The notes under the pieces: model-generated
Databases searched by the model: none
Seen by the model: the letters and a program-made list of their open reading frames with translations, nothing else
What the model was told of the DNA's origin: nothing
Part shown: in pieces, positions 1 through 53,112 of the stretch
Layout: each line of letters opens with the position of its first letter
Numbering within the stretch: the stretch's first letter is position 1
Position numbers and translations under genes: made by a program
NCBI GenBank assembly: GCA_947380605.1
Contig: CANCRO010000005.1
Coordinates: 1-53,112, forward strand
Source: Chitinophagaceae bacterium
GTDB taxonomy: Bacteria > Bacteroidota > Bacteroidia > Chitinophagales > Chitinophagaceae
Direction of reading: 5' to 3'
DNA: 53,112 nucleotides

Positions 1-2
1 AT

Positions 3-326
3 AAAAACAAAATTATTGCTGAAATATTTTTCAATAGTAAAGGGAAAGAAGAAAAAAGAAATAGTTTTAAATATGACTTAAAAGGTAGGCTTATTGAAGA
101 AAAAACTTGGCGCACTTGTTATTATAATTATGATTCATTAGGAAATTTAGTAGAAGAAGTTCAAATCGTTTTTAATAAGAATCAGAATATTATATATAAA
201 TATTTGACAAAATACGAATTCGATTCTTACGGAAATTGGATTAAAAAAATCAATTCTGACACAAAAGCGTCTGATATAATTCCTGAAAATTATACAATAA
301 CTGAGCGATTAATAACTTATAAATAA
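3..326 (+). CDS. YD-repeat-like protein, C-terminal fragment (cut by window edge)
   Basis: The frame is open from the left edge to a TAA at 324-326 and gives about 107 residues with no start in the window. The translation has three spaced motifs of YD/RHS type: YDLKGRL, YDSLGNL and FDSYGNW. These are typical of Bacteroidota secreted YD-repeat proteins. Only the C-terminal end is visible, so total length, signal peptide and any toxin-like tip cannot be judged. A hairpin terminator follows directly. The YD-like assignment is fairly safe and the role is unknown. Confidence 0.6.
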   Translation, partial: KNKIIAEIFFNSKGKEEKRNSFKYDLKGRLIEEKTWRTCYYNYDSLGNLVEEVQIVFNKNQNIIYKYLTKYEFDSYGNWIKKINSDTKASDIIPENYTITERLITYK

Positions 327-345
327 TAATAATTTACTTTTAAAT

Positions 346-376
346 AGTCCACCCTCTAATTTTTGAGAGTGGACTT
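346..376. terminator. Hairpin terminator between converging genes
   Basis: Eleven-base arms at 346-356 and 365-375 pair with one G-U-type mismatch around an 8-nt T-rich loop. The right flank is T-rich. It sits between the YD-repeat fragment (plus) and the DUF3871 gene (minus), so it may serve both. Confidence 0.6.
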
Positions 377-379
377 ATT

Positions 380-1363
380 TTAATTCAAATACCAGCTTTT
401 GCTGCTTCCTTCCAAATTTTCTCTTACCTGCTCAATAAATTCAAATGCATTTACACTTCTGTCTAGGAAGCTATCAATGTAACTGCTCTTATTAGTTCCA
501 GTGAACAGATTGTAGAGTTTCCAGAGGTTGATATTGCCTTTTACATCCCTACAGAAACTGTTGTCTTTGTAAAAATCCTTCACCACCATATTCATTTGCT
601 GATCTCCAAATAATATTGGGCTAATGTTTTCCTTAACAGCATTTGGTAGGTGGTTGTACATTCTGCACCTTCCAACTAAGTGAGCAAACTGCTGCTCTGT
701 AATGCTATACTCCACCAATCTACTTAAGCTGTTTAAATGTTGGTGATGATTGTAGCTCTCTAATAGCATGTGAATGGCAGATTTAAGCTGTCCTATATTT
801 TTCACTTTTACATCATCCATATATCCATCTGTCCAAACGCATAAATTGGTGCAGACGGTATTTTTAAACCCAATGAATATTTTGAACTTCTGGTCATTTG
901 CAGATCTGCTGTACAAACTATCCATATTGTAAGCTTTTACACCACCAATGGTTAAGGACAGTACATTTCCATCAACAATAGATTGAATAGAAGGTATTTC
1001 AATGATGAAAGCCATTCGTTCATAATAAAGTGTCTTTTCCCATTCCATTAGCTGGTCTATTGGCTTATTTTTAGCCTCTGGAACTCTTCCCTTGATTGCA
1101 TGGCTCACTCTTATATCAGGCTTTAAAATGCGTTCTCCATGAAATAAATCAGCTGCTATGGAAGAAGTGGATTCTATAAAATCTGCATGACTAATTAGCG
1201 GTTCATTATTTGCAAAAACAGGAATGATATGTTCATGTTTTATTTCTTCCAGAGAACCAACAATTGTGTTTGCTTCTATGAATGAACGTTTAGTATTTTC
1301 TGTGTGCTCTGGTTCAACATGAATTCTATGAACCATCTGCGGTAATAGATTAATGTGTTCCAT
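380..1363 (-). CDS. DUF3871 family protein
   Basis: The 327-residue protein is recognised as DUF3871, a Bacteroidota family of unknown function usually found on plasmids and integrated elements beside an AAA ATPase. It is cytosolic, with no signal peptide or membrane segment. The central part (about residues 115-200) is best preserved, including a run of aromatic and Cys residues around VCTNLCVWTDG. Its ATG lies 14 bases inside the end of the upstream ATPase gene, so the two are translationally coupled. A role in replication or maintenance of the element is inferred from context only. Confidence 0.75.
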   Translation of the reverse strand: MEHINLLPQMVHRIHVEPEHTENTKRSFIEANTIVGSLEEIKHEHIIPVFANNEPLISHADFIESTSSIAADLFHGERILKPDIRVSHAIKGRVPEAKNKPIDQLMEWEKTLYYERMAFIIEIPSIQSIVDGNVLSLTIGGVKAYNMDSLYSRSANDQKFKIFIGFKNTVCTNLCVWTDGYMDDVKVKNIGQLKSAIHMLLESYNHHQHLNSLSRLVEYSITEQQFAHLVGRCRMYNHLPNAVKENISPILFGDQQMNMVVKDFYKDNSFCRDVKGNINLWKLYNLFTGTNKSSYIDSFLDRSVNAFEFIEQVRENLEGSSKSWYLN

Positions 1364-2204
1364 TTTGAATGATTTTTTGAGGTGAATCTTGGCTAATAAT
1401 TAGTGTCCTTTTTTGCTGTTCAAATTCGGGCTTTAAAGCCTCTTTAAACTGAGGATATTGATGGTATAAGGCAATTAGCTCCTGTATAGTTTTACAGCTG
1501 TTAATACGCCTAGAAACAGCCTCTGTTGTAATCTCTGTTCCACTGTTACACCAGTCTTGAATAAGCTTGCCTGTTTCCACCTTTAGCTTCTGTTCAGGCT
1601 TACCAAAAAACAGTCCTGTACGGTCTTTAGAAGCTGTTGCATGGTTCTTCATATCAAGGTCAAACACCAATGTAAATTCGTATTCTAGTCCATCTCTTTG
1701 TACAGATTTTAGTCCCACCTTTTCAGGAACCATTTTGCCGTTCTTTTCACTCAATACATAATCCTGTTTTGTTCTAACGGTGCTGATTACATGAAAAGGG
1801 GATTGTAAGATTTTTTGTACAAAATCATTGTGCCGAGGTGTGATTTTTCCCCAGTTGGTGAAGCTGTTTCCTTGTAATGATGAATGATATTCTAAAAGAT
1901 TTTCCCACTCGTGACTCAAACTATCTATTATCACCACTTCCATACCTGCTCTTTCACATACTTCCAAAGCCTGTATGTACTTCTCTGGAGTGAAGGGAGC
2001 TGTTAAGTTGATGACATTATATTCCCCTAAATGAGCATATAATTCAGCACTATGATTTTCAGTATCTACGACAGCTATTTTGTTCCATGTATAACACAAA
2101 CCATATGCTAATAATAATGCTGAATAAGTTTTACCACTTCCACTGGGTCCTTGTAAACCCATTTTGATTTTTGCTCTTTTACGTTGAGCTGTTTGTATGT
2201 TCAT
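1350..2204 (-). CDS. AAA-family ATPase (AAA_24 type) of a mobile element
   Basis: This is a cytosolic P-loop ATPase of about 284 residues. The Walker A motif GPSGSGKT is near residue 18, a Walker B-like stretch VVIIDSLSHEWEN lies near residue 85, and STVRTKQDYV follows. This resembles the RecA-like AAA_24 ATPases of phages and integrative elements, which act in DNA recombination or replication. An upstream ATG at 2360 would add a 52-residue AT-rich hydrophobic tail outside the family. I chose ATG 2204 because MNIQTAQRKRAKIKMGLQG leads straight into the P-loop. The gene overlaps the DUF3871 start and forms a two-gene unit with it. Confidence 0.75.
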   Translation of the reverse strand: MNIQTAQRKRAKIKMGLQGPSGSGKTYSALLLAYGLCYTWNKIAVVDTENHSAELYAHLGEYNVINLTAPFTPEKYIQALEVCERAGMEVVIIDSLSHEWENLLEYHSSLQGNSFTNWGKITPRHNDFVQKILQSPFHVISTVRTKQDYVLSEKNGKMVPEKVGLKSVQRDGLEYEFTLVFDLDMKNHATASKDRTGLFFGKPEQKLKVETGKLIQDWCNSGTEITTEAVSRRINSCKTIQELIALYHQYPQFKEALKPEFEQQKRTLIISQDSPQKIIQNGTH

Positions 2205-2316
2205 ATAATTTATTTTTAAAAAAATGAAATAAAGCATTCGTTTTAACTTACTATTTAGTAAAGTGTTATTCGTTTTAGTTACCTTTATCTGCACCAACAA
2301 GCTGAAGCATAGTAAA

Positions 2317-2862
2317 ATGAAAAAAATAATCTTAATATTATTTTGCTTTATAAGTATCAATTTATTTAGTCAAGATTTTTCCGCTAAGGAACAGAGAAGA
2401 TTAAATGCAGTATTAAAAAGGTCAACTTCTACTATACGAGGATTTGACAAGACAGCTCTTATTAGTATCGAAAAAACTTCATACCCTGAAATGGAAGCCG
2501 ACATTGAGAATGCACTTTTTACTGCTGGATTTAAAGTTGTTTCGAATAGAGTAGCAAAGGAAGCTGTTACTATAAGTAATCCTCTAAATCCTAAAAATGA
2601 TACAATTGAAATAGCTAAAACAACTACTTTTAAATCAGTGTATGTAATTACTGTAAATGGCTCTTTTTATCAGGGCGCACTTATTGGCAGATGTCAAGAA
2701 GCACTATTATCATTTACTGCTAGAATTGTTGACTTAGCTAATGATGGCGGTTTGGTTGGCACTTTTAAATATACAGGAAACGCATTAACATTTGTAGCTT
2801 GTGTAGAAGATGTAGCAAATGCTTTAGTTTTCAGACTAAAAAGCCCTGAAAATAATAATTAA
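2317..2862 (+). CDS. Secreted or periplasmic protein of unknown function
   Basis: The 181-residue protein starts with a clear signal peptide (MKKIILILFCFISINLFSQ), which fixes the start at 2317 rather than the in-frame ATG at 2263. The mature part is mixed alpha/beta without a motif I recognise; it includes a TTTFKSVYVITVNGSFY strand region and two late Cys residues. It runs opposite to the ATPase/DUF3871 pair and converges on the OB-like gene, ending at a shared hairpin. It may be cargo of the element. Function unknown. Confidence 0.6.
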   Translation: MKKIILILFCFISINLFSQDFSAKEQRRLNAVLKRSTSTIRGFDKTALISIEKTSYPEMEADIENALFTAGFKVVSNRVAKEAVTISNPLNPKNDTIEIAKTTTFKSVYVITVNGSFYQGALIGRCQEALLSFTARIVDLANDGGLVGTFKYTGNALTFVACVEDVANALVFRLKSPENNN

Positions 2863-2868
2863 AAAAAA

Positions 2869-2897
2869 AGGGCTGATGGAAAAATCCACCAAGCCCT
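2869..2897. terminator. Bidirectional terminator hairpin
   Basis: AGGGCT (2869-2874) pairs with AGCCCT (2892-2897), with an inner TGG/CCA pairing. An A-run precedes it and T-rich sequence follows, so it can end both the plus-strand secreted gene and transcription arriving from the minus side. Confidence 0.65.
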
Positions 2898-3005
2898 CTT
2901 ATTCACAAACCTGCAGAGCTGTAAAAGACGTAGAAATAAATAGCGTTTGTTTGTGTGTCCTATTATTGTCTCTAGCTGTTACAGAAGCATGTTGTAAATT
3001 TTGTT

Positions 3006-3353
3006 TTAAGCCATTTCTAGCTCACTAACTTGTGTTTGTCCAATTAGTTCCATTGAACCTTCAGGCTGATAGGAATAACTGTGTTGCAACTGGATGATTT
3101 CCCCAGTAGTTTTGTTGAGATAATTGTAAGGATCTACCGTCACCCTAACAATGTTACCTGGCATTTGAGTACCAATTAAAGACTTAGCCACCAATTCGTT
3201 AAATGTTGATGGAATAGAGGTCTTCTTTACAGTTGCGTAAAACCGACCTGTGTTACCAGATTGAACCAATTCTAATCCTCCTGAGATTTCAAGAGCAATA
3301 AATGTTGATCCATCCTTTTTTGTTCTTTCAATAAATCCTGTTACTTGTACCAT
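3006..3353 (-). CDS. Small beta-rich (OB-like) element protein, unknown function
   Basis: The 115-residue cytosolic protein has alternating beta-prone segments: VQVTGFIERTKKDGSTFIALEIS, then GRFYATVKKTSIPS, then GNIVRVTVDPYNY. The pattern suggests an OB-like or single-strand-binding-like fold, but that is inference from the strand pattern and no family motif is visible. In Bacteroidota elements, small proteins of this kind are often neighbours of DUF3871 and the AAA ATPase. Its upstream region is the G-rich non-coding stretch described separately. Confidence 0.55.
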   Translation of the reverse strand: MVQVTGFIERTKKDGSTFIALEISGGLELVQSGNTGRFYATVKKTSIPSTFNELVAKSLIGTQMPGNIVRVTVDPYNYLNKTTGEIIQLQHSYSYQPEGSMELIGQTQVSELEMA

Positions 3354-4117
3354 AATTTTAATTTTTGAATTGTGAATAAATGAAAATGAGCTTTCTTACA
3401 CTCGGACCTAGGAGGGTGCTTCGGTGGCTCAAGTTCTGGGAGGGGTTTCAGGGGGGAGTAACCCTTTCACTCATATACACAAAAAAATTCCAGGTATACA
3501 GAAATAATTGAAATGGTTATTTATATGGAGGAATATGGGGGGTACTAACCAATTCAATTATTGAATGGGGGATGGTTAAAAAAGTGGCTAGGGGTAGAAA
3601 ATTTTAAAGAAAGCTATATATATTATATTGTTAAATTAATTTCAAAACTAGAAATGTGAGATGATTTGGGCAAGAGGGTGTGTACACATCTCTCCTCCCA
3701 ATACAAGATCTGCCAACATGCAAATCTGCCATGTACTTAATTTGAGAATTATTTTAGGTAATAACGTAGTTGATTGTAAAGTGGAATAACTTATTTAAGG
3801 GTACAGGACATTAGCAGTATGTTTCCGATTTATAGCTGTGTTTTCCAAAAATGTATGCAAAATGTAGTTATAAATAAAAAAATATTTTTGCTTGGATTAA
3901 AGAAGTCCTAATTATTATAATTATTGAGAGATGGGTTATTTTGGTATATCAAAGTACCTCTGAAATAAAAATATTGTAGAGCAATTGATTTTATTTAAAT
4001 TCGTTTAAGGGTATTAATTTTATTGAGTTTTAAGTTTAAATGTTTTGACTATGTTTGACCAAAAAGAAAAAAGCCGCTATAAACTGTTGGTTTACAACGA
4101 CTTCTTGTCTTTTCTAG
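3354..4117. other. 764-nt non-coding stretch at the element/tRNA junction
   Basis: No convincing ORF is seen. About 3400-3475 is unusually G-rich on the plus strand for this genome (GGAGGGTGC, GGGAGGGG and CAGGGGGGAG runs) and lies in the leader of the minus-strand 115-aa gene. A perfect 7+1+7 palindrome, ATTCAAT-T-ATTGAAT, is at 3552-3566. The rest is AT-rich. An origin, oriT, leader RNA or att region are all possible and none is demonstrated. Confidence 0.5.
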
Positions 4118-4191
<74 letters not shown>

Positions 4192-4259
4192 TACATATTT
4201 TTGCAAATATAGCCATTTGCGCTATTGTGCACAAAGCAATTTTGAAAAAACCAACTAAT

Positions 4260-6260
4260 TTATCCCATTTTTTCTTCCAACTCCATCACTTTTTCAAATA
4301 CAATTTCATACTCCTTATTCAGTATTGCCAACTCCTCAATTACCTTTTTATAGGCCAATTCAGTTTGGTGAAACTTTTCCTTATTGGTATAACTATCAGG
4401 CGATGCCATCGACTGCTCTAATTCAACTTTACTATTGTTAAGCTGAGCTAGTTTTTCCTCGATTTGTTGAAAACGATTTTTATTTTTTTGATACTCCTTT
4501 TTAACTTCTTTATCTACCGGCCCCTTAGGATGATTAACTTCCAAATTCCCTGGAACGGCTGGTTCATTTTTTAAAGCTGGCTCCTTTTCAGTTTTGGCAG
4601 GTGCATTTTTCACTACCGTTTCTGTACCCTTACCAGTAGATTCAGCATTTTTAGCTGCAGCTACCCTTCTTTCTTTCCAATCTTCCCATTCCGCATAAGT
4701 ACCTTTAAATTCTATGATTTTATGGTCTTCTATCTCCCAAATTTTATTGGCAATCTTGCTTACAAAATGCCTATCATGACTCACAAATACTATACTTCCT
4801 TCATAATTATTTAAAGCGCCTATCAATAGATCAACCGAATGAATATCCAAGTGATTCGTAGGTTCATCGAGCATTAAAAAATTAGCTTTACTCACAATCG
4901 TTTTTGCCAGCGCAACCCTTGCCTTTTCTCCTCCACTTAATACCTTTATTTTTTTATCAACATCATCACCGCTAAATAAAAAGCAGCCCAACAAACTTCT
5001 TAATTCTAAATCAGTTTTACCACTTCTACTTTCCCTCATTTCGTCCAACACATTATTATTAAGATTTAAAGCTTCTAATTGATGTTGAGCATAAAATGAT
5101 TCATCTACATTATGACCCCAAATTCTTTCTCCCGTAAACTCTTCGCTACCCACAATCACTCTTAAGAGAGTAGACTTTCCTTTTCCGTTAGCCCCAATCA
5201 GTGCTATCTTGTCACCACGATCTATCTCTGCTCCGGTATCTTTCATGATTACCAGTTCTCCAAAACTTTTAGTAACATTTTTTAAAGTACACAAAACCCT
5301 ACCCGGCTGTTTTTCAACAGAAAAATTAATACGCATATTAGGACGTTCAATCTCTACATTTTCTATACGTTCCAATTTCTCTAAGCGCTTAACAATACTT
5401 TGCGCAGCCGCCGCTTTACTCGCTTTAGCTTTAAATCTTTCGACAAATTTTTCATTTTGACGAATATAATCTTGTTGATTTTCGTATGCCTTTTGTTGAA
5501 TATCTACACGTAGCGCCTTTTCAGTTTCGTAGTAGGAGTAATTACCTGTGTAAAAATGTAATTTTTGCTGATATAATTCAACTACTTTATTAACCATTCG
5601 GTCTAAAAAATAACGATCATGACTTACCATTACTACAGCCCCTTGGTAATTTTTTAGATACTTTTCTAACCATTCAATACTCGGTAAATCCAAGTGATTG
5701 GTAGGTTCATCCAGCAGTAATACATCTGGATGCATTAAAATCATCTTTGCTAACAAAACGCGCATCCTCCATCCTCCACTAAAGTTCTTATAGGGTTTAT
5801 GTAAACTTTCATTACTAAAACCCAAACCTTGTAATATTTCTTCCGTTTTATGATGAATATCGTAACCGCCCAAAATCTCTAGTTCATGTAATTTTTCCGA
5901 ATAATCATGGGCTAGGGTTTCATCACCCGTTTTTTCCAATTCAAGTCCAATGGCTTCTATTTCCTTTTCAAGCTCCTTCACCCTTTCAAAAGCGCCTAAA
6001 GCAACTTCTAAAATGGAATCTTCAGTATCAAAACTCAATAGATCTTGATGTAAAAAACCAATCGTAGTCTCTCTGCCTTGTTCTACAGTTCCTTTACTAG
6101 GTAAATACTGCCTAGTAAGTACTTTTAAAAGAGTAGATTTTCCGGTTCCATTATAACCAATTAATGCAATACGCTCATTAGGTTGTATATGCCAGGTAGC
6201 ATCTTCCACAATAGTTCGAGCCCCAAATTCAAAAGTCACATTCTGTAATCCTAAAAGCAT
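4260..6260 (-). CDS. ABC-F family ATP-binding protein
   Basis: This is a soluble duplicated ABC ATPase of 666 residues without membrane segments, as in translation-associated ABC-F factors (Uup/YheS/EttA group). Domain 1 has Walker A GYNGTGKST near residue 35, the signature FSGGWRMRVLLAK, and Walker B with LLLDEPTNHLD. A charged linker follows. Domain 2 has GANGKGKST, LSGGEKARVALAK and LMLDEPTNHLD. The C-terminal 100 residues form a Lys/Glu-rich coiled coil like the Uup C-terminal domain. ABC-F proteins bind the ribosomal E site and rescue stalled ribosomes. Which subfamily this is, and whether it affects antibiotic tolerance, cannot be read from sequence alone. Confidence 0.9.
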   Translation of the reverse strand: MLLGLQNVTFEFGARTIVEDATWHIQPNERIALIGYNGTGKSTLLKVLTRQYLPSKGTVEQGRETTIGFLHQDLLSFDTEDSILEVALGAFERVKELEKEIEAIGLELEKTGDETLAHDYSEKLHELEILGGYDIHHKTEEILQGLGFSNESLHKPYKNFSGGWRMRVLLAKMILMHPDVLLLDEPTNHLDLPSIEWLEKYLKNYQGAVVMVSHDRYFLDRMVNKVVELYQQKLHFYTGNYSYYETEKALRVDIQQKAYENQQDYIRQNEKFVERFKAKASKAAAAQSIVKRLEKLERIENVEIERPNMRINFSVEKQPGRVLCTLKNVTKSFGELVIMKDTGAEIDRGDKIALIGANGKGKSTLLRVIVGSEEFTGERIWGHNVDESFYAQHQLEALNLNNNVLDEMRESRSGKTDLELRSLLGCFLFSGDDVDKKIKVLSGGEKARVALAKTIVSKANFLMLDEPTNHLDIHSVDLLIGALNNYEGSIVFVSHDRHFVSKIANKIWEIEDHKIIEFKGTYAEWEDWKERRVAAAKNAESTGKGTETVVKNAPAKTEKEPALKNEPAVPGNLEVNHPKGPVDKEVKKEYQKNKNRFQQIEEKLAQLNNSKVELEQSMASPDSYTNKEKFHQTELAYKKVIEELAILNKEYEIVFEKVMELEEKMG

Positions 6261-6300
6261 GTTGGTGTTATTTACTAAAACTAAAAACTGATAATTTTTG

Positions 6301-6308
6301 CAAAAGTA
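6301..6308 (-). promoter_or_regulatory. -7 promoter element of the ABC-F gene
   Basis: On the minus strand this reads TACTTTTG, a full match to the Bacteroidota TAnnTTTG element. It lies about 40 nt upstream of the ABC-F start codon. No strong -33 TTTG is seen at the expected distance. Confidence 0.5.
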
Positions 6309-6436
6309 AGTTATTTAACCCTATCAATTGAATGAAAAGCGCTTAGTATGGCATTTCAAGAAGTTAATCGTATAGCCCAAAATAGATTAAACAGTCGTCA
6401 ATTATTTAACCCAATCAATAAATTAACAATAAACAA

Positions 6437-6468
6437 TTTATAGGATTGCTTGTTAATAGGTAACTTTG
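6437..6468 (+). promoter_or_regulatory. Bacteroidota sigma-ABfr-type promoter of the DUF3347 gene
   Basis: TAACTTTG at 6461-6468 matches TAnnTTTG fully. TTTA at 6437-6440 stands 20 nt upstream as a weak -33 TTTG. The start codon follows 15 nt after the -7 element, so the leader would be very short. Confidence 0.55.
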
Positions 6469-6483
6469 GCAAAACTTATTTGA

Positions 6484-7095
6484 ATGAAAAAATTATTGTT
6501 TTTACTCCTCCTTTTACTCGCAGCTTTTGGCACTTATTGGATATTTACAAAAGGTAAAAAAGTAGGCCAAGACATGGCGAAATCGGACGCTTTGGTAACG
6601 AGTAGTCATTCAGCCGCTTTTAATAGTGGTATTGACAGTTTATTAAATGCTTACTTTTTATTAAAAGAAGCATTGGTGAATACTGATAGTATTTCTGCAA
6701 AATTGGCTTGCAAAACACTAGTCATTTTAGCAGATAGTAATCGATTGGCAGAACTCAAGAAAGATAGTTCAGGTATCTATATTTCTGCTATTCAGCAATT
6801 GAGTGATGTTAAAGCCAATGCAGAAAGTTTGCTAAGCCAATCTGATATTACTGAAATAAGGCAAGACTTTAGAATGATTGGAGAGAGTATTTATCCCTTA
6901 CTAAAAACCATTCATTATGAGGGAAAGACTTTATATTGGCAAAATTGTCCAATGGCTTTTGGAGAGGATAAAGGGGCTAATTGGATCAGTAATACCGAAG
7001 AAATTATAAACCCCTATTTAGGGAAGAATCATCCAGAATTTAAAAGCGGTATGCTGCATTGTGGAGAAGTAAAGGATAGTATAAAAGCTAAATAA
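6484..7095 (+). CDS. DUF3347-like periplasmic protein
   Basis: The 203-residue protein has an N-terminal hydrophobic segment (signal anchor or signal peptide, residues 3-20). The domain that follows (about 45-195) resembles DUF3347: FLLKEALVNTDSISA in the first half and LYWQNCPMAFGEDKGANWIS, INPYLG and a final MLHCGEV in the second. DUF3347 is found in Bacteroidota periplasmic proteins, often linked to copper or heavy-metal efflux. The conserved NCPMA and HCG residues could contact metal, but that is inference. It lies 58 nt upstream of a TonB receptor and may share its transcript. Confidence 0.75.
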   Translation: MKKLLFLLLLLLAAFGTYWIFTKGKKVGQDMAKSDALVTSSHSAAFNSGIDSLLNAYFLLKEALVNTDSISAKLACKTLVILADSNRLAELKKDSSGIYISAIQQLSDVKANAESLLSQSDITEIRQDFRMIGESIYPLLKTIHYEGKTLYWQNCPMAFGEDKGANWISNTEEIINPYLGKNHPEFKSGMLHCGEVKDSIKAK

Positions 7096-7153
7096 TTAAA
7101 CGCTTTCCAATTCGTTTCATAAAACAAGTACCCTTAGACCAGAAATATTTATA

Positions 7154-9511
7154 ATGACTAAAAAAATTCTTTTTACTCTTTTTATTTTTTTACCCTGTCT
7201 GTTGATAGCGCAGAAAAAATATACTATTAGTGGTTATATTAAAGATGCTAGAAATGGGGAGACACTTATTGGAGCTACCATTGCTTTAAAAGATAATGTA
7301 AAAGGAATAAGCAGTAATCAATTTGGATTTTTTTCTCTTACCCTCACAGAAGGTAAATATGATTTAGTAGGTTCTTATGTTGGCTTTCAACCTCTTTTAA
7401 TTTCAATAAAATTAGATTCGGATCAAAATGTCAATTTTGATTTACTACCAAGAGAAGCACTCACAGAAGTAATTTTAAGTTCTAAAAAAAGAGATGCCAA
7501 TGTAAAAAATGCACAGATGGGTAAATTTGTATTACCCATTGAGCAGATTAAAGCTATCCCTGCATTTTTAGGCGAAGCTGATTTACTAAAAACGATTCAA
7601 CTACTTCCTGGAGTTAGAAATGCAGGAGAAGGAAGTGCGGGGATTTATGTTAGAGGTGGAGGTCCAGATCAAAACTTAATCATGCTGGATGATGCTATTG
7701 TATATAATACAGGGCATTTATTTGGTTTCTTTTCGATTTTTAATTCAGATGCAATTAAAAATGTTTCATTAATTAAGGGCGGTATGCCACCTCAATATGG
7801 TGGTCGCTTATCTAGTGTCCTAGATGTTGCAATGAAAGAAGGTAACGATAAAAAACTTCAGGTAGATGGTGGTATTGGCCTGATCGCCTCTAGGGTGTCC
7901 ATTCAAGGTCCTATTAAAAAAAATAAATCCTCTTTTATTATTTCTGCAAGAAGGACTTATATAGACGCTTTGACAAAACCTTTGGTAAGTAAAAACAGTC
8001 AGTTTGGTGGATCTGGATATTATTTCTATGACCTAAATGCAAAAATGAACTATCGCTTTTCTGAAAAAGACAGGTTATATATCAGCGGATATGTAGGAAG
8101 GGATGTATTTAATTTTGTAAATGGACAAAAGAGTTTACAAGTAAATATACCTTGGGGAAATGCCACTGGAACCATTCGATGGAATCATGTTTATAACAAA
8201 AGATTATTCGGAAATACAACGGCTATTTTTAATAACTATAATTTCACTTTTCAAGCATTACAAAATAATTTAAATGTAAAACTCGCTTCTGGTATTCGTG
8301 ATTTTAGTTTAAAACAAGATTTTGATCTTTACCCTTTCACTGGACACAAAGTTAAATTTGGCGGATTGTACACTTTCCACCGATTTACGCCGAGTGTAGT
8401 AAGCGGAGGGCAAGATTCCATTAGTTTTAAACCGCTGAATGCTCAATCAAAATATGCACATGAAGCGGCTCTTTACATACAAGATGATTGGGAGGTGAGT
8501 GATAAAGTGAAAATCAACTTTGGCCTTCGCTATAGTGGCTTCGAACAAATTGGACCTTATAAAATATATCAAGCAGATAAGGATGGAAACAGAACGGATA
8601 GCACGGTATATACCAATGGCCAGTCGGTAAGAAAATATGGAGGTATTGAACCAAGATTTACATTGCGCTATGCGATCAACGATGAAACTTCCATTAAAGC
8701 GTCGATCACTAAAAACTTTCAATTCATTCATTTAGTAAGTAATTCTGGTACTACCCTGCCTACCGATTTATGGGTGCCTAGTACCTATAAAGTAAAACCA
8801 CAAATAAGCTGGCAATATTCAGCGGGTTTATTTAAAAACTTTAGAGATAATATGTATGAAACCTCTGTAGAGTTGTATTATAAAAACATGCAGAATCAAA
8901 TAGAATATCAAGAAGGTTATACTCCTAATACGCTTCAAGACACTGAAAACTTTTTTACTTTTGGTAGAGGCTGGAGTTATGGATCAGAATTTTTTATTAA
9001 TAAAACAAAGGGGAGATTAACCGGTTGGATTGGTTATACTTTGAGTTGGACTTGGAGACAGTTCGCTCAACTAAATGGTGGAGAAAAATTTCCTTCCAAA
9101 TATGATCGAAGAAATGACATCAGTGTAGTTGGAATTTACGAGCTCAATAAACGTTGGAAATTATCTAGCACTTTTGTGTTTGGGACTGGTAATGCGGCTA
9201 CGCTTCCCCAAAGATTTTACTTAGTAAATGGAGTACTAACGCAAGAATATAGTCGAATCAATGAATACAGACTTCCCTCCTACCATCGTATAGATTTTGC
9301 GGCCATCTATAACCCAAAAAAAAATGAACACCGTAAGAAATTTAAGACAGAATGGATATTTAGTATCTACAATTTATATAGTAGAAAAAATCCCTACTTT
9401 ATTTATTTTGACCAAACCGGTAGTCCTTATGATGGAAGTTTACAAGTTCAAGGAAAGCAGGTAAGCTTATTTCCAATTATTCCATCAGCTACTTGGAATT
9501 TTAAATTCTAA
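7154..9511 (+). CDS. TonB-dependent outer-membrane receptor with carboxypeptidase-like N-terminal domain
   Basis: This 785-residue outer-membrane protein has a signal peptide (1-20). A carboxypeptidase-regulatory-like beta sandwich (about 22-105) begins KYTISGYIKDARNGETLIGAT. The plug domain (about 115-235) contains GIYVRGGGPDQNLIMLDD and SVSLIKGG-type segments. A long beta-barrel ends in an aromatic residue (WNFKF). It takes up a ligand driven by TonB/ExbBD. There is no SusD partner, so it is a stand-alone receptor and not a polysaccharide-utilisation pair. The DUF3347 gene upstream suggests a metal or metal-chelate ligand; this is inference. Confidence 0.88.
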   Translation: MTKKILFTLFIFLPCLLIAQKKYTISGYIKDARNGETLIGATIALKDNVKGISSNQFGFFSLTLTEGKYDLVGSYVGFQPLLISIKLDSDQNVNFDLLPREALTEVILSSKKRDANVKNAQMGKFVLPIEQIKAIPAFLGEADLLKTIQLLPGVRNAGEGSAGIYVRGGGPDQNLIMLDDAIVYNTGHLFGFFSIFNSDAIKNVSLIKGGMPPQYGGRLSSVLDVAMKEGNDKKLQVDGGIGLIASRVSIQGPIKKNKSSFIISARRTYIDALTKPLVSKNSQFGGSGYYFYDLNAKMNYRFSEKDRLYISGYVGRDVFNFVNGQKSLQVNIPWGNATGTIRWNHVYNKRLFGNTTAIFNNYNFTFQALQNNLNVKLASGIRDFSLKQDFDLYPFTGHKVKFGGLYTFHRFTPSVVSGGQDSISFKPLNAQSKYAHEAALYIQDDWEVSDKVKINFGLRYSGFEQIGPYKIYQADKDGNRTDSTVYTNGQSVRKYGGIEPRFTLRYAINDETSIKASITKNFQFIHLVSNSGTTLPTDLWVPSTYKVKPQISWQYSAGLFKNFRDNMYETSVELYYKNMQNQIEYQEGYTPNTLQDTENFFTFGRGWSYGSEFFINKTKGRLTGWIGYTLSWTWRQFAQLNGGEKFPSKYDRRNDISVVGIYELNKRWKLSSTFVFGTGNAATLPQRFYLVNGVLTQEYSRINEYRLPSYHRIDFAAIYNPKKNEHRKKFKTEWIFSIYNLYSRKNPYFIYFDQTGSPYDGSLQVQGKQVSLFPIIPSATWNFKF

Positions 9512-9584
9512 TTCGAAGAAAAAATTTCTAGTCAATCATCAAACTTGAAAAAGAAAATCTTTGAGTAATTTATTTTGTAATCAA

Positions 9585-10667
9585 TTAATTCAATTGACTG
9601 CTATGAACAAAACGTATGGTACCGCTTTTTTTAAGATCTGAAGCTATCCTAACCTCGTAGCGTTTTTCTCCATCCATAATAACCATTAAAGCAGTATTGG
9701 GTGGAAATTTACCTAAGTTTTCAGCATACATTGTTAGTTCACTCATCTCATTTTCAGCTTTAACTTCTAGCTTCATGCTTATTGGTTTTTCGGTCAACCG
9801 TTGATGAGAAAGCAATAATTTACTATTATAAAATAACGAAACACTATCTCCATCAACTTCTCCATTATCATACAAGTCTACTGTAAAAGTTGAATGTTCG
9901 ATAGTAATGGTTTTGATTATTTGAGTGGCTCTCTTTTCAAAGTCTCTCACAGTTGGAACAATGGTTACCTGCACCTTTTGAGACTCCGGCACAATAATAT
10001 CTGGTATTTCCCTAGGTAGAGGCTCCTTTTTTATGACCAAACTATCAGTATATTTTTTAGCGGGTTTCTTTTGCTCAGTTTTCTTTGGCAAAACTCTAAC
10101 CAGAGGGGTTGTATAGAAAGATTTGTTTTTATCTAAAAGAGTAGTCTGTTTATCATCAGACTTTTTATCCTCCCCTGAATTTGAGGGGACTGGTTTTTTG
10201 TAAGAGGCTAGATCCTTACTCACTGTTTTTCTAGTGAGGGTGGTAGTACCTAATCCGCAATCACTCAATTGGCCAGCAGCAGAAACCCATCTACCTTTTA
10301 GTTCTTCAACACCATCTTTGATTTCGTAACTTAAAATATGCGTCTGCAAACAATCCGCCCAATCTGGAGGGGTGAGGCCCTTTATCCGGGCAGTTTCTGA
10401 GATCTTCATGCTTTTAGTGCTCTTATAATAGGTTCCTGCTAAAGAACAGATGACATAATATTTTCTATTTTGAAAATAGCTGTAAGAATACCCTGTCACC
10501 GCTGTACCATTGACTTCAATTTCTAAAACAAATTCTGTGTCTTCCTCCCCTTTCAATACGATATCCCCTTTTCCGTTAAAATAACCACGCCACTGCCCAT
10601 TAATCTTTTGACCAACCATCGAATGGGCTAGCAAGAAAAAGGATGCCACCACAATAATTTTTTTCAT
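9585..10667 (-). CDS. Secreted protein of unknown function with proline/lysine-rich linker
   Basis: The 360-residue protein has a signal peptide (MKKIIVVASFFLLAHSMVG). The N-terminal domain (about 20-150) is a beta-rich, lipocalin-like module (INGQWRGYFNGKG..., two Cys residues, TTTLTRK). A low-complexity Lys/Asp/Pro linker (about 155-235) follows, then a C-terminal beta domain (about 245-355) with TFTVDLYDNGEVDGDSVSLFYN. The same architecture is common in Chitinophagaceae and has no established function. It is monocistronic, converging with the TonB receptor. Confidence 0.6.
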   Translation of the reverse strand: MKKIIVVASFFLLAHSMVGQKINGQWRGYFNGKGDIVLKGEEDTEFVLEIEVNGTAVTGYSYSYFQNRKYYVICSLAGTYYKSTKSMKISETARIKGLTPPDWADCLQTHILSYEIKDGVEELKGRWVSAAGQLSDCGLGTTTLTRKTVSKDLASYKKPVPSNSGEDKKSDDKQTTLLDKNKSFYTTPLVRVLPKKTEQKKPAKKYTDSLVIKKEPLPREIPDIIVPESQKVQVTIVPTVRDFEKRATQIIKTITIEHSTFTVDLYDNGEVDGDSVSLFYNSKLLLSHQRLTEKPISMKLEVKAENEMSELTMYAENLGKFPPNTALMVIMDGEKRYEVRIASDLKKSGTIRFVHSSQLN

Positions 10668-10836
10668 GCAATTATATTTATTTAGCTTTCAAAACCCATC
10701 TAAAATTGGGTAAAGCTTAGTTTATCAAATCCGATAGCCTTTCTACTAAGAAAATTCCCCTTTTTTAATAAAAAAGCGTCCGTTCCAGACATTACAAAGA
10801 TATTTTAGTTCTGTACTTCATTAGCTAATAGTTCGT

Positions 10837-10844
10837 TAAATTTG
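10837..10844 (+). promoter_or_regulatory. -7 promoter element upstream of thrS
   Basis: TAAATTTG matches TAnnTTTG fully and lies 34 nt before the thrS start. No convincing -33 element is seen at 19-21 nt. Confidence 0.45.
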
Positions 10845-10878
10845 CATCTTTAAAATTAAGGTTGAATTTACAAATATT

Positions 10879-12819
10879 ATGATACAGATTACATTACCAG
10901 ATGGGGCAGTTAGGGAGTATGAAGGGGGCGTTAGTGCCATGGATGTGGCAAAATCTATCAGCGAAGGACTTGCAAGAAAAGTGTTGGCTGCGACTATTAA
11001 TGGAGAAGTATGGGATGCGGGTAGGCCAATTCACGATAATGCTTCACTGCAACTACTTACTTGGAATGATTTAAATGGAAAAGCTACTTTCTGGCATTCT
11101 TCCGCTCACTTGATGGCAGAGGCAATTGAAAGCATGTTTCCAGGAGTAAAATTTTGGGTGGGACCAGCCTTAGAGACAGGATTTTATTATGATATCGATT
11201 TAGGAGATCACCAGATTGGAGAAGAAGACTTAAGAAGACTAGAAATAAAAATGGCTGAATTAGCCAAGCAATCCAATGCTTTTGTAAGAAAAGAAATTTC
11301 AAAAGCTGACGCGATCCAGTATTTCGGAGATAAGGGTGATCAATACAAACTAGATCTTTTAGGTGGATTACAGGATGGAGGAATTACTTTGTACACCCAA
11401 GGTAATTTTACAGATTTATGTAGGGGTCCACATATACCCAATACAGGTTTCATCAAAGGAATAAAATTAACCAATATTGCAGGTGCCTATTGGAAAGGTG
11501 ATGAAAAAAATAAAATGCTTACCAGGATTTACGGAGTAACCTTTCCATCTTCTAAGGAATTAGATGAATATTTGGTACTGCTAGAAGAAGCCAAAAAAAG
11601 GGATCACCGAAAATTAGGGAAAGAGCTAGAACTATTTGCATTTTCTGAAAAAGTTGGAATGGGCTTACCACTATGGCTACCTAAAGGAGCTATGTTGAGA
11701 GAAAGACTCCAACAGTTTTTACAGAAGGCACAAATAGAAAGCGGTTATTTACCTGTTATCACACCACATATCGGTCACAAAAATTTGTATGTCACTTCCG
11801 GCCATTATGAGAAATATGGTAAGGATAGTTTTCAACCCATCAAAACACCACAAGAGGGAGAAGAGTTTTTCTTAAAACCAATGAACTGTCCCCACCATTG
11901 TGAAATATATAAAACTTCCCCTCGCAGCTACAAAGATTTACCGCTACGATTGGCAGAATTTGGAACCGTATACCGCTATGAACAGCATGGTGAATTGCAT
12001 GGACTGACTCGTGTGAGAGGATTTACTCAAGATGATGCCCATTTATTTTGTATGCCTGGACAGGTTAAGGATGAATTTAAAAAGGTAATTGACTTGGTAT
12101 TGTATGTGTTTAATTCATTAAGTTTTACCGACTATACCGCTCAAATTTCATTAAGAGATAAAACTGACCGAAGCAAATATATTGGTAGTGATGAAAATTG
12201 GAACCTTGCAGAAAATGCCATCATTGAAGCGGCGGCTGAAAAAGGGCTAAAAACGGTGGTCGAATATGGTGAAGCGGCTTTTTATGGTCCCAAACTTGAC
12301 TTTATGGTTAGAGATGCTATTGGAAGAAAATGGCAGCTAGGGACTATACAGGTGGATTACAATTTACCCGAACGCTTTGATCTAAATTATATTGGAGAAG
12401 ATAATGCTAAACACAGGCCTGTAATGATTCACCGGGCTCCTTTTGGAAGTATGGAACGTTTTATAGCCGTACTAATAGAGCATTGTGCTGGAAAGTTCCC
12501 GCTATGGTTAGCCCCTACCCAGGTGAAGCTTTTACCTATCAGTGATAAATTTTTGCCCTATGCAGAAATTGTATCAACTCAGTTAAAAAATGCAGATATT
12601 CGCGTAGAAATAGATGATCGCAACGAGAAAATTGGTAAAAAAATCAGGGATACAGAATTAGCGAAAATCCCTTTTATGCTAGTTTTAGGAGAAAAAGAAA
12701 TGAATGAGGGTAAGGTGGCTATCAGAAGGCAGGGTAAAGGTGACATTGGGGTTACGCCTATCGCTGAATTTATTGACTTAGTAAATGAAGAGGTAAAAAG
12801 TAAAAAATCATTTGAATAA
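10879..12819 (+). CDS. thrS: Threonyl-tRNA synthetase
   Basis: The 646-residue length is normal for a full bacterial ThrRS. It charges tRNA-Thr and edits mischarged Ser-tRNA. Domain order is complete: TGS (residues 1-62), editing domain with [12 protein letters not shown] (near 73), class II catalytic core with [11 protein letters not shown] (zinc Cys) and motif 2 [21 protein letters not shown], then motif 3 with [18 protein letters not shown]. The C-terminal anticodon-binding domain (about 540-640) includes [14 protein letters not shown]. infC follows after 67 nt on the same strand, the common thrS-infC arrangement. Confidence 0.97.
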
Positions 12820-12886
12820 AAATATTTATTAATTTTAAATCAAAACCAGGAGCGCAAGCCCGATATTTATAAACTAAAATCAATTA

Positions 12887-13480
12887 ATGGCATTTCCACC
12901 CAAAGCACCTAGAGGTGCATTTAACCCAAGATTTAGAAAAGAACAACAACAAGAGCATCGCACCAATCAAATGATAAGAGTACCTGAGGTACGATTGGTA
13001 GGTGACAATATTGAACCGGGTATTTTTCCTGTAGCCGATGCACTAAAAATGGCACAGGAACAGCAATTAGATTTAGTAGAAATTTCTCCAGGGGCTAATC
13101 CACCAGTATGTAAAATCATCGATTACAATAAGTTTTTGTACGATGAGAAGAAGAAGAAAAAAGAAATGAAGGCGAAATCCAAAACCAGCGAGGTGAAGGA
13201 AGTTCGTTTTACTCCCAATACGGATGATCATGATTTTGAATTTAAATGTAAACATGCAGAAAAGTTTTTACTAGATGGCAATAAAGTGAAAGCACATGTT
13301 CAGTTTAAAGGTCGTGCAATCATGTTTAAAGAAAGAGGTGAATTATTATTGCTCAAATTTGCTGATCGACTAAAAGATGTAGGCGCTTTAGAAGGGATGC
13401 CTAAAATGGAAGGCAAAAGGATGTTGGTAATGTTTGCTCCAAAGAGTCAAAAGAAAGTAAAAAGTTCAGATAAATCATAA
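12887..13480 (+). CDS. infC: Translation initiation factor IF-3
   Basis: The 197-residue IF-3 has an N-terminal domain (about 25-95) with VRLVGDNIEPGIFPVADAL and EISPGANPPVCKIIDYNKFLY. A Lys-rich linker (KKKKKEMKAKSKTS) follows. The C-terminal domain carries VKEVRFTPNTDDHDFEFK and VKAHVQFKGRAIMFKERG. It binds the 30S subunit and checks initiator tRNA/start codon pairing. The start is an ordinary ATG, not the AUU of enterobacterial infC. The extra N-terminal 20 residues (MAFPPKAPRGAFNPRFRK) are basic. rpmI and rplT, the usual next genes, are absent; two terminators follow. Confidence 0.97.
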   Translation: MAFPPKAPRGAFNPRFRKEQQQEHRTNQMIRVPEVRLVGDNIEPGIFPVADALKMAQEQQLDLVEISPGANPPVCKIIDYNKFLYDEKKKKKEMKAKSKTSEVKEVRFTPNTDDHDFEFKCKHAEKFLLDGNKVKAHVQFKGRAIMFKERGELLLLKFADRLKDVGALEGMPKMEGKRMLVMFAPKSQKKVKSSDKS

Positions 13481-13483
13481 ATA

Positions 13484-13514
13484 AAAAAAGGGATACGCAA
13501 GTATCCTTTTTTTT
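13484..13514 (+). terminator. Rho-independent terminator of thrS-infC
   Basis: GGATAC (13491-13496), loop GCAA, and GTATCC (13501-13506) form a strong hairpin. It is flanked by an A-run before and eight Ts after. Confidence 0.85.
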
Positions 13515-13523
13515 ATTGTTAGG

Positions 13524-13546
13524 GAGATGCTTGCATCTCTTTTTTT
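13524..13546 (+). terminator. Second, tandem terminator after infC
   Basis: GAGATG (13524-13529), loop CTTG, and CATCTC (13534-13539) are followed by a T-run at 13540-13546. It lies only ten bases after the first T-run, so the thrS-infC unit ends in a double stop before the convergent DUF3570 gene. Confidence 0.75.
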
Positions 13547-13571
13547 ATGCGAATTACTTTAAAATTATTTT

Positions 13572-14786
13572 CTACTTAAACTTAAGATTCAAACTAATGA
13601 TATTAGAGTTGAAATTAGTACTACGTAAATAATGTCCATACCTAATTTCAATCATACTGAAATGAGGATTTCCAAAAATACCACTAGGAGGAGCCATTCG
13701 AAAACCAGCTCCAATAAAATGACTATCAAATTTTGATAAGTCATAATTACTAGTATAGTAAATATCAGCAGGCGTATGTACCTGATAAGGTGCAAAGTAT
13801 TTTATGGCTGATTGACGATAATACCGATAAAATGGAGACACCGAAAAGAAAGGAGTTATTTTGATAGCGGTTTCTAAATCTGCCGAATGAGCGGTTAAGC
13901 CCCAGTCGTCATGATAAAAACGATAAAAAGATCGAATAACAATTTTGTCACCCAAGAAATAATTAGCCCGCACTCCTATAGGAATTTTAAAACGAGAAGA
14001 AGGTAAAACCTCAGAATGAACTAAACCATTATTCGTATAAACTCTATGAAAGGGTAAACTCAAATACCCTTTTTGCCAAGCAAGATCTAGTAAGAATAAT
14101 AATTGTAATTTTTGATTGACTATTTGAGAATACGTAATTGAGCCACTGAATGAATTTCTAGCAGAACTAGGGTAATCATCATGCTCTCGATAACGGCCAC
14201 TACCACCTGAAGATGTTCTCAATTCAATTGGTAAAATTAAAGATACCTGATCTAGATAAGCTTGCGCTTTAAAACCAATTTCGCGATTGTTATCCTTTGA
14301 TTTTTTCGAAAAATTAATCCCAAAACCGAAAGATTGATAATCAAATTCTTTAGACGCTGAGGCAGAAAGACCAAATCCTGTTCCTTTTTTATCATTTTCT
14401 ACTAGCCAAGAAATGGAAGGGTAATATCGAATATCATGAGAAGAGGCAGAAGAATTTGCGGTTAAATCAATTTTATCAGAAGAAGCAGATGAGTAGGTAT
14501 CAATTCCCCCTTCTAATGTAAAAGTATGCTTACGGTAACGCTTGTCGTATTTAGCAAATTTAATATCAATAATATTAGCAAAATCAGTAAGCTTTTCAGT
14601 TCCAATTCCACCAGTTACTGATGAATTATTACCATCTTGATGATAATAACTACTAACAAAATTCACTTCCTCCAAAGCCAGCTTCCGATCTTTATATTGA
14701 GTAGAATCTTGTGTTGGTTTAGTTTGAGCAAACATAGCCAGCAGATTTAGGTACAAACCAACTAGCACTAGACAAATTTTTTTCAT
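13572..14786 (-). CDS. DUF3570 outer-membrane beta-barrel protein
   Basis: The 404-residue protein has a signal peptide (to about AMFAQ). The body is made of alternating beta strands and ends FNSNIISLNLKFK, as in outer-membrane barrels. The conserved start EVNFVSSYYHQDGNNSSVTGGIGTE identifies DUF3570. Family members travel with DUF4266 lipoproteins and thioredoxin-like proteins, as here. It is the last gene of the minus-strand run and lies 58 nt after the DUF4266 gene. The molecular role is unknown; a channel or scaffold for a surface redox complex is speculative. Confidence 0.82.
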   Translation of the reverse strand: MKKICLVLVGLYLNLLAMFAQTKPTQDSTQYKDRKLALEEVNFVSSYYHQDGNNSSVTGGIGTEKLTDFANIIDIKFAKYDKRYRKHTFTLEGGIDTYSSASSDKIDLTANSSASSHDIRYYPSISWLVENDKKGTGFGLSASASKEFDYQSFGFGINFSKKSKDNNREIGFKAQAYLDQVSLILPIELRTSSGGSGRYREHDDYPSSARNSFSGSITYSQIVNQKLQLLFLLDLAWQKGYLSLPFHRVYTNNGLVHSEVLPSSRFKIPIGVRANYFLGDKIVIRSFYRFYHDDWGLTAHSADLETAIKITPFFSVSPFYRYYRQSAIKYFAPYQVHTPADIYYTSNYDLSKFDSHFIGAGFRMAPPSGIFGNPHFSMIEIRYGHYLRSTNFNSNIISLNLKFK

Positions 14787-14844
14787 TCCGTAAGTTTACA
14801 TTTCTATTGGACAAAATAATTGATAGCCCTTGGGTTGTTAGAAT

Positions 14845-15072
14845 TTAATTACAACCACATCCTCCCCCAGTTTTTCCACCGTTCGCTCCAGAAGCACCTT
14901 CACGATAGGATTGAAAACTCATTTCTGTTTTTTGAATTTTCCTACTTCCTAATACCATCTCCCCATCATTTAATTTACCCTTCTGATAAGCCTTTACTGT
15001 AGTACAGGAACTAAAAGAAAAAAACATTGTAAAAAACAATAGCAAAAAGTAAAAGCAATTTCTTACGATCAT
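14845..15072 (-). CDS. DUF4266 lipoprotein
   Basis: The 75-residue lipoprotein has a hydrophobic signal with lipobox FSSC near residue 23. The core VKAYQKGKLNDGEMVLGSR is followed by the very conserved end YREGASGANGGKTGGGCGCN. The CGC tail is a family hallmark of DUF4266. Together with DUF3570 it forms a conserved envelope pair. The Cys-rich tail could be a maturation or metal site, which is inference. It sits between the Rieske protein and DUF3570. Confidence 0.85.
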   Translation of the reverse strand: MIVRNCFYFLLLFFTMFFSFSSCTTVKAYQKGKLNDGEMVLGSRKIQKTEMSFQSYREGASGANGGKTGGGCGCN

Positions 15073-15138
15073 AGTTTTAAAGTAATATTCTTGATTAAAT
15101 ATTGTTACCTATTTTATCTCCTTTAAAAAGAAGTTTTC

Positions 15139-15570
15139 TTAAGAAGAGACGGTTAATATATTACCATTGAGAGAAGTACTATACTGTTTTAATGAAGTAT
15201 TGGCTGGTCCACCAGTAACGGCACCAGTATTAGAAAAAGTAGCTCCATGAGATGCACAATAAAAACGCTGATTGGCTCCCTCATATCGAATAGTTACCCC
15301 TTCATGCGTACAAGATTGAGCAACCGCAATAAAATTACCCGCCATTGTTTTAGCAACAATAATCCCACCCGTATAAATATAACCTCCAGCAGTAGCAAGT
15401 GCAGCATTCGCCGTTTGCGTTAAATCAAGGGTAATATTTACATTAGTAGGTGCAGGAGTAACGCTGCTGGAATTAGCTCCAGCTGACTTTGCGCATCCAC
15501 CCATACAAACAGCTGCAAAAGCTGATGCAGAACCTAATCCAATTAATGATAAAAATTCTTTTCTTTCCAT
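15139..15570 (-). CDS. Rieske [2Fe-2S] lipoprotein-like protein
   Basis: The 143-residue protein carries the two Rieske half-motifs: CTH (C87, H89) and CASH (C105, H108), with HGATF after the second. These bind a [2Fe-2S] cluster through two Cys and two His. The N-terminus has a short Arg/Lys start (MERKEF) and a hydrophobic stretch up to C26 in VCMGGC, which can be a lipobox or a Tat-like signal without the twin Arg. It is a stand-alone electron-transfer protein with no cytochrome b partner nearby. Context suggests it serves the same envelope redox cluster as DUF4266/DUF3570 and the thioredoxin-like protein. Confidence 0.88.
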   Translation of the reverse strand: MERKEFLSLIGLGSASAFAAVCMGGCAKSAGANSSSVTPAPTNVNITLDLTQTANAALATAGGYIYTGGIIVAKTMAGNFIAVAQSCTHEGVTIRYEGANQRFYCASHGATFSNTGAVTGGPANTSLKQYSTSLNGNILTVSS

Positions 15571-15653
15571 GGTAAACTGATTTTATAAAAAATATTGCAC
15601 CGAAATAAATAGTCAAAATCTATTTCGATGCAATGTAATTATTCAAATTGATT

Positions 15654-16529
15654 TTATTTTGTTAAAACCACATTAGGCAATATTTTTTCACCTCCCTGTT
15701 GTAATTGGATATTATAGAGGGTAGTATCTCGATATCCATTTGACCCTTTATATAATATAGTATAAACACCGTCCTTAAGACCCCTTATTTTAAAATCTCC
15801 ATTCAGGTGAGGAATTGCATTAGCAGTATCGGTAGCATTATAAACTGTTACTAAAGGTGCTGCATCTGCTGGCAGTACATTCCCTTTTATTCTTGCAAAA
15901 TTTTTATCACAAAATGGTCTTAAAACTGGTTTTAAATAATATTGTCCATTCCGAGATACAATGGACCTGCTAATATCGAAATCTATCCACAAAGCGCTTT
16001 GCCCTAATACAGCTTCTTGATGATGCGTGCCATTTATTTTTACATACAAATAATCATTGATGCCTGGCAATAAGTTTAATGGGTAGGAAATACCTGCTAA
16101 ACGAAGTGAATTGTTTGAACCTAATGTAATCCTAATTTTCCGAATGGTTCCTTTAATAGTAACTGTTCCCATTAAAGTGTCAATGCCGTTCTTTAATTTG
16201 GAGACATTATAAACCCCTGCATTGATTTGTAGAGTATCCCACTGACCAAATTCATCTCGACCCTTATGATCATCATCCCGATCATTGTCATTGTCGCCAA
16301 AATGATCGTCATGCTTATGATTTTCAAAGGTGTCAACTTTTACTTCAACCGTTTTAATGTCAATAAAGACTGAGTCATATATACTTGGATCATCCGTGAG
16401 AAACAAAGAAAGTCGCTGGCTAGATGCTGGCATAACTAATGAATCTTCTTTTTTACAGGCGGTAATCATCAAGCCACTAAGCAATGCAATGAGGCTAAAT
16501 GTTAGGAGGAGCTTTTTGTTGAACTTCAT
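15654..16529 (-). CDS. DUF4382 lipoprotein with His/Asp-rich insert
   Basis: The 291-residue protein has a signal ending at lipobox Cys (MITAC, residue 25). The N-terminal domain RLSLFLTDDPSIYDSVFIDIKTVEV is typical of DUF4382. An acidic, His-rich stretch (about residues 70-92; alternating D, N, H, R) interrupts it and could bind cations. The C-terminal 75 residues (IKGNVLPADAAPLVTVYN... GDFKIRGLKDGVYTILYKG) resemble a carboxypeptidase-regulatory-like sandwich. It is 83 nt upstream of the Rieske gene in the same direction. Function unknown. Confidence 0.75.
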   Translation of the reverse strand: MKFNKKLLLTFSLIALLSGLMITACKKEDSLVMPASSQRLSLFLTDDPSIYDSVFIDIKTVEVKVDTFENHKHDDHFGDNDNDRDDDHKGRDEFGQWDTLQINAGVYNVSKLKNGIDTLMGTVTIKGTIRKIRITLGSNNSLRLAGISYPLNLLPGINDYLYVKINGTHHQEAVLGQSALWIDFDISRSIVSRNGQYYLKPVLRPFCDKNFARIKGNVLPADAAPLVTVYNATDTANAIPHLNGDFKIRGLKDGVYTILYKGSNGYRDTTLYNIQLQQGGEKILPNVVLTK

Positions 16530-16819
16530 AATTAAAATTTTAAGTGATAAATATTATCCCAAATAGTTAAACAATAATTGTGCTAAATATTCAGGCTATC
16601 TATCAGATAGATTTATTTGTATAAAGTTTAAAGGGTAATAAAAATAATTTTAGAAAATTAATCAGTTTCAGCAATACGCTATAAGCCTTCAACTCAAAGA
16701 GTTAAAGAAAATTTTTGTTTAACAATTAATTATGAATGCTGTTAACCTAAAAATGAAAGAGAGGGAGTGAAATATAAATTAGCTGGCCAACTTATATAAT
16801 GATTAAAAAGAGAAAAAAA

Positions 16820-17350
16820 TTATTTCCAGCTATTACTAAATGACTGCATGTACTCGGGATATTGTTTGGTTTTAAAAATTCCGTCACCAAAATATTTGAG
16901 CGGTGATTCAATTTCCTTTGGTTTAAGATAACCTGGCAAAGGAGCAGGATTAGCCTCAATTGAACTAAAAAAGACAGTGGTCGGATACCCCATTTGGCCA
17001 TTTAAAAAATAAGCCGCCAACTCATTTACTTTATGTTGATCAATATAGCCATACTTTTTACCATTCCATTCAATAGGATCCTTACCTTCTGCATCTAATT
17101 TTACAGCATAATATTTCTCATTAATATAGGCAGCTACTTGGTCATCACTATAGGTTTCCTTGTCCATTACCTTACACCATCCGCACCAACTGGTATATAC
17201 ATCCACAATAATTGGTTTAGGCTTTTTTTTATACGCCAATTGCATTGCTTCAACAGTCAACCAATGCACCTTTTCATTTTCCTTACTTTTGAAGGAAATG
17301 AAAAGCGAAGCCACTAAAAAAATTATAAAAGAAATGTTAACCTTTTTCAT
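16820..17350 (-). CDS. Thioredoxin-like periplasmic protein (CGWC)
   Basis: The 176-residue protein starts with a signal peptide at MKKVNISFIIFLVASLF; the in-frame ATG at 17422 would add an unrelated hydrophobic tail across the divergent promoter, so I prefer 17350. The thioredoxin fold has the active site SWCGWC (C56, C59) and the cis-Pro loop GYPTTVFF. It resembles periplasmic thioredoxin-like/DUF255-type reductants and is likely to supply electrons to envelope proteins. It is divergent from ubiX with a 46-nt gap. DUF4382 starts about 290 nt downstream on the same strand. Confidence 0.85.
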   Translation of the reverse strand: MKKVNISFIIFLVASLFISFKSKENEKVHWLTVEAMQLAYKKKPKPIIVDVYTSWCGWCKVMDKETYSDDQVAAYINEKYYAVKLDAEGKDPIEWNGKKYGYIDQHKVNELAAYFLNGQMGYPTTVFFSSIEANPAPLPGYLKPKEIESPLKYFGDGIFKTKQYPEYMQSFSNSWK

Positions 17351-17396
17351 ACAATAATTGTTTAGTAGATTACATACCAATTTAACCACAAAGTAA

Positions 17397-17972
17397 ATGA
17401 ATAAAATCGTTATTGCTATCACCGGTGCAAGTGGATCTATCTATGCAAAAGTACTCTTAGATAAACTATTAGCCATGCCTACCCAGTGGGATGAGCTTTC
17501 AGTCGTATTAACTGAAAATGCAAAAGAAGTATGGAAAACAGAATTAGACAACAATAGTTATTTAGATTACCCCGTAAAATTCTACACTCAACAAGACTTT
17601 ATGGCTCCTTTTGCCTCAGGAAGCGGTCGATACAATACGATGATCATTGTACCTTGTAGCATGGGTACACTTGGAAGAATAGCAGCAGGTATTAGCAACG
17701 ACCTAATTTCAAGAGCAGCAGATGTTGTACTAAAAGAAAGAAGAAAATTAATATGTGTCGTTAGAGATACCCCCTACAACTTAGTTCATATTCGTAATAT
17801 GGAAACGATTACCCTTGCTGGAGGTATTATTGCACCCGCTACCCCTTCATTTTACAGTAAACCTATTACCTTAGAACAAATAGCTGCCACCGTTGTGGAT
17901 AGAGTATTAGATTTAGCAGGACTAGAAATTAACACTTACAGATGGGGTGAAAATGATGCTACAAAGAAGTAG
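17397..17972 (+). CDS. ubiX: Flavin prenyltransferase
   Basis: At 191 residues it has normal UbiX length. The N-terminal flavin-binding motif is ITGASGSIYAKVLLDKL, PCSMGTLGRIAAGISNDLISRAADV follows in the middle, and the C-terminal part has DTPYNLVHIRNMETITLAGGII. The enzyme prenylates FMN to make the cofactor of UbiD-type decarboxylases. No ubiD is in the window. Divergent from the thioredoxin-like gene. Confidence 0.93.
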   Translation: MNKIVIAITGASGSIYAKVLLDKLLAMPTQWDELSVVLTENAKEVWKTELDNNSYLDYPVKFYTQQDFMAPFASGSGRYNTMIIVPCSMGTLGRIAAGISNDLISRAADVVLKERRKLICVVRDTPYNLVHIRNMETITLAGGIIAPATPSFYSKPITLEQIAATVVDRVLDLAGLEINTYRWGENDATKK

Positions 17973-18013
17973 TTTTTCTCCAATGTTTTTTTATTAAAAA
18001 CACCTAGTTACAT

Positions 18014-18676
18014 TTATCGTAAATCTACTACTTCAACACCAGGGTATTTCTTTGCATCAAACAAAAATTGAGCATCATTCACCAATGTAGTCGTATTCAT
18101 GTTAGAAATTTCATACCAATAAACATTGCCTGATTTTTCAAAAATCTTTGTACTAGAGATAGTCTGATTCTTTTTGTCAATATTTAGCAACACTTTAAAG
18201 AATGGCTTACTCTTATCAATCGGTGTAAGTTCTATTTGCTGAACCATTTTAGCACCCACCTTAGTGTCACTATTTAACTTATATAAAAAATCTTTGTCGT
18301 AAAAATTAGTGAATATTTTTTGAGGAGTAATTGAATTAACCGAAGGGTCAATTTTAGTAATGGTCAACTCATTAGTAGATTTATCAAAGGTAGAAACTAT
18401 ACTTCCATCACAAAAAATTTCTTGTCCTGTTACACTGATACGATATTTCACCCCTTTCATGTAAACAGTTCCCGATTTGGCTCCTAGGGTTTTGCCTGTA
18501 TTATTTTCAATCTTGAGGGAGAAAGAAGATTGCACCGATTTAAACGTCTTGAACTTTGTACTTACGGCATCTAATATTTTCTTAGCGGCAGGGTCATTAT
18601 TACCAATTCCTTTTGGTTGAGATTGAGTGGTTAAAAAGCTAATCAATAAAATAAGGCAGGTAAAGATATTTTTCAT
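18014..18676 (-). CDS. LolA-like outer-membrane lipoprotein carrier
   Basis: The 220-residue protein has a signal peptide (MKNIFTCLILLISFLTTQSQ). I use ATG 18676 because the upstream ATG only adds MITLKNNQ. The body is an antiparallel beta sheet with SSFSLKIENNTGKTLGAKSGTVYMKG and VSTFDKSTNELTI, as in the LolA family. LolA shuttles lipoproteins across the periplasm. Bacteroidota have several paralogues, so the specific client is unknown. It stands alone between ubiX and pyrG. Confidence 0.8.
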   Translation of the reverse strand: MKNIFTCLILLISFLTTQSQPKGIGNNDPAAKKILDAVSTKFKTFKSVQSSFSLKIENNTGKTLGAKSGTVYMKGVKYRISVTGQEIFCDGSIVSTFDKSTNELTITKIDPSVNSITPQKIFTNFYDKDFLYKLNSDTKVGAKMVQQIELTPIDKSKPFFKVLLNIDKKNQTISSTKIFEKSGNVYWYEISNMNTTTLVNDAQFLFDAKKYPGVEVVDLR

Positions 18677-18792
18677 TTGATTGTTTTTTAAAGTAATCAA
18701 CTTAGCTAGGTATTTTAAAGCTGATTGGTTTAATAAATTTTAATAAAATAGTTTTTATAATCAATCAAGAACAGCTACACTTTAGAAAAGAA

Positions 18793-20873
<2,081 letters not shown>

Positions 20874-22199
20874 ATGGATTTATTAAAAACCAGCTTTAAA
20901 GAAAAAGCTGATAAAATGGGTGCTGAAATTAAAGAAATGCTCAAAGAGCATGGCAATAAAAAAATTGGCGAAGTTACCCTTAGTCAGGTCTATCAAGGAA
21001 TGAGAGGAATTACTGGTTTGGTAACAGAAACTTCATTACTAGATGCTAAAGAAGGGATTCGTTTTCGTGGATATACTATTCCAGAATTACAAGCCAAATT
21101 ACCAAAAGCTCCAGGAGGTGCTGAACCACTTCCAGAAGGATTATTCCATTTAATGTTATTAGGCGAATTGCCTACTGCAGAAGATGTCAACCACATTACA
21201 TCAGTGTTGCAACGTAGAAGTCATGTACCCAAACATGTATTTGATTCCATTGAAGCAATACCTATTAATACGCATCCAATGACTCAATTTGTAATTGCTA
21301 TTATGGCCTTACAAACTGAAAGTAGTTTTGCTAAGCGCTATGCTGCAGGGATGAACAAGAAAGAGTATTGGGAAGCTAGTTTAGAAGATACCATGGATTT
21401 GATTGCACGCCTCCCTAGAATTGCTGCTTATATCTATCGTCGTAAATATAAATTTGGAGAGCATATTCAACCGAATGGTTTATTGGATTGGGCAGGAAAT
21501 TTTGCTCACATGATGGGTTTTGAAAGCGAAGAATTTAAGGAATTAATGAGACTATACATGACCATTCATGCTGACCATGAGGGAGGCAATGTATCTGCTC
21601 ATGCCACTCATCTTGTTGGATCTGCTTTAAGTGATCCCTACCTTTCCTTTGCTGCAGGAATGAATGGACTGGCTGGCCCTTTACATGGTCTTGCTAACCA
21701 AGAAGTGATTAAATGGATTTTCGAAATGCAAGAGAAATTAGGAACTGATTCGCCTACTAAAGAGCAAATATCTCAATACGTTCAAGATACTATTACCGCA
21801 GGAAAAGTGGTTCCAGGTTATGGACATGCTGTTTTACGTAAAACAGATCCTCGATTTACTGCACAAATGGAATTTGGTAAAAAACATATGCCAGACGATA
21901 AATTGTGTCAGACTATCTGGAACATTTATGAAGTAGTACCACCTATTTTACAATCCTTAGGAAAAATAAAAAATCCATGGCCAAATGTGGATGCACACAG
22001 TGGTGCATTATTAGTTCATTTTGGTATGGTGGAATATGAATTCTATACCGTACTTTTTGGAGTGTCTAGATCACTTGGTGTTTTGGCTAGTCTTTGCTGG
22101 GATAGAGCATTAGGCTTTGCTTTAGAAAGACCAAAATCTATTACAACCGATTCAGTAAAATCATGGTTAGATGGAAAGGGAGAAATTTGGGGTGATTAA
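20874..22199 (+). CDS. gltA: Citrate (Si)-synthase, mitochondrial-like type
   Basis: The 441-residue protein catalyses citrate formation from acetyl-CoA and oxaloacetate. It resembles the eukaryotic mitochondrial subgroup, not the short proteobacterial GltA: GITGLVTETSLLDAKEGIRFRG, GLAGPLHGLANQEV (catalytic His), PGYGHAVLRKTDPRF (second His) and NVDAHSG (catalytic Asp) are all present. The N-terminal 35 residues form a Lys/Glu helix replacing the mitochondrial leader region. Bacteroidota are known to carry this type. Monocistronic, followed by tRNA-Ala. Confidence 0.94.
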   Translation: MDLLKTSFKEKADKMGAEIKEMLKEHGNKKIGEVTLSQVYQGMRGITGLVTETSLLDAKEGIRFRGYTIPELQAKLPKAPGGAEPLPEGLFHLMLLGELPTAEDVNHITSVLQRRSHVPKHVFDSIEAIPINTHPMTQFVIAIMALQTESSFAKRYAAGMNKKEYWEASLEDTMDLIARLPRIAAYIYRRKYKFGEHIQPNGLLDWAGNFAHMMGFESEEFKELMRLYMTIHADHEGGNVSAHATHLVGSALSDPYLSFAAGMNGLAGPLHGLANQEVIKWIFEMQEKLGTDSPTKEQISQYVQDTITAGKVVPGYGHAVLRKTDPRFTAQMEFGKKHMPDDKLCQTIWNIYEVVPPILQSLGKIKNPWPNVDAHSGALLVHFGMVEYEFYTVLFGVSRSLGVLASLCWDRALGFALERPKSITTDSVKSWLDGKGEIWGD

Positions 22200-22305
22200 T
22201 TAAAATGTATTCAACTAATTGTTTTTGGAAACTATTACAGGGTGCAATTATATTTGCACCCTGTTAAAATTTACTCTACCGCAAGAGTATTTATAAAAGT
22301 AAAAT

Positions 22306-22378
<73 letters not shown>

Positions 22379-22392
22379 CATAAATTATTCAC

Positions 22393-22425
22393 AAAACCGT
22401 TACAAATTGTAACGGTTTTTTTATT
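22393..22425 (+). terminator. Terminator after tRNA-Ala
   Basis: Perfect 12-base arms, AAAACCGTTACA (22393-22404) and its complement at 22408-22419, surround a 3-nt loop and are followed by more Ts. It lies 14 nt past the tRNA 3' end. Confidence 0.85.
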
Positions 22426-22543
22426 TTTATGAAAACAACTGACCTTGCTTACCAAATTAAAAAACTACTTCTATTTCTTTTAGAACCTTAACCAATATGG
22501 CTATCTTTAATGAATAGTAAATAGTTTATTTCAAAAAAAATAT

Positions 22544-23686
22544 ATGAAAAAATATACTTCCTTTTTAATCCTTCTATTTCTTTCAGCTCCCACTCTATCC
22601 TTATTTGCTCAGTCAAATGTGAAACAGGTAAAGGTGTATTATGAGAAAGATAAATTTGGTGGATGGCCAGCCAACTTCGGCATTTGGAATTGGGGTAATG
22701 AAATCCTTGTTGGCTTTGCAAAAGGGACCTATAAAAATTTGGGACCGAAAGCTCATAATATCGATAGAGAAAAAGAAGAATTTCATTTGCTCGCCAGAAG
22801 TATGGACGGCGGTGAAAGCTGGAATATTGAAGATCCAGGAAAGAACGGGAATGGAGATTTATTTGTACCAAGCCACGGAAACTATCATGGTATAATGCGC
22901 AAAGATGTTCCATTACAAGAACCCATTGCTCCAAAAGTTATTAATTTCAAAGACCCAAATTTTGCTTTTACAATTCGAATGACCAATAACGATGGAGGCG
23001 AATCACTTTACTGGACTTCCAACGACAAAGGGCACAGTTGGGATGGCCCAGTAAAACTACCAGAAATGGGGACCAAAGGAATTGCTGCAAGAACAGACTA
23101 TATTATTGACGGAAATAATGAATGCTTATTATTTCTGACTGCAGCTAAATCAAATGGAAAAGAAGGAAGACCCATGATGGCTAAAACAAACGACGGAGGA
23201 ATAAGCTGGTCTTTTGTATCCTGGATTTCACCAGAACCAGAAGGCTCAAATTATGCAATCATGCCAGCGTCAGTTCGTTTATCACCCACGGAAATATTGG
23301 TTAGCGTTCGAAGAAATAAATCAATAGAAGCTTTCTACTCCGCAGACAATGGCCTTAGTTGGCAAAGGCAAATTGACCCTGTAGAAAATACAGGTGAAGG
23401 AAACCCTCCTGCCATGTTAAAAATGAAGGATGGAAGGGTTTGCATTATCTGGGGTAGCAGAAAAGAACCCTTTAGCATGCTTGCAAAAATTAGTAGCGAT
23501 TTAGGTAAATCATGGAGTGAACCTTATGTACTTCGTGGTGATGGCAATAGTCGGGATATGGGCTACCCTAGAGCCGTACAGCGCCCCGATGGTAAAATAG
23601 TAGCCGTGTACTATTTCGCAGATGAAGCAACTGGCCATGAACGTTATATAGGCGCTACCATCTGGACACCACCTGCAGCTAAATAA
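22544..23686 (+). CDS. Secreted sialidase-like (BNR/Asp-box) protein
   Basis: The 380-residue protein has a signal peptide (to about SLFAQS). Five Asp boxes of S-x-D-x-G-x-x-W type are visible: SMDGGESW, SNDKGHSW, TNDGGISW, SADNGLSW and SSDLGKSW. They imply a six-bladed sialidase propeller. Arg residues in SVRRNKS and YPRAVQRPDG could be part of an arginine triad, but I cannot assign the Tyr/Glu catalytic pair with confidence. Related proteins include exo-alpha-sialidases and unassigned glycan-binding propellers. It stands alone, without other glycan genes. Confidence 0.78.
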   Translation: MKKYTSFLILLFLSAPTLSLFAQSNVKQVKVYYEKDKFGGWPANFGIWNWGNEILVGFAKGTYKNLGPKAHNIDREKEEFHLLARSMDGGESWNIEDPGKNGNGDLFVPSHGNYHGIMRKDVPLQEPIAPKVINFKDPNFAFTIRMTNNDGGESLYWTSNDKGHSWDGPVKLPEMGTKGIAARTDYIIDGNNECLLFLTAAKSNGKEGRPMMAKTNDGGISWSFVSWISPEPEGSNYAIMPASVRLSPTEILVSVRRNKSIEAFYSADNGLSWQRQIDPVENTGEGNPPAMLKMKDGRVCIIWGSRKEPFSMLAKISSDLGKSWSEPYVLRGDGNSRDMGYPRAVQRPDGKIVAVYYFADEATGHERYIGATIWTPPAAK

Positions 23687-23726
23687 CTATTTGATTTTAA
23701 TTTCATTACTGTAAAGCATCCGCTGC

Positions 23727-23797
23727 TACTATTTTCATTTTCAATCCATGTAGGGAAAATAGTAAATTCTTCCTGTCAAATGAATGTTTCATTTGGC
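23727..23797 (+). other. Two stem-loops downstream of the sialidase-like gene
   Basis: TACTATTTTC (23727-23736) pairs perfectly with 23755-23764 over an 18-nt loop. A second hairpin has GTCAAATGAA (23775-23784), loop TGT, and TTCATTTGGC (23788-23797). Neither is followed by a good T-run, so they may be 3'-end stabilisers and not intrinsic terminators. Confidence 0.45.
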
Positions 23798-23861
23798 TTG
23801 ACCTTATTATTATAGGCTAAATATGTTGGCTAATTTTAATGAAAAAGTTATAATGTATACG

Positions 23862-23869
23862 TAATTTTG
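23862..23869 (+). promoter_or_regulatory. -7 element of the aguB-aguA operon
   Basis: TAATTTTG matches TAnnTTTG fully and lies 24 nt before the ATG at 23894. It supports that start over the in-frame upstream ATG at 23867, which would fall inside this element. Confidence 0.55.
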
Positions 23870-23893
23870 GCCCAATTATTTAATTTATACACA

Positions 23894-24772
23894 ATGGCAA
23901 TCGTTAAAGTTGGAATCATTCAAATGTCTTGTGAAGCATCCAAAGATGCAAACAATCAAAAGGCAATTGAAAAAATAAAGGAAGCTGCTCAAAAGGGAGC
24001 ACAAATCATTTGTTTGCAAGAATTATTTTCTTCCCTCTATTTTTGTGACGTTGAGTCATACGACAATTTTAAACTTGCTGAAACCATTCCTGGTGAAACC
24101 ACCGATAGATTATCGGTTTTAGCAAAACAATTGGGTGTAGTGATCATTGCCTCTTTGTTTGAAAAAAGAGCTCAGGGTTTATATCATAATACTACTGCAG
24201 TGATTGATGCCGATGGAACTTATTTAGGTAAGTACCGTAAAATGCATATCCCAGATGATCCTTCATTTTATGAAAAATTTTATTTTACCCCAGGTGATTT
24301 AGGGTATAAAGTTTTTAAAACAAAATTTGCCAGTATTGGTGTATTAATCTGCTGGGATCAATGGTATCCTGAAGCCGCGCGTATTACTAGTTTAATGGGC
24401 GCAGAAATGCTCTTTTATCCAACAGCGATTGGTTGGGCAACTTCTCAAGATGAGGCTACCAATGAAGAGCAATACAATGCTTGGCAAACAATACAACGCA
24501 GTCATGCGGTTGCCAATGGAGTACCCGTGATTAGTGTGAATCGGGTTGGTTTAGAACAAAATGGTGCAATGAAATTTTGGGGCGGTTCTTTTGTAAGTAA
24601 TCCTTTTGGAAGTTTACTATATAAAGCCTCTCATGAAAAAGAAGAAATAGCAGTAGTGGATATTGATACTGAAAAATCAGATAGCTACCGAACCCATTGG
24701 CCTTTTTTACGTGATCGTCGCATTGATTCATACGAACCCATTACTAAAAGATATATTGACGATGCAGAATAA
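23894..24772 (+). CDS. aguB: N-carbamoylputrescine amidase
   Basis: The 292-residue nitrilase-family enzyme hydrolyses N-carbamoylputrescine to putrescine, CO2 and ammonia. The Glu-Lys-Cys triad is visible: E43 in LQELF, K116 in YRKMHIPDD, and C153 in LICWDQWYPEAAR. The C-terminal segment FWGGSFVSNPFG is also family-typical. The start at MAIVKVGIIQMSC fits the family and the promoter element. aguA starts inside its last codons, so the two are coupled in one polyamine pathway. Confidence 0.93.
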   Translation: MAIVKVGIIQMSCEASKDANNQKAIEKIKEAAQKGAQIICLQELFSSLYFCDVESYDNFKLAETIPGETTDRLSVLAKQLGVVIIASLFEKRAQGLYHNTTAVIDADGTYLGKYRKMHIPDDPSFYEKFYFTPGDLGYKVFKTKFASIGVLICWDQWYPEAARITSLMGAEMLFYPTAIGWATSQDEATNEEQYNAWQTIQRSHAVANGVPVISVNRVGLEQNGAMKFWGGSFVSNPFGSLLYKASHEKEEIAVVDIDTEKSDSYRTHWPFLRDRRIDSYEPITKRYIDDAE

Positions 24773-25835
24773 TAATGTTGATATATTTAATGGGCTTACT
24801 CCAAAATCATTAGGGTATTATTTTCCAGCTGAATTTGCACCACACGATGCTATTTGGTTAACTTGGCCACATAAAGAAGAAAGTTGGCCAGGAAAAATAG
24901 CTAGTATTTATCCTTCCTATACAGAATTTGTAAAAATAGTGTCGCTGACTGAGCGTATTTGTATCAATGTGGTGGATGAAAAAATGCGCCATTCAGTAAA
25001 TGAAAGGCTAGCATTGGCTGGAGTAAATTTACATCAAGTTCAATTTTATATTCATCCTTCTAATGATGCTTGGTGCAGAGATCATGGACCTTCTTTTTTA
25101 ATTAGAAATAATACTGAACATCCTAAAGCAATCATTGATTGGAATATTAATGCTTGGGGAGGTAAATATCCACCCTATGATTTAGATGATGTGATACCCA
25201 CTAGCATTGCAAAAGCATTAGACCTACCTGTATTTTATCCTAATATCATAATGGAAGGAGGTTCTGTTGATTTCAATGGAGCAGGCACTATTATGACCTC
25301 CAAATCTTGCTTATTAAATCCTAATCGAAATCCTCATTTGAATCAAGATCAAATTGAAAAATATTTGTGCGATTATTATGGAATAGAACAAGTTTTATGG
25401 GTGTCAGATGGCATTGTGGGAGATGATACAGATGGACATATTGATGATACCGTTCGGTTTGTAAATGAAGACACTGTCTTAACGGTTGTTGAAAATAATG
25501 TACATTCAAAAAACCATGAATTGCTTAACCAAAATTTGAAAGAATTAAAGGAAATGCGTTTATTGAATGGTAAGCAATTAAATATTGTTGAATTACCAAT
25601 GCCTAGAGAAGTTATCTATGAAGATCAATTATTACCTGCTTCTTATGCTAACTTTTATATTAGTAATGGACATATTATAGTACCTACTTTTCGATGCGAT
25701 CAAGATGATCAGGCAATGCAAATTATACAATCTTGTTTTTCAACAAGACAGGTGGTTGGAATTGATTCAACGGATATCATTTGGGGCTTAGGTAGTTTCC
25801 ATTGCTTAAGCCAACAAGAACCAAGTAGCTTATAA
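24762..25835 (+). CDS. aguA: Agmatine deiminase
   Basis: The 357-residue enzyme converts agmatine to N-carbamoylputrescine, the substrate of AguB. Peptidyl-arginine deiminase fold motifs are present: WCRDHGPSF (Asp107), NIIMEGGSVDFNG (Glu165), DTDGHIDD (His226) and the nucleophile C348 in GSFHCLSQQEP. ATG 24762 overlaps the aguB end by 11 bases; the earlier in-frame ATG at 24663 would add 33 residues read through aguB and is rejected. The two genes give arginine-derived putrescine synthesis; arginine decarboxylase is not in the window. Confidence 0.94.
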   Translation: MQNNNVDIFNGLTPKSLGYYFPAEFAPHDAIWLTWPHKEESWPGKIASIYPSYTEFVKIVSLTERICINVVDEKMRHSVNERLALAGVNLHQVQFYIHPSNDAWCRDHGPSFLIRNNTEHPKAIIDWNINAWGGKYPPYDLDDVIPTSIAKALDLPVFYPNIIMEGGSVDFNGAGTIMTSKSCLLNPNRNPHLNQDQIEKYLCDYYGIEQVLWVSDGIVGDDTDGHIDDTVRFVNEDTVLTVVENNVHSKNHELLNQNLKELKEMRLLNGKQLNIVELPMPREVIYEDQLLPASYANFYISNGHIIVPTFRCDQDDQAMQIIQSCFSTRQVVGIDSTDIIWGLGSFHCLSQQEPSSL

Positions 25836-25859
25836 AATTTATTGCAGAAATTAAATAGC

Positions 25860-27629
25860 TTATTTCAGATTATTGATTCTTTTTTTAAAGACAATCAGTG
25901 GTATAATTATTAATAAAACGGACAGCAATAAAATTAATAAATACCAAAATCCAGACTCACTATTGTTAGCGATGGTTGAATGAGTAGGATTGCTCACCAC
26001 AACAATTTTTTGATAGGCAGGGACTATCCATTTCATCACATATACTTGCAGGCAGGTTAACACACAAATAACCAGTAGCATCAAAAAGCTATGTTTAAAA
26101 GTAAAGCGAAATAAATCAGATTCTTTACCTACAAGCCCTACCGCTGCTGCTCCAACAGCAATTGATTGAGGCGAAATCATTTTGCCTGTTACCCCACCCG
26201 ACGCATTAGCACTTACTGCAACCACTGGATCAAAGCCTAAACTATCGGCAGTAGTAGATTGAATTTTGCTAAATAAAGCATTTGCAGAGGTATCCGATCC
26301 GGTAAGAAATACGCCCAGCCAACCTAAGATGGGTGAGAAAAAAGGAAATAATATTCCAGTACTTGCCAAAGCAAAAGCCATGGTAATAGACATGCCAGAA
26401 TAATTAGCTACAAATGCATAACCTACAATCGAAGCAATCGTAAGGATTGGAAAAATTAATTGTTGTAAAGTAGAAATAAATATCTTACCACTCTCCTTAA
26501 AAGAGATCCCTATTAAAGGAATAGAAATTAAGGTAGCCAAAACTACCGCTGAACCTGATGCTGATAAATAATTAAATTCAAAAGCTTTAATTATCAAAGG
26601 TGTACCATCTGGTTTAATGATAGCACCATTTAATCCAGGAATATCAAATTTTAAAAAACCTATTGAATTCAAAACATCTTTCACTGGCTGAAGTCCCCAT
26701 GCAACAATAAATAAGGTCATTATAATAAAAGGGGACCATGCCCTTAGAATCTGAAGAGGAGAATATTTTAATGTAGAAACAACTTGTTGAGGAGGCTCTT
26801 CACTAAATCTCCATATAGTTTTTGGTTTCCAAAACTTCAATAAAAGTAATAAAGAAAATATGGAAGCTAAACCCGCTAATACATCTGGAAGCATTGGACC
26901 CATATAATTTGATGTAAACCATTGAACAAATGCAAAGGAAGCTCCTGAAACAATGATTGCAGGTAATACTTCCAATGATTTCTTAAAGCCTGACATAATG
27001 ATAATCAAATAAAAAGGAATCAGTAAAGATAAAACAGGCAGTGTTCTAGCCACCATTTGAGAGATAGCCAATTCAGGAATATCAGACATTCGTGACGCCA
27101 TAAGAATGGGAGTACCAACAGAACCAAAAGCAACTGGAGCCGTATTAGCAATCAAGCAAATGCCCGCTGCGTATAAAGGATTAAAACCGAGTCCAACTAA
27201 CATGGCCCCAGATATAGCAACAGGGGCACCGAATCCAGCGGCTCCTTCCAAAAAAGATCCAAAAGAAAATGCAATAAAAAGAGCCTGCAATCTTCTATCG
27301 GGTGTAATGGAGGCCATGAAATCTTTGATCACCTCAAATTGTCCACTTTTAACAGTGATATTAAATAAGAAAACGGCTGAAATAATAATCCAACAAATAG
27401 GAAACAAGCCATATAAAGCGCCGTGTAAGGTGCTCAACAACACTAATTTAAAAGGCATTTGATAAACCAATAGCGCAATAATGATGGCACAAACTAGCGT
27501 GAGTAAGCTAGTCAAATATCCTTTTACTTTTTTAAGTAATGACCAAAAAATAACAATAACGGGTATGGAAGCAGCTAAAGCAGAAAGGGCAATATTATTG
27601 AACGGATTAATTATTTGATTCCAGGGCAT
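25860..27629 (-). CDS. L-lactate permease family transporter
   Basis: The 589-residue inner-membrane protein has about 13-14 hydrophobic segments. Family motifs are clear: FGSFLEGAAGFGAPVAISGAMLVGLGF near residues 120-145, GSVGTPI, LTGSDTSANALF, and SANASGGVTGKMISPQSIAVG. The LctP family takes up lactate or glycolate with protons. No lactate dehydrogenase genes are adjacent. The last 30 residues form an extra helix ending in basic residues. It is divergent from the BON gene; the intervening region carries a regulatory box that lies far from this start. Confidence 0.92.
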   Translation of the reverse strand: MPWNQIINPFNNIALSALAASIPVIVIFWSLLKKVKGYLTSLLTLVCAIIIALLVYQMPFKLVLLSTLHGALYGLFPICWIIISAVFLFNITVKSGQFEVIKDFMASITPDRRLQALFIAFSFGSFLEGAAGFGAPVAISGAMLVGLGFNPLYAAGICLIANTAPVAFGSVGTPILMASRMSDIPELAISQMVARTLPVLSLLIPFYLIIIMSGFKKSLEVLPAIIVSGASFAFVQWFTSNYMGPMLPDVLAGLASIFSLLLLLKFWKPKTIWRFSEEPPQQVVSTLKYSPLQILRAWSPFIIMTLFIVAWGLQPVKDVLNSIGFLKFDIPGLNGAIIKPDGTPLIIKAFEFNYLSASGSAVVLATLISIPLIGISFKESGKIFISTLQQLIFPILTIASIVGYAFVANYSGMSITMAFALASTGILFPFFSPILGWLGVFLTGSDTSANALFSKIQSTTADSLGFDPVVAVSANASGGVTGKMISPQSIAVGAAAVGLVGKESDLFRFTFKHSFLMLLVICVLTCLQVYVMKWIVPAYQKIVVVSNPTHSTIANNSESGFWYLLILLLSVLLIIIPLIVFKKRINNLK

Positions 27630-27888
27630 TTGTAAAAGTTGGGTTTAACGGTAGAATAAATGAAATAAACATTTTCTATAAAAGAAGCTAATAAGCTTTT
27701 ATTAAATAATCAATAGTATAGCATTATATCAGTTTATTAAATTAAAGATAGGTTAATATTATTAATTGAAAAAGCCCCCATTAATGACTAAAAATCAGTG
27801 ATAAATGAAATATAAAAAGTTTTTGAGAGATTAAAAAAAATGGACAATACTAGAAATTAAGGATTAACAAAAAAGGATAATAATACCC

Positions 27889-27900
27889 TGATAAATATCA
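27889..27900. promoter_or_regulatory. FNR/CRP-like palindrome (box A) upstream of the BON gene
   Basis: TGAT-AAAT-ATCA. The end of the box is 93 nt before the BON start codon. A -7-like AATATTTG (7/8 match) lies at 27937-27944. The identical 12-mer recurs at 36065. Confidence 0.6.
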
Positions 27901-27993
27901 ATTAAGCTATTGATTAGACTCATCTATAAACAATATAATATTTGGTTTCTTTAATGATATAAAAATATTTACAAACAATAAAAATTAAGCAAA

Positions 27994-28668
27994 ATGAAAA
28001 GTGATAGTCAAATTCAAAAAGACGTAATGGAGCAATTGAAATGGGAACCTTTTCTAAATGCCTCTGAAATAGGTGTAGCAGTAAAAAATGGTATTGTTAC
28101 CCTGACAGGGCAGGTGGATTCCTATTCAAAGAAACTAACAGCTGAAAAGGCGATTAAAAAAATTGCGGGAGTAAAAGCAATTGCAGAAGAGATTCAAATT
28201 GGCGTTTCACCAGACTTTAAAAAAACAGACACAGAAATTGCAGAAGCAATAATGAATGCGCTAAGGTGGCATACTGCAGTGAAAGAAGAAAAAATTAAAG
28301 TTAAGGTGGAAAATGGAAATGTAAGACTTGAAGGAGAGGTAGAATGGGAGTATCAAAGAAATAATGCAAAAAATGCCATTGAGAATCTAACTGGTGTTCG
28401 ATCAGTAACTAATGCCATTACAGTAAAGTCAAAAATTAGCACTTCAGATATTCAGATAAAAATAAATTCAGCTTTTCATAGAAGTGCCACCATTGATTCA
28501 GCAAAAATTAAGGCAGAAGTGATTGATGGAAAAGTAACGCTTCGAGGAAAAATAAGATCAATAGCTGAAAAAGAAGATGCAGAAAAAGCGGTATGGAATG
28601 CTCCAGGAATTACAAGTGTAGACAATAAATTAGAAATAGAAGTGCCGGCTTATGATTTTGAAGATTAA
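27994..28668 (+). CDS. Triple BON-domain protein
   Basis: The 224-residue protein lacks a signal peptide and is built from three BON repeats (about 3-70, 78-145 and 150-218). Each has the form D..I...v..aL.w....sa..I.v.v.nG.VtL.G.v......AE.a...i.GV. BON domains bind membranes or other ligands, and such proteins (OsmY-like) are typical of osmotic and stress responses. Without a signal sequence it should be cytosolic, unlike OsmY. It opens the stress island and has its own box A. A bidirectional terminator follows. Confidence 0.88.
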   Translation: MKSDSQIQKDVMEQLKWEPFLNASEIGVAVKNGIVTLTGQVDSYSKKLTAEKAIKKIAGVKAIAEEIQIGVSPDFKKTDTEIAEAIMNALRWHTAVKEEKIKVKVENGNVRLEGEVEWEYQRNNAKNAIENLTGVRSVTNAITVKSKISTSDIQIKINSAFHRSATIDSAKIKAEVIDGKVTLRGKIRSIAEKEDAEKAVWNAPGITSVDNKLEIEVPAYDFED

Positions 28669-28687
28669 GAAAATAGTTTTAAAAAAT

Positions 28688-28718
28688 AAGTCCCATTAAT
28701 TAATTTTTAATGGGACTT
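28688..28718. terminator. Bidirectional terminator between BON and HPF genes
   Basis: Perfect 12-base arms AAGTCCCATTAA (28688-28699) and TTAATGGGACTT (28707-28718) surround a 7-nt loop, with A-rich sequence upstream and AT-rich sequence downstream. It serves the two convergent genes. Confidence 0.8.
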
Positions 28719-28736
28719 AATAAAATGTAAAAAAAA

Positions 28737-29075
28737 TTAATGGATTGAATGAGCAGATACCGAATGAATATTTTGAGTTTCATTCATTTTTTTAATCTGA
28801 TGCTTTACCATTCTTTTCAAATCTTTCAATGCTTCTTTAGCAGCACTTTTAAAACTATCAGTTCTGGCATGAGCAAATAAATGATCTCTGAAAACAGTTA
28901 ATCTAATTTCACAAATCTTGTTTTCTGCGGGCACAATAGTAATATCCTCCTTCAATAAAACTTCAGCCCTAGAGATATTTTTAGAAATATGTGAAAGCTC
29001 AATGATATCATTACGCAGCTCACTTATGATTTTTTCAGCAACTTTTCCAAAAGTAGTATGAAACTCAATAGTCAT
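28737..29075 (-). CDS. HPF/RaiA-family ribosome hibernation factor
   Basis: The 112-residue protein fits the short HPF/RaiA (S30AE) family: a first helix KVAEKIISELRNDIIEL, the strand pair RAEVLLKED.../CEIRLTVFRDHLFAHART, and the second helix SFKSAAKEALKDLKRMVKHQIKK. These proteins sit in the 30S decoding region and inactivate ribosomes in stationary phase. It lacks the long-HPF dimerisation domain. It follows the 129-aa gene by 90 nt with no box or terminator between, so it is probably co-transcribed from the box B promoter. Confidence 0.78.
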   Translation of the reverse strand: MTIEFHTTFGKVAEKIISELRNDIIELSHISKNISRAEVLLKEDITIVPAENKICEIRLTVFRDHLFAHARTDSFKSAAKEALKDLKRMVKHQIKKMNETQNIHSVSAHSIH

Positions 29076-29165
29076 AATTAATATTTAAAGATGATTTAAA
29101 ATATATTTCTTGGATTGAAAATGTAGCAACAAAGAGTAGAATAATGAATTGTCAAAAGAGAAGGG

Positions 29166-29555
29166 TTATTTTTTCAGCGTGCCAGACAAGAAATTATAAC
29201 AATTCAATTTTTTATCGACATACTCTTTTTCTATTTTATTAATATTTTGGCGAATTTCAAACTGTTTTGACTCATAAGTGTTAGTGATTAAAGAATCATC
29301 TTTTAATTTCCCATCTAATTGAAGAGAAGAGCTTTGCTCAGTAATTTCATTTTGTAATTTGTAAAACTTATCTGACACCTCGTTCAGTAAGGTTTGCTGA
29401 AATTCAACCTTATCAGCAATTCCAACAATAGAATTCCTACTAATCACCTCTCCAAGTCTTTGCTCGATTTCTTCCATCTCATCATTATAAAATATGATAG
29501 AATTATTCCAATCTAATAATTCAGCAATATAATATTCTGTAATAGTGGTTGACAT
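29166..29555 (-). CDS. 129-aa coiled-coil protein of unknown function
   Basis: This small cytosolic protein is almost entirely helical, with heptad-like Glu/Lys/Leu spacing (about 20-110) and a final NCYNFLSGTLKK. I do not recognise a named family. It is the first gene of a unit with the HPF homologue and has the best promoter of the island: box B plus a perfect -7 element. A stress or ribosome-associated role is suggested by its position only. Confidence 0.65.
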   Translation of the reverse strand: MSTTITEYYIAELLDWNNSIIFYNDEMEEIEQRLGEVISRNSIVGIADKVEFQQTLLNEVSDKFYKLQNEITEQSSSLQLDGKLKDDSLITNTYESKQFEIRQNINKIEKEYVDKKLNCYNFLSGTLKK

Positions 29556-29581
29556 AATTGAAATATAAATAAAATGATTAC

Positions 29582-29646
29582 CAAATATATCGATAGTATT
29601 TGCCTACATTAATGACCATTATTAGTAAATCAAATGATCTTAATCA
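29582..29646 (-). promoter_or_regulatory. Promoter with FNR/CRP-like box B for the 129-aa/HPF unit
   Basis: The box TGAT-CTTA-ATCA is at 29635-29646. On the minus strand, 45 nt downstream, TATATTTG (29582-29589) is a perfect TAnnTTTG -7 element. This is the clearest example of the box-to-promoter arrangement in the window. The start codon at 29555 follows 26 nt after the -7 element. Confidence 0.7.
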
Positions 29647-29735
29647 AGGTGCAATAATGAAATTTAAAAAGTAACTAGATAAGAAAATATAACTCATCAA
29701 CATAAAAGAAAGAATTAAAATAGAAAAGGTTTTAG

Positions 29736-29800
29736 TGATTAATATCATGTAGTAGATGATATTAAATCCTTGCAAAATGAAACTGGGATGTATATTTTTA
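29736..29800 (+). promoter_or_regulatory. Promoter with FNR/CRP-like box C for baeRF
   Basis: The box TGAT-TAAT-ATCA is at 29736-29747. TATTTTTA (29793-29800, 7/8 match to TAnnTTTG) starts exactly 45 nt after it, and the start codon at 29840 is 39 nt beyond. It faces away from box B, 89 nt apart, so two divergent stress units have one box each. Confidence 0.65.
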
Positions 29801-29839
29801 GAAAATAAAATAAGTGCATAAAAATTTAAATAAAAAAAT

Positions 29840-30970
29840 ATGGATAATGATATGATTACAAGCGAACAATTAAAATCGCTACTAAAAGAAAAAGGGAATA
29901 TTTGTATTTCAATCATATTACCTACTCACCGAATATCACCGGAGAGAAGGGTAGATAAAATGAAAATGATAAACGCAATGAATACTGCCAAGCAATTATT
30001 ACAATATAAATACCCAACTGCCGAAATTAAGAACCTATTAAATTCTATTGACGAAATATATCAAAAAATAGTATTCACTCATAATAGTGAAGGAATCGGT
30101 TTATTTATATCTAGTAAGGTTCAACTGCTAGTACAATTTCCATTTCAAGTTGAAGAAAAAGTAATGGTAGGAGAAAGTTTTGAGGTAAGAGATCTAATTT
30201 ATAAAGAAAATAGTTCAATTCCCTACCTAGTAATCCTACTATCAAAAAATACAGTTCGATTATATAATGGAGTACTAGATAAATTGACAGAAGTTATAGA
30301 TGAATACTTTCCAAAAACATATGAAGAGGAATATGAATATAATCCACCTAGTAGAGGAACCCCTTTTGCAGGAGTAAGTACTGTCAGGAATTTTGAAAAA
30401 GAAAAAAGCAGTATGAAAGAAATTAGATATGAACAATTTTATTTAAAAGCAGATAAACAATTACATAAGTATATGAAAATAGAAATGCCTATATTATTAA
30501 TGGGTGTAGAAAAAGATATGACTTGGTTTGAAAAAATATCGAAACATACTAAAAATATTAAAGATAAAATTAATGGAAATTATGACTACCTCAATGAAAA
30601 GCAATTAGTAGATATCGCCTGGCCAACTATGTATAAATATATTCAAAATCAAAACAAATTAGTAATAAAAAAACTAGAAGAAAAAACAGGAAAGCATTTA
30701 GTAATTAATGGAGTTGAGGCTATATGGAAAGCTACTAAGGAAGGGAATTCATTAAAACTACTCGTTGAAAAAGATTTCCGAAAATCAGGTTTTATTACTG
30801 ATGGAGGATACCTATACCACGAAAGGCCAACAGAAAAAGCATACGAAATAGTCACCGATGCGGTAGATGATATAATGGAAATGGTAATAGCAAAAGGTGG
30901 GGAAGTAGTTTTAACAGAAAACCATCTTTTAAATGACTACCAAAAAATCGCCTTGATTACTAGGTATTAA
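29840..30970 (+). CDS. baeRF-family (Balon-like) ribosome hibernation factor, copy 1
   Basis: The 376-residue cytosolic protein resembles the bacterial archaeo-eukaryotic release-factor-like family (baeRF), to which the hibernation factor Balon is related. Features shared with the second copy at 51116 are an N-terminal ISIILPTHR strand, ESFEVRDLIY near residue 115, and the end DAVDDIMEMVIAKGGEVV....DYQKIALI. Balon-type proteins enter the ribosomal A site of idle ribosomes. Here it is divergent from the HPF homologue, which supports a hibernation role; direct ribosome binding is inferred. Family assignment fairly secure, function less so. Confidence 0.78.
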   Translation: MDNDMITSEQLKSLLKEKGNICISIILPTHRISPERRVDKMKMINAMNTAKQLLQYKYPTAEIKNLLNSIDEIYQKIVFTHNSEGIGLFISSKVQLLVQFPFQVEEKVMVGESFEVRDLIYKENSSIPYLVILLSKNTVRLYNGVLDKLTEVIDEYFPKTYEEEYEYNPPSRGTPFAGVSTVRNFEKEKSSMKEIRYEQFYLKADKQLHKYMKIEMPILLMGVEKDMTWFEKISKHTKNIKDKINGNYDYLNEKQLVDIAWPTMYKYIQNQNKLVIKKLEEKTGKHLVINGVEAIWKATKEGNSLKLLVEKDFRKSGFITDGGYLYHERPTEKAYEIVTDAVDDIMEMVIAKGGEVVLTENHLLNDYQKIALITRY

Positions 30971-31339
30971 TTCAATTTACTGACTAATGACATTTTTATA
31001 ACTAATGATAATCATTGATTACCGTAAACATGCAATCTATCTTTACTTTAATACAATTCGTTTTTACTCAGTGAAGAAAGAAAATTGAAATATCAATTTA
31101 AATAAAGGTTTACTATAATAATCGAAAGATTAAAAATAAACTTATCACTAAAAGAATGGGTAACGAAAAGTATAGACTGGTATAAAATTTAAATTAATTA
31201 AATCAAAAACAGTTGAACTCAAGGCAGATTTAAAAAATCTGCCTTGTTTTTTAAACGTAGTTTCCTTCAAAAAGAAAAAGAAGAAAAATTACAAAAAAAA
31301 AGCCAGTCTTAAAATATAGCCTAATAAATTATTTAAGGG
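30971..31339. other. 369-nt non-coding region with dyad and orphan terminator
   Basis: No ORF is supported. It contains two ACTAATGA copies (30983-30990 and 31001-31008), a perfect dyad AATGAT-A-ATCATT at 31004-31016, and a strong terminator at 31220-31252, 250 nt after the baeRF stop and 88 nt before the next ORF. This could be a long 3' UTR or a separate RNA. Confidence 0.5.
31220..31252 (+). terminator. Rho-independent terminator
   Basis: CAAGGCAGATT (31220-31230), a 5-nt loop, and AATCTGCCTTG (31236-31246) form a perfect 11-bp stem followed by six Ts. Confidence 0.85.
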
Positions 31340-31582
31340 ATGGAAAATAAAAAAATAATAAAAATAGAAAACATACCTATAAAGATAAGTAAGCCAATTA
31401 AAAGGCCAAAGGCGTATTTATTTAAAAAAAATACTTATTTAAAAAAAATAACTACTGCTAACCTACTACTTGAAGATAAAAATGAATTAATAAATGAAAA
31501 ACGTAAAATGAAACTACTGCAGGAATTTAAAGATTCCTGTTTTAAAATCATGTTATCCAACCATTTATCAAGAAAACATTAA
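31340..31582 (+). CDS. Small basic protein of unknown function
   Basis: The 80-residue, Lys-rich protein (about one quarter Lys) has no signal or membrane segment. The N-terminal part is IKIENIPIKISKPIKRPKAY and the rest is helical. It lies 29 nt before the glucan phosphorylase in the same direction and after a terminator, so it likely starts that transcript. I do not recognise a family. The AT-rich composition makes chance ORFs possible, but its length and position argue for a real gene. Confidence 0.5.
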   Translation: MENKKIIKIENIPIKISKPIKRPKAYLFKKNTYLKKITTANLLLEDKNELINEKRKMKLLQEFKDSCFKIMLSNHLSRKH

Positions 31583-31611
31583 ATAAAATAAATAATTATT
31601 AAAATTAAATA

Positions 31612-33261
31612 ATGGGATTTGAATTCAAGATGCCTTATACGATAAACCCATCTTTTACTAAAAAGGTAGCCTATTTTTGTATGGAATATGGAATTCATCA
31701 GCCATTGAAAATCTATGCGGGTGGATTAGGTTTTCTAGCAGGATCTCATTTAAGGAGTGCATTTGAACTTAGACAAAATTTTATAGGGATAGGAATATTG
31801 TGGAAATATGGATACTACGATCAAGTTCGAAAACAAGATCAAACAATGGACGTGCTTTTTGAGGAAAAAAATTATGGATTTTTAATTCCCACCAATATCA
31901 AATTTACTATTAAAGTATCTAAGCATGAAGTCTGGGTAACTGCCTATTATTTACCCTCTGAAATATTCGATACCGCTCCCCTATTTCTTCTAAGTACAGA
32001 TTTACCAGAAAATGATTACCTATCTAAAACAATTTCTGACAAGCTATACGATGCAAATCCAGAGACAAGAATAGCTGCAGCTATTTTACTCGGTGAAGGA
32101 GGGGTAAAATTACTTGAGGCAATTAAATGGGAACCAGAAATATATCATCTCAATGAATCTCATGCTTTACCTCTTGCATTTTACCTATATAACAAATCAA
32201 GAAATTCAAAAGAAGTGAAAAATAAATTAGTCTTCACCAACCATACACCCGAGGAAGCGGGAAACCAAAAAACCAATTTGAGTCTTCTTGAGAAAATGGG
32301 TTTTTTTTGTGACATTCCAATAACAGAAATAAAAGAAATTACAGAATCAAATAATGATGAATTAAATCATACATTAACTGCTCTTCTGCTATCAAAAAAA
32401 GCAAATGGAGTTTCAAAAAAACACCTAGAAACACTCTGCAAAATCTGGAAAAGAAATGGAAATATATGTAGCCTAATTTCAATCACTAATGCACAAAATT
32501 ATACCTTCTGGCACAATGAAAATATGTACCAGGCAGTAGAAAAAAAGCAGGATGATGAAATTCTTAAAATTAAACAGAAAGGAAAACAAGAGCTATTTGA
32601 AATAGTAGCTGACCAATGTGGTAAAATATACGATAAAAATATTTGCACAATAATTTTTGCTAAAAGATTTGCTGGATATAAAAGACCTGACTTATTTTTT
32701 CATGACATGGAAAAATTTCATCAATTGGTTACCAATAAACAAAGACCTGTCCAAATTATTTGGGCAGGAAAGCCCTATCCGATGGACTATCCTTCTATAG
32801 GCATATTTGATAAAATTGTAAACATTTGTAAAACATATACCAACTGTTCTATACTAGTAGGGTATGAAATAAGTCTTTCTAAAATATTTAAACAAGGGGC
32901 TGATGTTTGGCTAAATGTTCCAAGAATGACCCATGAAGCATCAGGAACCAGTGGAATGGCTGCAGCAATGAATGGAGCTGTTAATGTAGGACTTCCCGAT
33001 GGATGGTTTCCTGAGTTTGCAAAAGATAAAATAAATTCATTTATCATACCCCCCTGTGATGTCAACCTACCTGAACATATACAAGATGACAAAGATGCAG
33101 CTAGCTTATACCAATTACTCGAAAAGGATATACTACCGATGTATTATGATTATCCAAAAAAATGGTTGGCAATTGTGAAAAATGGTTTGACTGATATTGT
33201 TCCTGAATTTGAAAGCAACCGAATGGCAACCGAATATTATGAAAGACTTTATTCAGACTAA
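31612..33261 (+). CDS. Divergent GT35 alpha-glucan phosphorylase-like protein
   Basis: The 549-residue protein is a short-form glycogen/alpha-glucan phosphorylase homologue. Recognisable parts are FCMEYGIHQPLKIYAGGLGFLAGSHL (residues 22-46), EIYHLNESHA (176-185), FTNHTPEEAG (208-217), FAKRFAGYKRPDL and HEASGTSGMAAAMNGAVN. In standard phosphorylases the residue after GTSGM is the lysine that holds pyridoxal phosphate; here it is Ala450. GSHL also replaces the usual GDHL near residue 45. It may therefore not be a PLP phosphorylase. It is a cytosolic glucan-active or glucan-binding protein of the stress island. Confidence 0.8.
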   Translation: MGFEFKMPYTINPSFTKKVAYFCMEYGIHQPLKIYAGGLGFLAGSHLRSAFELRQNFIGIGILWKYGYYDQVRKQDQTMDVLFEEKNYGFLIPTNIKFTIKVSKHEVWVTAYYLPSEIFDTAPLFLLSTDLPENDYLSKTISDKLYDANPETRIAAAILLGEGGVKLLEAIKWEPEIYHLNESHALPLAFYLYNKSRNSKEVKNKLVFTNHTPEEAGNQKTNLSLLEKMGFFCDIPITEIKEITESNNDELNHTLTALLLSKKANGVSKKHLETLCKIWKRNGNICSLISITNAQNYTFWHNENMYQAVEKKQDDEILKIKQKGKQELFEIVADQCGKIYDKNICTIIFAKRFAGYKRPDLFFHDMEKFHQLVTNKQRPVQIIWAGKPYPMDYPSIGIFDKIVNICKTYTNCSILVGYEISLSKIFKQGADVWLNVPRMTHEASGTSGMAAAMNGAVNVGLPDGWFPEFAKDKINSFIIPPCDVNLPEHIQDDKDAASLYQLLEKDILPMYYDYPKKWLAIVKNGLTDIVPEFESNRMATEYYERLYSD

Positions 33262-33285
33262 TCAATCAAAATAAAGTTTAAAAAA

Positions 33286-35853
33286 TTATTTTATACATCT
33301 TAGAATCAATTTTTCAATTTCAACAGCAAAAAATACAATTGATGAAGCTATAAAAACGATCAACAATTCGATGAAGGATAAATTGTCCGTTTTGAAAATA
33401 GATTGAAAAAAAGAAAGATAAGTAACACTAAACTGAAGTAATAGAGTTAACAATACCGTGCCTATCAAGAAAGGGTTAGAGAAAGAATCAAAAGAAAAAG
33501 CAGATTGACCGTCAGAACGAATAGCTAATAAATGCCCTATTTGACTGATACATAAAACATTAAATACAATTGTTTGCCAATGAAATCCATAAAGAATAGA
33601 AAAGTGCTGAGTAAATAAAGTGATAACTGCCATTAGCAATCCAACCCAAATAATATGAATACCCCTTTTATTAGCAAATACAGTTTGGGAAGGAGCAATA
33701 GGAGGTCTATTCATTAAACCTAGTTCGGCCTTTTCAAAAGACAAGGCAATAGCTGGCAAACCATCAGAAACCAAATTAATCCACAAAATATGTATCGGTA
33801 ACAACGCAATAGGTAAACCAATCAAAGGACCAATAAGTAAAGTCCATAATTCACCTGAATTAGTTGTCATGAGATATTTAATCACCTTCAATATATTATC
33901 ATAAATCCTCCTACCCTCTTTAACTGCCAATACAATCGTAGAAAAATTATCATCTAGTAAAATCATATGAGCAGCCTCTTTAGAAACGTCAGTACCTGTA
34001 ATTCCCATGGCGATTCCAATATTGGCCCTTTTCAGTGAAGGAGCGTCATTCACACCATCTCCAGTCATTGCAACATAATAACCCTTATGTTGTATCATTT
34101 TTATAATATGCAATTTTTGTTCAGGAGTAACTCTTGCATAAACCTTTACTGATTCTATAATAGATAAAAAATTTTCATCATTCAATGCTGACAATTGTTG
34201 GCCAGTGATGACTAGGTCGGTTTTACTATTAATAATACCAATTCTTTCTGCAATAGTCTTGGCAGTTACAGGATAATCTCCTGTAATCATTACAGTTATA
34301 ATAGACGCTTCTTTACACTGTGCAATTGCATTTACTACCTCATCTCTGGGCGGATCAATCAGGGCAATTAATCCCAAAAAATTAAGTGATGATTCATGAA
34401 TACTTGAATCCAAAACGGAGGGAATAGCATCCCAAAAACGATAAGAAAAGCCTAAAACCCGGTAACCCTTAAGAGCCATTTCATCAACTTGCTGTAAAAT
34501 AAATTCAGTATCAACAGCCATACAGTTTTGTACTAAAATATCAGGAGCTCCTTTTGTAAAAGAAATAATTTGATTATTAATAGCATGAAAAGTAGTCATC
34601 AGCTTTCGATTAGCATCAAAAGGTATTTCTGCCAGCCGAGGTGATCTTATCATTTGAATTTTAAGAGCAATCAAGAATTTCATCAAAGCTTTTTCGGTAG
34701 TATCCCGTATATTTTCAATATTGGTAACCTCAATGATATCATTGTTTAAAAATATAGCTGGCAGTAATAAATGATCCGGAAACTGCTGGGGAATTGATAA
34801 AAAATTATTTTTTTTAACTAACTGACCATTTATAAAAACCTCCTCCACCTGCATACTATTTTTGGTAAGGGTGCCCGTTTTATCTGTACAAATAAATTTC
34901 ACAGAACCTAAGGTTTCTACAGCAGGCAATCTTCGAATAAGGCAATTAAAACGAACCATTTTCCTAGCAGCTAAGGCTAGAGAAATGGTTATGACTGAAG
35001 GTAATGCTTCTGGAATTGCCGCTACAGCAAGAGAAATACTAGTGAGTATCAAAGTGGAAAGATCTTCGCCTAGATACCAACCAACAGAAAAAAAGACAAA
35101 ACATAATAATAGTACAAGTAGCGTAATTTTTTTTCCAAAAACAACCATTCTCTGTTGAAGAGGGGTAAGCAATTCAATTTCTTGTAATAATTTTGCGATT
35201 CGCCCCAACTCAGTTTGCATTCCAACAGCAATGATAATTCCAACACCTCTACCATAGGTTATAAAAGTACCTTTAAAGGCCATATTAATTTTATCCCCTA
35301 AGGATATATTATCTAAATTAATAGGAGGCGTAATTTTAAAAACTGGATTTGATTCACCCGAAAGGGCAGATTCATCTACTTTTAAGTTCGTCGATTCAAT
35401 TAGGCGAATATCTGCTGGAACAGCGTTTCCTACTTCAAGAAACACAATATCACCCACCACCAAATCTGTTGAAGGCAAAAAGATTTGACTACCATTCCGT
35501 AAAACCTTAGAACGAGGGACTGACATTTTTTTCAATAACCGAATAGCATTTTCAGCACGATATTGTTGAAATAACCCTAAAGAAGTAGTTAATAATACAA
35601 TAATTAAAATAACAATAGTATCAATGATGTCGCCAACAAAATAAGAGATAAAAGCAGCGACTAATAAAATAATAATGAGCACATCCTTAAATTGCTCTAA
35701 AAATACAATCCAAATACTTTTAGCCTTACTTTCATCTAATTCATTTCGACCGTATTCTATCAATCTTTCCTCTGCAGCTACAGAAGAAATTCCTAACTGA
35801 GAAGTCCCTAATAAATCAAAAACCTCTTGAATAGTTAATTTGTGCCAATTCAT
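33286..35853 (-). CDS. P-type Ca2+-transporting-like ATPase
   Basis: The 855-residue inner-membrane pump starts at MNWHKLTIQEVFDLLG, the usual cation-ATPase N-domain start; the longer ORF adds 14 residues outside the family. Motifs: SALSGES (actuator), AAIPEALPSVITI in M4, CTDKTGTLT with phospho-Asp near 324, MTGDGVNDAPSLK, and NLVSDGLPAIALSFE in M6. PEALP with NLVSDG places it in type II (Ca2+/SERCA-PMCA-like). The last C-terminal helices complete ten membrane segments. It has its own box D upstream and is divergent from the metal-binding/L,D-transpeptidase operon. Substrate Ca2+ is likely, Mn2+ possible. Confidence 0.9.
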   Translation of the reverse strand: MNWHKLTIQEVFDLLGTSQLGISSVAAEERLIEYGRNELDESKAKSIWIVFLEQFKDVLIIILLVAAFISYFVGDIIDTIVILIIVLLTTSLGLFQQYRAENAIRLLKKMSVPRSKVLRNGSQIFLPSTDLVVGDIVFLEVGNAVPADIRLIESTNLKVDESALSGESNPVFKITPPINLDNISLGDKINMAFKGTFITYGRGVGIIIAVGMQTELGRIAKLLQEIELLTPLQQRMVVFGKKITLLVLLLCFVFFSVGWYLGEDLSTLILTSISLAVAAIPEALPSVITISLALAARKMVRFNCLIRRLPAVETLGSVKFICTDKTGTLTKNSMQVEEVFINGQLVKKNNFLSIPQQFPDHLLLPAIFLNNDIIEVTNIENIRDTTEKALMKFLIALKIQMIRSPRLAEIPFDANRKLMTTFHAINNQIISFTKGAPDILVQNCMAVDTEFILQQVDEMALKGYRVLGFSYRFWDAIPSVLDSSIHESSLNFLGLIALIDPPRDEVVNAIAQCKEASIITVMITGDYPVTAKTIAERIGIINSKTDLVITGQQLSALNDENFLSIIESVKVYARVTPEQKLHIIKMIQHKGYYVAMTGDGVNDAPSLKRANIGIAMGITGTDVSKEAAHMILLDDNFSTIVLAVKEGRRIYDNILKVIKYLMTTNSGELWTLLIGPLIGLPIALLPIHILWINLVSDGLPAIALSFEKAELGLMNRPPIAPSQTVFANKRGIHIIWVGLLMAVITLFTQHFSILYGFHWQTIVFNVLCISQIGHLLAIRSDGQSAFSFDSFSNPFLIGTVLLTLLLQFSVTYLSFFQSIFKTDNLSFIELLIVFIASSIVFFAVEIEKLILRCIK

Positions 35854-35915
35854 CAGACATAAAAAATATAAAATATAATAATCAATCGAAAACAAGTAAA
35901 AGACTGACTGAAGAA

Positions 35916-35980
35916 TGAATATATAGGATAAAGCAGTGAATTATCATTACTATTTTCAATAAGAATAATGATTAAAATCA
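35916..35980 (-). promoter_or_regulatory. FNR/CRP-like box D upstream of the P-type ATPase
   Basis: TGAT-TAAA-ATCA is at 35969-35980. On the minus strand TATATTCA (35916-35923, weak 6/8 -7 match) begins 45 nt downstream. The gene start is 115 nt from the box. Confidence 0.55.
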
Positions 35981-36064
35981 GTAAAAAATAGATTTGATTG
36001 GATAGATTAAAATAAAAGGAAGCGACTGAAATAGAAAAAAAAATCAATTAAAAATAAGCGCTAA

Positions 36065-36076
36065 TGATAAATATCA
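36065..36076. promoter_or_regulatory. FNR/CRP-like box E upstream of the metal-binding/L,D-transpeptidase operon
   Basis: TGAT-AAAT-ATCA, identical to box A, extends to ATGATA-AA-TATCAT. It ends 98 nt before the ATG at 36175. No good -7 match is seen 45 nt downstream. Confidence 0.55.
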
Positions 36077-36174
36077 TAAATATAAATGCATTTTATCATA
36101 GATTAAAAGATAAAATAATTGAAATATTACCAACCAAAATAGTCTTCTTAAATAGTAACCCCAAAAAAATACAA

Positions 36175-36501
36175 ATGAAAATTGTAAAAATATTAACCGC
36201 TATACTATTAATTATTGTCACTAATCCTGCTTTTTGTCAAGATACCAGTAAAAGACAACATACACTTAGCAATATCAATAAAGGAAATAATAAATACTGC
36301 TGTCCAATGCATACAGCAATAAAAAGTGATCAGCCAGGTAATTGCCCTAAATGTAAAATGAAACTGATCCAATCGAAAAAAGAAATAATGAAAAGTGAGG
36401 TAATGAAAATTTACCAATGCCCCATGCATCCTAATGAAAAAAGCAACCAACCTGGAAAGTGTAAGCTATGTAAAATGGAAATGAAGGAAAAAATAGGATA
36501 A
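36175..36501 (+). CDS. Periplasmic protein with two heavy-metal-binding domains
   Basis: The 108-residue protein has a signal peptide (MKIVKILTAILLIIVTNPAFC). I use ATG 36175 because upstream ATG 36064 overlaps box E and would place 37 residues before the signal. Two tandem heavy-metal-binding repeats have the form CPMH-x8-QPG-x-C-x2-CKM: the first near residues 40-65, the second near 79-104. Such domains chaperone Cu or other soft metals in Bacteroidota efflux systems. It is first in an operon with the L,D-transpeptidase (27-nt gap). Confidence 0.85.
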   Translation: MKIVKILTAILLIIVTNPAFCQDTSKRQHTLSNINKGNNKYCCPMHTAIKSDQPGNCPKCKMKLIQSKKEIMKSEVMKIYQCPMHPNEKSNQPGKCKLCKMEMKEKIG

Positions 36502-36528
36502 AAGTGTATCAATTAAAATACAAATGAG

Positions 36529-38067
36529 GTGAAAAAAAGTATTGTAATAATTATATTTTTTTGTTTTAAAAATATTGCACTTTATTCACAGATATCTTCC
36601 TTTGATTTTCGTAATTATATTTTATCCAACAAAATGATTACTAAAGAAGTGAGAGATTTTTATGCTACAAATAACTATCAAATAATTTGGATAAATAAAG
36701 AAAACAAGGTTAATGAATCAGATTTAGAAAAAGTAATAGCAATTTCATCAGAAATTGGATTGTCTGAAACAGACTATAAACCTATAAGTTCTTCTGATAT
36801 TTTAAATACTATTTCTAAAAAAGCAGATTATATCGACTCTATTAAAACTGAAATCCAAATAACAAGTACCGCAATTCATTTTTTTACAGATATCGCTTAT
36901 GGAAATATCAAGCCAAATTTCGGATTCTTTAATTTAAAAACAGCTGAAGCATACCATAATATACCTAAACTTTTAGCTGAGTATATTTCTAAAAAAGAAA
37001 TGTTTAAATTAATTGAAAAAATTACGCCAATACAACCTGAAATAAAAGTTATAGAAAATAGAATTAAAAATTATCAACAAATATTGAAATCTACTGATTT
37101 CAAAGAAATAATCATCAACAAAGGAAAAATCAATAGAAACAATTCTCCTTTATTAGCTAAATTATATCAACTAGGCATCCTTGAAGTCCATAATTTAAAT
37201 TTAACAGATAAGGATTTCAAAACAAAAATTAAAGAGGCACAGATTCAATTCAACCAATTGACAGATGGTGAATTAAGTAATGCACTTATCAATGAATTGA
37301 ATATTCCTATTAAAACAAGACTTCAACAGTTGATACTATCAGTAAACTATTACCGATGGATTTCTAGTATTACAGCGAATCAAACAGCCATCGTTGTAAA
37401 TATTCCAGCAGCAAATCTAAAAGTTTATCATAAAAATAGAGTATCGAATGAAATGAAAATGATAGTGGGCAAGCTATCTACTCCTACCCCAACGCTATGC
37501 AGTTATATTAAAGAGGTAGTGCTATACCCCTACTGGCATGTGCCCTATAGCATAGCTACCAAAGAGCTTTTACCATTAATTAAAAAAAACACCTCCTTTA
37601 TTCAAAATGGAAATTATCAAATATTAAATACTGAAGGTGAAATAATAAACCCTTATTCTATCAATTGGCAATCTTTAAACACCCAACATTTCCCCTATCT
37701 AATCAGACAAAGTTCAGGATGCGATAATGCGCTAGGATTATTAAAACTAAATTTCGATAATCCTTTCGGTGTTTACTTACATGACACTCCAGGTAAAAAT
37801 CTATTTACCTATAACTATCGATTTTTAAGTCATGGTTGTATGAGAATGGAAAAACCAATGGATATCGGTCACTTAGTTCTTCTAAATAATTCTCAAGCAA
37901 TTGACACCTTAGAACAAAAAGGTTGTCTCGTTAATAAATCTCCCACTAAAGTAATCGCTGACCAACAGATACCTATCATAGTATGGTATAATCCAGTTGG
38001 GATAGATTCTTTAGGTCGCTTGGTTTTTTATAAAGACGTATATGGGAAATTCAAATGGATCAATTAA
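36529..38067 (+). CDS. L,D-transpeptidase (YcbB-like) with GTG start
   Basis: The 512-residue exported protein begins at a GTG (MKKSIVIIIFFCF signal); the only nearby ATG (36524) is followed at once by a stop. The long N-terminal scaffold (to about 280) resembles YcbB/LdtD. The YkuD catalytic domain (about 285-470) has the motif HDTPGKNLF...SHGCMRM with nucleophile C437. These enzymes make 3-3 peptidoglycan crosslinks that protect the wall under stress and carbapenems. No separate peptidoglycan-binding domain is seen. It is the middle gene of a three-gene operon under box E. Confidence 0.87.
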   Translation: MKKSIVIIIFFCFKNIALYSQISSFDFRNYILSNKMITKEVRDFYATNNYQIIWINKENKVNESDLEKVIAISSEIGLSETDYKPISSSDILNTISKKADYIDSIKTEIQITSTAIHFFTDIAYGNIKPNFGFFNLKTAEAYHNIPKLLAEYISKKEMFKLIEKITPIQPEIKVIENRIKNYQQILKSTDFKEIIINKGKINRNNSPLLAKLYQLGILEVHNLNLTDKDFKTKIKEAQIQFNQLTDGELSNALINELNIPIKTRLQQLILSVNYYRWISSITANQTAIVVNIPAANLKVYHKNRVSNEMKMIVGKLSTPTPTLCSYIKEVVLYPYWHVPYSIATKELLPLIKKNTSFIQNGNYQILNTEGEIINPYSINWQSLNTQHFPYLIRQSSGCDNALGLLKLNFDNPFGVYLHDTPGKNLFTYNYRFLSHGCMRMEKPMDIGHLVLLNNSQAIDTLEQKGCLVNKSPTKVIADQQIPIIVWYNPVGIDSLGRLVFYKDVYGKFKWIN

Positions 38068-38124
38068 TCAGGCTAGCTATATTATCATAATAATAAAGTC
38101 TAAAAAAATTAAAATAGAAAAAAA

Positions 38125-38763
38125 ATGGAAAAGGCAAACAAGATTCTTATTATACTTATAATAATTTGTAATGGATGTAGTAGCTCAAAAATTACAAGTT
38201 ATTGGAAAGATACTACTGTAGTAAGTAAGGAATATAAGAAAATAATGGTTTTAGGTCTTATCCGTGAATCCGATAGGAGTTTACAACAAAATATGGAAAA
38301 TCATTTAGTAGGCGATTTACAAATAATAGGATATAATGCTATATCAGCACTTCAATATTATGGACCTAAATCTTTTGAAAAAATAGAAGAGCAAGCTGCA
38401 ATCGAAAAAATAAAAAATACAGGGGTAGATGCAGTAATAACAATAGTATTATTAGATAAGAAAAAAGAAAGAAAATATATTCCTGGAAATATTTATTATT
38501 CACCTTATAGCTATTACTACAATCACTTTTGGGGCTACAGAAGTACTTTATATAACCGTATTCATGAAACTGGCTACTATGTAACTGACACTAAATACTT
38601 TTGGGAAAGCAATCTTTATGATATAGAGACTCAAAAATTAATTTATTCTGTTCAAACTCAATCTTTTGAGCCTTCTAGTTCAGAAATAATGGGACACGAG
38701 TACGGACAAATGATCGTAAAGAATATGATAAACAATACGATATTAAATAATAATAAAAGGTAA
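38125..38763 (+). CDS. Small lipoprotein, DUF4136-like, unknown function
   Basis: The 212-residue protein has a signal with lipobox CNGC at residues 15-18, then SSSKITSYWKDTT. The region EYKKIMVLGLIRESDRSLQQNMENHLVGDL followed by DAVITIVLL resembles the core of DUF4136/CsgG-like envelope lipoproteins. A Tyr-rich stretch (about 125-155) is unusual. It lies 57 nt after the L,D-transpeptidase in the same direction and should sit in the periplasm or outer membrane. Confidence 0.65.
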   Translation: MEKANKILIILIIICNGCSSSKITSYWKDTTVVSKEYKKIMVLGLIRESDRSLQQNMENHLVGDLQIIGYNAISALQYYGPKSFEKIEEQAAIEKIKNTGVDAVITIVLLDKKKERKYIPGNIYYSPYSYYYNHFWGYRSTLYNRIHETGYYVTDTKYFWESNLYDIETQKLIYSVQTQSFEPSSSEIMGHEYGQMIVKNMINNTILNNNKR

Positions 38764-38784
38764 TGTAAATACTAGTTAAATAAA

Positions 38785-39843
38785 TTAATTGAGTAAATGC
38801 TGTAATTTTTTTTGATTGATTATAACAATGCTTCCATCCTTAATTTCAATCATTTTTTCATTCCTAAAATCGCTAAGTGTCCGAATAAGGGATTCAGTAG
38901 CAGTTCCTGCAATGGTGGCAAGACTTTCGCGGCTGATATCTATAACAAAATTATCTTCTACTGCTAACTGGTATTTCCTTTGGAGTAAAATAAGAGCCTC
39001 TGCTACCTTTTTTCGAAGAGAGTTATAAGCTAACCCTAATAATTGATTTTCTTTATTTGAAATATTTTTAGCAAGCAGTTTTATAAAATTTCTTGACACT
39101 TCTTTATTGTTATTTAAAATATCTTCAAATTCCTCTTTAGGTATAATAGCCAATTCAGATTCTTCTAAAGCCTCCGCTGTATCTTTATAAACCGTTTCTT
39201 CCATTAAAGCGATATACCCTAAAAAATCACCAGTACTATAAAGGTCAGTTACTAATTCTTTTCCATCTTCATTCCTCTTGTAAGTTTTAACTTTTCCTTT
39301 TAAAACATAATAAAGCCTATTGGGGTGATTACCTTGTGTATAAATAACCTGTTTTTTCTTATACACATTAATATTACGATCATCCTTTAAAGACTGTAAT
39401 GCATTATCATCTTCTGAAACCTTTAATAAATTTTGAAGATTTTGTAAATCACTTGACAACTCTTGTTTCAATAATCCAATTTTATTCAACCTACTATCCA
39501 CTGCATTTAATAATTCAGTACCACTAAATGGTTTGGTAACAAAATCGTCAGCGCCTAATTCCATTCCTTTCCTAAAATCACTGCGTTCTGTTTTTGCGGT
39601 CAAAAAAATAAATGGAGTGTTTTTAATTAATTCATTTTTATGTACTGCATGTAATACCCCATATCCATCTAAAACTGGCATCATAATGTCACAAATTATT
39701 AAATCAGGAGAAAATTCCATCGCCATTTCTACTCCAACTTTACCATTTTCAGCTAAAAAAACTTGGTAATTTGATAACTCTAGAATTTCAGCCGTATTGT
39801 GGCGGATATCGTAATTATCCTCAATCAATAATATTTTTTTCAT
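38785..39843 (-). CDS. Receiver-cNMP-Crp hybrid response regulator
   Basis: The 352-residue protein fuses a CheY-like receiver (1-120; acidic pair E8/D9, phospho-acceptor D52 in CDIMMPVLDG, K104), a coiled linker (about 122-150), a cyclic-nucleotide-like sensory barrel (about 155-255) and a Crp-type winged helix (about 270-352). The recognition helix TATESLIRTL carries E317 and R321, the Glu-x3-Arg pair that contacts TGA half-sites in FNR and CRP. It lies 65 nt after the PAS kinase gene and is probably its partner. Candidate regulator of boxes A-I. No box lies upstream of the kinase-regulator unit. Confidence 0.9.
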   Translation of the reverse strand: MKKILLIEDNYDIRHNTAEILELSNYQVFLAENGKVGVEMAMEFSPDLIICDIMMPVLDGYGVLHAVHKNELIKNTPFIFLTAKTERSDFRKGMELGADDFVTKPFSGTELLNAVDSRLNKIGLLKQELSSDLQNLQNLLKVSEDDNALQSLKDDRNINVYKKKQVIYTQGNHPNRLYYVLKGKVKTYKRNEDGKELVTDLYSTGDFLGYIALMEETVYKDTAEALEESELAIIPKEEFEDILNNNKEVSRNFIKLLAKNISNKENQLLGLAYNSLRKKVAEALILLQRKYQLAVEDNFVIDISRESLATIAGTATESLIRTLSDFRNEKMIEIKDGSIVIINQKKLQHLLN

Positions 39844-39908
39844 TTTCCTTTTTTTATTTCAAAACAAAATGAATCGTTTCGAAAGTTATTCCAAACAACT
39901 AACTATAC

Positions 39909-41558
39909 TCAACTTATACTAACCTTATCAAATACAACTATAAATTCTGTTCCTTTTTCAAGTTCACTTTTGCATTCTACCCTCCCATTCATCAGTTCAG
40001 CATATTTTGAAACAATATGTAAGCCAAGGCCTGTGCCTTGAATATTGCTAGCATTGATGCCGCGAAAAAAACGCTCCATTAAATGTTTTTGATCATCTAC
40101 TGAAATTCCCATCCCGTAATCTTTAACAGAAACTACCACTTGCTTTTCACTGTTAACAGTTTTAATCTCTATCCAACTTTTATCAAATGAAAATTTACTA
40201 GCATTTGATAAAAGATTCATGATAATATGTTTTAACAGAGAATTATCCATGAATACAATAGGATCACCTTCATGAAAACATCGGACTTTTTGATGCTTTT
40301 TAAGTGTGTTTTTCATATCTCCAGCAATTGAAATCATCAATTCCTGTATATTAAATGAAGATGATCTGACCAATATTTTACCCTCTTCAATTTTTCCAAG
40401 ACTTAGAAAATCATTTAAAATATTAGTCAGCAGATTAACAGAAGAAAATATTCGTTGAAGGTGTTTATCCCTTTTAGGTTGGTCAGTAGTTAAAATATAC
40501 TTCTCTATCAGGTAGGCAGATGAAAGAATAGTACTAAGTGGTGTTCTAAATTCATGGGAAGCCATTGAAACGAATCTTGACTTCAATTCGCCTAGTTCTT
40601 TTTCCTTTTTTAAAGATTCATGCAAATCTTCCTCGGCTTTTTTACGTTCCGAAATATCAATGGCAATACACATAAAACCAGTAATTTCTCCAATAACATC
40701 TCTTATAGCTGAAATAGTAAGTAGCACTGGAAGAGGTGCACCATTTTTTCTAATAAAAGTATACTGCTCTTCCTCATGAATATTCCTTTTAGCCTTTTCG
40801 ACTAAAACCTCGAAATCATCTTTAATACAAATTCCAAATTCTCCTAATAAACTAACCCTCTTTTTTTCAATTTCAGAAAGATTATGATACAATATAGGTG
40901 TACAAATATTAACTACTTCCTCCTGGGTATAACCCAGATTATAAGCAGCTTCAGGATTAAACAGCTTTAATTTTCCCTTTTTATCAGTCGCAATAATCAT
41001 TGCGCCAGCATTATCTAAAATAGCCTTTTGAAAAGATAAAGCGGCCTTCAATTGATCTCGGTATAATTCAATTTGCTGTAAGGTTTCCTGTAAATCCCTT
41101 GTTCGCTGTTTAACAGTAGCTTCAAGACCTTCATTAAGTCTTACTATTTCAGCCTTTGCATTAGTATTGACTGAGCTATCATCAATAAATGCAATTGTAA
41201 ATTGTTCCCCCTTAGCATAGTAATTACTCAAACTTACCTTCACTGGAAATTCTGTGCCATCCTTTTTTAATCCATATAGCTCAATCTCAGTATCAATCGA
41301 AATATTTTGAACATTTTTAGAAAAGCTATCTGTCAAAATAGGATGGTTATGTAGAAATCGAATGGGTATAAGGGTTTCAATACTTTTATAAAGCAGTTCA
41401 AACTCATTAAACCCGAATTTATTTAAAGCAAAAGGATTGATAGCGGTAATTTTCCCATTTCGATCAATGGCAAGCATGCCAATATTAGCATACTTAAAAA
41501 ATGCTTCCAATTTGGGAAAACTGTCTTTCATATTTTTAGAGGTCAGTAACATTGTCAA
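39909..41558 (-). CDS. PAS-domain sensor histidine kinase
   Basis: The roughly 549-residue cytosolic kinase has no membrane segment. It has two PAS domains (about 15-130 and 175-305, the first with IGMLAIDRNGKITAINPFAL, the second ending FMCIAIDISERKKAEEDL), with a coiled coil between them (about 135-172). HisKA follows with SMASHEFRTPLSTIL (H335), then HATPase motifs NLLSNASKFS, DYGMGIS and GTGLGLHIV. Starts at 41558, 41552 or 41531 are all possible. It is a soluble sensor, perhaps of redox or gas state through PAS; the ligand is not known. Probable partner of the receiver-Crp regulator. Confidence 0.9.
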   Translation of the reverse strand: MTMLLTSKNMKDSFPKLEAFFKYANIGMLAIDRNGKITAINPFALNKFGFNEFELLYKSIETLIPIRFLHNHPILTDSFSKNVQNISIDTEIELYGLKKDGTEFPVKVSLSNYYAKGEQFTIAFIDDSSVNTNAKAEIVRLNEGLEATVKQRTRDLQETLQQIELYRDQLKAALSFQKAILDNAGAMIIATDKKGKLKLFNPEAAYNLGYTQEEVVNICTPILYHNLSEIEKKRVSLLGEFGICIKDDFEVLVEKAKRNIHEEEQYTFIRKNGAPLPVLLTISAIRDVIGEITGFMCIAIDISERKKAEEDLHESLKKEKELGELKSRFVSMASHEFRTPLSTILSSAYLIEKYILTTDQPKRDKHLQRIFSSVNLLTNILNDFLSLGKIEEGKILVRSSSFNIQELMISIAGDMKNTLKKHQKVRCFHEGDPIVFMDNSLLKHIIMNLLSNASKFSFDKSWIEIKTVNSEKQVVVSVKDYGMGISVDDQKHLMERFFRGINASNIQGTGLGLHIVSKYAELMNGRVECKSELEKGTEFIVVFDKVSIS

Positions 41559-41946
41559 TTAGGTTTTTAATTGAAGCATTTAACTCTCAAGCGGCTAACT
41601 ATCAACTGAATAGATAATTACCAATTTTTAAAAGTGGTAGAATTCATAAGTGATTACATGAATTGCTTATCAAAACATCTTAGGGAAAGGCTATTCTGTA
41701 TTTTAGAAAACACAGAAGAGTTTCAGGATCAATATAAATTGAGCTTATAAGAAAATACAATAAGTAGAAACAATATACATAGAAATGAAATGAAATGCAA
41801 AGGATCTTAAAAGAAAGAAAAATTAAAAAAGTTAATTAAAACAAAATGAGTTAGCTGATTAAGATGGAGACAAATGATATCAAAAGAGGATGGAGTAATT
41901 CTATAGTTAGCGTGAATTAGATTCGATATTCAATTAATTCAATTAT
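41559..41946. other. 388-nt intergenic region upstream of the kinase gene
   Basis: AT-rich with no ORF. An imperfect dyad TTCTGT (41694-41699) / ACAGAA (41712-41717) is the only structure I noted. There is no TGAY-N4-RTCA box here, in contrast to neighbouring gaps. Confidence 0.45.
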
Positions 41947-42405
41947 TTATAAAATGCTTCCAGTACCAAAGACGCTTTCTTTTACAAAAATTTTTAACTC
42001 AGCGGGTAAAACATTTACTACATCTTCCATTTCACCATCAGATATAAAGTATTGCAAGGCATTGAAAACAGCTGAAACTGCTTTTTTAGTAGCCAGTTGA
42101 TCTCCAAAATCATATCTAGCTAATCCACCATCCTCTTTTCTTACTTCATCAAGGAAATCAGAAAGATGAGTTATCCGTTTAAAATCTTTATTGAATTTCC
42201 AGCCATCAACATAAACACCCTTTAAAGACATCGGTAATTGCGCTAGTAATTGAAAGGACTCTTCATGGGGTAATCGATTTCTAATGGAATGAAAAACTGC
42301 ACGAATTATCCTTCCTGCTCTTTCTTTTGGTACTGAAAGAGCATCGGTTATTAAACTAACAAACTCGTTACCCTTTATTGCATATTTTTCAAAATCAATT
42401 GACAT
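41947..42405 (-). CDS. DUF2267 family protein
   Basis: The 152-residue cytosolic protein is helical, with the family pattern FVSLITDALSVPKERAGRIIRAVFHSIRNRLPHEESFQLLAQLPMSLKGVYVDGW near residues 15-70, and VFNALQYFISDGEMEDVVNVLPAELKIFV at the end. DUF2267 proteins occur in stress gene groups of Bacteroidota and other bacteria; function unknown. It comes last in the YtxH-led minus-strand run, 107 nt after the 68-aa gene. Confidence 0.85.
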   Translation of the reverse strand: MSIDFEKYAIKGNEFVSLITDALSVPKERAGRIIRAVFHSIRNRLPHEESFQLLAQLPMSLKGVYVDGWKFNKDFKRITHLSDFLDEVRKEDGGLARYDFGDQLATKKAVSAVFNALQYFISDGEMEDVVNVLPAELKIFVKESVFGTGSIL

Positions 42406-42512
42406 GATTGATAAATAAATAAATCTATTTTTAAAAAATTACCCCATTTTACTATAGACAATAGGGGTTAAATCGATATAAAATTAACTTTAAAAATTTC
42501 CTATTATATCCT

Positions 42513-42719
42513 TTAAACTATAATATAAATTATCGCAAATTTTATAAGGGTAATATATTTAAACCCTTTTAAGACAAATCTCTTTAGTAAAGATTTAGGA
42601 CTAAACAATTGGTTTATTTCATCCCAGTTTATTTGTATTTCAATTTGCAAAGCATCCCTTTTTCTTTCAAGCTGAATCTTTCTAATCTGTAACTGCCGAA
42701 TGGATGATATCTTTTTCAA
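42513..42719 (-). CDS. Small coiled-coil/membrane protein of unknown function
   Basis: The 68-residue protein has a Lys/Arg/Gln-rich amphipathic helix (residues 1-45, starting MKKISSIRQLQIRKIQLERKR) and a C-terminal hydrophobic segment (about 55-68). The pattern is common in small Bacteroidota proteins next to YtxH and related membrane stress genes. Function unknown. Confidence 0.55.
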   Translation of the reverse strand: MKKISSIRQLQIRKIQLERKRDALQIEIQINWDEINQLFSPKSLLKRFVLKGFKYITLIKFAIIYIIV

Positions 42720-42727
42720 ACTATATA

Positions 42728-42832
42728 TTATTTTAGCATTACATCAATAAAATAATAAAAATAATCGATTCGCGCAAGGATATACTGTTTACTATATCGC
42801 CTTCCATAAACTTCACTAATTTTTCGATTCAT
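42728..42832 (-). CDS. Possible very small protein (34 aa) between YtxH and the 68-aa gene
   Basis: ATG 42832 lies 4 nt after the YtxH stop and the frame ends 8 nt before the next gene. The peptide is basic and aromatic (MNRKISEVYGRRYSKQYILARIDYFYYFIDVMLK, split here by function: helix then hydrophobic end). A longer reading from 42934 would overlap YtxH and is unlikely. The tight spacing suggests translation, but the gene may be a remnant. Confidence 0.35.
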   Translation of the reverse strand: MNRKISEVYGRRYSKQYILARIDYFYYFIDVMLK

Positions 42833-42836
42833 TAAA

Positions 42837-43073
42837 TCATACCATTCTCTCACCTTTTTCTCTGGCAGCCTGTAACAAATCATCTGCGAGATCATTGAAT
42901 TTATTCCTACCCCTTCTAAACTTATTCTGAACATCCTCCACTATTTTTTTCCCTTGTCCACTAATTTTCTTTCTCGTTTCACTGCCTTTTTCAGGTGCAA
43001 ATAAAACCCCTACGATTGTCCCTACTACCATTCCTGCTCCTACAGCGGTTAATATTTTATTTGTATTATTCAT
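42837..43073 (-). CDS. YtxH-domain membrane protein
   Basis: The 78-residue protein has one N-terminal membrane segment with the YtxH hallmark ILTAVGAGMVVGTIVGVLFAPEKGSETRKKI, then a basic amphipathic helix to the end. YtxH proteins are general-stress membrane proteins. It is the first gene of the run YtxH - 34 aa - 68 aa - DUF2267, with box F upstream. Confidence 0.85.
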   Translation of the reverse strand: MNNTNKILTAVGAGMVVGTIVGVLFAPEKGSETRKKISGQGKKIVEDVQNKFRRGRNKFNDLADDLLQAAREKGERMV

Positions 43074-43102
43074 AAAAAAAAATTTAAGGTTAATGATAGT
43101 TG

Positions 43103-43166
43103 CAAGTTAATGGTAATGCCAGCTTATAAAAATGATAGACCTCATTGGCCGTGATGATAATTATCA
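43103..43166 (-). promoter_or_regulatory. Promoter region with FNR/CRP-like box F for the YtxH run
   Basis: Box TGAT-AATT-ATCA (43155-43166) is a perfect 12-base palindrome. On the minus strand TTAACTTG (43103-43110, 6/8 to TAnnTTTG) starts 44 nt downstream. The YtxH start is 81 nt from the box, almost the same as for the 129-aa gene (79 nt). Confidence 0.6.
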
Positions 43167-43211
43167 GCGTCCAAATAATTAAAACGATTTTTCAAAATAG
43201 AATCTAAACTA

Positions 43212-43276
43212 TGACTAAAATCATATTTTACAATGACCCTGTACATAAATTAAACTTTCAATCTATTCTATATTCG
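43212..43276 (+). promoter_or_regulatory. Promoter-like unit with box G facing an orphan terminator
   Basis: Box TGAC-TAAA-ATCA (43212-43223) is followed after exactly 45 nt by TATATTCG (43269-43276, 7/8 match to TAnnTTTG). There is no ORF downstream before a strong terminator at 43311. Confidence 0.5.
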
Positions 43277-43282
43277 TATCGG

Positions 43283-43343
43283 TTTTTCATAGGATATTGG
43301 ATTTTAAACCAGGGCTGGATTTTTATCCTGGCCCTCTTTTTTT
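43283..43343 (+). ncRNA. Candidate stress-regulated small RNA (about 60 nt)
   Basis: Predicted from architecture only: the box G promoter would start transcription near 43283 and the terminator hairpin (43311-43335) with its T-run (43337-43343) would end it. The RNA would have a single-stranded 5' part of about 28 nt, with TCATAGGATATTGG as possible seed, and the terminator hairpin. The start is estimated to within a few bases. It could instead be a spurious or leader transcript. Confidence 0.35.
43311..43343 (+). terminator. Orphan Rho-independent terminator
   Basis: AGGGC-T-GGAT (43311-43320), loop TTTT, and ATCCTGGCCCT (43325-43335) pair with one bulge, followed by C and seven Ts. No plus-strand gene lies within 4 kb upstream on this strand, so it must end an unannotated transcript. 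Confidence 0.75.
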
Positions 43344-43442
43344 ATACCCCCTCCTAAATCAATCTCCTCCATTACTAAACTACTCTCCACTTTTCTAACC
43401 CCTTCGATAACATCATAGTTTCTAAACTTCATTTAAATACAA

Positions 43443-43483
43443 TGACCATAATCAGTATTTAGATTGATAGTTATTTTAGTTTG
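43443..43483 (+). promoter_or_regulatory. FNR/CRP-like box H upstream of the zinc-ribbon gene
   Basis: Box TGAC-CATA-ATCA (43443-43454) is followed after 21 nt by TTAGTTTG (43476-43483, 7/8). The box centre would fall near -41.5 from a start about 7 nt past the -7 element, the class II activator position. The gene starts 77 nt after the box. Confidence 0.5.
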
Positions 43484-43531
43484 AAGAAATTTTATGAAAG
43501 ACATTAGCAATTCACCTTTCAAACACATTAT

Positions 43532-43795
43532 ATGCAAGGAAATAGATTTTGTCAAAGCTGTTTACTTCCCATGTCCGGCTCATCAATGATAGGAACTAAC
43601 CTTGATGGCAGTCTGAATAAAAAATTCTGTGGAAATTGTTACCAAAATGGTGATTTTACTGCTCCAGAAATTACCTTACAAGAAATGAAACAAAAGGTTA
43701 AAACAGTACTTGAGGCAAATAAAATCCCTTCCAATGTGATTGATCTATCAATCACCTATTTACCTAAGCTTGCAAGATGGAAAAATGTAGTCTAA
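43532..43795 (+). CDS. Small zinc-ribbon protein
   Basis: The 87-residue cytosolic protein has FCQSCLLPMSG (C8, C11) and KKFCGNCYQNGDF (C33, C36) forming one four-Cys zinc ribbon, then TAPEITLQEMKQKV. It matches the putative zinc-ribbon family in which the pattern CQSCxMPM...GTNxDGSxN...YCxxCYQNGxF is conserved. Function unknown. Monocistronic under box H, convergent with the mlaD gene (7-nt gap). Confidence 0.8.
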   Translation: MQGNRFCQSCLLPMSGSSMIGTNLDGSLNKKFCGNCYQNGDFTAPEITLQEMKQKVKTVLEANKIPSNVIDLSITYLPKLARWKNVV

Positions 43796-43802
43796 ACAAA
43801 TG

Positions 43803-44792
43803 TTATTTGTCAATATTTTTCTGAGCCCTTTTTCTCATTTTTTTAAAGTAACCTCTCAATAAAAAACTATGTTTTATTGCTGCCATATTTTGATTAAAAC
43901 CCTCCGTACCCTGCTGAATATTATCTAAACTATTACTTAATTTCATCGATAACAAAGAATCTCTTAATAAACTATTGAAAGGGCCTTTACCCGCTTTTAC
44001 ATCCTGATTAAAATGATTAACCAACCCCCTAATTTCTCCAGCAAGAGCGTCCACTTGCTCTCCTACCGAATTTATTTTCAAAACAATATTTCCAAACTTG
44101 TTTGCCACCGTATCATTGGTCATCAACTTCCCAAGAAGGCCCTTCCCATTTTTAACCTCATCTATCATCTTATCCAAATTATTCGTGATGCTAGCGGCCT
44201 TACTTGTAGCTTCATGAATTTTAGCAATAGAAAGCTTTATATCTTTCGGAATGTAGGGGTCAGATAATAAAGTCCAAATAGCAGTGCTAGAATTAATCCT
44301 TTGCACCGTCATTTTTAAATTGGCAGCGATCACTGCAATGTCATTGTTTGTAGTATAAAGGGTCTGCAACATTTCATCAGGACTCACTGCTCTTTTTACC
44401 AACAAAATTGCTCCTTCTTTTGCTAAGGCAGCCGAGACCTTAGATGGTACTATATTCACTACTTTATTGCCCACCAACCCATCCGTTCCAATTGAAACTA
44501 AAGCATTACTCCGAATGATTGCTTGCATTTTTTTATCAACTACCATTACTACCTCGATAACCGTATCATTCAATATTTGAATATTTTTAACTGTCCCCGC
44601 CTGAATTCCTGAAAATCGAACATTGTTTCCACTGACTAATCCCTGAACATTTTCAAACCTTGCCTTCAATATATAGGTAGCTCCAAATAAACTTCTATTG
44701 GCTCCTATCATATATAAGAGTACTACTAGAAATAATAAACCTCCTGAGACAAATACGCCTAACTTAATATTATTGATTGCTCGATTTTCCAT
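43803..44792 (-). CDS. MlaD-family (MCE) substrate-binding protein
   Basis: The 329-residue protein has an N-terminal membrane anchor (about 13-30), the MCE domain (about 35-115; ARFENVQGLVSGNNVRFSGIQAGTVKNI), then a long helical tail with repeated NLDKMIDEVKNGKGLLGKLMTND-type segments. It hands lipids to or from the MlaE-MlaF transporter. Last of the three-gene operon, 9 nt after MlaF. Confidence 0.9.
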   Translation of the reverse strand: MENRAINNIKLGVFVSGGLLFLVVLLYMIGANRSLFGATYILKARFENVQGLVSGNNVRFSGIQAGTVKNIQILNDTVIEVVMVVDKKMQAIIRSNALVSIGTDGLVGNKVVNIVPSKVSAALAKEGAILLVKRAVSPDEMLQTLYTTNNDIAVIAANLKMTVQRINSSTAIWTLLSDPYIPKDIKLSIAKIHEATSKAASITNNLDKMIDEVKNGKGLLGKLMTNDTVANKFGNIVLKINSVGEQVDALAGEIRGLVNHFNQDVKAGKGPFNSLLRDSLLSMKLSNSLDNIQQGTEGFNQNMAAIKHSFLLRGYFKKMRKRAQKNIDK

Positions 44793-44801
44793 TCTTAATT
44801 A

Positions 44802-45578
44802 TTATTCGAAAAATTGTTTCACTTTACTATCGGTTTCTTTTGCTAATTGATCGTAGGTTCCATTAGCATAACATCTTCCATCAAGCAACATGACTACCCT
44901 ACTACTTGCCAACCTTACACAGTTCATATCATGAGAAATAATTAGTGAGGTAGTTGAATATCGATTTCTTATTTTAATCATAAGATTTATAATCTCCTTA
45001 GCAGTTATCGGATCAAGCCCTGTAGTGGGCTCATCATACAAAATGATGGCTGGTTTTAATATCAATGTCCGAGCTAACGCAATCCTTTTTCGCATTCCTC
45101 CTGACAATTCAGCTGGCATGCTATCGATCGTATGGGTTAAGCCAACTTCCTCTAGCGCTTCTTCAACCATGCTATTTACCTGTTGCTGAGTAACCGATAT
45201 CCAATGTCTTCGAAGCGGAAATTCTAGGTTTTCCCTAACCGTCATGGAATCGTATAAGGCATTACTTTGAAATAAAAAACCAACCTTCGCCCTTATTTTA
45301 TCCAATACCTCATTACTGATATCAGGAATATTATTTTCAAACATTTTAATCTTACCAGCATTAGGAGTAAGTAAACCAATGATACATTTAATAAGAACGG
45401 ATTTGCCTGAACCTGATTTTCCTAAAACAACTACATTTTCTCCCTTTTCTAATTCAAGATTAAAATCAATTAGCACCTTATTATTACCAAATGATTTATA
45501 AAGATGTTCAATCGAAAGTATGGATGCTTTTGATGGAGCCATTGGTTGGTCAATATTCAATAAAGTACTTTTAGACAT
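44802..45578 (-). CDS. MlaF-type ABC transporter ATP-binding protein
   Basis: The 258-residue ATPase has Walker A LGKSGSGKSVLIK, the signature LSGGMRKRIALART, Walker B IILYDEPTTGLDP and the H-loop ISHDMNCVR. SGGMRKR and GLDPITAKEI are typical of MlaF/Ttg2A. It energises lipid transport between the membranes. It lies 5 nt after mlaE. Confidence 0.93.
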   Translation of the reverse strand: MSKSTLLNIDQPMAPSKASILSIEHLYKSFGNNKVLIDFNLELEKGENVVVLGKSGSGKSVLIKCIIGLLTPNAGKIKMFENNIPDISNEVLDKIRAKVGFLFQSNALYDSMTVRENLEFPLRRHWISVTQQQVNSMVEEALEEVGLTHTIDSMPAELSGGMRKRIALARTLILKPAIILYDEPTTGLDPITAKEIINLMIKIRNRYSTTSLIISHDMNCVRLASSRVVMLLDGRCYANGTYDQLAKETDSKVKQFFE

Positions 45579-45583
45579 TTTGA

Positions 45584-46360
45584 TTAATTTAAACCAAGCA
45601 CATCTGTTACTTGAACAGCCAACAAATCAATGATAAAAATCACAACAGATGAAACCACTACCGCAGAATTTGCTGAGCGCCCAACACCTTCGGTCCCTTT
45701 ATTACTTTTAAAACCTTTATAAGATCCAATTACACCTACTGCAAAACCAAAAAAATAACTTTTAATAAAAGCAGGTAATACATCGCTAAACGTGATGTTA
45801 TTAAAAACTTGAGTCCAAAATAAATAGAAACTAGTATTTCCTCGGATATTAACCCCTATCCAGGACCCATACAATGAAACGCAATCTCCTAATAATACAA
45901 GAATGGGTAACATTAATGTAGCAGCCAATACCCTTGTAACCACCAAATATTTAAATGGATTTGTACCACTAACTTCCATTGCATCAATTTGTTCGGTCAC
46001 TTTCATTGAACCTAATTCAGCACCGATACTACTTCCGATTTTTCCTGCAAATATCAAGGCAACAATTACTGGTCCTATTTCCCGAATAATTGCGATTCCA
46101 ACAATAGCAGGTAACTGGGCGGCTACACCGTAATCTTCCATAGAAGGGCGCAACTGAATGGTGAGTACCAATCCTAATATAAAAGCGGTTAACCCTACTA
46201 GTGGAAGTGATTGATACCCTATAACAAAACATTGCCGAAGCAATTCAGCTATTTCATAACGAGGTCTAAACCATTGAGAAAAAAAACGTCGGGTAAATCT
46301 AGCGATATCTCCAGCCTCCCTTAAAAAAATCTTTAGGCTAGACGAGTAAGAGGTAACCAT
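45584..46360 (-). CDS. MlaE-type ABC permease
   Basis: The 258-residue inner-membrane protein has five to six hydrophobic segments. The MlaE/DUF140 hallmarks are REIGPVIVALIFAGKIGSSIGAELGSMKVTEQIDAMEVSG and the late GFKSNKGTEGVGRSANSAVV. It opens the minus-strand operon mlaE-mlaF-mlaD. The MlaA/B/C partners are not in the window, which is usual for Bacteroidota. Confidence 0.93.
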   Translation of the reverse strand: MVTSYSSSLKIFLREAGDIARFTRRFFSQWFRPRYEIAELLRQCFVIGYQSLPLVGLTAFILGLVLTIQLRPSMEDYGVAAQLPAIVGIAIIREIGPVIVALIFAGKIGSSIGAELGSMKVTEQIDAMEVSGTNPFKYLVVTRVLAATLMLPILVLLGDCVSLYGSWIGVNIRGNTSFYLFWTQVFNNITFSDVLPAFIKSYFFGFAVGVIGSYKGFKSNKGTEGVGRSANSAVVVSSVVIFIIDLLAVQVTDVLGLN

Positions 46361-46644
46361 TTAAATAGGGAATTAATCCTCTATCAAGTTACACATTTTA
46401 GTTCAAAATGTAAAATTTATTAATATAACTAATACACCTAGTCGATTTAATTTTTTTACCACTTAACTCAGTTTATGGATTCATTAAAATAGGTGAATTA
46501 AAATATCCCGTATCTTGTAAATGGTTGAATTGGTGATAATTTATTTTGACCTACCACTCATTCATCCAAAATTCAGAAAACATTCAATTAACATTCAAGC
46601 AATTTTGAAACTATTCAGTACCATTCATTACTAAATAATAAACT

Positions 46645-48066
46645 ATGATAAAAACAAATCGATTGGCTTCTATTTTATGTTGGGGAATATTTTCCTGCTT
46701 CTCATCATTCAGCCAGCAACAAAAATCAGTCTCAGTGATTCCTTTAACCAATCTAGACGCTTTTCAGCAGTCCGGAAAAAACTGGATAATTTCATCAGAT
46801 GCGGGAGCTGATTTTAATAAAGAGGGAGAGATTCATTCCATTAGCGGTACTGGAGCTGTTGTGAATATGGTGAGTCCAAAAAATCATTCGCACCTGATTA
46901 CGAAAGAAAGTTTTGGAGATATTGTTTTAGAACTAGATTTTATGATGGCAAAAAATTCAAATTCAGGAGTGTATTTACAAGGTCGCTATGAAGTTCAATT
47001 ATTTGATAGTTGGGCAATACCTAATCCAACTTTTTCTGACTGTGGAGGTATTTATCAAAGATGGGATGATCGTAGAGGAAAAAATAATGAGGGCTTTGAG
47101 GGTATTGCACCTTTAATGAATGCAGCAAAAGCACCGGGACTTTGGCAACATTTAAAAGTAATTTTTCGTGCGCCAAAATTTAATGCCAAAGGAGAAAAAA
47201 TTTCAGCTGCTATTTTTGAACAGGTATATTTAAATGGCGCGCTAATTCAAGCACAGGTAAAAGTAACTGGTCCTACTAGGTCATCATTTTATGAGGATGA
47301 GCAACCAACAGGTCCGTTAATGTTACAAGGAGATCATGGAAATGTTGCCTTTAGAAATATTAGTTTCTCAACACCTGATGAAATAACAAAAAAGACTAAG
47401 CTTCCTGAAAACCCAATTACTCTAAATCCAGCAGGGAAACCCTATTTACTCAGAAGCTTTTTAAACTATGGAGATAAAAAACTTACTCATGTGATTTCTG
47501 TAGGTAACCCCAATCAATTAAATTTCTCTTATGATTTAAAGCAAGGGGCATTATTTCAAATTTGGCGTGGAGATTTTTTAGACGTAACAGATATGTGGCT
47601 CGAAAGAGGCGAACCTCAATTAGCTAAACCCCTTGGAGCAGTGATTACTCTTTCAGACGCACCACCCCTTGCGGTTTTAAAAACTCCACAAGAACAATGG
47701 CCTAGTTCAGTTCCTTTCGATGATTTTCAGAATAAAGGATATGTTTTAGATGCCAATAAGTTTCCAACATTCCAATATGCTATTAATTCAATGAATGTGA
47801 ATGATAAAATATCATCCCCCAATGCAACCACCTTGCTAAGGAAAATACAAATCACCGGAGCTCCAGAAAGTTTATACTTTCAGTTAGCTTCAGCTACTCA
47901 AATTGAATTAATTAGCAAAGGGTTATATGCAATTGGAAATAAAAATTATTACATTTCAGTAGAAGACAGTTTAAATCCAGTGATTAGAAAATCATCCACT
48001 GGACAAGAATTGATTGTTGCAATCCCTGTCAATACTGCATCTTTATCCTATTCAATCACCTGGTAA
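46645..48066 (+). CDS. Secreted DUF1080 (3-keto-disaccharide hydrolase-like) protein
   Basis: The 473-residue protein has a signal peptide (to about SSFSQQ). The DUF1080 jelly roll (about 35-235) shows DIVLELDFMMAKNSNSGVYLQGRYEVQLFDSW and GPLMLQGDHGNVAFRNI. The C-terminal half (about 250-470) is a separate beta-rich region without a name known to me. DUF1080 proteins act on 3-keto-glycosides or bind glycans. It is coupled to the propeller gene that starts 11 nt after its stop, suggesting one periplasmic sugar-oxidation or degradation unit. Confidence 0.82.
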   Translation: MIKTNRLASILCWGIFSCFSSFSQQQKSVSVIPLTNLDAFQQSGKNWIISSDAGADFNKEGEIHSISGTGAVVNMVSPKNHSHLITKESFGDIVLELDFMMAKNSNSGVYLQGRYEVQLFDSWAIPNPTFSDCGGIYQRWDDRRGKNNEGFEGIAPLMNAAKAPGLWQHLKVIFRAPKFNAKGEKISAAIFEQVYLNGALIQAQVKVTGPTRSSFYEDEQPTGPLMLQGDHGNVAFRNISFSTPDEITKKTKLPENPITLNPAGKPYLLRSFLNYGDKKLTHVISVGNPNQLNFSYDLKQGALFQIWRGDFLDVTDMWLERGEPQLAKPLGAVITLSDAPPLAVLKTPQEQWPSSVPFDDFQNKGYVLDANKFPTFQYAINSMNVNDKISSPNATTLLRKIQITGAPESLYFQLASATQIELISKGLYAIGNKNYYISVEDSLNPVIRKSSTGQELIVAIPVNTASLSYSITW

Positions 48067-48076
48067 TATTGTTACA

Positions 48077-50113
48077 ATGAAACTATTTAAAAACAATAAA
48101 TTATATAGCGCTTTACAAAAATGTATTTACTTGCTATTCATTAGCAGTCCAATAATTAGTGAAGCCCAGCGTAAACCTGAATTAGTGACTCGCCTACAAA
48201 AGGAAGAAACCTTTTATGAAATAAAAACTGTACCCATACCTGAAAATATAGCGTTAGAAGTGGGTGGCATGGCATTTTTACCAAATGACAAACTAGCTGT
48301 TTCGACCCGTCATGGTGAAGTATGGATTATTTCAAACCCTTACATGAAAAATGGTTTGATGCCTAGATATAAATTATTTGCCCAAGGTTTACATGAAGCG
48401 TTGGGATTAAATTATATTAAAGGAGATTTATATCTTACACAAAGAGCCGAACTTACCCGACTTCGTGACTTAGATAATGATGGAGAAGCGGATGAATATA
48501 AAACAGTTTATTCATGGCCACTGTCTGGAAACTATCATGAATACGCTTACGGTCCAGTTTTGGATAAAGAGGGTAATATGATGGTCAATCTAAACGTAGC
48601 TTGGATAGGACACGGTGCCAGTATCGCTAAATGGCACGGGTGGATGTTGAAGATTAAAGAAGATGGTAAAATGGAACCATTTTTAACCGGCTTACGTTCT
48701 CCAGCAGGATTAAATACGAATAATAATGGCGATTTATTTTATGCTGAAAATCAGGGCGATTGGGTAGGGTCAGGAAGTATAACCCATGCAGAAAAAGGAG
48801 ATTTTATGGGTAATACTGCAGGGTTAGTTTGGGCAGCAGAACCTGGCTCACCAGTAAAACTTCGCACTGAGGATATTCCTGATACACATGAACCAAAATA
48901 TGAAGTGGCCAAGAGAGTGCCTGGATTAAAAACTCCTTCTGTTTGGTTTCCTCACACCATACTAGGTATTTCAACCTCTGGAATATTAAGTTATGACTCA
49001 AAGGGATCTATGGGTCCTTTTGATGGACAACTATTTGTAGGTGACCAAGGCCAAAGTAAATTGATGCGTGTATATCTTGAAAGAATTAAAGGTGTATATC
49101 AAGGGATTGTATTTCCTTTTAGAGAAGGGTTTTCATCTGGGATTCTTCGGATGAATTGGGGATCTGATGGAAGTATGTTTGTTGGTATGACCTCAAGAGG
49201 TTGGAGTTCAACAGGAAGAAAGAAATTCGGATTACAACAGTTGACATGGAATGGAAAAATTCCCTTTGAAATGAAAAAAGTAGATGCACAATCAGATGGC
49301 TTTGAAGTTACTTTTACACAACCCATCAATGAAATGACTGCCCGTAACCCTGCTTCTTGGAGTTTTTCAACATTCACTTACCAGTACCATCATATTTATG
49401 GAAGTCCAGTAATCAATCAGAATGCAAGAAGTATAAAAGCTATTGAAGTATCCCCTGACCGTTTAAAAGTTAGATTGGTATTAGATAGTATGAAACTAGG
49501 ATATATTCATGAGATAAGGGCTGAAGGAATCAGGTCAGCCGATTCTTCATTTGCACTACTTCATAACTATGGCTACTATACATTAAATAGACTTCCAGAA
49601 AATGAGCAATTAATCATTACCGATAAAAACAAAGTGATTGCCACAGCACCTATGCATCAACATAATATGGAAGATATGAAGATGCCATCCAAACCAATTG
49701 AAAAGTCGAGTAAAAGTCAGCCCAAAGAATGGAAAGGTGGTCCTGACCGAACTTATACCATCGCTACAAAACCGGGGTTGAAATTTGATATTGAAACCAT
49801 TACAGTAACTGCAGGAATGAAAGTTAAAATCATTTTCAATAACAATGATGACATGCTACATAATTTGGTTATTACCAAACCCGGTACAGCAGATAATGTT
49901 GGAATGTTAGCCGCTAAAATGGGATTGAACGGAGAACGATTAAACTATATCCCGAAAACTAGTGATATCTTATATCATACTCGTATACTGCAACCAAAAG
50001 AGTCGGATGCTATCTACTTTACAGCACCATCTGTACCTGGAGACTATATGTATATTTGTTCATTTCCAGGACATTTTATGGTAATGCGAGGGGTACTGAA
50101 GGTTACAAAATAA
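48077..50113 (+). CDS. Secreted beta-propeller (sugar dehydrogenase-like) with C-terminal cupredoxin
   Basis: The 678-residue protein starts at ATG 48077 (signal-like MKLFKNNKLYSALQKCIYLLFISS); an earlier ATG overlaps DUF1080. Residues about 60-430 are a propeller like PQQ-type sugar or sorbosone dehydrogenases (GGMAFLPNDKLAVSTRHGEVW, GLRSPAGLNTNNNGDLFYAENQGDW, PHTILGISTSGILSYDS). The end (about 575-678) is a cupredoxin with type-1 copper ligands H595, C661, H666 and M670 in CSFPGHFMVM. The copper domain could accept electrons from the propeller; this is inference. PQQ binding is not proven. Confidence 0.83.
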   Translation: MKLFKNNKLYSALQKCIYLLFISSPIISEAQRKPELVTRLQKEETFYEIKTVPIPENIALEVGGMAFLPNDKLAVSTRHGEVWIISNPYMKNGLMPRYKLFAQGLHEALGLNYIKGDLYLTQRAELTRLRDLDNDGEADEYKTVYSWPLSGNYHEYAYGPVLDKEGNMMVNLNVAWIGHGASIAKWHGWMLKIKEDGKMEPFLTGLRSPAGLNTNNNGDLFYAENQGDWVGSGSITHAEKGDFMGNTAGLVWAAEPGSPVKLRTEDIPDTHEPKYEVAKRVPGLKTPSVWFPHTILGISTSGILSYDSKGSMGPFDGQLFVGDQGQSKLMRVYLERIKGVYQGIVFPFREGFSSGILRMNWGSDGSMFVGMTSRGWSSTGRKKFGLQQLTWNGKIPFEMKKVDAQSDGFEVTFTQPINEMTARNPASWSFSTFTYQYHHIYGSPVINQNARSIKAIEVSPDRLKVRLVLDSMKLGYIHEIRAEGIRSADSSFALLHNYGYYTLNRLPENEQLIITDKNKVIATAPMHQHNMEDMKMPSKPIEKSSKSQPKEWKGGPDRTYTIATKPGLKFDIETITVTAGMKVKIIFNNNDDMLHNLVITKPGTADNVGMLAAKMGLNGERLNYIPKTSDILYHTRILQPKESDAIYFTAPSVPGDYMYICSFPGHFMVMRGVLKVTK

Positions 50114-50123
50114 TATTTTAAAA

Positions 50124-50156
50124 AACGCCTTAATTTAAATTAGGGCGTTTTTTTTT
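50124..50156 (+). terminator. Terminator of the DUF1080-propeller operon
   Basis: AACGCCTTAAT (50124-50134) pairs with ATTAGGGCGTT (50139-50149) with one G-U, followed by Ts to 50156. Confidence 0.8.
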
Positions 50157-50244
50157 AGAAAAGATTGATTAAATAAATTGAAGGATTTTTATAAAAGAGT
50201 TAATGCTAAATATTTTTAAAGATAAAATATTGTTCCTTGATAAT

Positions 50245-51066
50245 CTAGGTCTCATGAATTGCCATTACTGGAACATGGCTATGCAGTACTAACTGCTTAC
50301 TTTGACTTTTATGAATTAGTTTATCGAAAAAACTGTGCCTTTTAGGCAATACAATTAATAAATCAATCTTATTTTTAATAGAAAAATCCATGACTCCTTG
50401 ATCAATTTGATCACTTGAAATAAAGTGATAGTGAGGAAGCAAAGGAGCCAACATGTCTTCCAGTACTTTAGATCGAAAAACAGTATCAGGATTAAAATAG
50501 GTTTCTTTACCAGTATTGAGTACATGAAGCTCAGCAGAAAAATCTTTTAATAAAATTTTAATTTCTTCAACAGGTGTTTCATCTACTTCTTTTTCAAAGT
50601 CAAAGGCTAAGCCAATATTTTTAATGGTAGAAAATGTTGCATCAATTGGAACGGTAATCAAAGGCCAAGCCAAATGTTTCATTGCATAAACTGTATGTCC
50701 ACCAAAAAATAATCTTTCAGCAGCAGTAGTGCCTTGACTTCCCATTACAACAGCGTAGGGCTTAACCGATTTACATTCAGCTTGTAACTCATCAAAAAAT
50801 TCACCTAATCTGAGCGAAGTGTCAACTTTTAATTTAGCTCCTCTTTTCAATAATAATTGACTTCTCAAACGGTGGATACTCTTTTCTGCATCATGTCGCA
50901 TTTCATCTTCGGTATAGGCCAAAGGTACTTCAAGATAAATAACGGGTAATTGATATACATGTAATATCAAAAGAGTTGCATTGATTGTTAAGGCCATATC
51001 AGCAGCATAATTAACTGCATTTGAGGCTGTTGGGGAAAAGTCAGTAACTACGATTAATGTTTTCAT
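50245..51066 (-). CDS. Universal stress protein (two UspA domains)
   Basis: The 273-residue cytosolic protein has a complete N-terminal USP domain: IVVTDFSPTASNAVNYA at the start, VVMGSQGTTAAERLFFGGHTVYAMKHLAWPLITVP near 105-140. A degenerate second domain lacks the Gly-rich nucleotide loop and ends KSQSKQLVLHSHVPVMAI. It follows the second baeRF gene by 49 nt on the same strand and is probably co-transcribed from box I. Confidence 0.88.
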   Translation of the reverse strand: MKTLIVVTDFSPTASNAVNYAADMALTINATLLILHVYQLPVIYLEVPLAYTEDEMRHDAEKSIHRLRSQLLLKRGAKLKVDTSLRLGEFFDELQAECKSVKPYAVVMGSQGTTAAERLFFGGHTVYAMKHLAWPLITVPIDATFSTIKNIGLAFDFEKEVDETPVEEIKILLKDFSAELHVLNTGKETYFNPDTVFRSKVLEDMLAPLLPHYHFISSDQIDQGVMDFSIKNKIDLLIVLPKRHSFFDKLIHKSQSKQLVLHSHVPVMAIHET

Positions 51067-51115
51067 TTTCTACTATTTAAATTTGATTGATAAAATCTGA
51101 AAGCGACAACTAGTT

Positions 51116-52213
51116 TTAAAAAAAATCTATTAAAGCGATATGTTGATAATCCTTTAACACTTCAGCATCTACAAACTCAACATCTCCTCCATTTTCAAGT
51201 ACTTTTTCCATCACATCATCCACCGCATCTCTTATGTAAGAAAATTTATTATAAGGTGCTAACAATTCTTCCAATAAATCAGTTCCATTACCAAGTTGTG
51301 CAGCATATTTAAAATTCTTTTCAACTACTAGCAGACGACCCTTTCTTTTCATTGCTTCCCGCCAAACATTGGTCATACCAATGGCCAGTTTATTTTTACT
51401 AGCCGCCTGATCCAATCTATTTAGTATATCCTTTTGTTTAACTTTTTTCCAATCTGAAATGGAAGGCAATAAAACTTCATTCAAAGCATCATTAGAAATT
51501 TTCTCATCATTTATAAGCAAAAAATCAACTACCATACCGGCATGCTTAGTAAGCAATTTAAAATGACCCAATAAGCTTTCTGTTCCTACTACAAAAAGTG
51601 GCAATCGATATGCCGGAAGTATAATAGGTAAGGAGTTATCAATTTGGTTCAAAAACCTTATAATACTTATTTTCTTAAGGGAAGAATTTTCAGAAAAACC
51701 AAAACCTTCATTTAAATAGTCTTTAGCATCATAATTGATTAATTCAGGTTGATTAGAGACAATTCTAACTAATGAAGATGAATGACCAAAATAAATAACA
51801 CTTTCATTTTCCCTTATCAGCAGAACTAGGTATTTATGGGAATTTTTTTTACTATACACTAAATCTCTAATTTCAAAAGACTCATCAATAATCGTTTTTT
51901 GCTCTACCGCAATATCTAGGTACAATACTTTTTCGAATATTGGAGACACATAGATAGCGATACTACACTTATGGGTATTATAATTGAGCTTCTTTATAAT
52001 GTTAGTTAGCTTGTGTAATATCAAAGAAGTCATCTCCATTGAATAGTTTTCCTTCAATTCTCTCTCTACACTATCTACCGCAACCTTTAGGCAATGTTGT
52101 ATCTCAGCTTTTGAACTCATTTTTGGTTCAAAAGGCATGATAATAGAAACAGCAGGTCGATAGTTAACTAGATCAATTATTTCGTGAATTTCAGGCGCAA
52201 GTAATCTATTCAT
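51116..52213 (-). CDS. baeRF-family (Balon-like) ribosome hibernation factor, copy 2
   Basis: The 365-residue paralogue of the protein at 29840 shares an N-terminal VSIIMPFEPKMSSK strand, ESFEVRDLVY near residue 130 and the end DAVDDVMEKVLENGGDVE...DYQHIALIDFF. Overall identity is low, so the duplication is old. The central region is shorter than in copy 1. It is probably a cytosolic ribosome-associated protein; its pairing with a universal stress protein agrees with a dormancy role. Box I lies upstream. Confidence 0.75.
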   Translation of the reverse strand: MNRLLAPEIHEIIDLVNYRPAVSIIMPFEPKMSSKAEIQHCLKVAVDSVERELKENYSMEMTSLILHKLTNIIKKLNYNTHKCSIAIYVSPIFEKVLYLDIAVEQKTIIDESFEIRDLVYSKKNSHKYLVLLIRENESVIYFGHSSSLVRIVSNQPELINYDAKDYLNEGFGFSENSSLKKISIIRFLNQIDNSLPIILPAYRLPLFVVGTESLLGHFKLLTKHAGMVVDFLLINDEKISNDALNEVLLPSISDWKKVKQKDILNRLDQAASKNKLAIGMTNVWREAMKRKGRLLVVEKNFKYAAQLGNGTDLLEELLAPYNKFSYIRDAVDDVMEKVLENGGDVEFVDAEVLKDYQHIALIDFF

Positions 52214-52295
52214 ACATGTGTAATTATTTATGCTACTTAAATCTTACTTGTAACAAGTTTTCTAGAAACTTAGCATCTTAAGATTCATTAGCTAA

Positions 52296-52338
52296 TAAAA
52301 CTACCTTTTAACTATAGCTATAATAATGACAACAGTCA
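52296..52338 (-). promoter_or_regulatory. FNR/CRP-like box I upstream of the second baeRF gene
   Basis: TGAC-AACA-GTCA (52327-52338) is a perfect palindrome. TAGTTTTA (minus strand, 52296-52303, 7/8 to TAnnTTTG) starts 23 nt downstream. The gene start is 113 nt from the box. Confidence 0.5.
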
Positions 52339-52497
52339 CTAAATAAATTGATAAGGCTCATTTTGAAGTATTCAAAGCCAGAAGTGCTGGATTAGATAAT
52401 TACTTTATAGATTTTGAATAGGAATAGAAAATGACAAGAAAAGTCTAGAGTCGAAATAACTGCTGCTAAGAGAAATAAAAGCAGCTATTGATAAAAG

Positions 52498-53112
52498 CTA
52501 ATGGCCCAAAATTCTTTTTACATAAAATTGAGCATTAGTAACATTCCATCCTTCAAATCTTCCACGCTGAACAACAAGCCTGTTATCAGCTGGATGAAGT
52601 ATATAATAATGAAATACAAATTTTCCAAGGGGATTTTGCCATCCCATTACTTGACCAAAACGTAAATCATTAAAAACTAAACTGTCCCCCAATTTTTCTA
52701 CTGTATAAAACTGTTGAGAAAATCGAATTAATTTAGTTAACCCTTCTCCCCCATTGGTAGGTTTTAACAAATAATCATTTCGAGAAAAAAAATGAAAATG
52801 GATCTTTTTTTCACTATCCAATAGTGAACGAAACCCAACATGATAACCACTATCAGAACCAGCCACTACATACCATAACCAATTTTGAAGTGGCGCAGGA
52901 CTAGTAAAATACCTAGTATAAACAACTTGTTGTTGCTTTAAAATACTTTTCACCTCACCATCAATCTTGGACTTATTAAAGAGACAATACATTAAATAGA
53001 AGACACTTAACCCCAACCCTAACTGCCAAATTTTTTTCCGATACGAAATTTTTGTTTTAAAAAAAACTAGCAATACGGAAGCGAGAATAGGCCATATAGA
53101 GAAAAAAGGATC
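52498..53112 (-). CDS. Membrane-bound metal-dependent hydrolase, C-terminal part (cut by window edge)
   Basis: The frame stays open through the right edge, so the true start is outside; the apparent TTG at 53073 is internal. Visible are a membrane segment (FFSIWPILASVLLVFF), a second one (LGLSVFYLMYCLF), and then a soluble end with TSPAPLQNWLWYVVAGSDSGYHVGFRSLLD. This layout matches the C-terminus of YdjM-like membrane-bound metal-dependent hydrolases; the metal-binding His residues would lie upstream of the edge. Role unknown. Confidence 0.65.
   Translation of the reverse strand, partial: DPFFSIWPILASVLLVFFKTKISYRKKIWQLGLGLSVFYLMYCLFNKSKIDGEVKSILKQQQVVYTRYFTSPAPLQNWLWYVVAGSDSGYHVGFRSLLDSEKKIHFHFFSRNDYLLKPTNGGEGLTKLIRFSQQFYTVEKLGDSLVFNDLRFGQVMGWQNPLGKFVFHYYILHPADNRLVVQRGRFEGWNVTNAQFYVKRILGH

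Follow-up and report, generated by a model that had tools for sequence, protein, structure and literature searches.

Palindromes before ribosome-hibernation and stress genes are probably low-oxygen control switches across the Chitinophagaceae

What do the palindromes scattered among stress genes in a Chitinophagaceae contig control, and which protein reads them? The window (the whole stretch of DNA analyzed, 53,112 nucleotides) had been proposed from its letters alone to hold nine TGAYN4RTCA palindromes, always between genes and absent from the housekeeping part. All nine are exact matches, and there are none in positions 1-27600. A tenth match at 45631, absent from that list, lies inside the mlaE ORF and is without a 22-bp partner; the intergenic rule thus holds for the nine but not for all matches. 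The match at 36065 sits at the 5′ end of an ORF called from 36064, but from the translation the gene more likely begins some 90 bp past the operator center, at an ATG near 36172. The window has 10 matches in all; 100 shuffles averaged 3.5 (sd 1.8), and a single one of them reached 10. By our own gene calls, the intergenic DNA of 27600-53112 has 8 matches over 5,218 bp (1.53/kb), whereas 20 background stretches of the same genome have 11 over 44,032 bp (0.25/kb; Poisson p 6.5e-5); three of these stretches (C78, C28, C35) were picked for holding motif or paralog hits, and without them the background is 6 matches in 37,916 bp (0.16/kb). Equal density in random intergenic DNA, named beforehand as grounds for abandoning the regulon, is likewise not seen in relatives, where density is 1.87/kb around receiver-CRP and baeRF genes and 0.17/kb in random stretches (about 11-fold), with a flat reversed-pattern control.

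The bare 12-mer is nevertheless common genome-wide (254 matches vs. 201 for the reversed pattern), and single-palindrome statistics alone were set aside as too weak; the signal is carried by clustering and by the 22-bp partner. The operator is a 34-bp tandem, TGAN6TCA-N10-TGAN6TCA, of which each listed palindrome is one half, and not the single palindrome first described; overlooked were the second half-site 22 bp off at most sites and a tandem-like promoter at 30981. When pairs were counted in the window together with 20 stretches selected by protein homology, 32 were spaced at exactly 22 bp, and no other spacing up to 60 had more than 2. Partner TGA and TCA are both enriched at +22/+31, and on the opposite side at -22/-13, each at a frequency of about 31-32% compared with 1-2% at most other offsets. 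The tandem is also phased to the Bacteroidota -7 box (TAnnTTTG), such that bound dimers would center near -41.5 and -63.5. Of 166 site-gene pairs (135 distinct sites), 67 have a -7 box of at least 5/6 at +40 from the tandem center, against a mean of 1.8 at offsets outside 39-41; the +40 offset was drawn from the data after a fixed pattern with TTTG at an assumed position gave zero matches. The idea that AT-rich intergenic DNA yields such palindromes by chance, for which the 254 vs. 201 count speaks, can be dismissed almost outright, since it is refuted by random stretches of the same genomes, the reversed control, the 22-bp spacing and the -7 phasing.

Could the second site be merely a -33 promoter element, and the operator a single dimer site? 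The proximal site does overlie the -33 region, and several partners in the window are weak. Against this, partners are enriched on both sides, perfect copies are proximal only in 62 of the 166 pairs and distal only in 58 (a further 42 have two perfect copies and 4 have none), and before baeRF_b the perfect palindrome is the copy nearer the gene. Partner enrichment and copy counts led us to reject the -33 reading, which is very improbable. What the computations show is the operator with its spacing and its phasing to promoters, and likewise that it is conserved and occurs together with the regulator.

Which genes in the window carry the tandem? A strict copy (12/12; 27889..27922, forward strand) is centered 88 bp upstream of a gene for a triple BON-domain protein (27994..28668, forward; PF04972, E 4.9e-50), with 4/6 in the -7 slot. 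On the reverse strand, an 11/12 operator (29613..29646), whose -7 slot is filled by a perfect box, TATATTTG, precedes a unit of two genes, the first encoding a 129-aa protein of unknown family (29166..29555; no Pfam or NCBIfam match) and the second an HPF/RaiA-like protein (28737..29075; Ribosomal_S30AE, PF02482 at 25.0 bits, just over the 23.7 cut-off). A core palindrome (29736..29747, forward) with a weak 22-bp partner and the -7-like TATTTTTA in its slot lies before baeRF_a (29840..30970, forward; PF18845 1.5e-32, NF052287 254 bits), a member of the Balon-type hibernation factor family. The second such protein, baeRF_b (51116..52213, reverse; PF18845 4.1e-18, NF052287 180 bits), is preceded by a strict operator (12/12; 52327..52360, reverse) with TAGTTTTA as the -7-like element in its slot, and a universal stress protein (USP) gene lies downstream (50245..51066, reverse). 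The overlooked tandem-like site (10/12; 30981..31014, forward) has the -7-like TATCTTTA in its slot and no gene close downstream; a candidate orphan transcript (31049..31254, forward), its start inferred from the -7 slot, ends with a 12-pair terminator at 31220-31246 (fold z -5.25), and blastn found no conservation beyond the terminator in the loci examined.

The remaining sites precede genes assigned by profile matches. A tandem-like operator (11/12; 35947..35980, reverse; -7 slot 4/6) lies before a P-type cation ATPase of calcium type (33286..35895, reverse), and another (36065..36098, forward; -7 slot 3/6) before an HMBD heavy-metal-binding protein (36064..36501, forward), which is followed by genes for a YkuD L,D-transpeptidase (36529-38067) and a lipoprotein-like protein (38125-38763). 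A strict operator (12/12; 43133..43166, reverse; -7 slot 4/6) precedes a YtxH gene (42837..43073, reverse), and a DUF2267 gene lies at 41947..42405 (reverse). A core palindrome with half a partner (43443..43476, forward; TGA at +22) stands before a Zn_ribbon_2 gene (43532..43795, forward). The -7 slot is poorly matched (3/6 or 4/6) at the BON, HMBD, P-type ATPase, YtxH and Zn-ribbon promoters. Elsewhere in the genome, the site pair before the metal ATPase of stretch C78 is 21 bp apart, not 22.

One site had been assigned to an orphan terminator. This site, an 11/12 tandem (43212..43245, forward) with the -7-like TATATTCG in its slot, would drive one member of a conserved family of small RNAs of about 63 nt (43281..43343, forward), and the intrinsic terminator is the end of that RNA. 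An Rfam search of 42900-43600 to E 1 gave no match over the RNA; the sole sub-threshold match in this region (GibS, E 0.81, at 43063-43164) and three further weak Rfam matches were judged to be chance. Of 84 readable copies, 4, that of the window included, have a tandem site of at least 10/12 upstream; membership of the regulon is not a general property of this RNA. When its conserved 5′ part was paired with 330 start regions the best energy was -19.6 kcal/mol, within the range of 20 shuffles (mean best -17.6, lowest -20.2 kcal/mol), and so no target is claimed.

Are the sites retained before orthologs? Tandem sites of at least 11/12 lie upstream of 24 of 26 baeRF genes in relatives, whereas in random stretches they precede 6 of 325 genes, and the regulon thereby also withstood the prediction that a spurious one would lack conservation. 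Other targets fare variously: a tandem site precedes 1 of 3 BON, 3 of 13 Usp and 1 of 7 lipoprotein orthologs, none of 3 phosphorylase orthologs and not the one ortholog of the 129-aa gene. The P-type ATPase has its site in the window as claimed, but none of its 4 orthologs (31-51% identical) does. The homology-chosen loci contained no readable ortholog of HPF, HMBD, YtxH, DUF2267 or the Zn-ribbon protein, and a contig search with baeRF_a as the query found zero relatives. Genes with tandem sites in relatives include hemN, hemA, hemH and hemerythrin and, in one genome (G104), the receiver-CRP gene itself.

This receiver-CRP response regulator (38785..39843, reverse) is the proposed regulator. 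It combines a receiver (PF00072) with a cNMP-binding fold (PF00027, 2.2e-23) and a Crp-type HTH (PF13545, 2.2e-12), which place it in the CRP/FNR superfamily. The phospho-acceptor Asp52, together with Asp9 and Lys104, is present in 36/36 aligned sequences, as are Glu317 and Arg321 of the recognition helix, aligned onto that of CRP; we take the latter two to correspond to CRP E181 and R185, residues that read TGA, although this helix is common to CRP/FNR proteins and so does not single out receiver-CRP. Across 195 Chitinophagaceae genomes there are 953 strict tandem sites and 24 in the reversed control. The 138 genomes with a full receiver-CRP hold 889 of these (6 have none), and the 57 without hold 64 (31 have none), an association (p 1.4e-17) from which kinship is not removed and which it confounds. 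In the wider phylum, 55 genomes with receiver-CRP hold 218 sites and 340 without hold 177; 12 of the 55 have zero strict sites (11 of 22 in one family, f5), and 16 genomes without receiver-CRP have at least three. A regulon with receiver-CRP as its regulator, as the sequence-only reading had suggested, is well supported. The protein would bind the tandem operator, its binding presumably driven by phosphorylation and its effect there probably activation.

It might be argued instead that the operator is that of a separate CRP/FNR protein, such as an Fe-S FNR, to which the receiver-CRP gene is a mere neighbor. In 8/8 genomes picked for a closer look, with tandem sites and no full receiver-CRP, a stand-alone CRP was matched, with 32-40% identity to the CRP part of receiver-CRP; an N-terminal CxxC..C is present in 6/6 whose gene was read (L191, L192, L194, L196, L197, L198), and the Cys-rich CRP gene of two of these (L196, L198) has a strict tandem site next to it. 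However, site number rises with the presence of receiver-CRP, and the genome of the window has the sites yet no Cys-rich CRP in an HTH_Crp_2 search: the three proteins found are receiver-CRP, a paralog and a weaker, different protein of 210 aa. Receiver-CRP itself has a single Cys (Cys51) and so lacks the N-terminal Cys cluster of the 4Fe-4S FNR. A stand-alone protein as the sole reader is improbable; most likely the operator serves both kinds of protein, one in some genomes and the other in others.

What, then, is the signal? The neighboring PAS-PAS histidine kinase (39909..41558, reverse) has a PAS1 nearest to heme PAS domains, with FixL (1.8e-8) and DosP as the best solved matches by sequence comparison. 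In the alignment, the His at the heme position is in place in 28 of 30 readable kinases; the window kinase is without the Arg-Pro-Met-Gly stretch common in relatives. A second kinase/receiver-CRP pair in the genome adjoins cbb3 oxidase genes with tandem-like sites. The FixL-like PAS, this paralogous pair and the heme genes among the relatives’ targets point to low oxygen, in place of the theme first proposed, hibernation joined with envelope and ion functions. The palindromes are probably switches for ribosome-hibernation and stress genes, and we consider it likely that a FixL-like PAS kinase acts through receiver-CRP on tandem operators to control a low-oxygen dormancy regulon. The kinase would sense falling oxygen, the presumed signal, or a related heme ligand, and phosphorylate the receiver; two receiver-CRP dimers would then bind one face of the DNA at about -41.5 and -63.5 and activate promoters carrying the TAnnTTTG box. 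The output would be a dormancy or low-oxygen program of Balon-type hibernation factors, USP, BON and small envelope proteins, and a small RNA. That the system serves hibernation above all and answers to a signal other than oxygen (NO, redox or nutrient stress) is unlikely but the best placed of the alternatives, since PAS domains bind many ligands and general stress genes are abundant among the targets. Against it stand the closest solved PAS domains, those of FixL and DosP, and the operators of cbb3 and heme-synthesis genes, functions which a Flavobacterium psychrophilum study describes as induced by oxygen limitation (PMC9723704).

How does such a system compare with those already described? 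It resembles FixL-FixJ-FixK of rhizobia and Caulobacter in its FixL-type PAS kinase, receiver and CRP/FNR-type effector, in its cbb3 and heme targets and in a TGA-N6-TCA half-site geometry that we take to be close to the FixK/FNR box. It differs in its tandem 22-bp operator and its hibernation and USP targets, and in place of a separate FixJ with a LuxR-type HTH driving fixK, the receiver and CRP domain are joined in a single protein, much like a fusion of FixJ with FixK. The half-sites and the hemN, hemA and cbb3 targets are shared with FNR/ANR/DNR, which also have sites at -41.5, but here there is a receiver input instead of an Fe-S cluster and a rigid double site. Like DosR/DevR of Mycobacterium and OsdR of Streptomyces, it would be a dormancy regulon under two-component control, and many sites surround the locus of the regulator itself. 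The mycobacterial DosR sensor is of GAF type, whereas the sensor here is PAS, the effector has a Crp-type and not a NarL/FixJ-type HTH, and the DNA site is unrelated to the tandem operator. OsdR targets are reported to include USP and PPDK genes (PMC5069765), and the Balon homologs Rv2629 and Msmeg1130 to be hypoxia-induced (PMC10901736).

The literature searched yielded no regulator of Bacteroidota Balon/baeRF members. For Balon-type factors outside mycobacteria, the present finding supplies a cis-code open to testing and, in a large environmental family, a candidate regulator; the operator (953 vs. 24 reversed) is specific enough for the regulon to be read from sequence in many unstudied genomes. 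Tentatively, as a possibility a little short of evenly balanced, we propose a widespread Bacteroidota system in which a FixL-like heme kinase and a FixJ-FixK fusion, acting as a phosphorylation-assembled dimer pair on -41.5/-63.5 double operators, would directly couple Balon/HPF hibernation with heme and cbb3 respiration and with a small RNA not described before, as an independently evolved counterpart of DosR. If true, unrelated regulators in two phyla would couple low oxygen to the same hibernation genes, a clear convergence. Both baeRF_a and baeRF_b score below the NF052287 (Balon equivalog) cut-off of 330 but match Pfam baeRF family 3, and a baeRF neighborhood with HPF, as here, is described in two earlier reports (PMC6514570, PMC10901736).

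The nine exact palindromes (TGAYN4RTCA) that the sequence-only reading had listed as marks of a stress/dormancy regulon, at 27889, 29635, 29736, 35969, 36065, 43155, 43212, 43443 and 52327, are all present as described. Their placement "always between genes" holds, by the gene caller, for eight sites in 27600-53112; the site at 36065 lies inside the 5′ end of the called HMBD ORF, which likely starts later, and the claim fails for a tenth, unlisted exact match within the mlaE ORF (45631-45642, without a partner). This last palindrome is probably due to chance, although the MlaE genes of four relatives have an upstream tandem operator. The housekeeping part was said to lack such sites between its genes, and 1-27600 indeed has no core motif. 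The gene-caller intergenic DNA of 27600-53112 contains 8 core motifs in 5,218 bases (1.53/kb) vs 11 in 44,032 intergenic bases (0.25/kb) of an own-genome background of 20 stretches (383,838 bases), so that the motif is not equally dense in random intergenic DNA of this genome (1.3 expected, Poisson p = 6.5e-5). Three background stretches had been selected for holding motif or paralogue matches; without them the background is 6 in 37,916 (0.16/kb). Genome-wide, the bare core motif is not rare (254 sites vs 201 for the reversed pattern).

The same enrichment is seen in relatives. Twenty stretches of 20 kb from 11 relatives, picked by protein homology around genes for the proposed regulator, receiver-CRP, or for the Balon-type hibernation factor family baeRF, hold 94 core motifs in 50.2 kb intergenic (1.87/kb), compared with 9 in 51.6 kb (0.17/kb) of 20 random stretches, which come from ten of the same genomes and lie away from those loci (binomial p = 1.7e-19). 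The reversed control gives 3 vs 3, and strict tandem sites 29 vs 0. In 202 oriented readings of 102 intergenic sites, TGA is most frequent exactly at +22 (32%) and -22 (31%) of the core motif and TCA at +31 (31%) and -13 (32%), with most other offsets at 1-2%. Counting TGAN6TCA pairs across the window plus the 20 homology-chosen stretches gives 32 with a spacing of 22 bp and at most 2 with any other spacing up to 60. The operator is tandem, TGAN6TCA-N10-TGAN6TCA, scored here out of 12. Runs of three to five TGAN6TCA, 22 bp apart, occur in three other genomes (G151:C333:5122-5221, G014:C2:2518584-2518639 and G190:C269:5043-5098), an arrangement that might accommodate more than two dimers side by side.

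A search of the window's own genome for TGAYN4RTCA-N10-TGA finds 12 places, of which 6 fall at 27.9-52.4 kb of the window contig (reversed control, 5). A slightly looser pattern with one mismatch allowed finds eight distinct places in these 24.5 kb, including one at 30981 absent from the earlier list, and 16 in the other 2.86 Mb (clustering p = 1.7e-11; the sequence-only reading had delimited the region in advance). This pattern returns 30 rows vs 12 for its reversed control, so chance probably accounts for many of the 16. The genome's only strict tandem operator outside the window (contig C35, locus L100:6919-6952) lies upstream of a 162-aa protein (L100:6350-6835, - strand) without a Pfam or NCBIfam match.

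The tandem sites are phased with a promoter element. Among 166 pairs of tandem site and start codon (start 25-220 bp downstream; 135 distinct sites), from loci of which many were fetched for holding tandem sites and none for its -7 box, 26 have the full Bacteroidota box TAnnTTTG starting at exactly 40 bp from the centre of the tandem, and no other offset has more than 3. Matches of at least 5/6 number 67 at 40 bp, vs 1.8 on average at offsets other than 39-41. The box spans -12 to -5 (PMC9723704). The dimers would thus centre at -41.5 and -63.5. Five of ten window promoters have a box of at least 5/6 in this slot, for which 1.2% of intergenic 8-mers qualify (p = 6e-8, with 30981 included after its slot was seen and the single core of baeRF_a taken as the distal site): the 129-aa gene scores 6/6, baeRF_a, 30981, 43212 and baeRF_b 5/6 each, BON, P-ATPase, YtxH and Zn-ribbon 4/6 each, and HMBD 3/6. 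Of all window promoters, that of the 129-aa protein (29166-29555, - strand), of unknown family, is the best formed (tandem site plus TATATTTG); this protein is encoded directly upstream of an HPF-like gene.

Conservation upstream of orthologues, expected for a regulon, is strong for the hibernation factors and uneven elsewhere. In the homology-chosen loci L001-L080, own copies excluded, a tandem score of at least 11/12 is found upstream of 9/9 orthologues of baeRF_a (29840-30970), 15/17 of baeRF_b (51116-52213) and 4/4 of MlaE. The fractions are lower for the PAS kinase (5/16), Usp (3/13, often second in a unit after baeRF), BON (1/3), L,D-transpeptidase (1/2), the lipoprotein (1/7, with the core motif in 6/7) and receiver-CRP (2/30, the gene usually standing behind the kinase). 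No site of that score precedes the orthologues of the P-ATPase (0/4), phosphorylase (0/3), 129-aa protein (0/1), MlaD (0/1), MlaF (0/6) or hyp191 (0/3). The survey covers genes with readable relatives; HPF, HMBD, DUF2267, YtxH and Zn-ribbon fall outside it. Control frequencies are 6/325 genes in random stretches of relatives and 0/269 in own background (L081-L097), while other genes within L061-L080 reach 55/268. With the own copy included, baeRF stands at 25/27 vs 6/325 (Fisher p = 2e-30). The window's baeRF_a reaches the score only through the operator of the divergent 129-aa gene, which lies within 300 bp.

From the own genome and five relatives (sites fetched: G045 21/21, G126 10/10, G104 14/14, G141 15/17, G085 8 of 9 listed of 11), genes lying 15-200 bp downstream of a strict tandem site were also collected. 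Both sides of divergent sites were retained, so not every one of the 71 proteins (four from the own genome) is a target. Among the 25 shown of 93 Pfam families are 4 baeRF (one own), 3 Usp, 2 BON (one own), 1 MlaE and two each of hemA, hemN, hemH, hemerythrin and FtsH; in G104 the receiver-CRP gene itself was collected.

Receiver-CRP (38785-39843, - strand) is made up of receiver, cNMP-binding and Crp HTH domains, and is one of three HTH_Crp_2 matches in its genome; the other two are a 62%-identical paralogue (contig C78) and a protein of 210 aa (C31). The phospho-acceptor Asp52 and the recognition-helix residues Glu317 and Arg321, mapped onto the helix of CRP by alignment, are invariant in 36 aligned sequences. 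We infer that receiver-CRP binds the tandem sites, presumably upon phosphorylation and with cooperativity between dimers. The -41.5 position, known as class II for CRP and FNR, argues for activation rather than repression. A homologue of the PAS kinase (39909-41558, - strand) lies inside the ~4-kb locus at 25 of 30 receiver-CRP loci (L031-L060). Its PAS1 domain best matches the heme PAS of FixL (1.8e-8), followed by that of DosP. Of 30 readable kinases, 28 carry a His aligned with the FixL heme ligand, one has Leu and one Glu there, and three further kinases show a gap; the kinase may bind heme. The second kinase/receiver-CRP pair of the genome (C78, locus L098, 544-12430) adjoins a cbb3 oxidase cluster with ccoG, ccoN/O, ccoS and a ccoP-like gene (score below cut-off), as well as a gene for a heavy-metal P-type ATPase; a tandem-like site with one mismatch precedes ccoS (C78:9815) and two cores 21 bp apart (12566/12587) precede the ATPase. 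Oxygen may therefore be the signal; in Flavobacterium psychrophilum, oxygen limitation is reported to raise cbb3 oxidase and heme synthesis (PMC9723704).

Operator and regulator largely occur together. Of 195 family genomes, 158 carry the strict tandem pattern, at 953 places in all (reversed pattern, 24). Receiver-CRP (match at E < 1e-60) is present in 138 of the 195; these contain 889 sites, with none in 6, and the 57 without it contain 64, with none in 31 (Mann-Whitney p = 1.4e-17, kinship not removed). Across 395 genomes of the phylum, 55 with receiver-CRP hold 218 sites (12 with none) and 340 without it 177 (231 with none; p = 6e-18, kinship not removed). As exceptions, 16 phylum genomes without receiver-CRP have at least 3 sites, and 11 of 22 genomes of family f5 with receiver-CRP have zero. 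Eight genomes with sites and without receiver-CRP all contain a stand-alone CRP match, with CxxC..C at the N-terminus in 6/6 read genes. At two of these six (L196:1365, L198:2152) a tandem site adjoins the Cys-rich, FNR-like gene, and these sites precede genes that, by eye, look hemerythrin-like and CcoI-like. The input domain may thus have been exchanged for another, with the operator apparently retained.

An open-access literature search, with subscription papers mostly outside its scope, found no matching Bacteroidota regulon, operator or RNA. The parts of the system are of known kinds; provisionally new is the combination of a regulator resembling FixJ and FixK in fused form, a 22-bp double operator and a hibernation output.

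The "orphan" site at 43212 has a -7-like box in its slot, and 69 bp from the operator start begins a 63-nt element (43281-43343, + strand) that ends in a terminator (fold z -2.3; 5/200 shuffles equally good). An Rfam search of the element gave no match. In the loci examined it is 76-84% identical to elements of four other genomes, one from its own genus and the other three from different genera, and a pattern with 21 fixed bases matched at least 120 contig stretches. Titles of the 80 matches listed name Chitinophagaceae, Chitinophagales and genera of the Chitinophagaceae (among them Niastella, Terrimonas and Flavihumibacter) or, less precisely, Bacteroidetes, Bacteroidota and Sphingobacteria. 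An alignment of 40 of 78 distinct copies has 25 invariant columns, of which the search pattern itself fixed 21. The strongly conserved 5′ part, GGTTTTTCATAGGATATTGGAT, was likewise in part demanded by that pattern. Each of the eight bases that precede the pattern (GGTTTTTC) is kept in at least 90% of aligned copies. Three terminator stem pairs show changes on both sides. Judged by these copies (L202-L281), this is a putative small RNA family that is widespread in Chitinophagaceae, some genomes having several copies. A tandem site of at least 10/12 lies upstream of 4 of the 84 copies with readable upstream DNA and is absent from 80, so that the window copy would be a regulon-controlled member of a broader RNA family. 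Downstream of the tandem-like promoter at 30981, no ORF of at least 60 aa is listed before a strong terminator (31220-31246), and 31049-31254 (+ strand; fold z -5.25) is a possible second orphan transcript.
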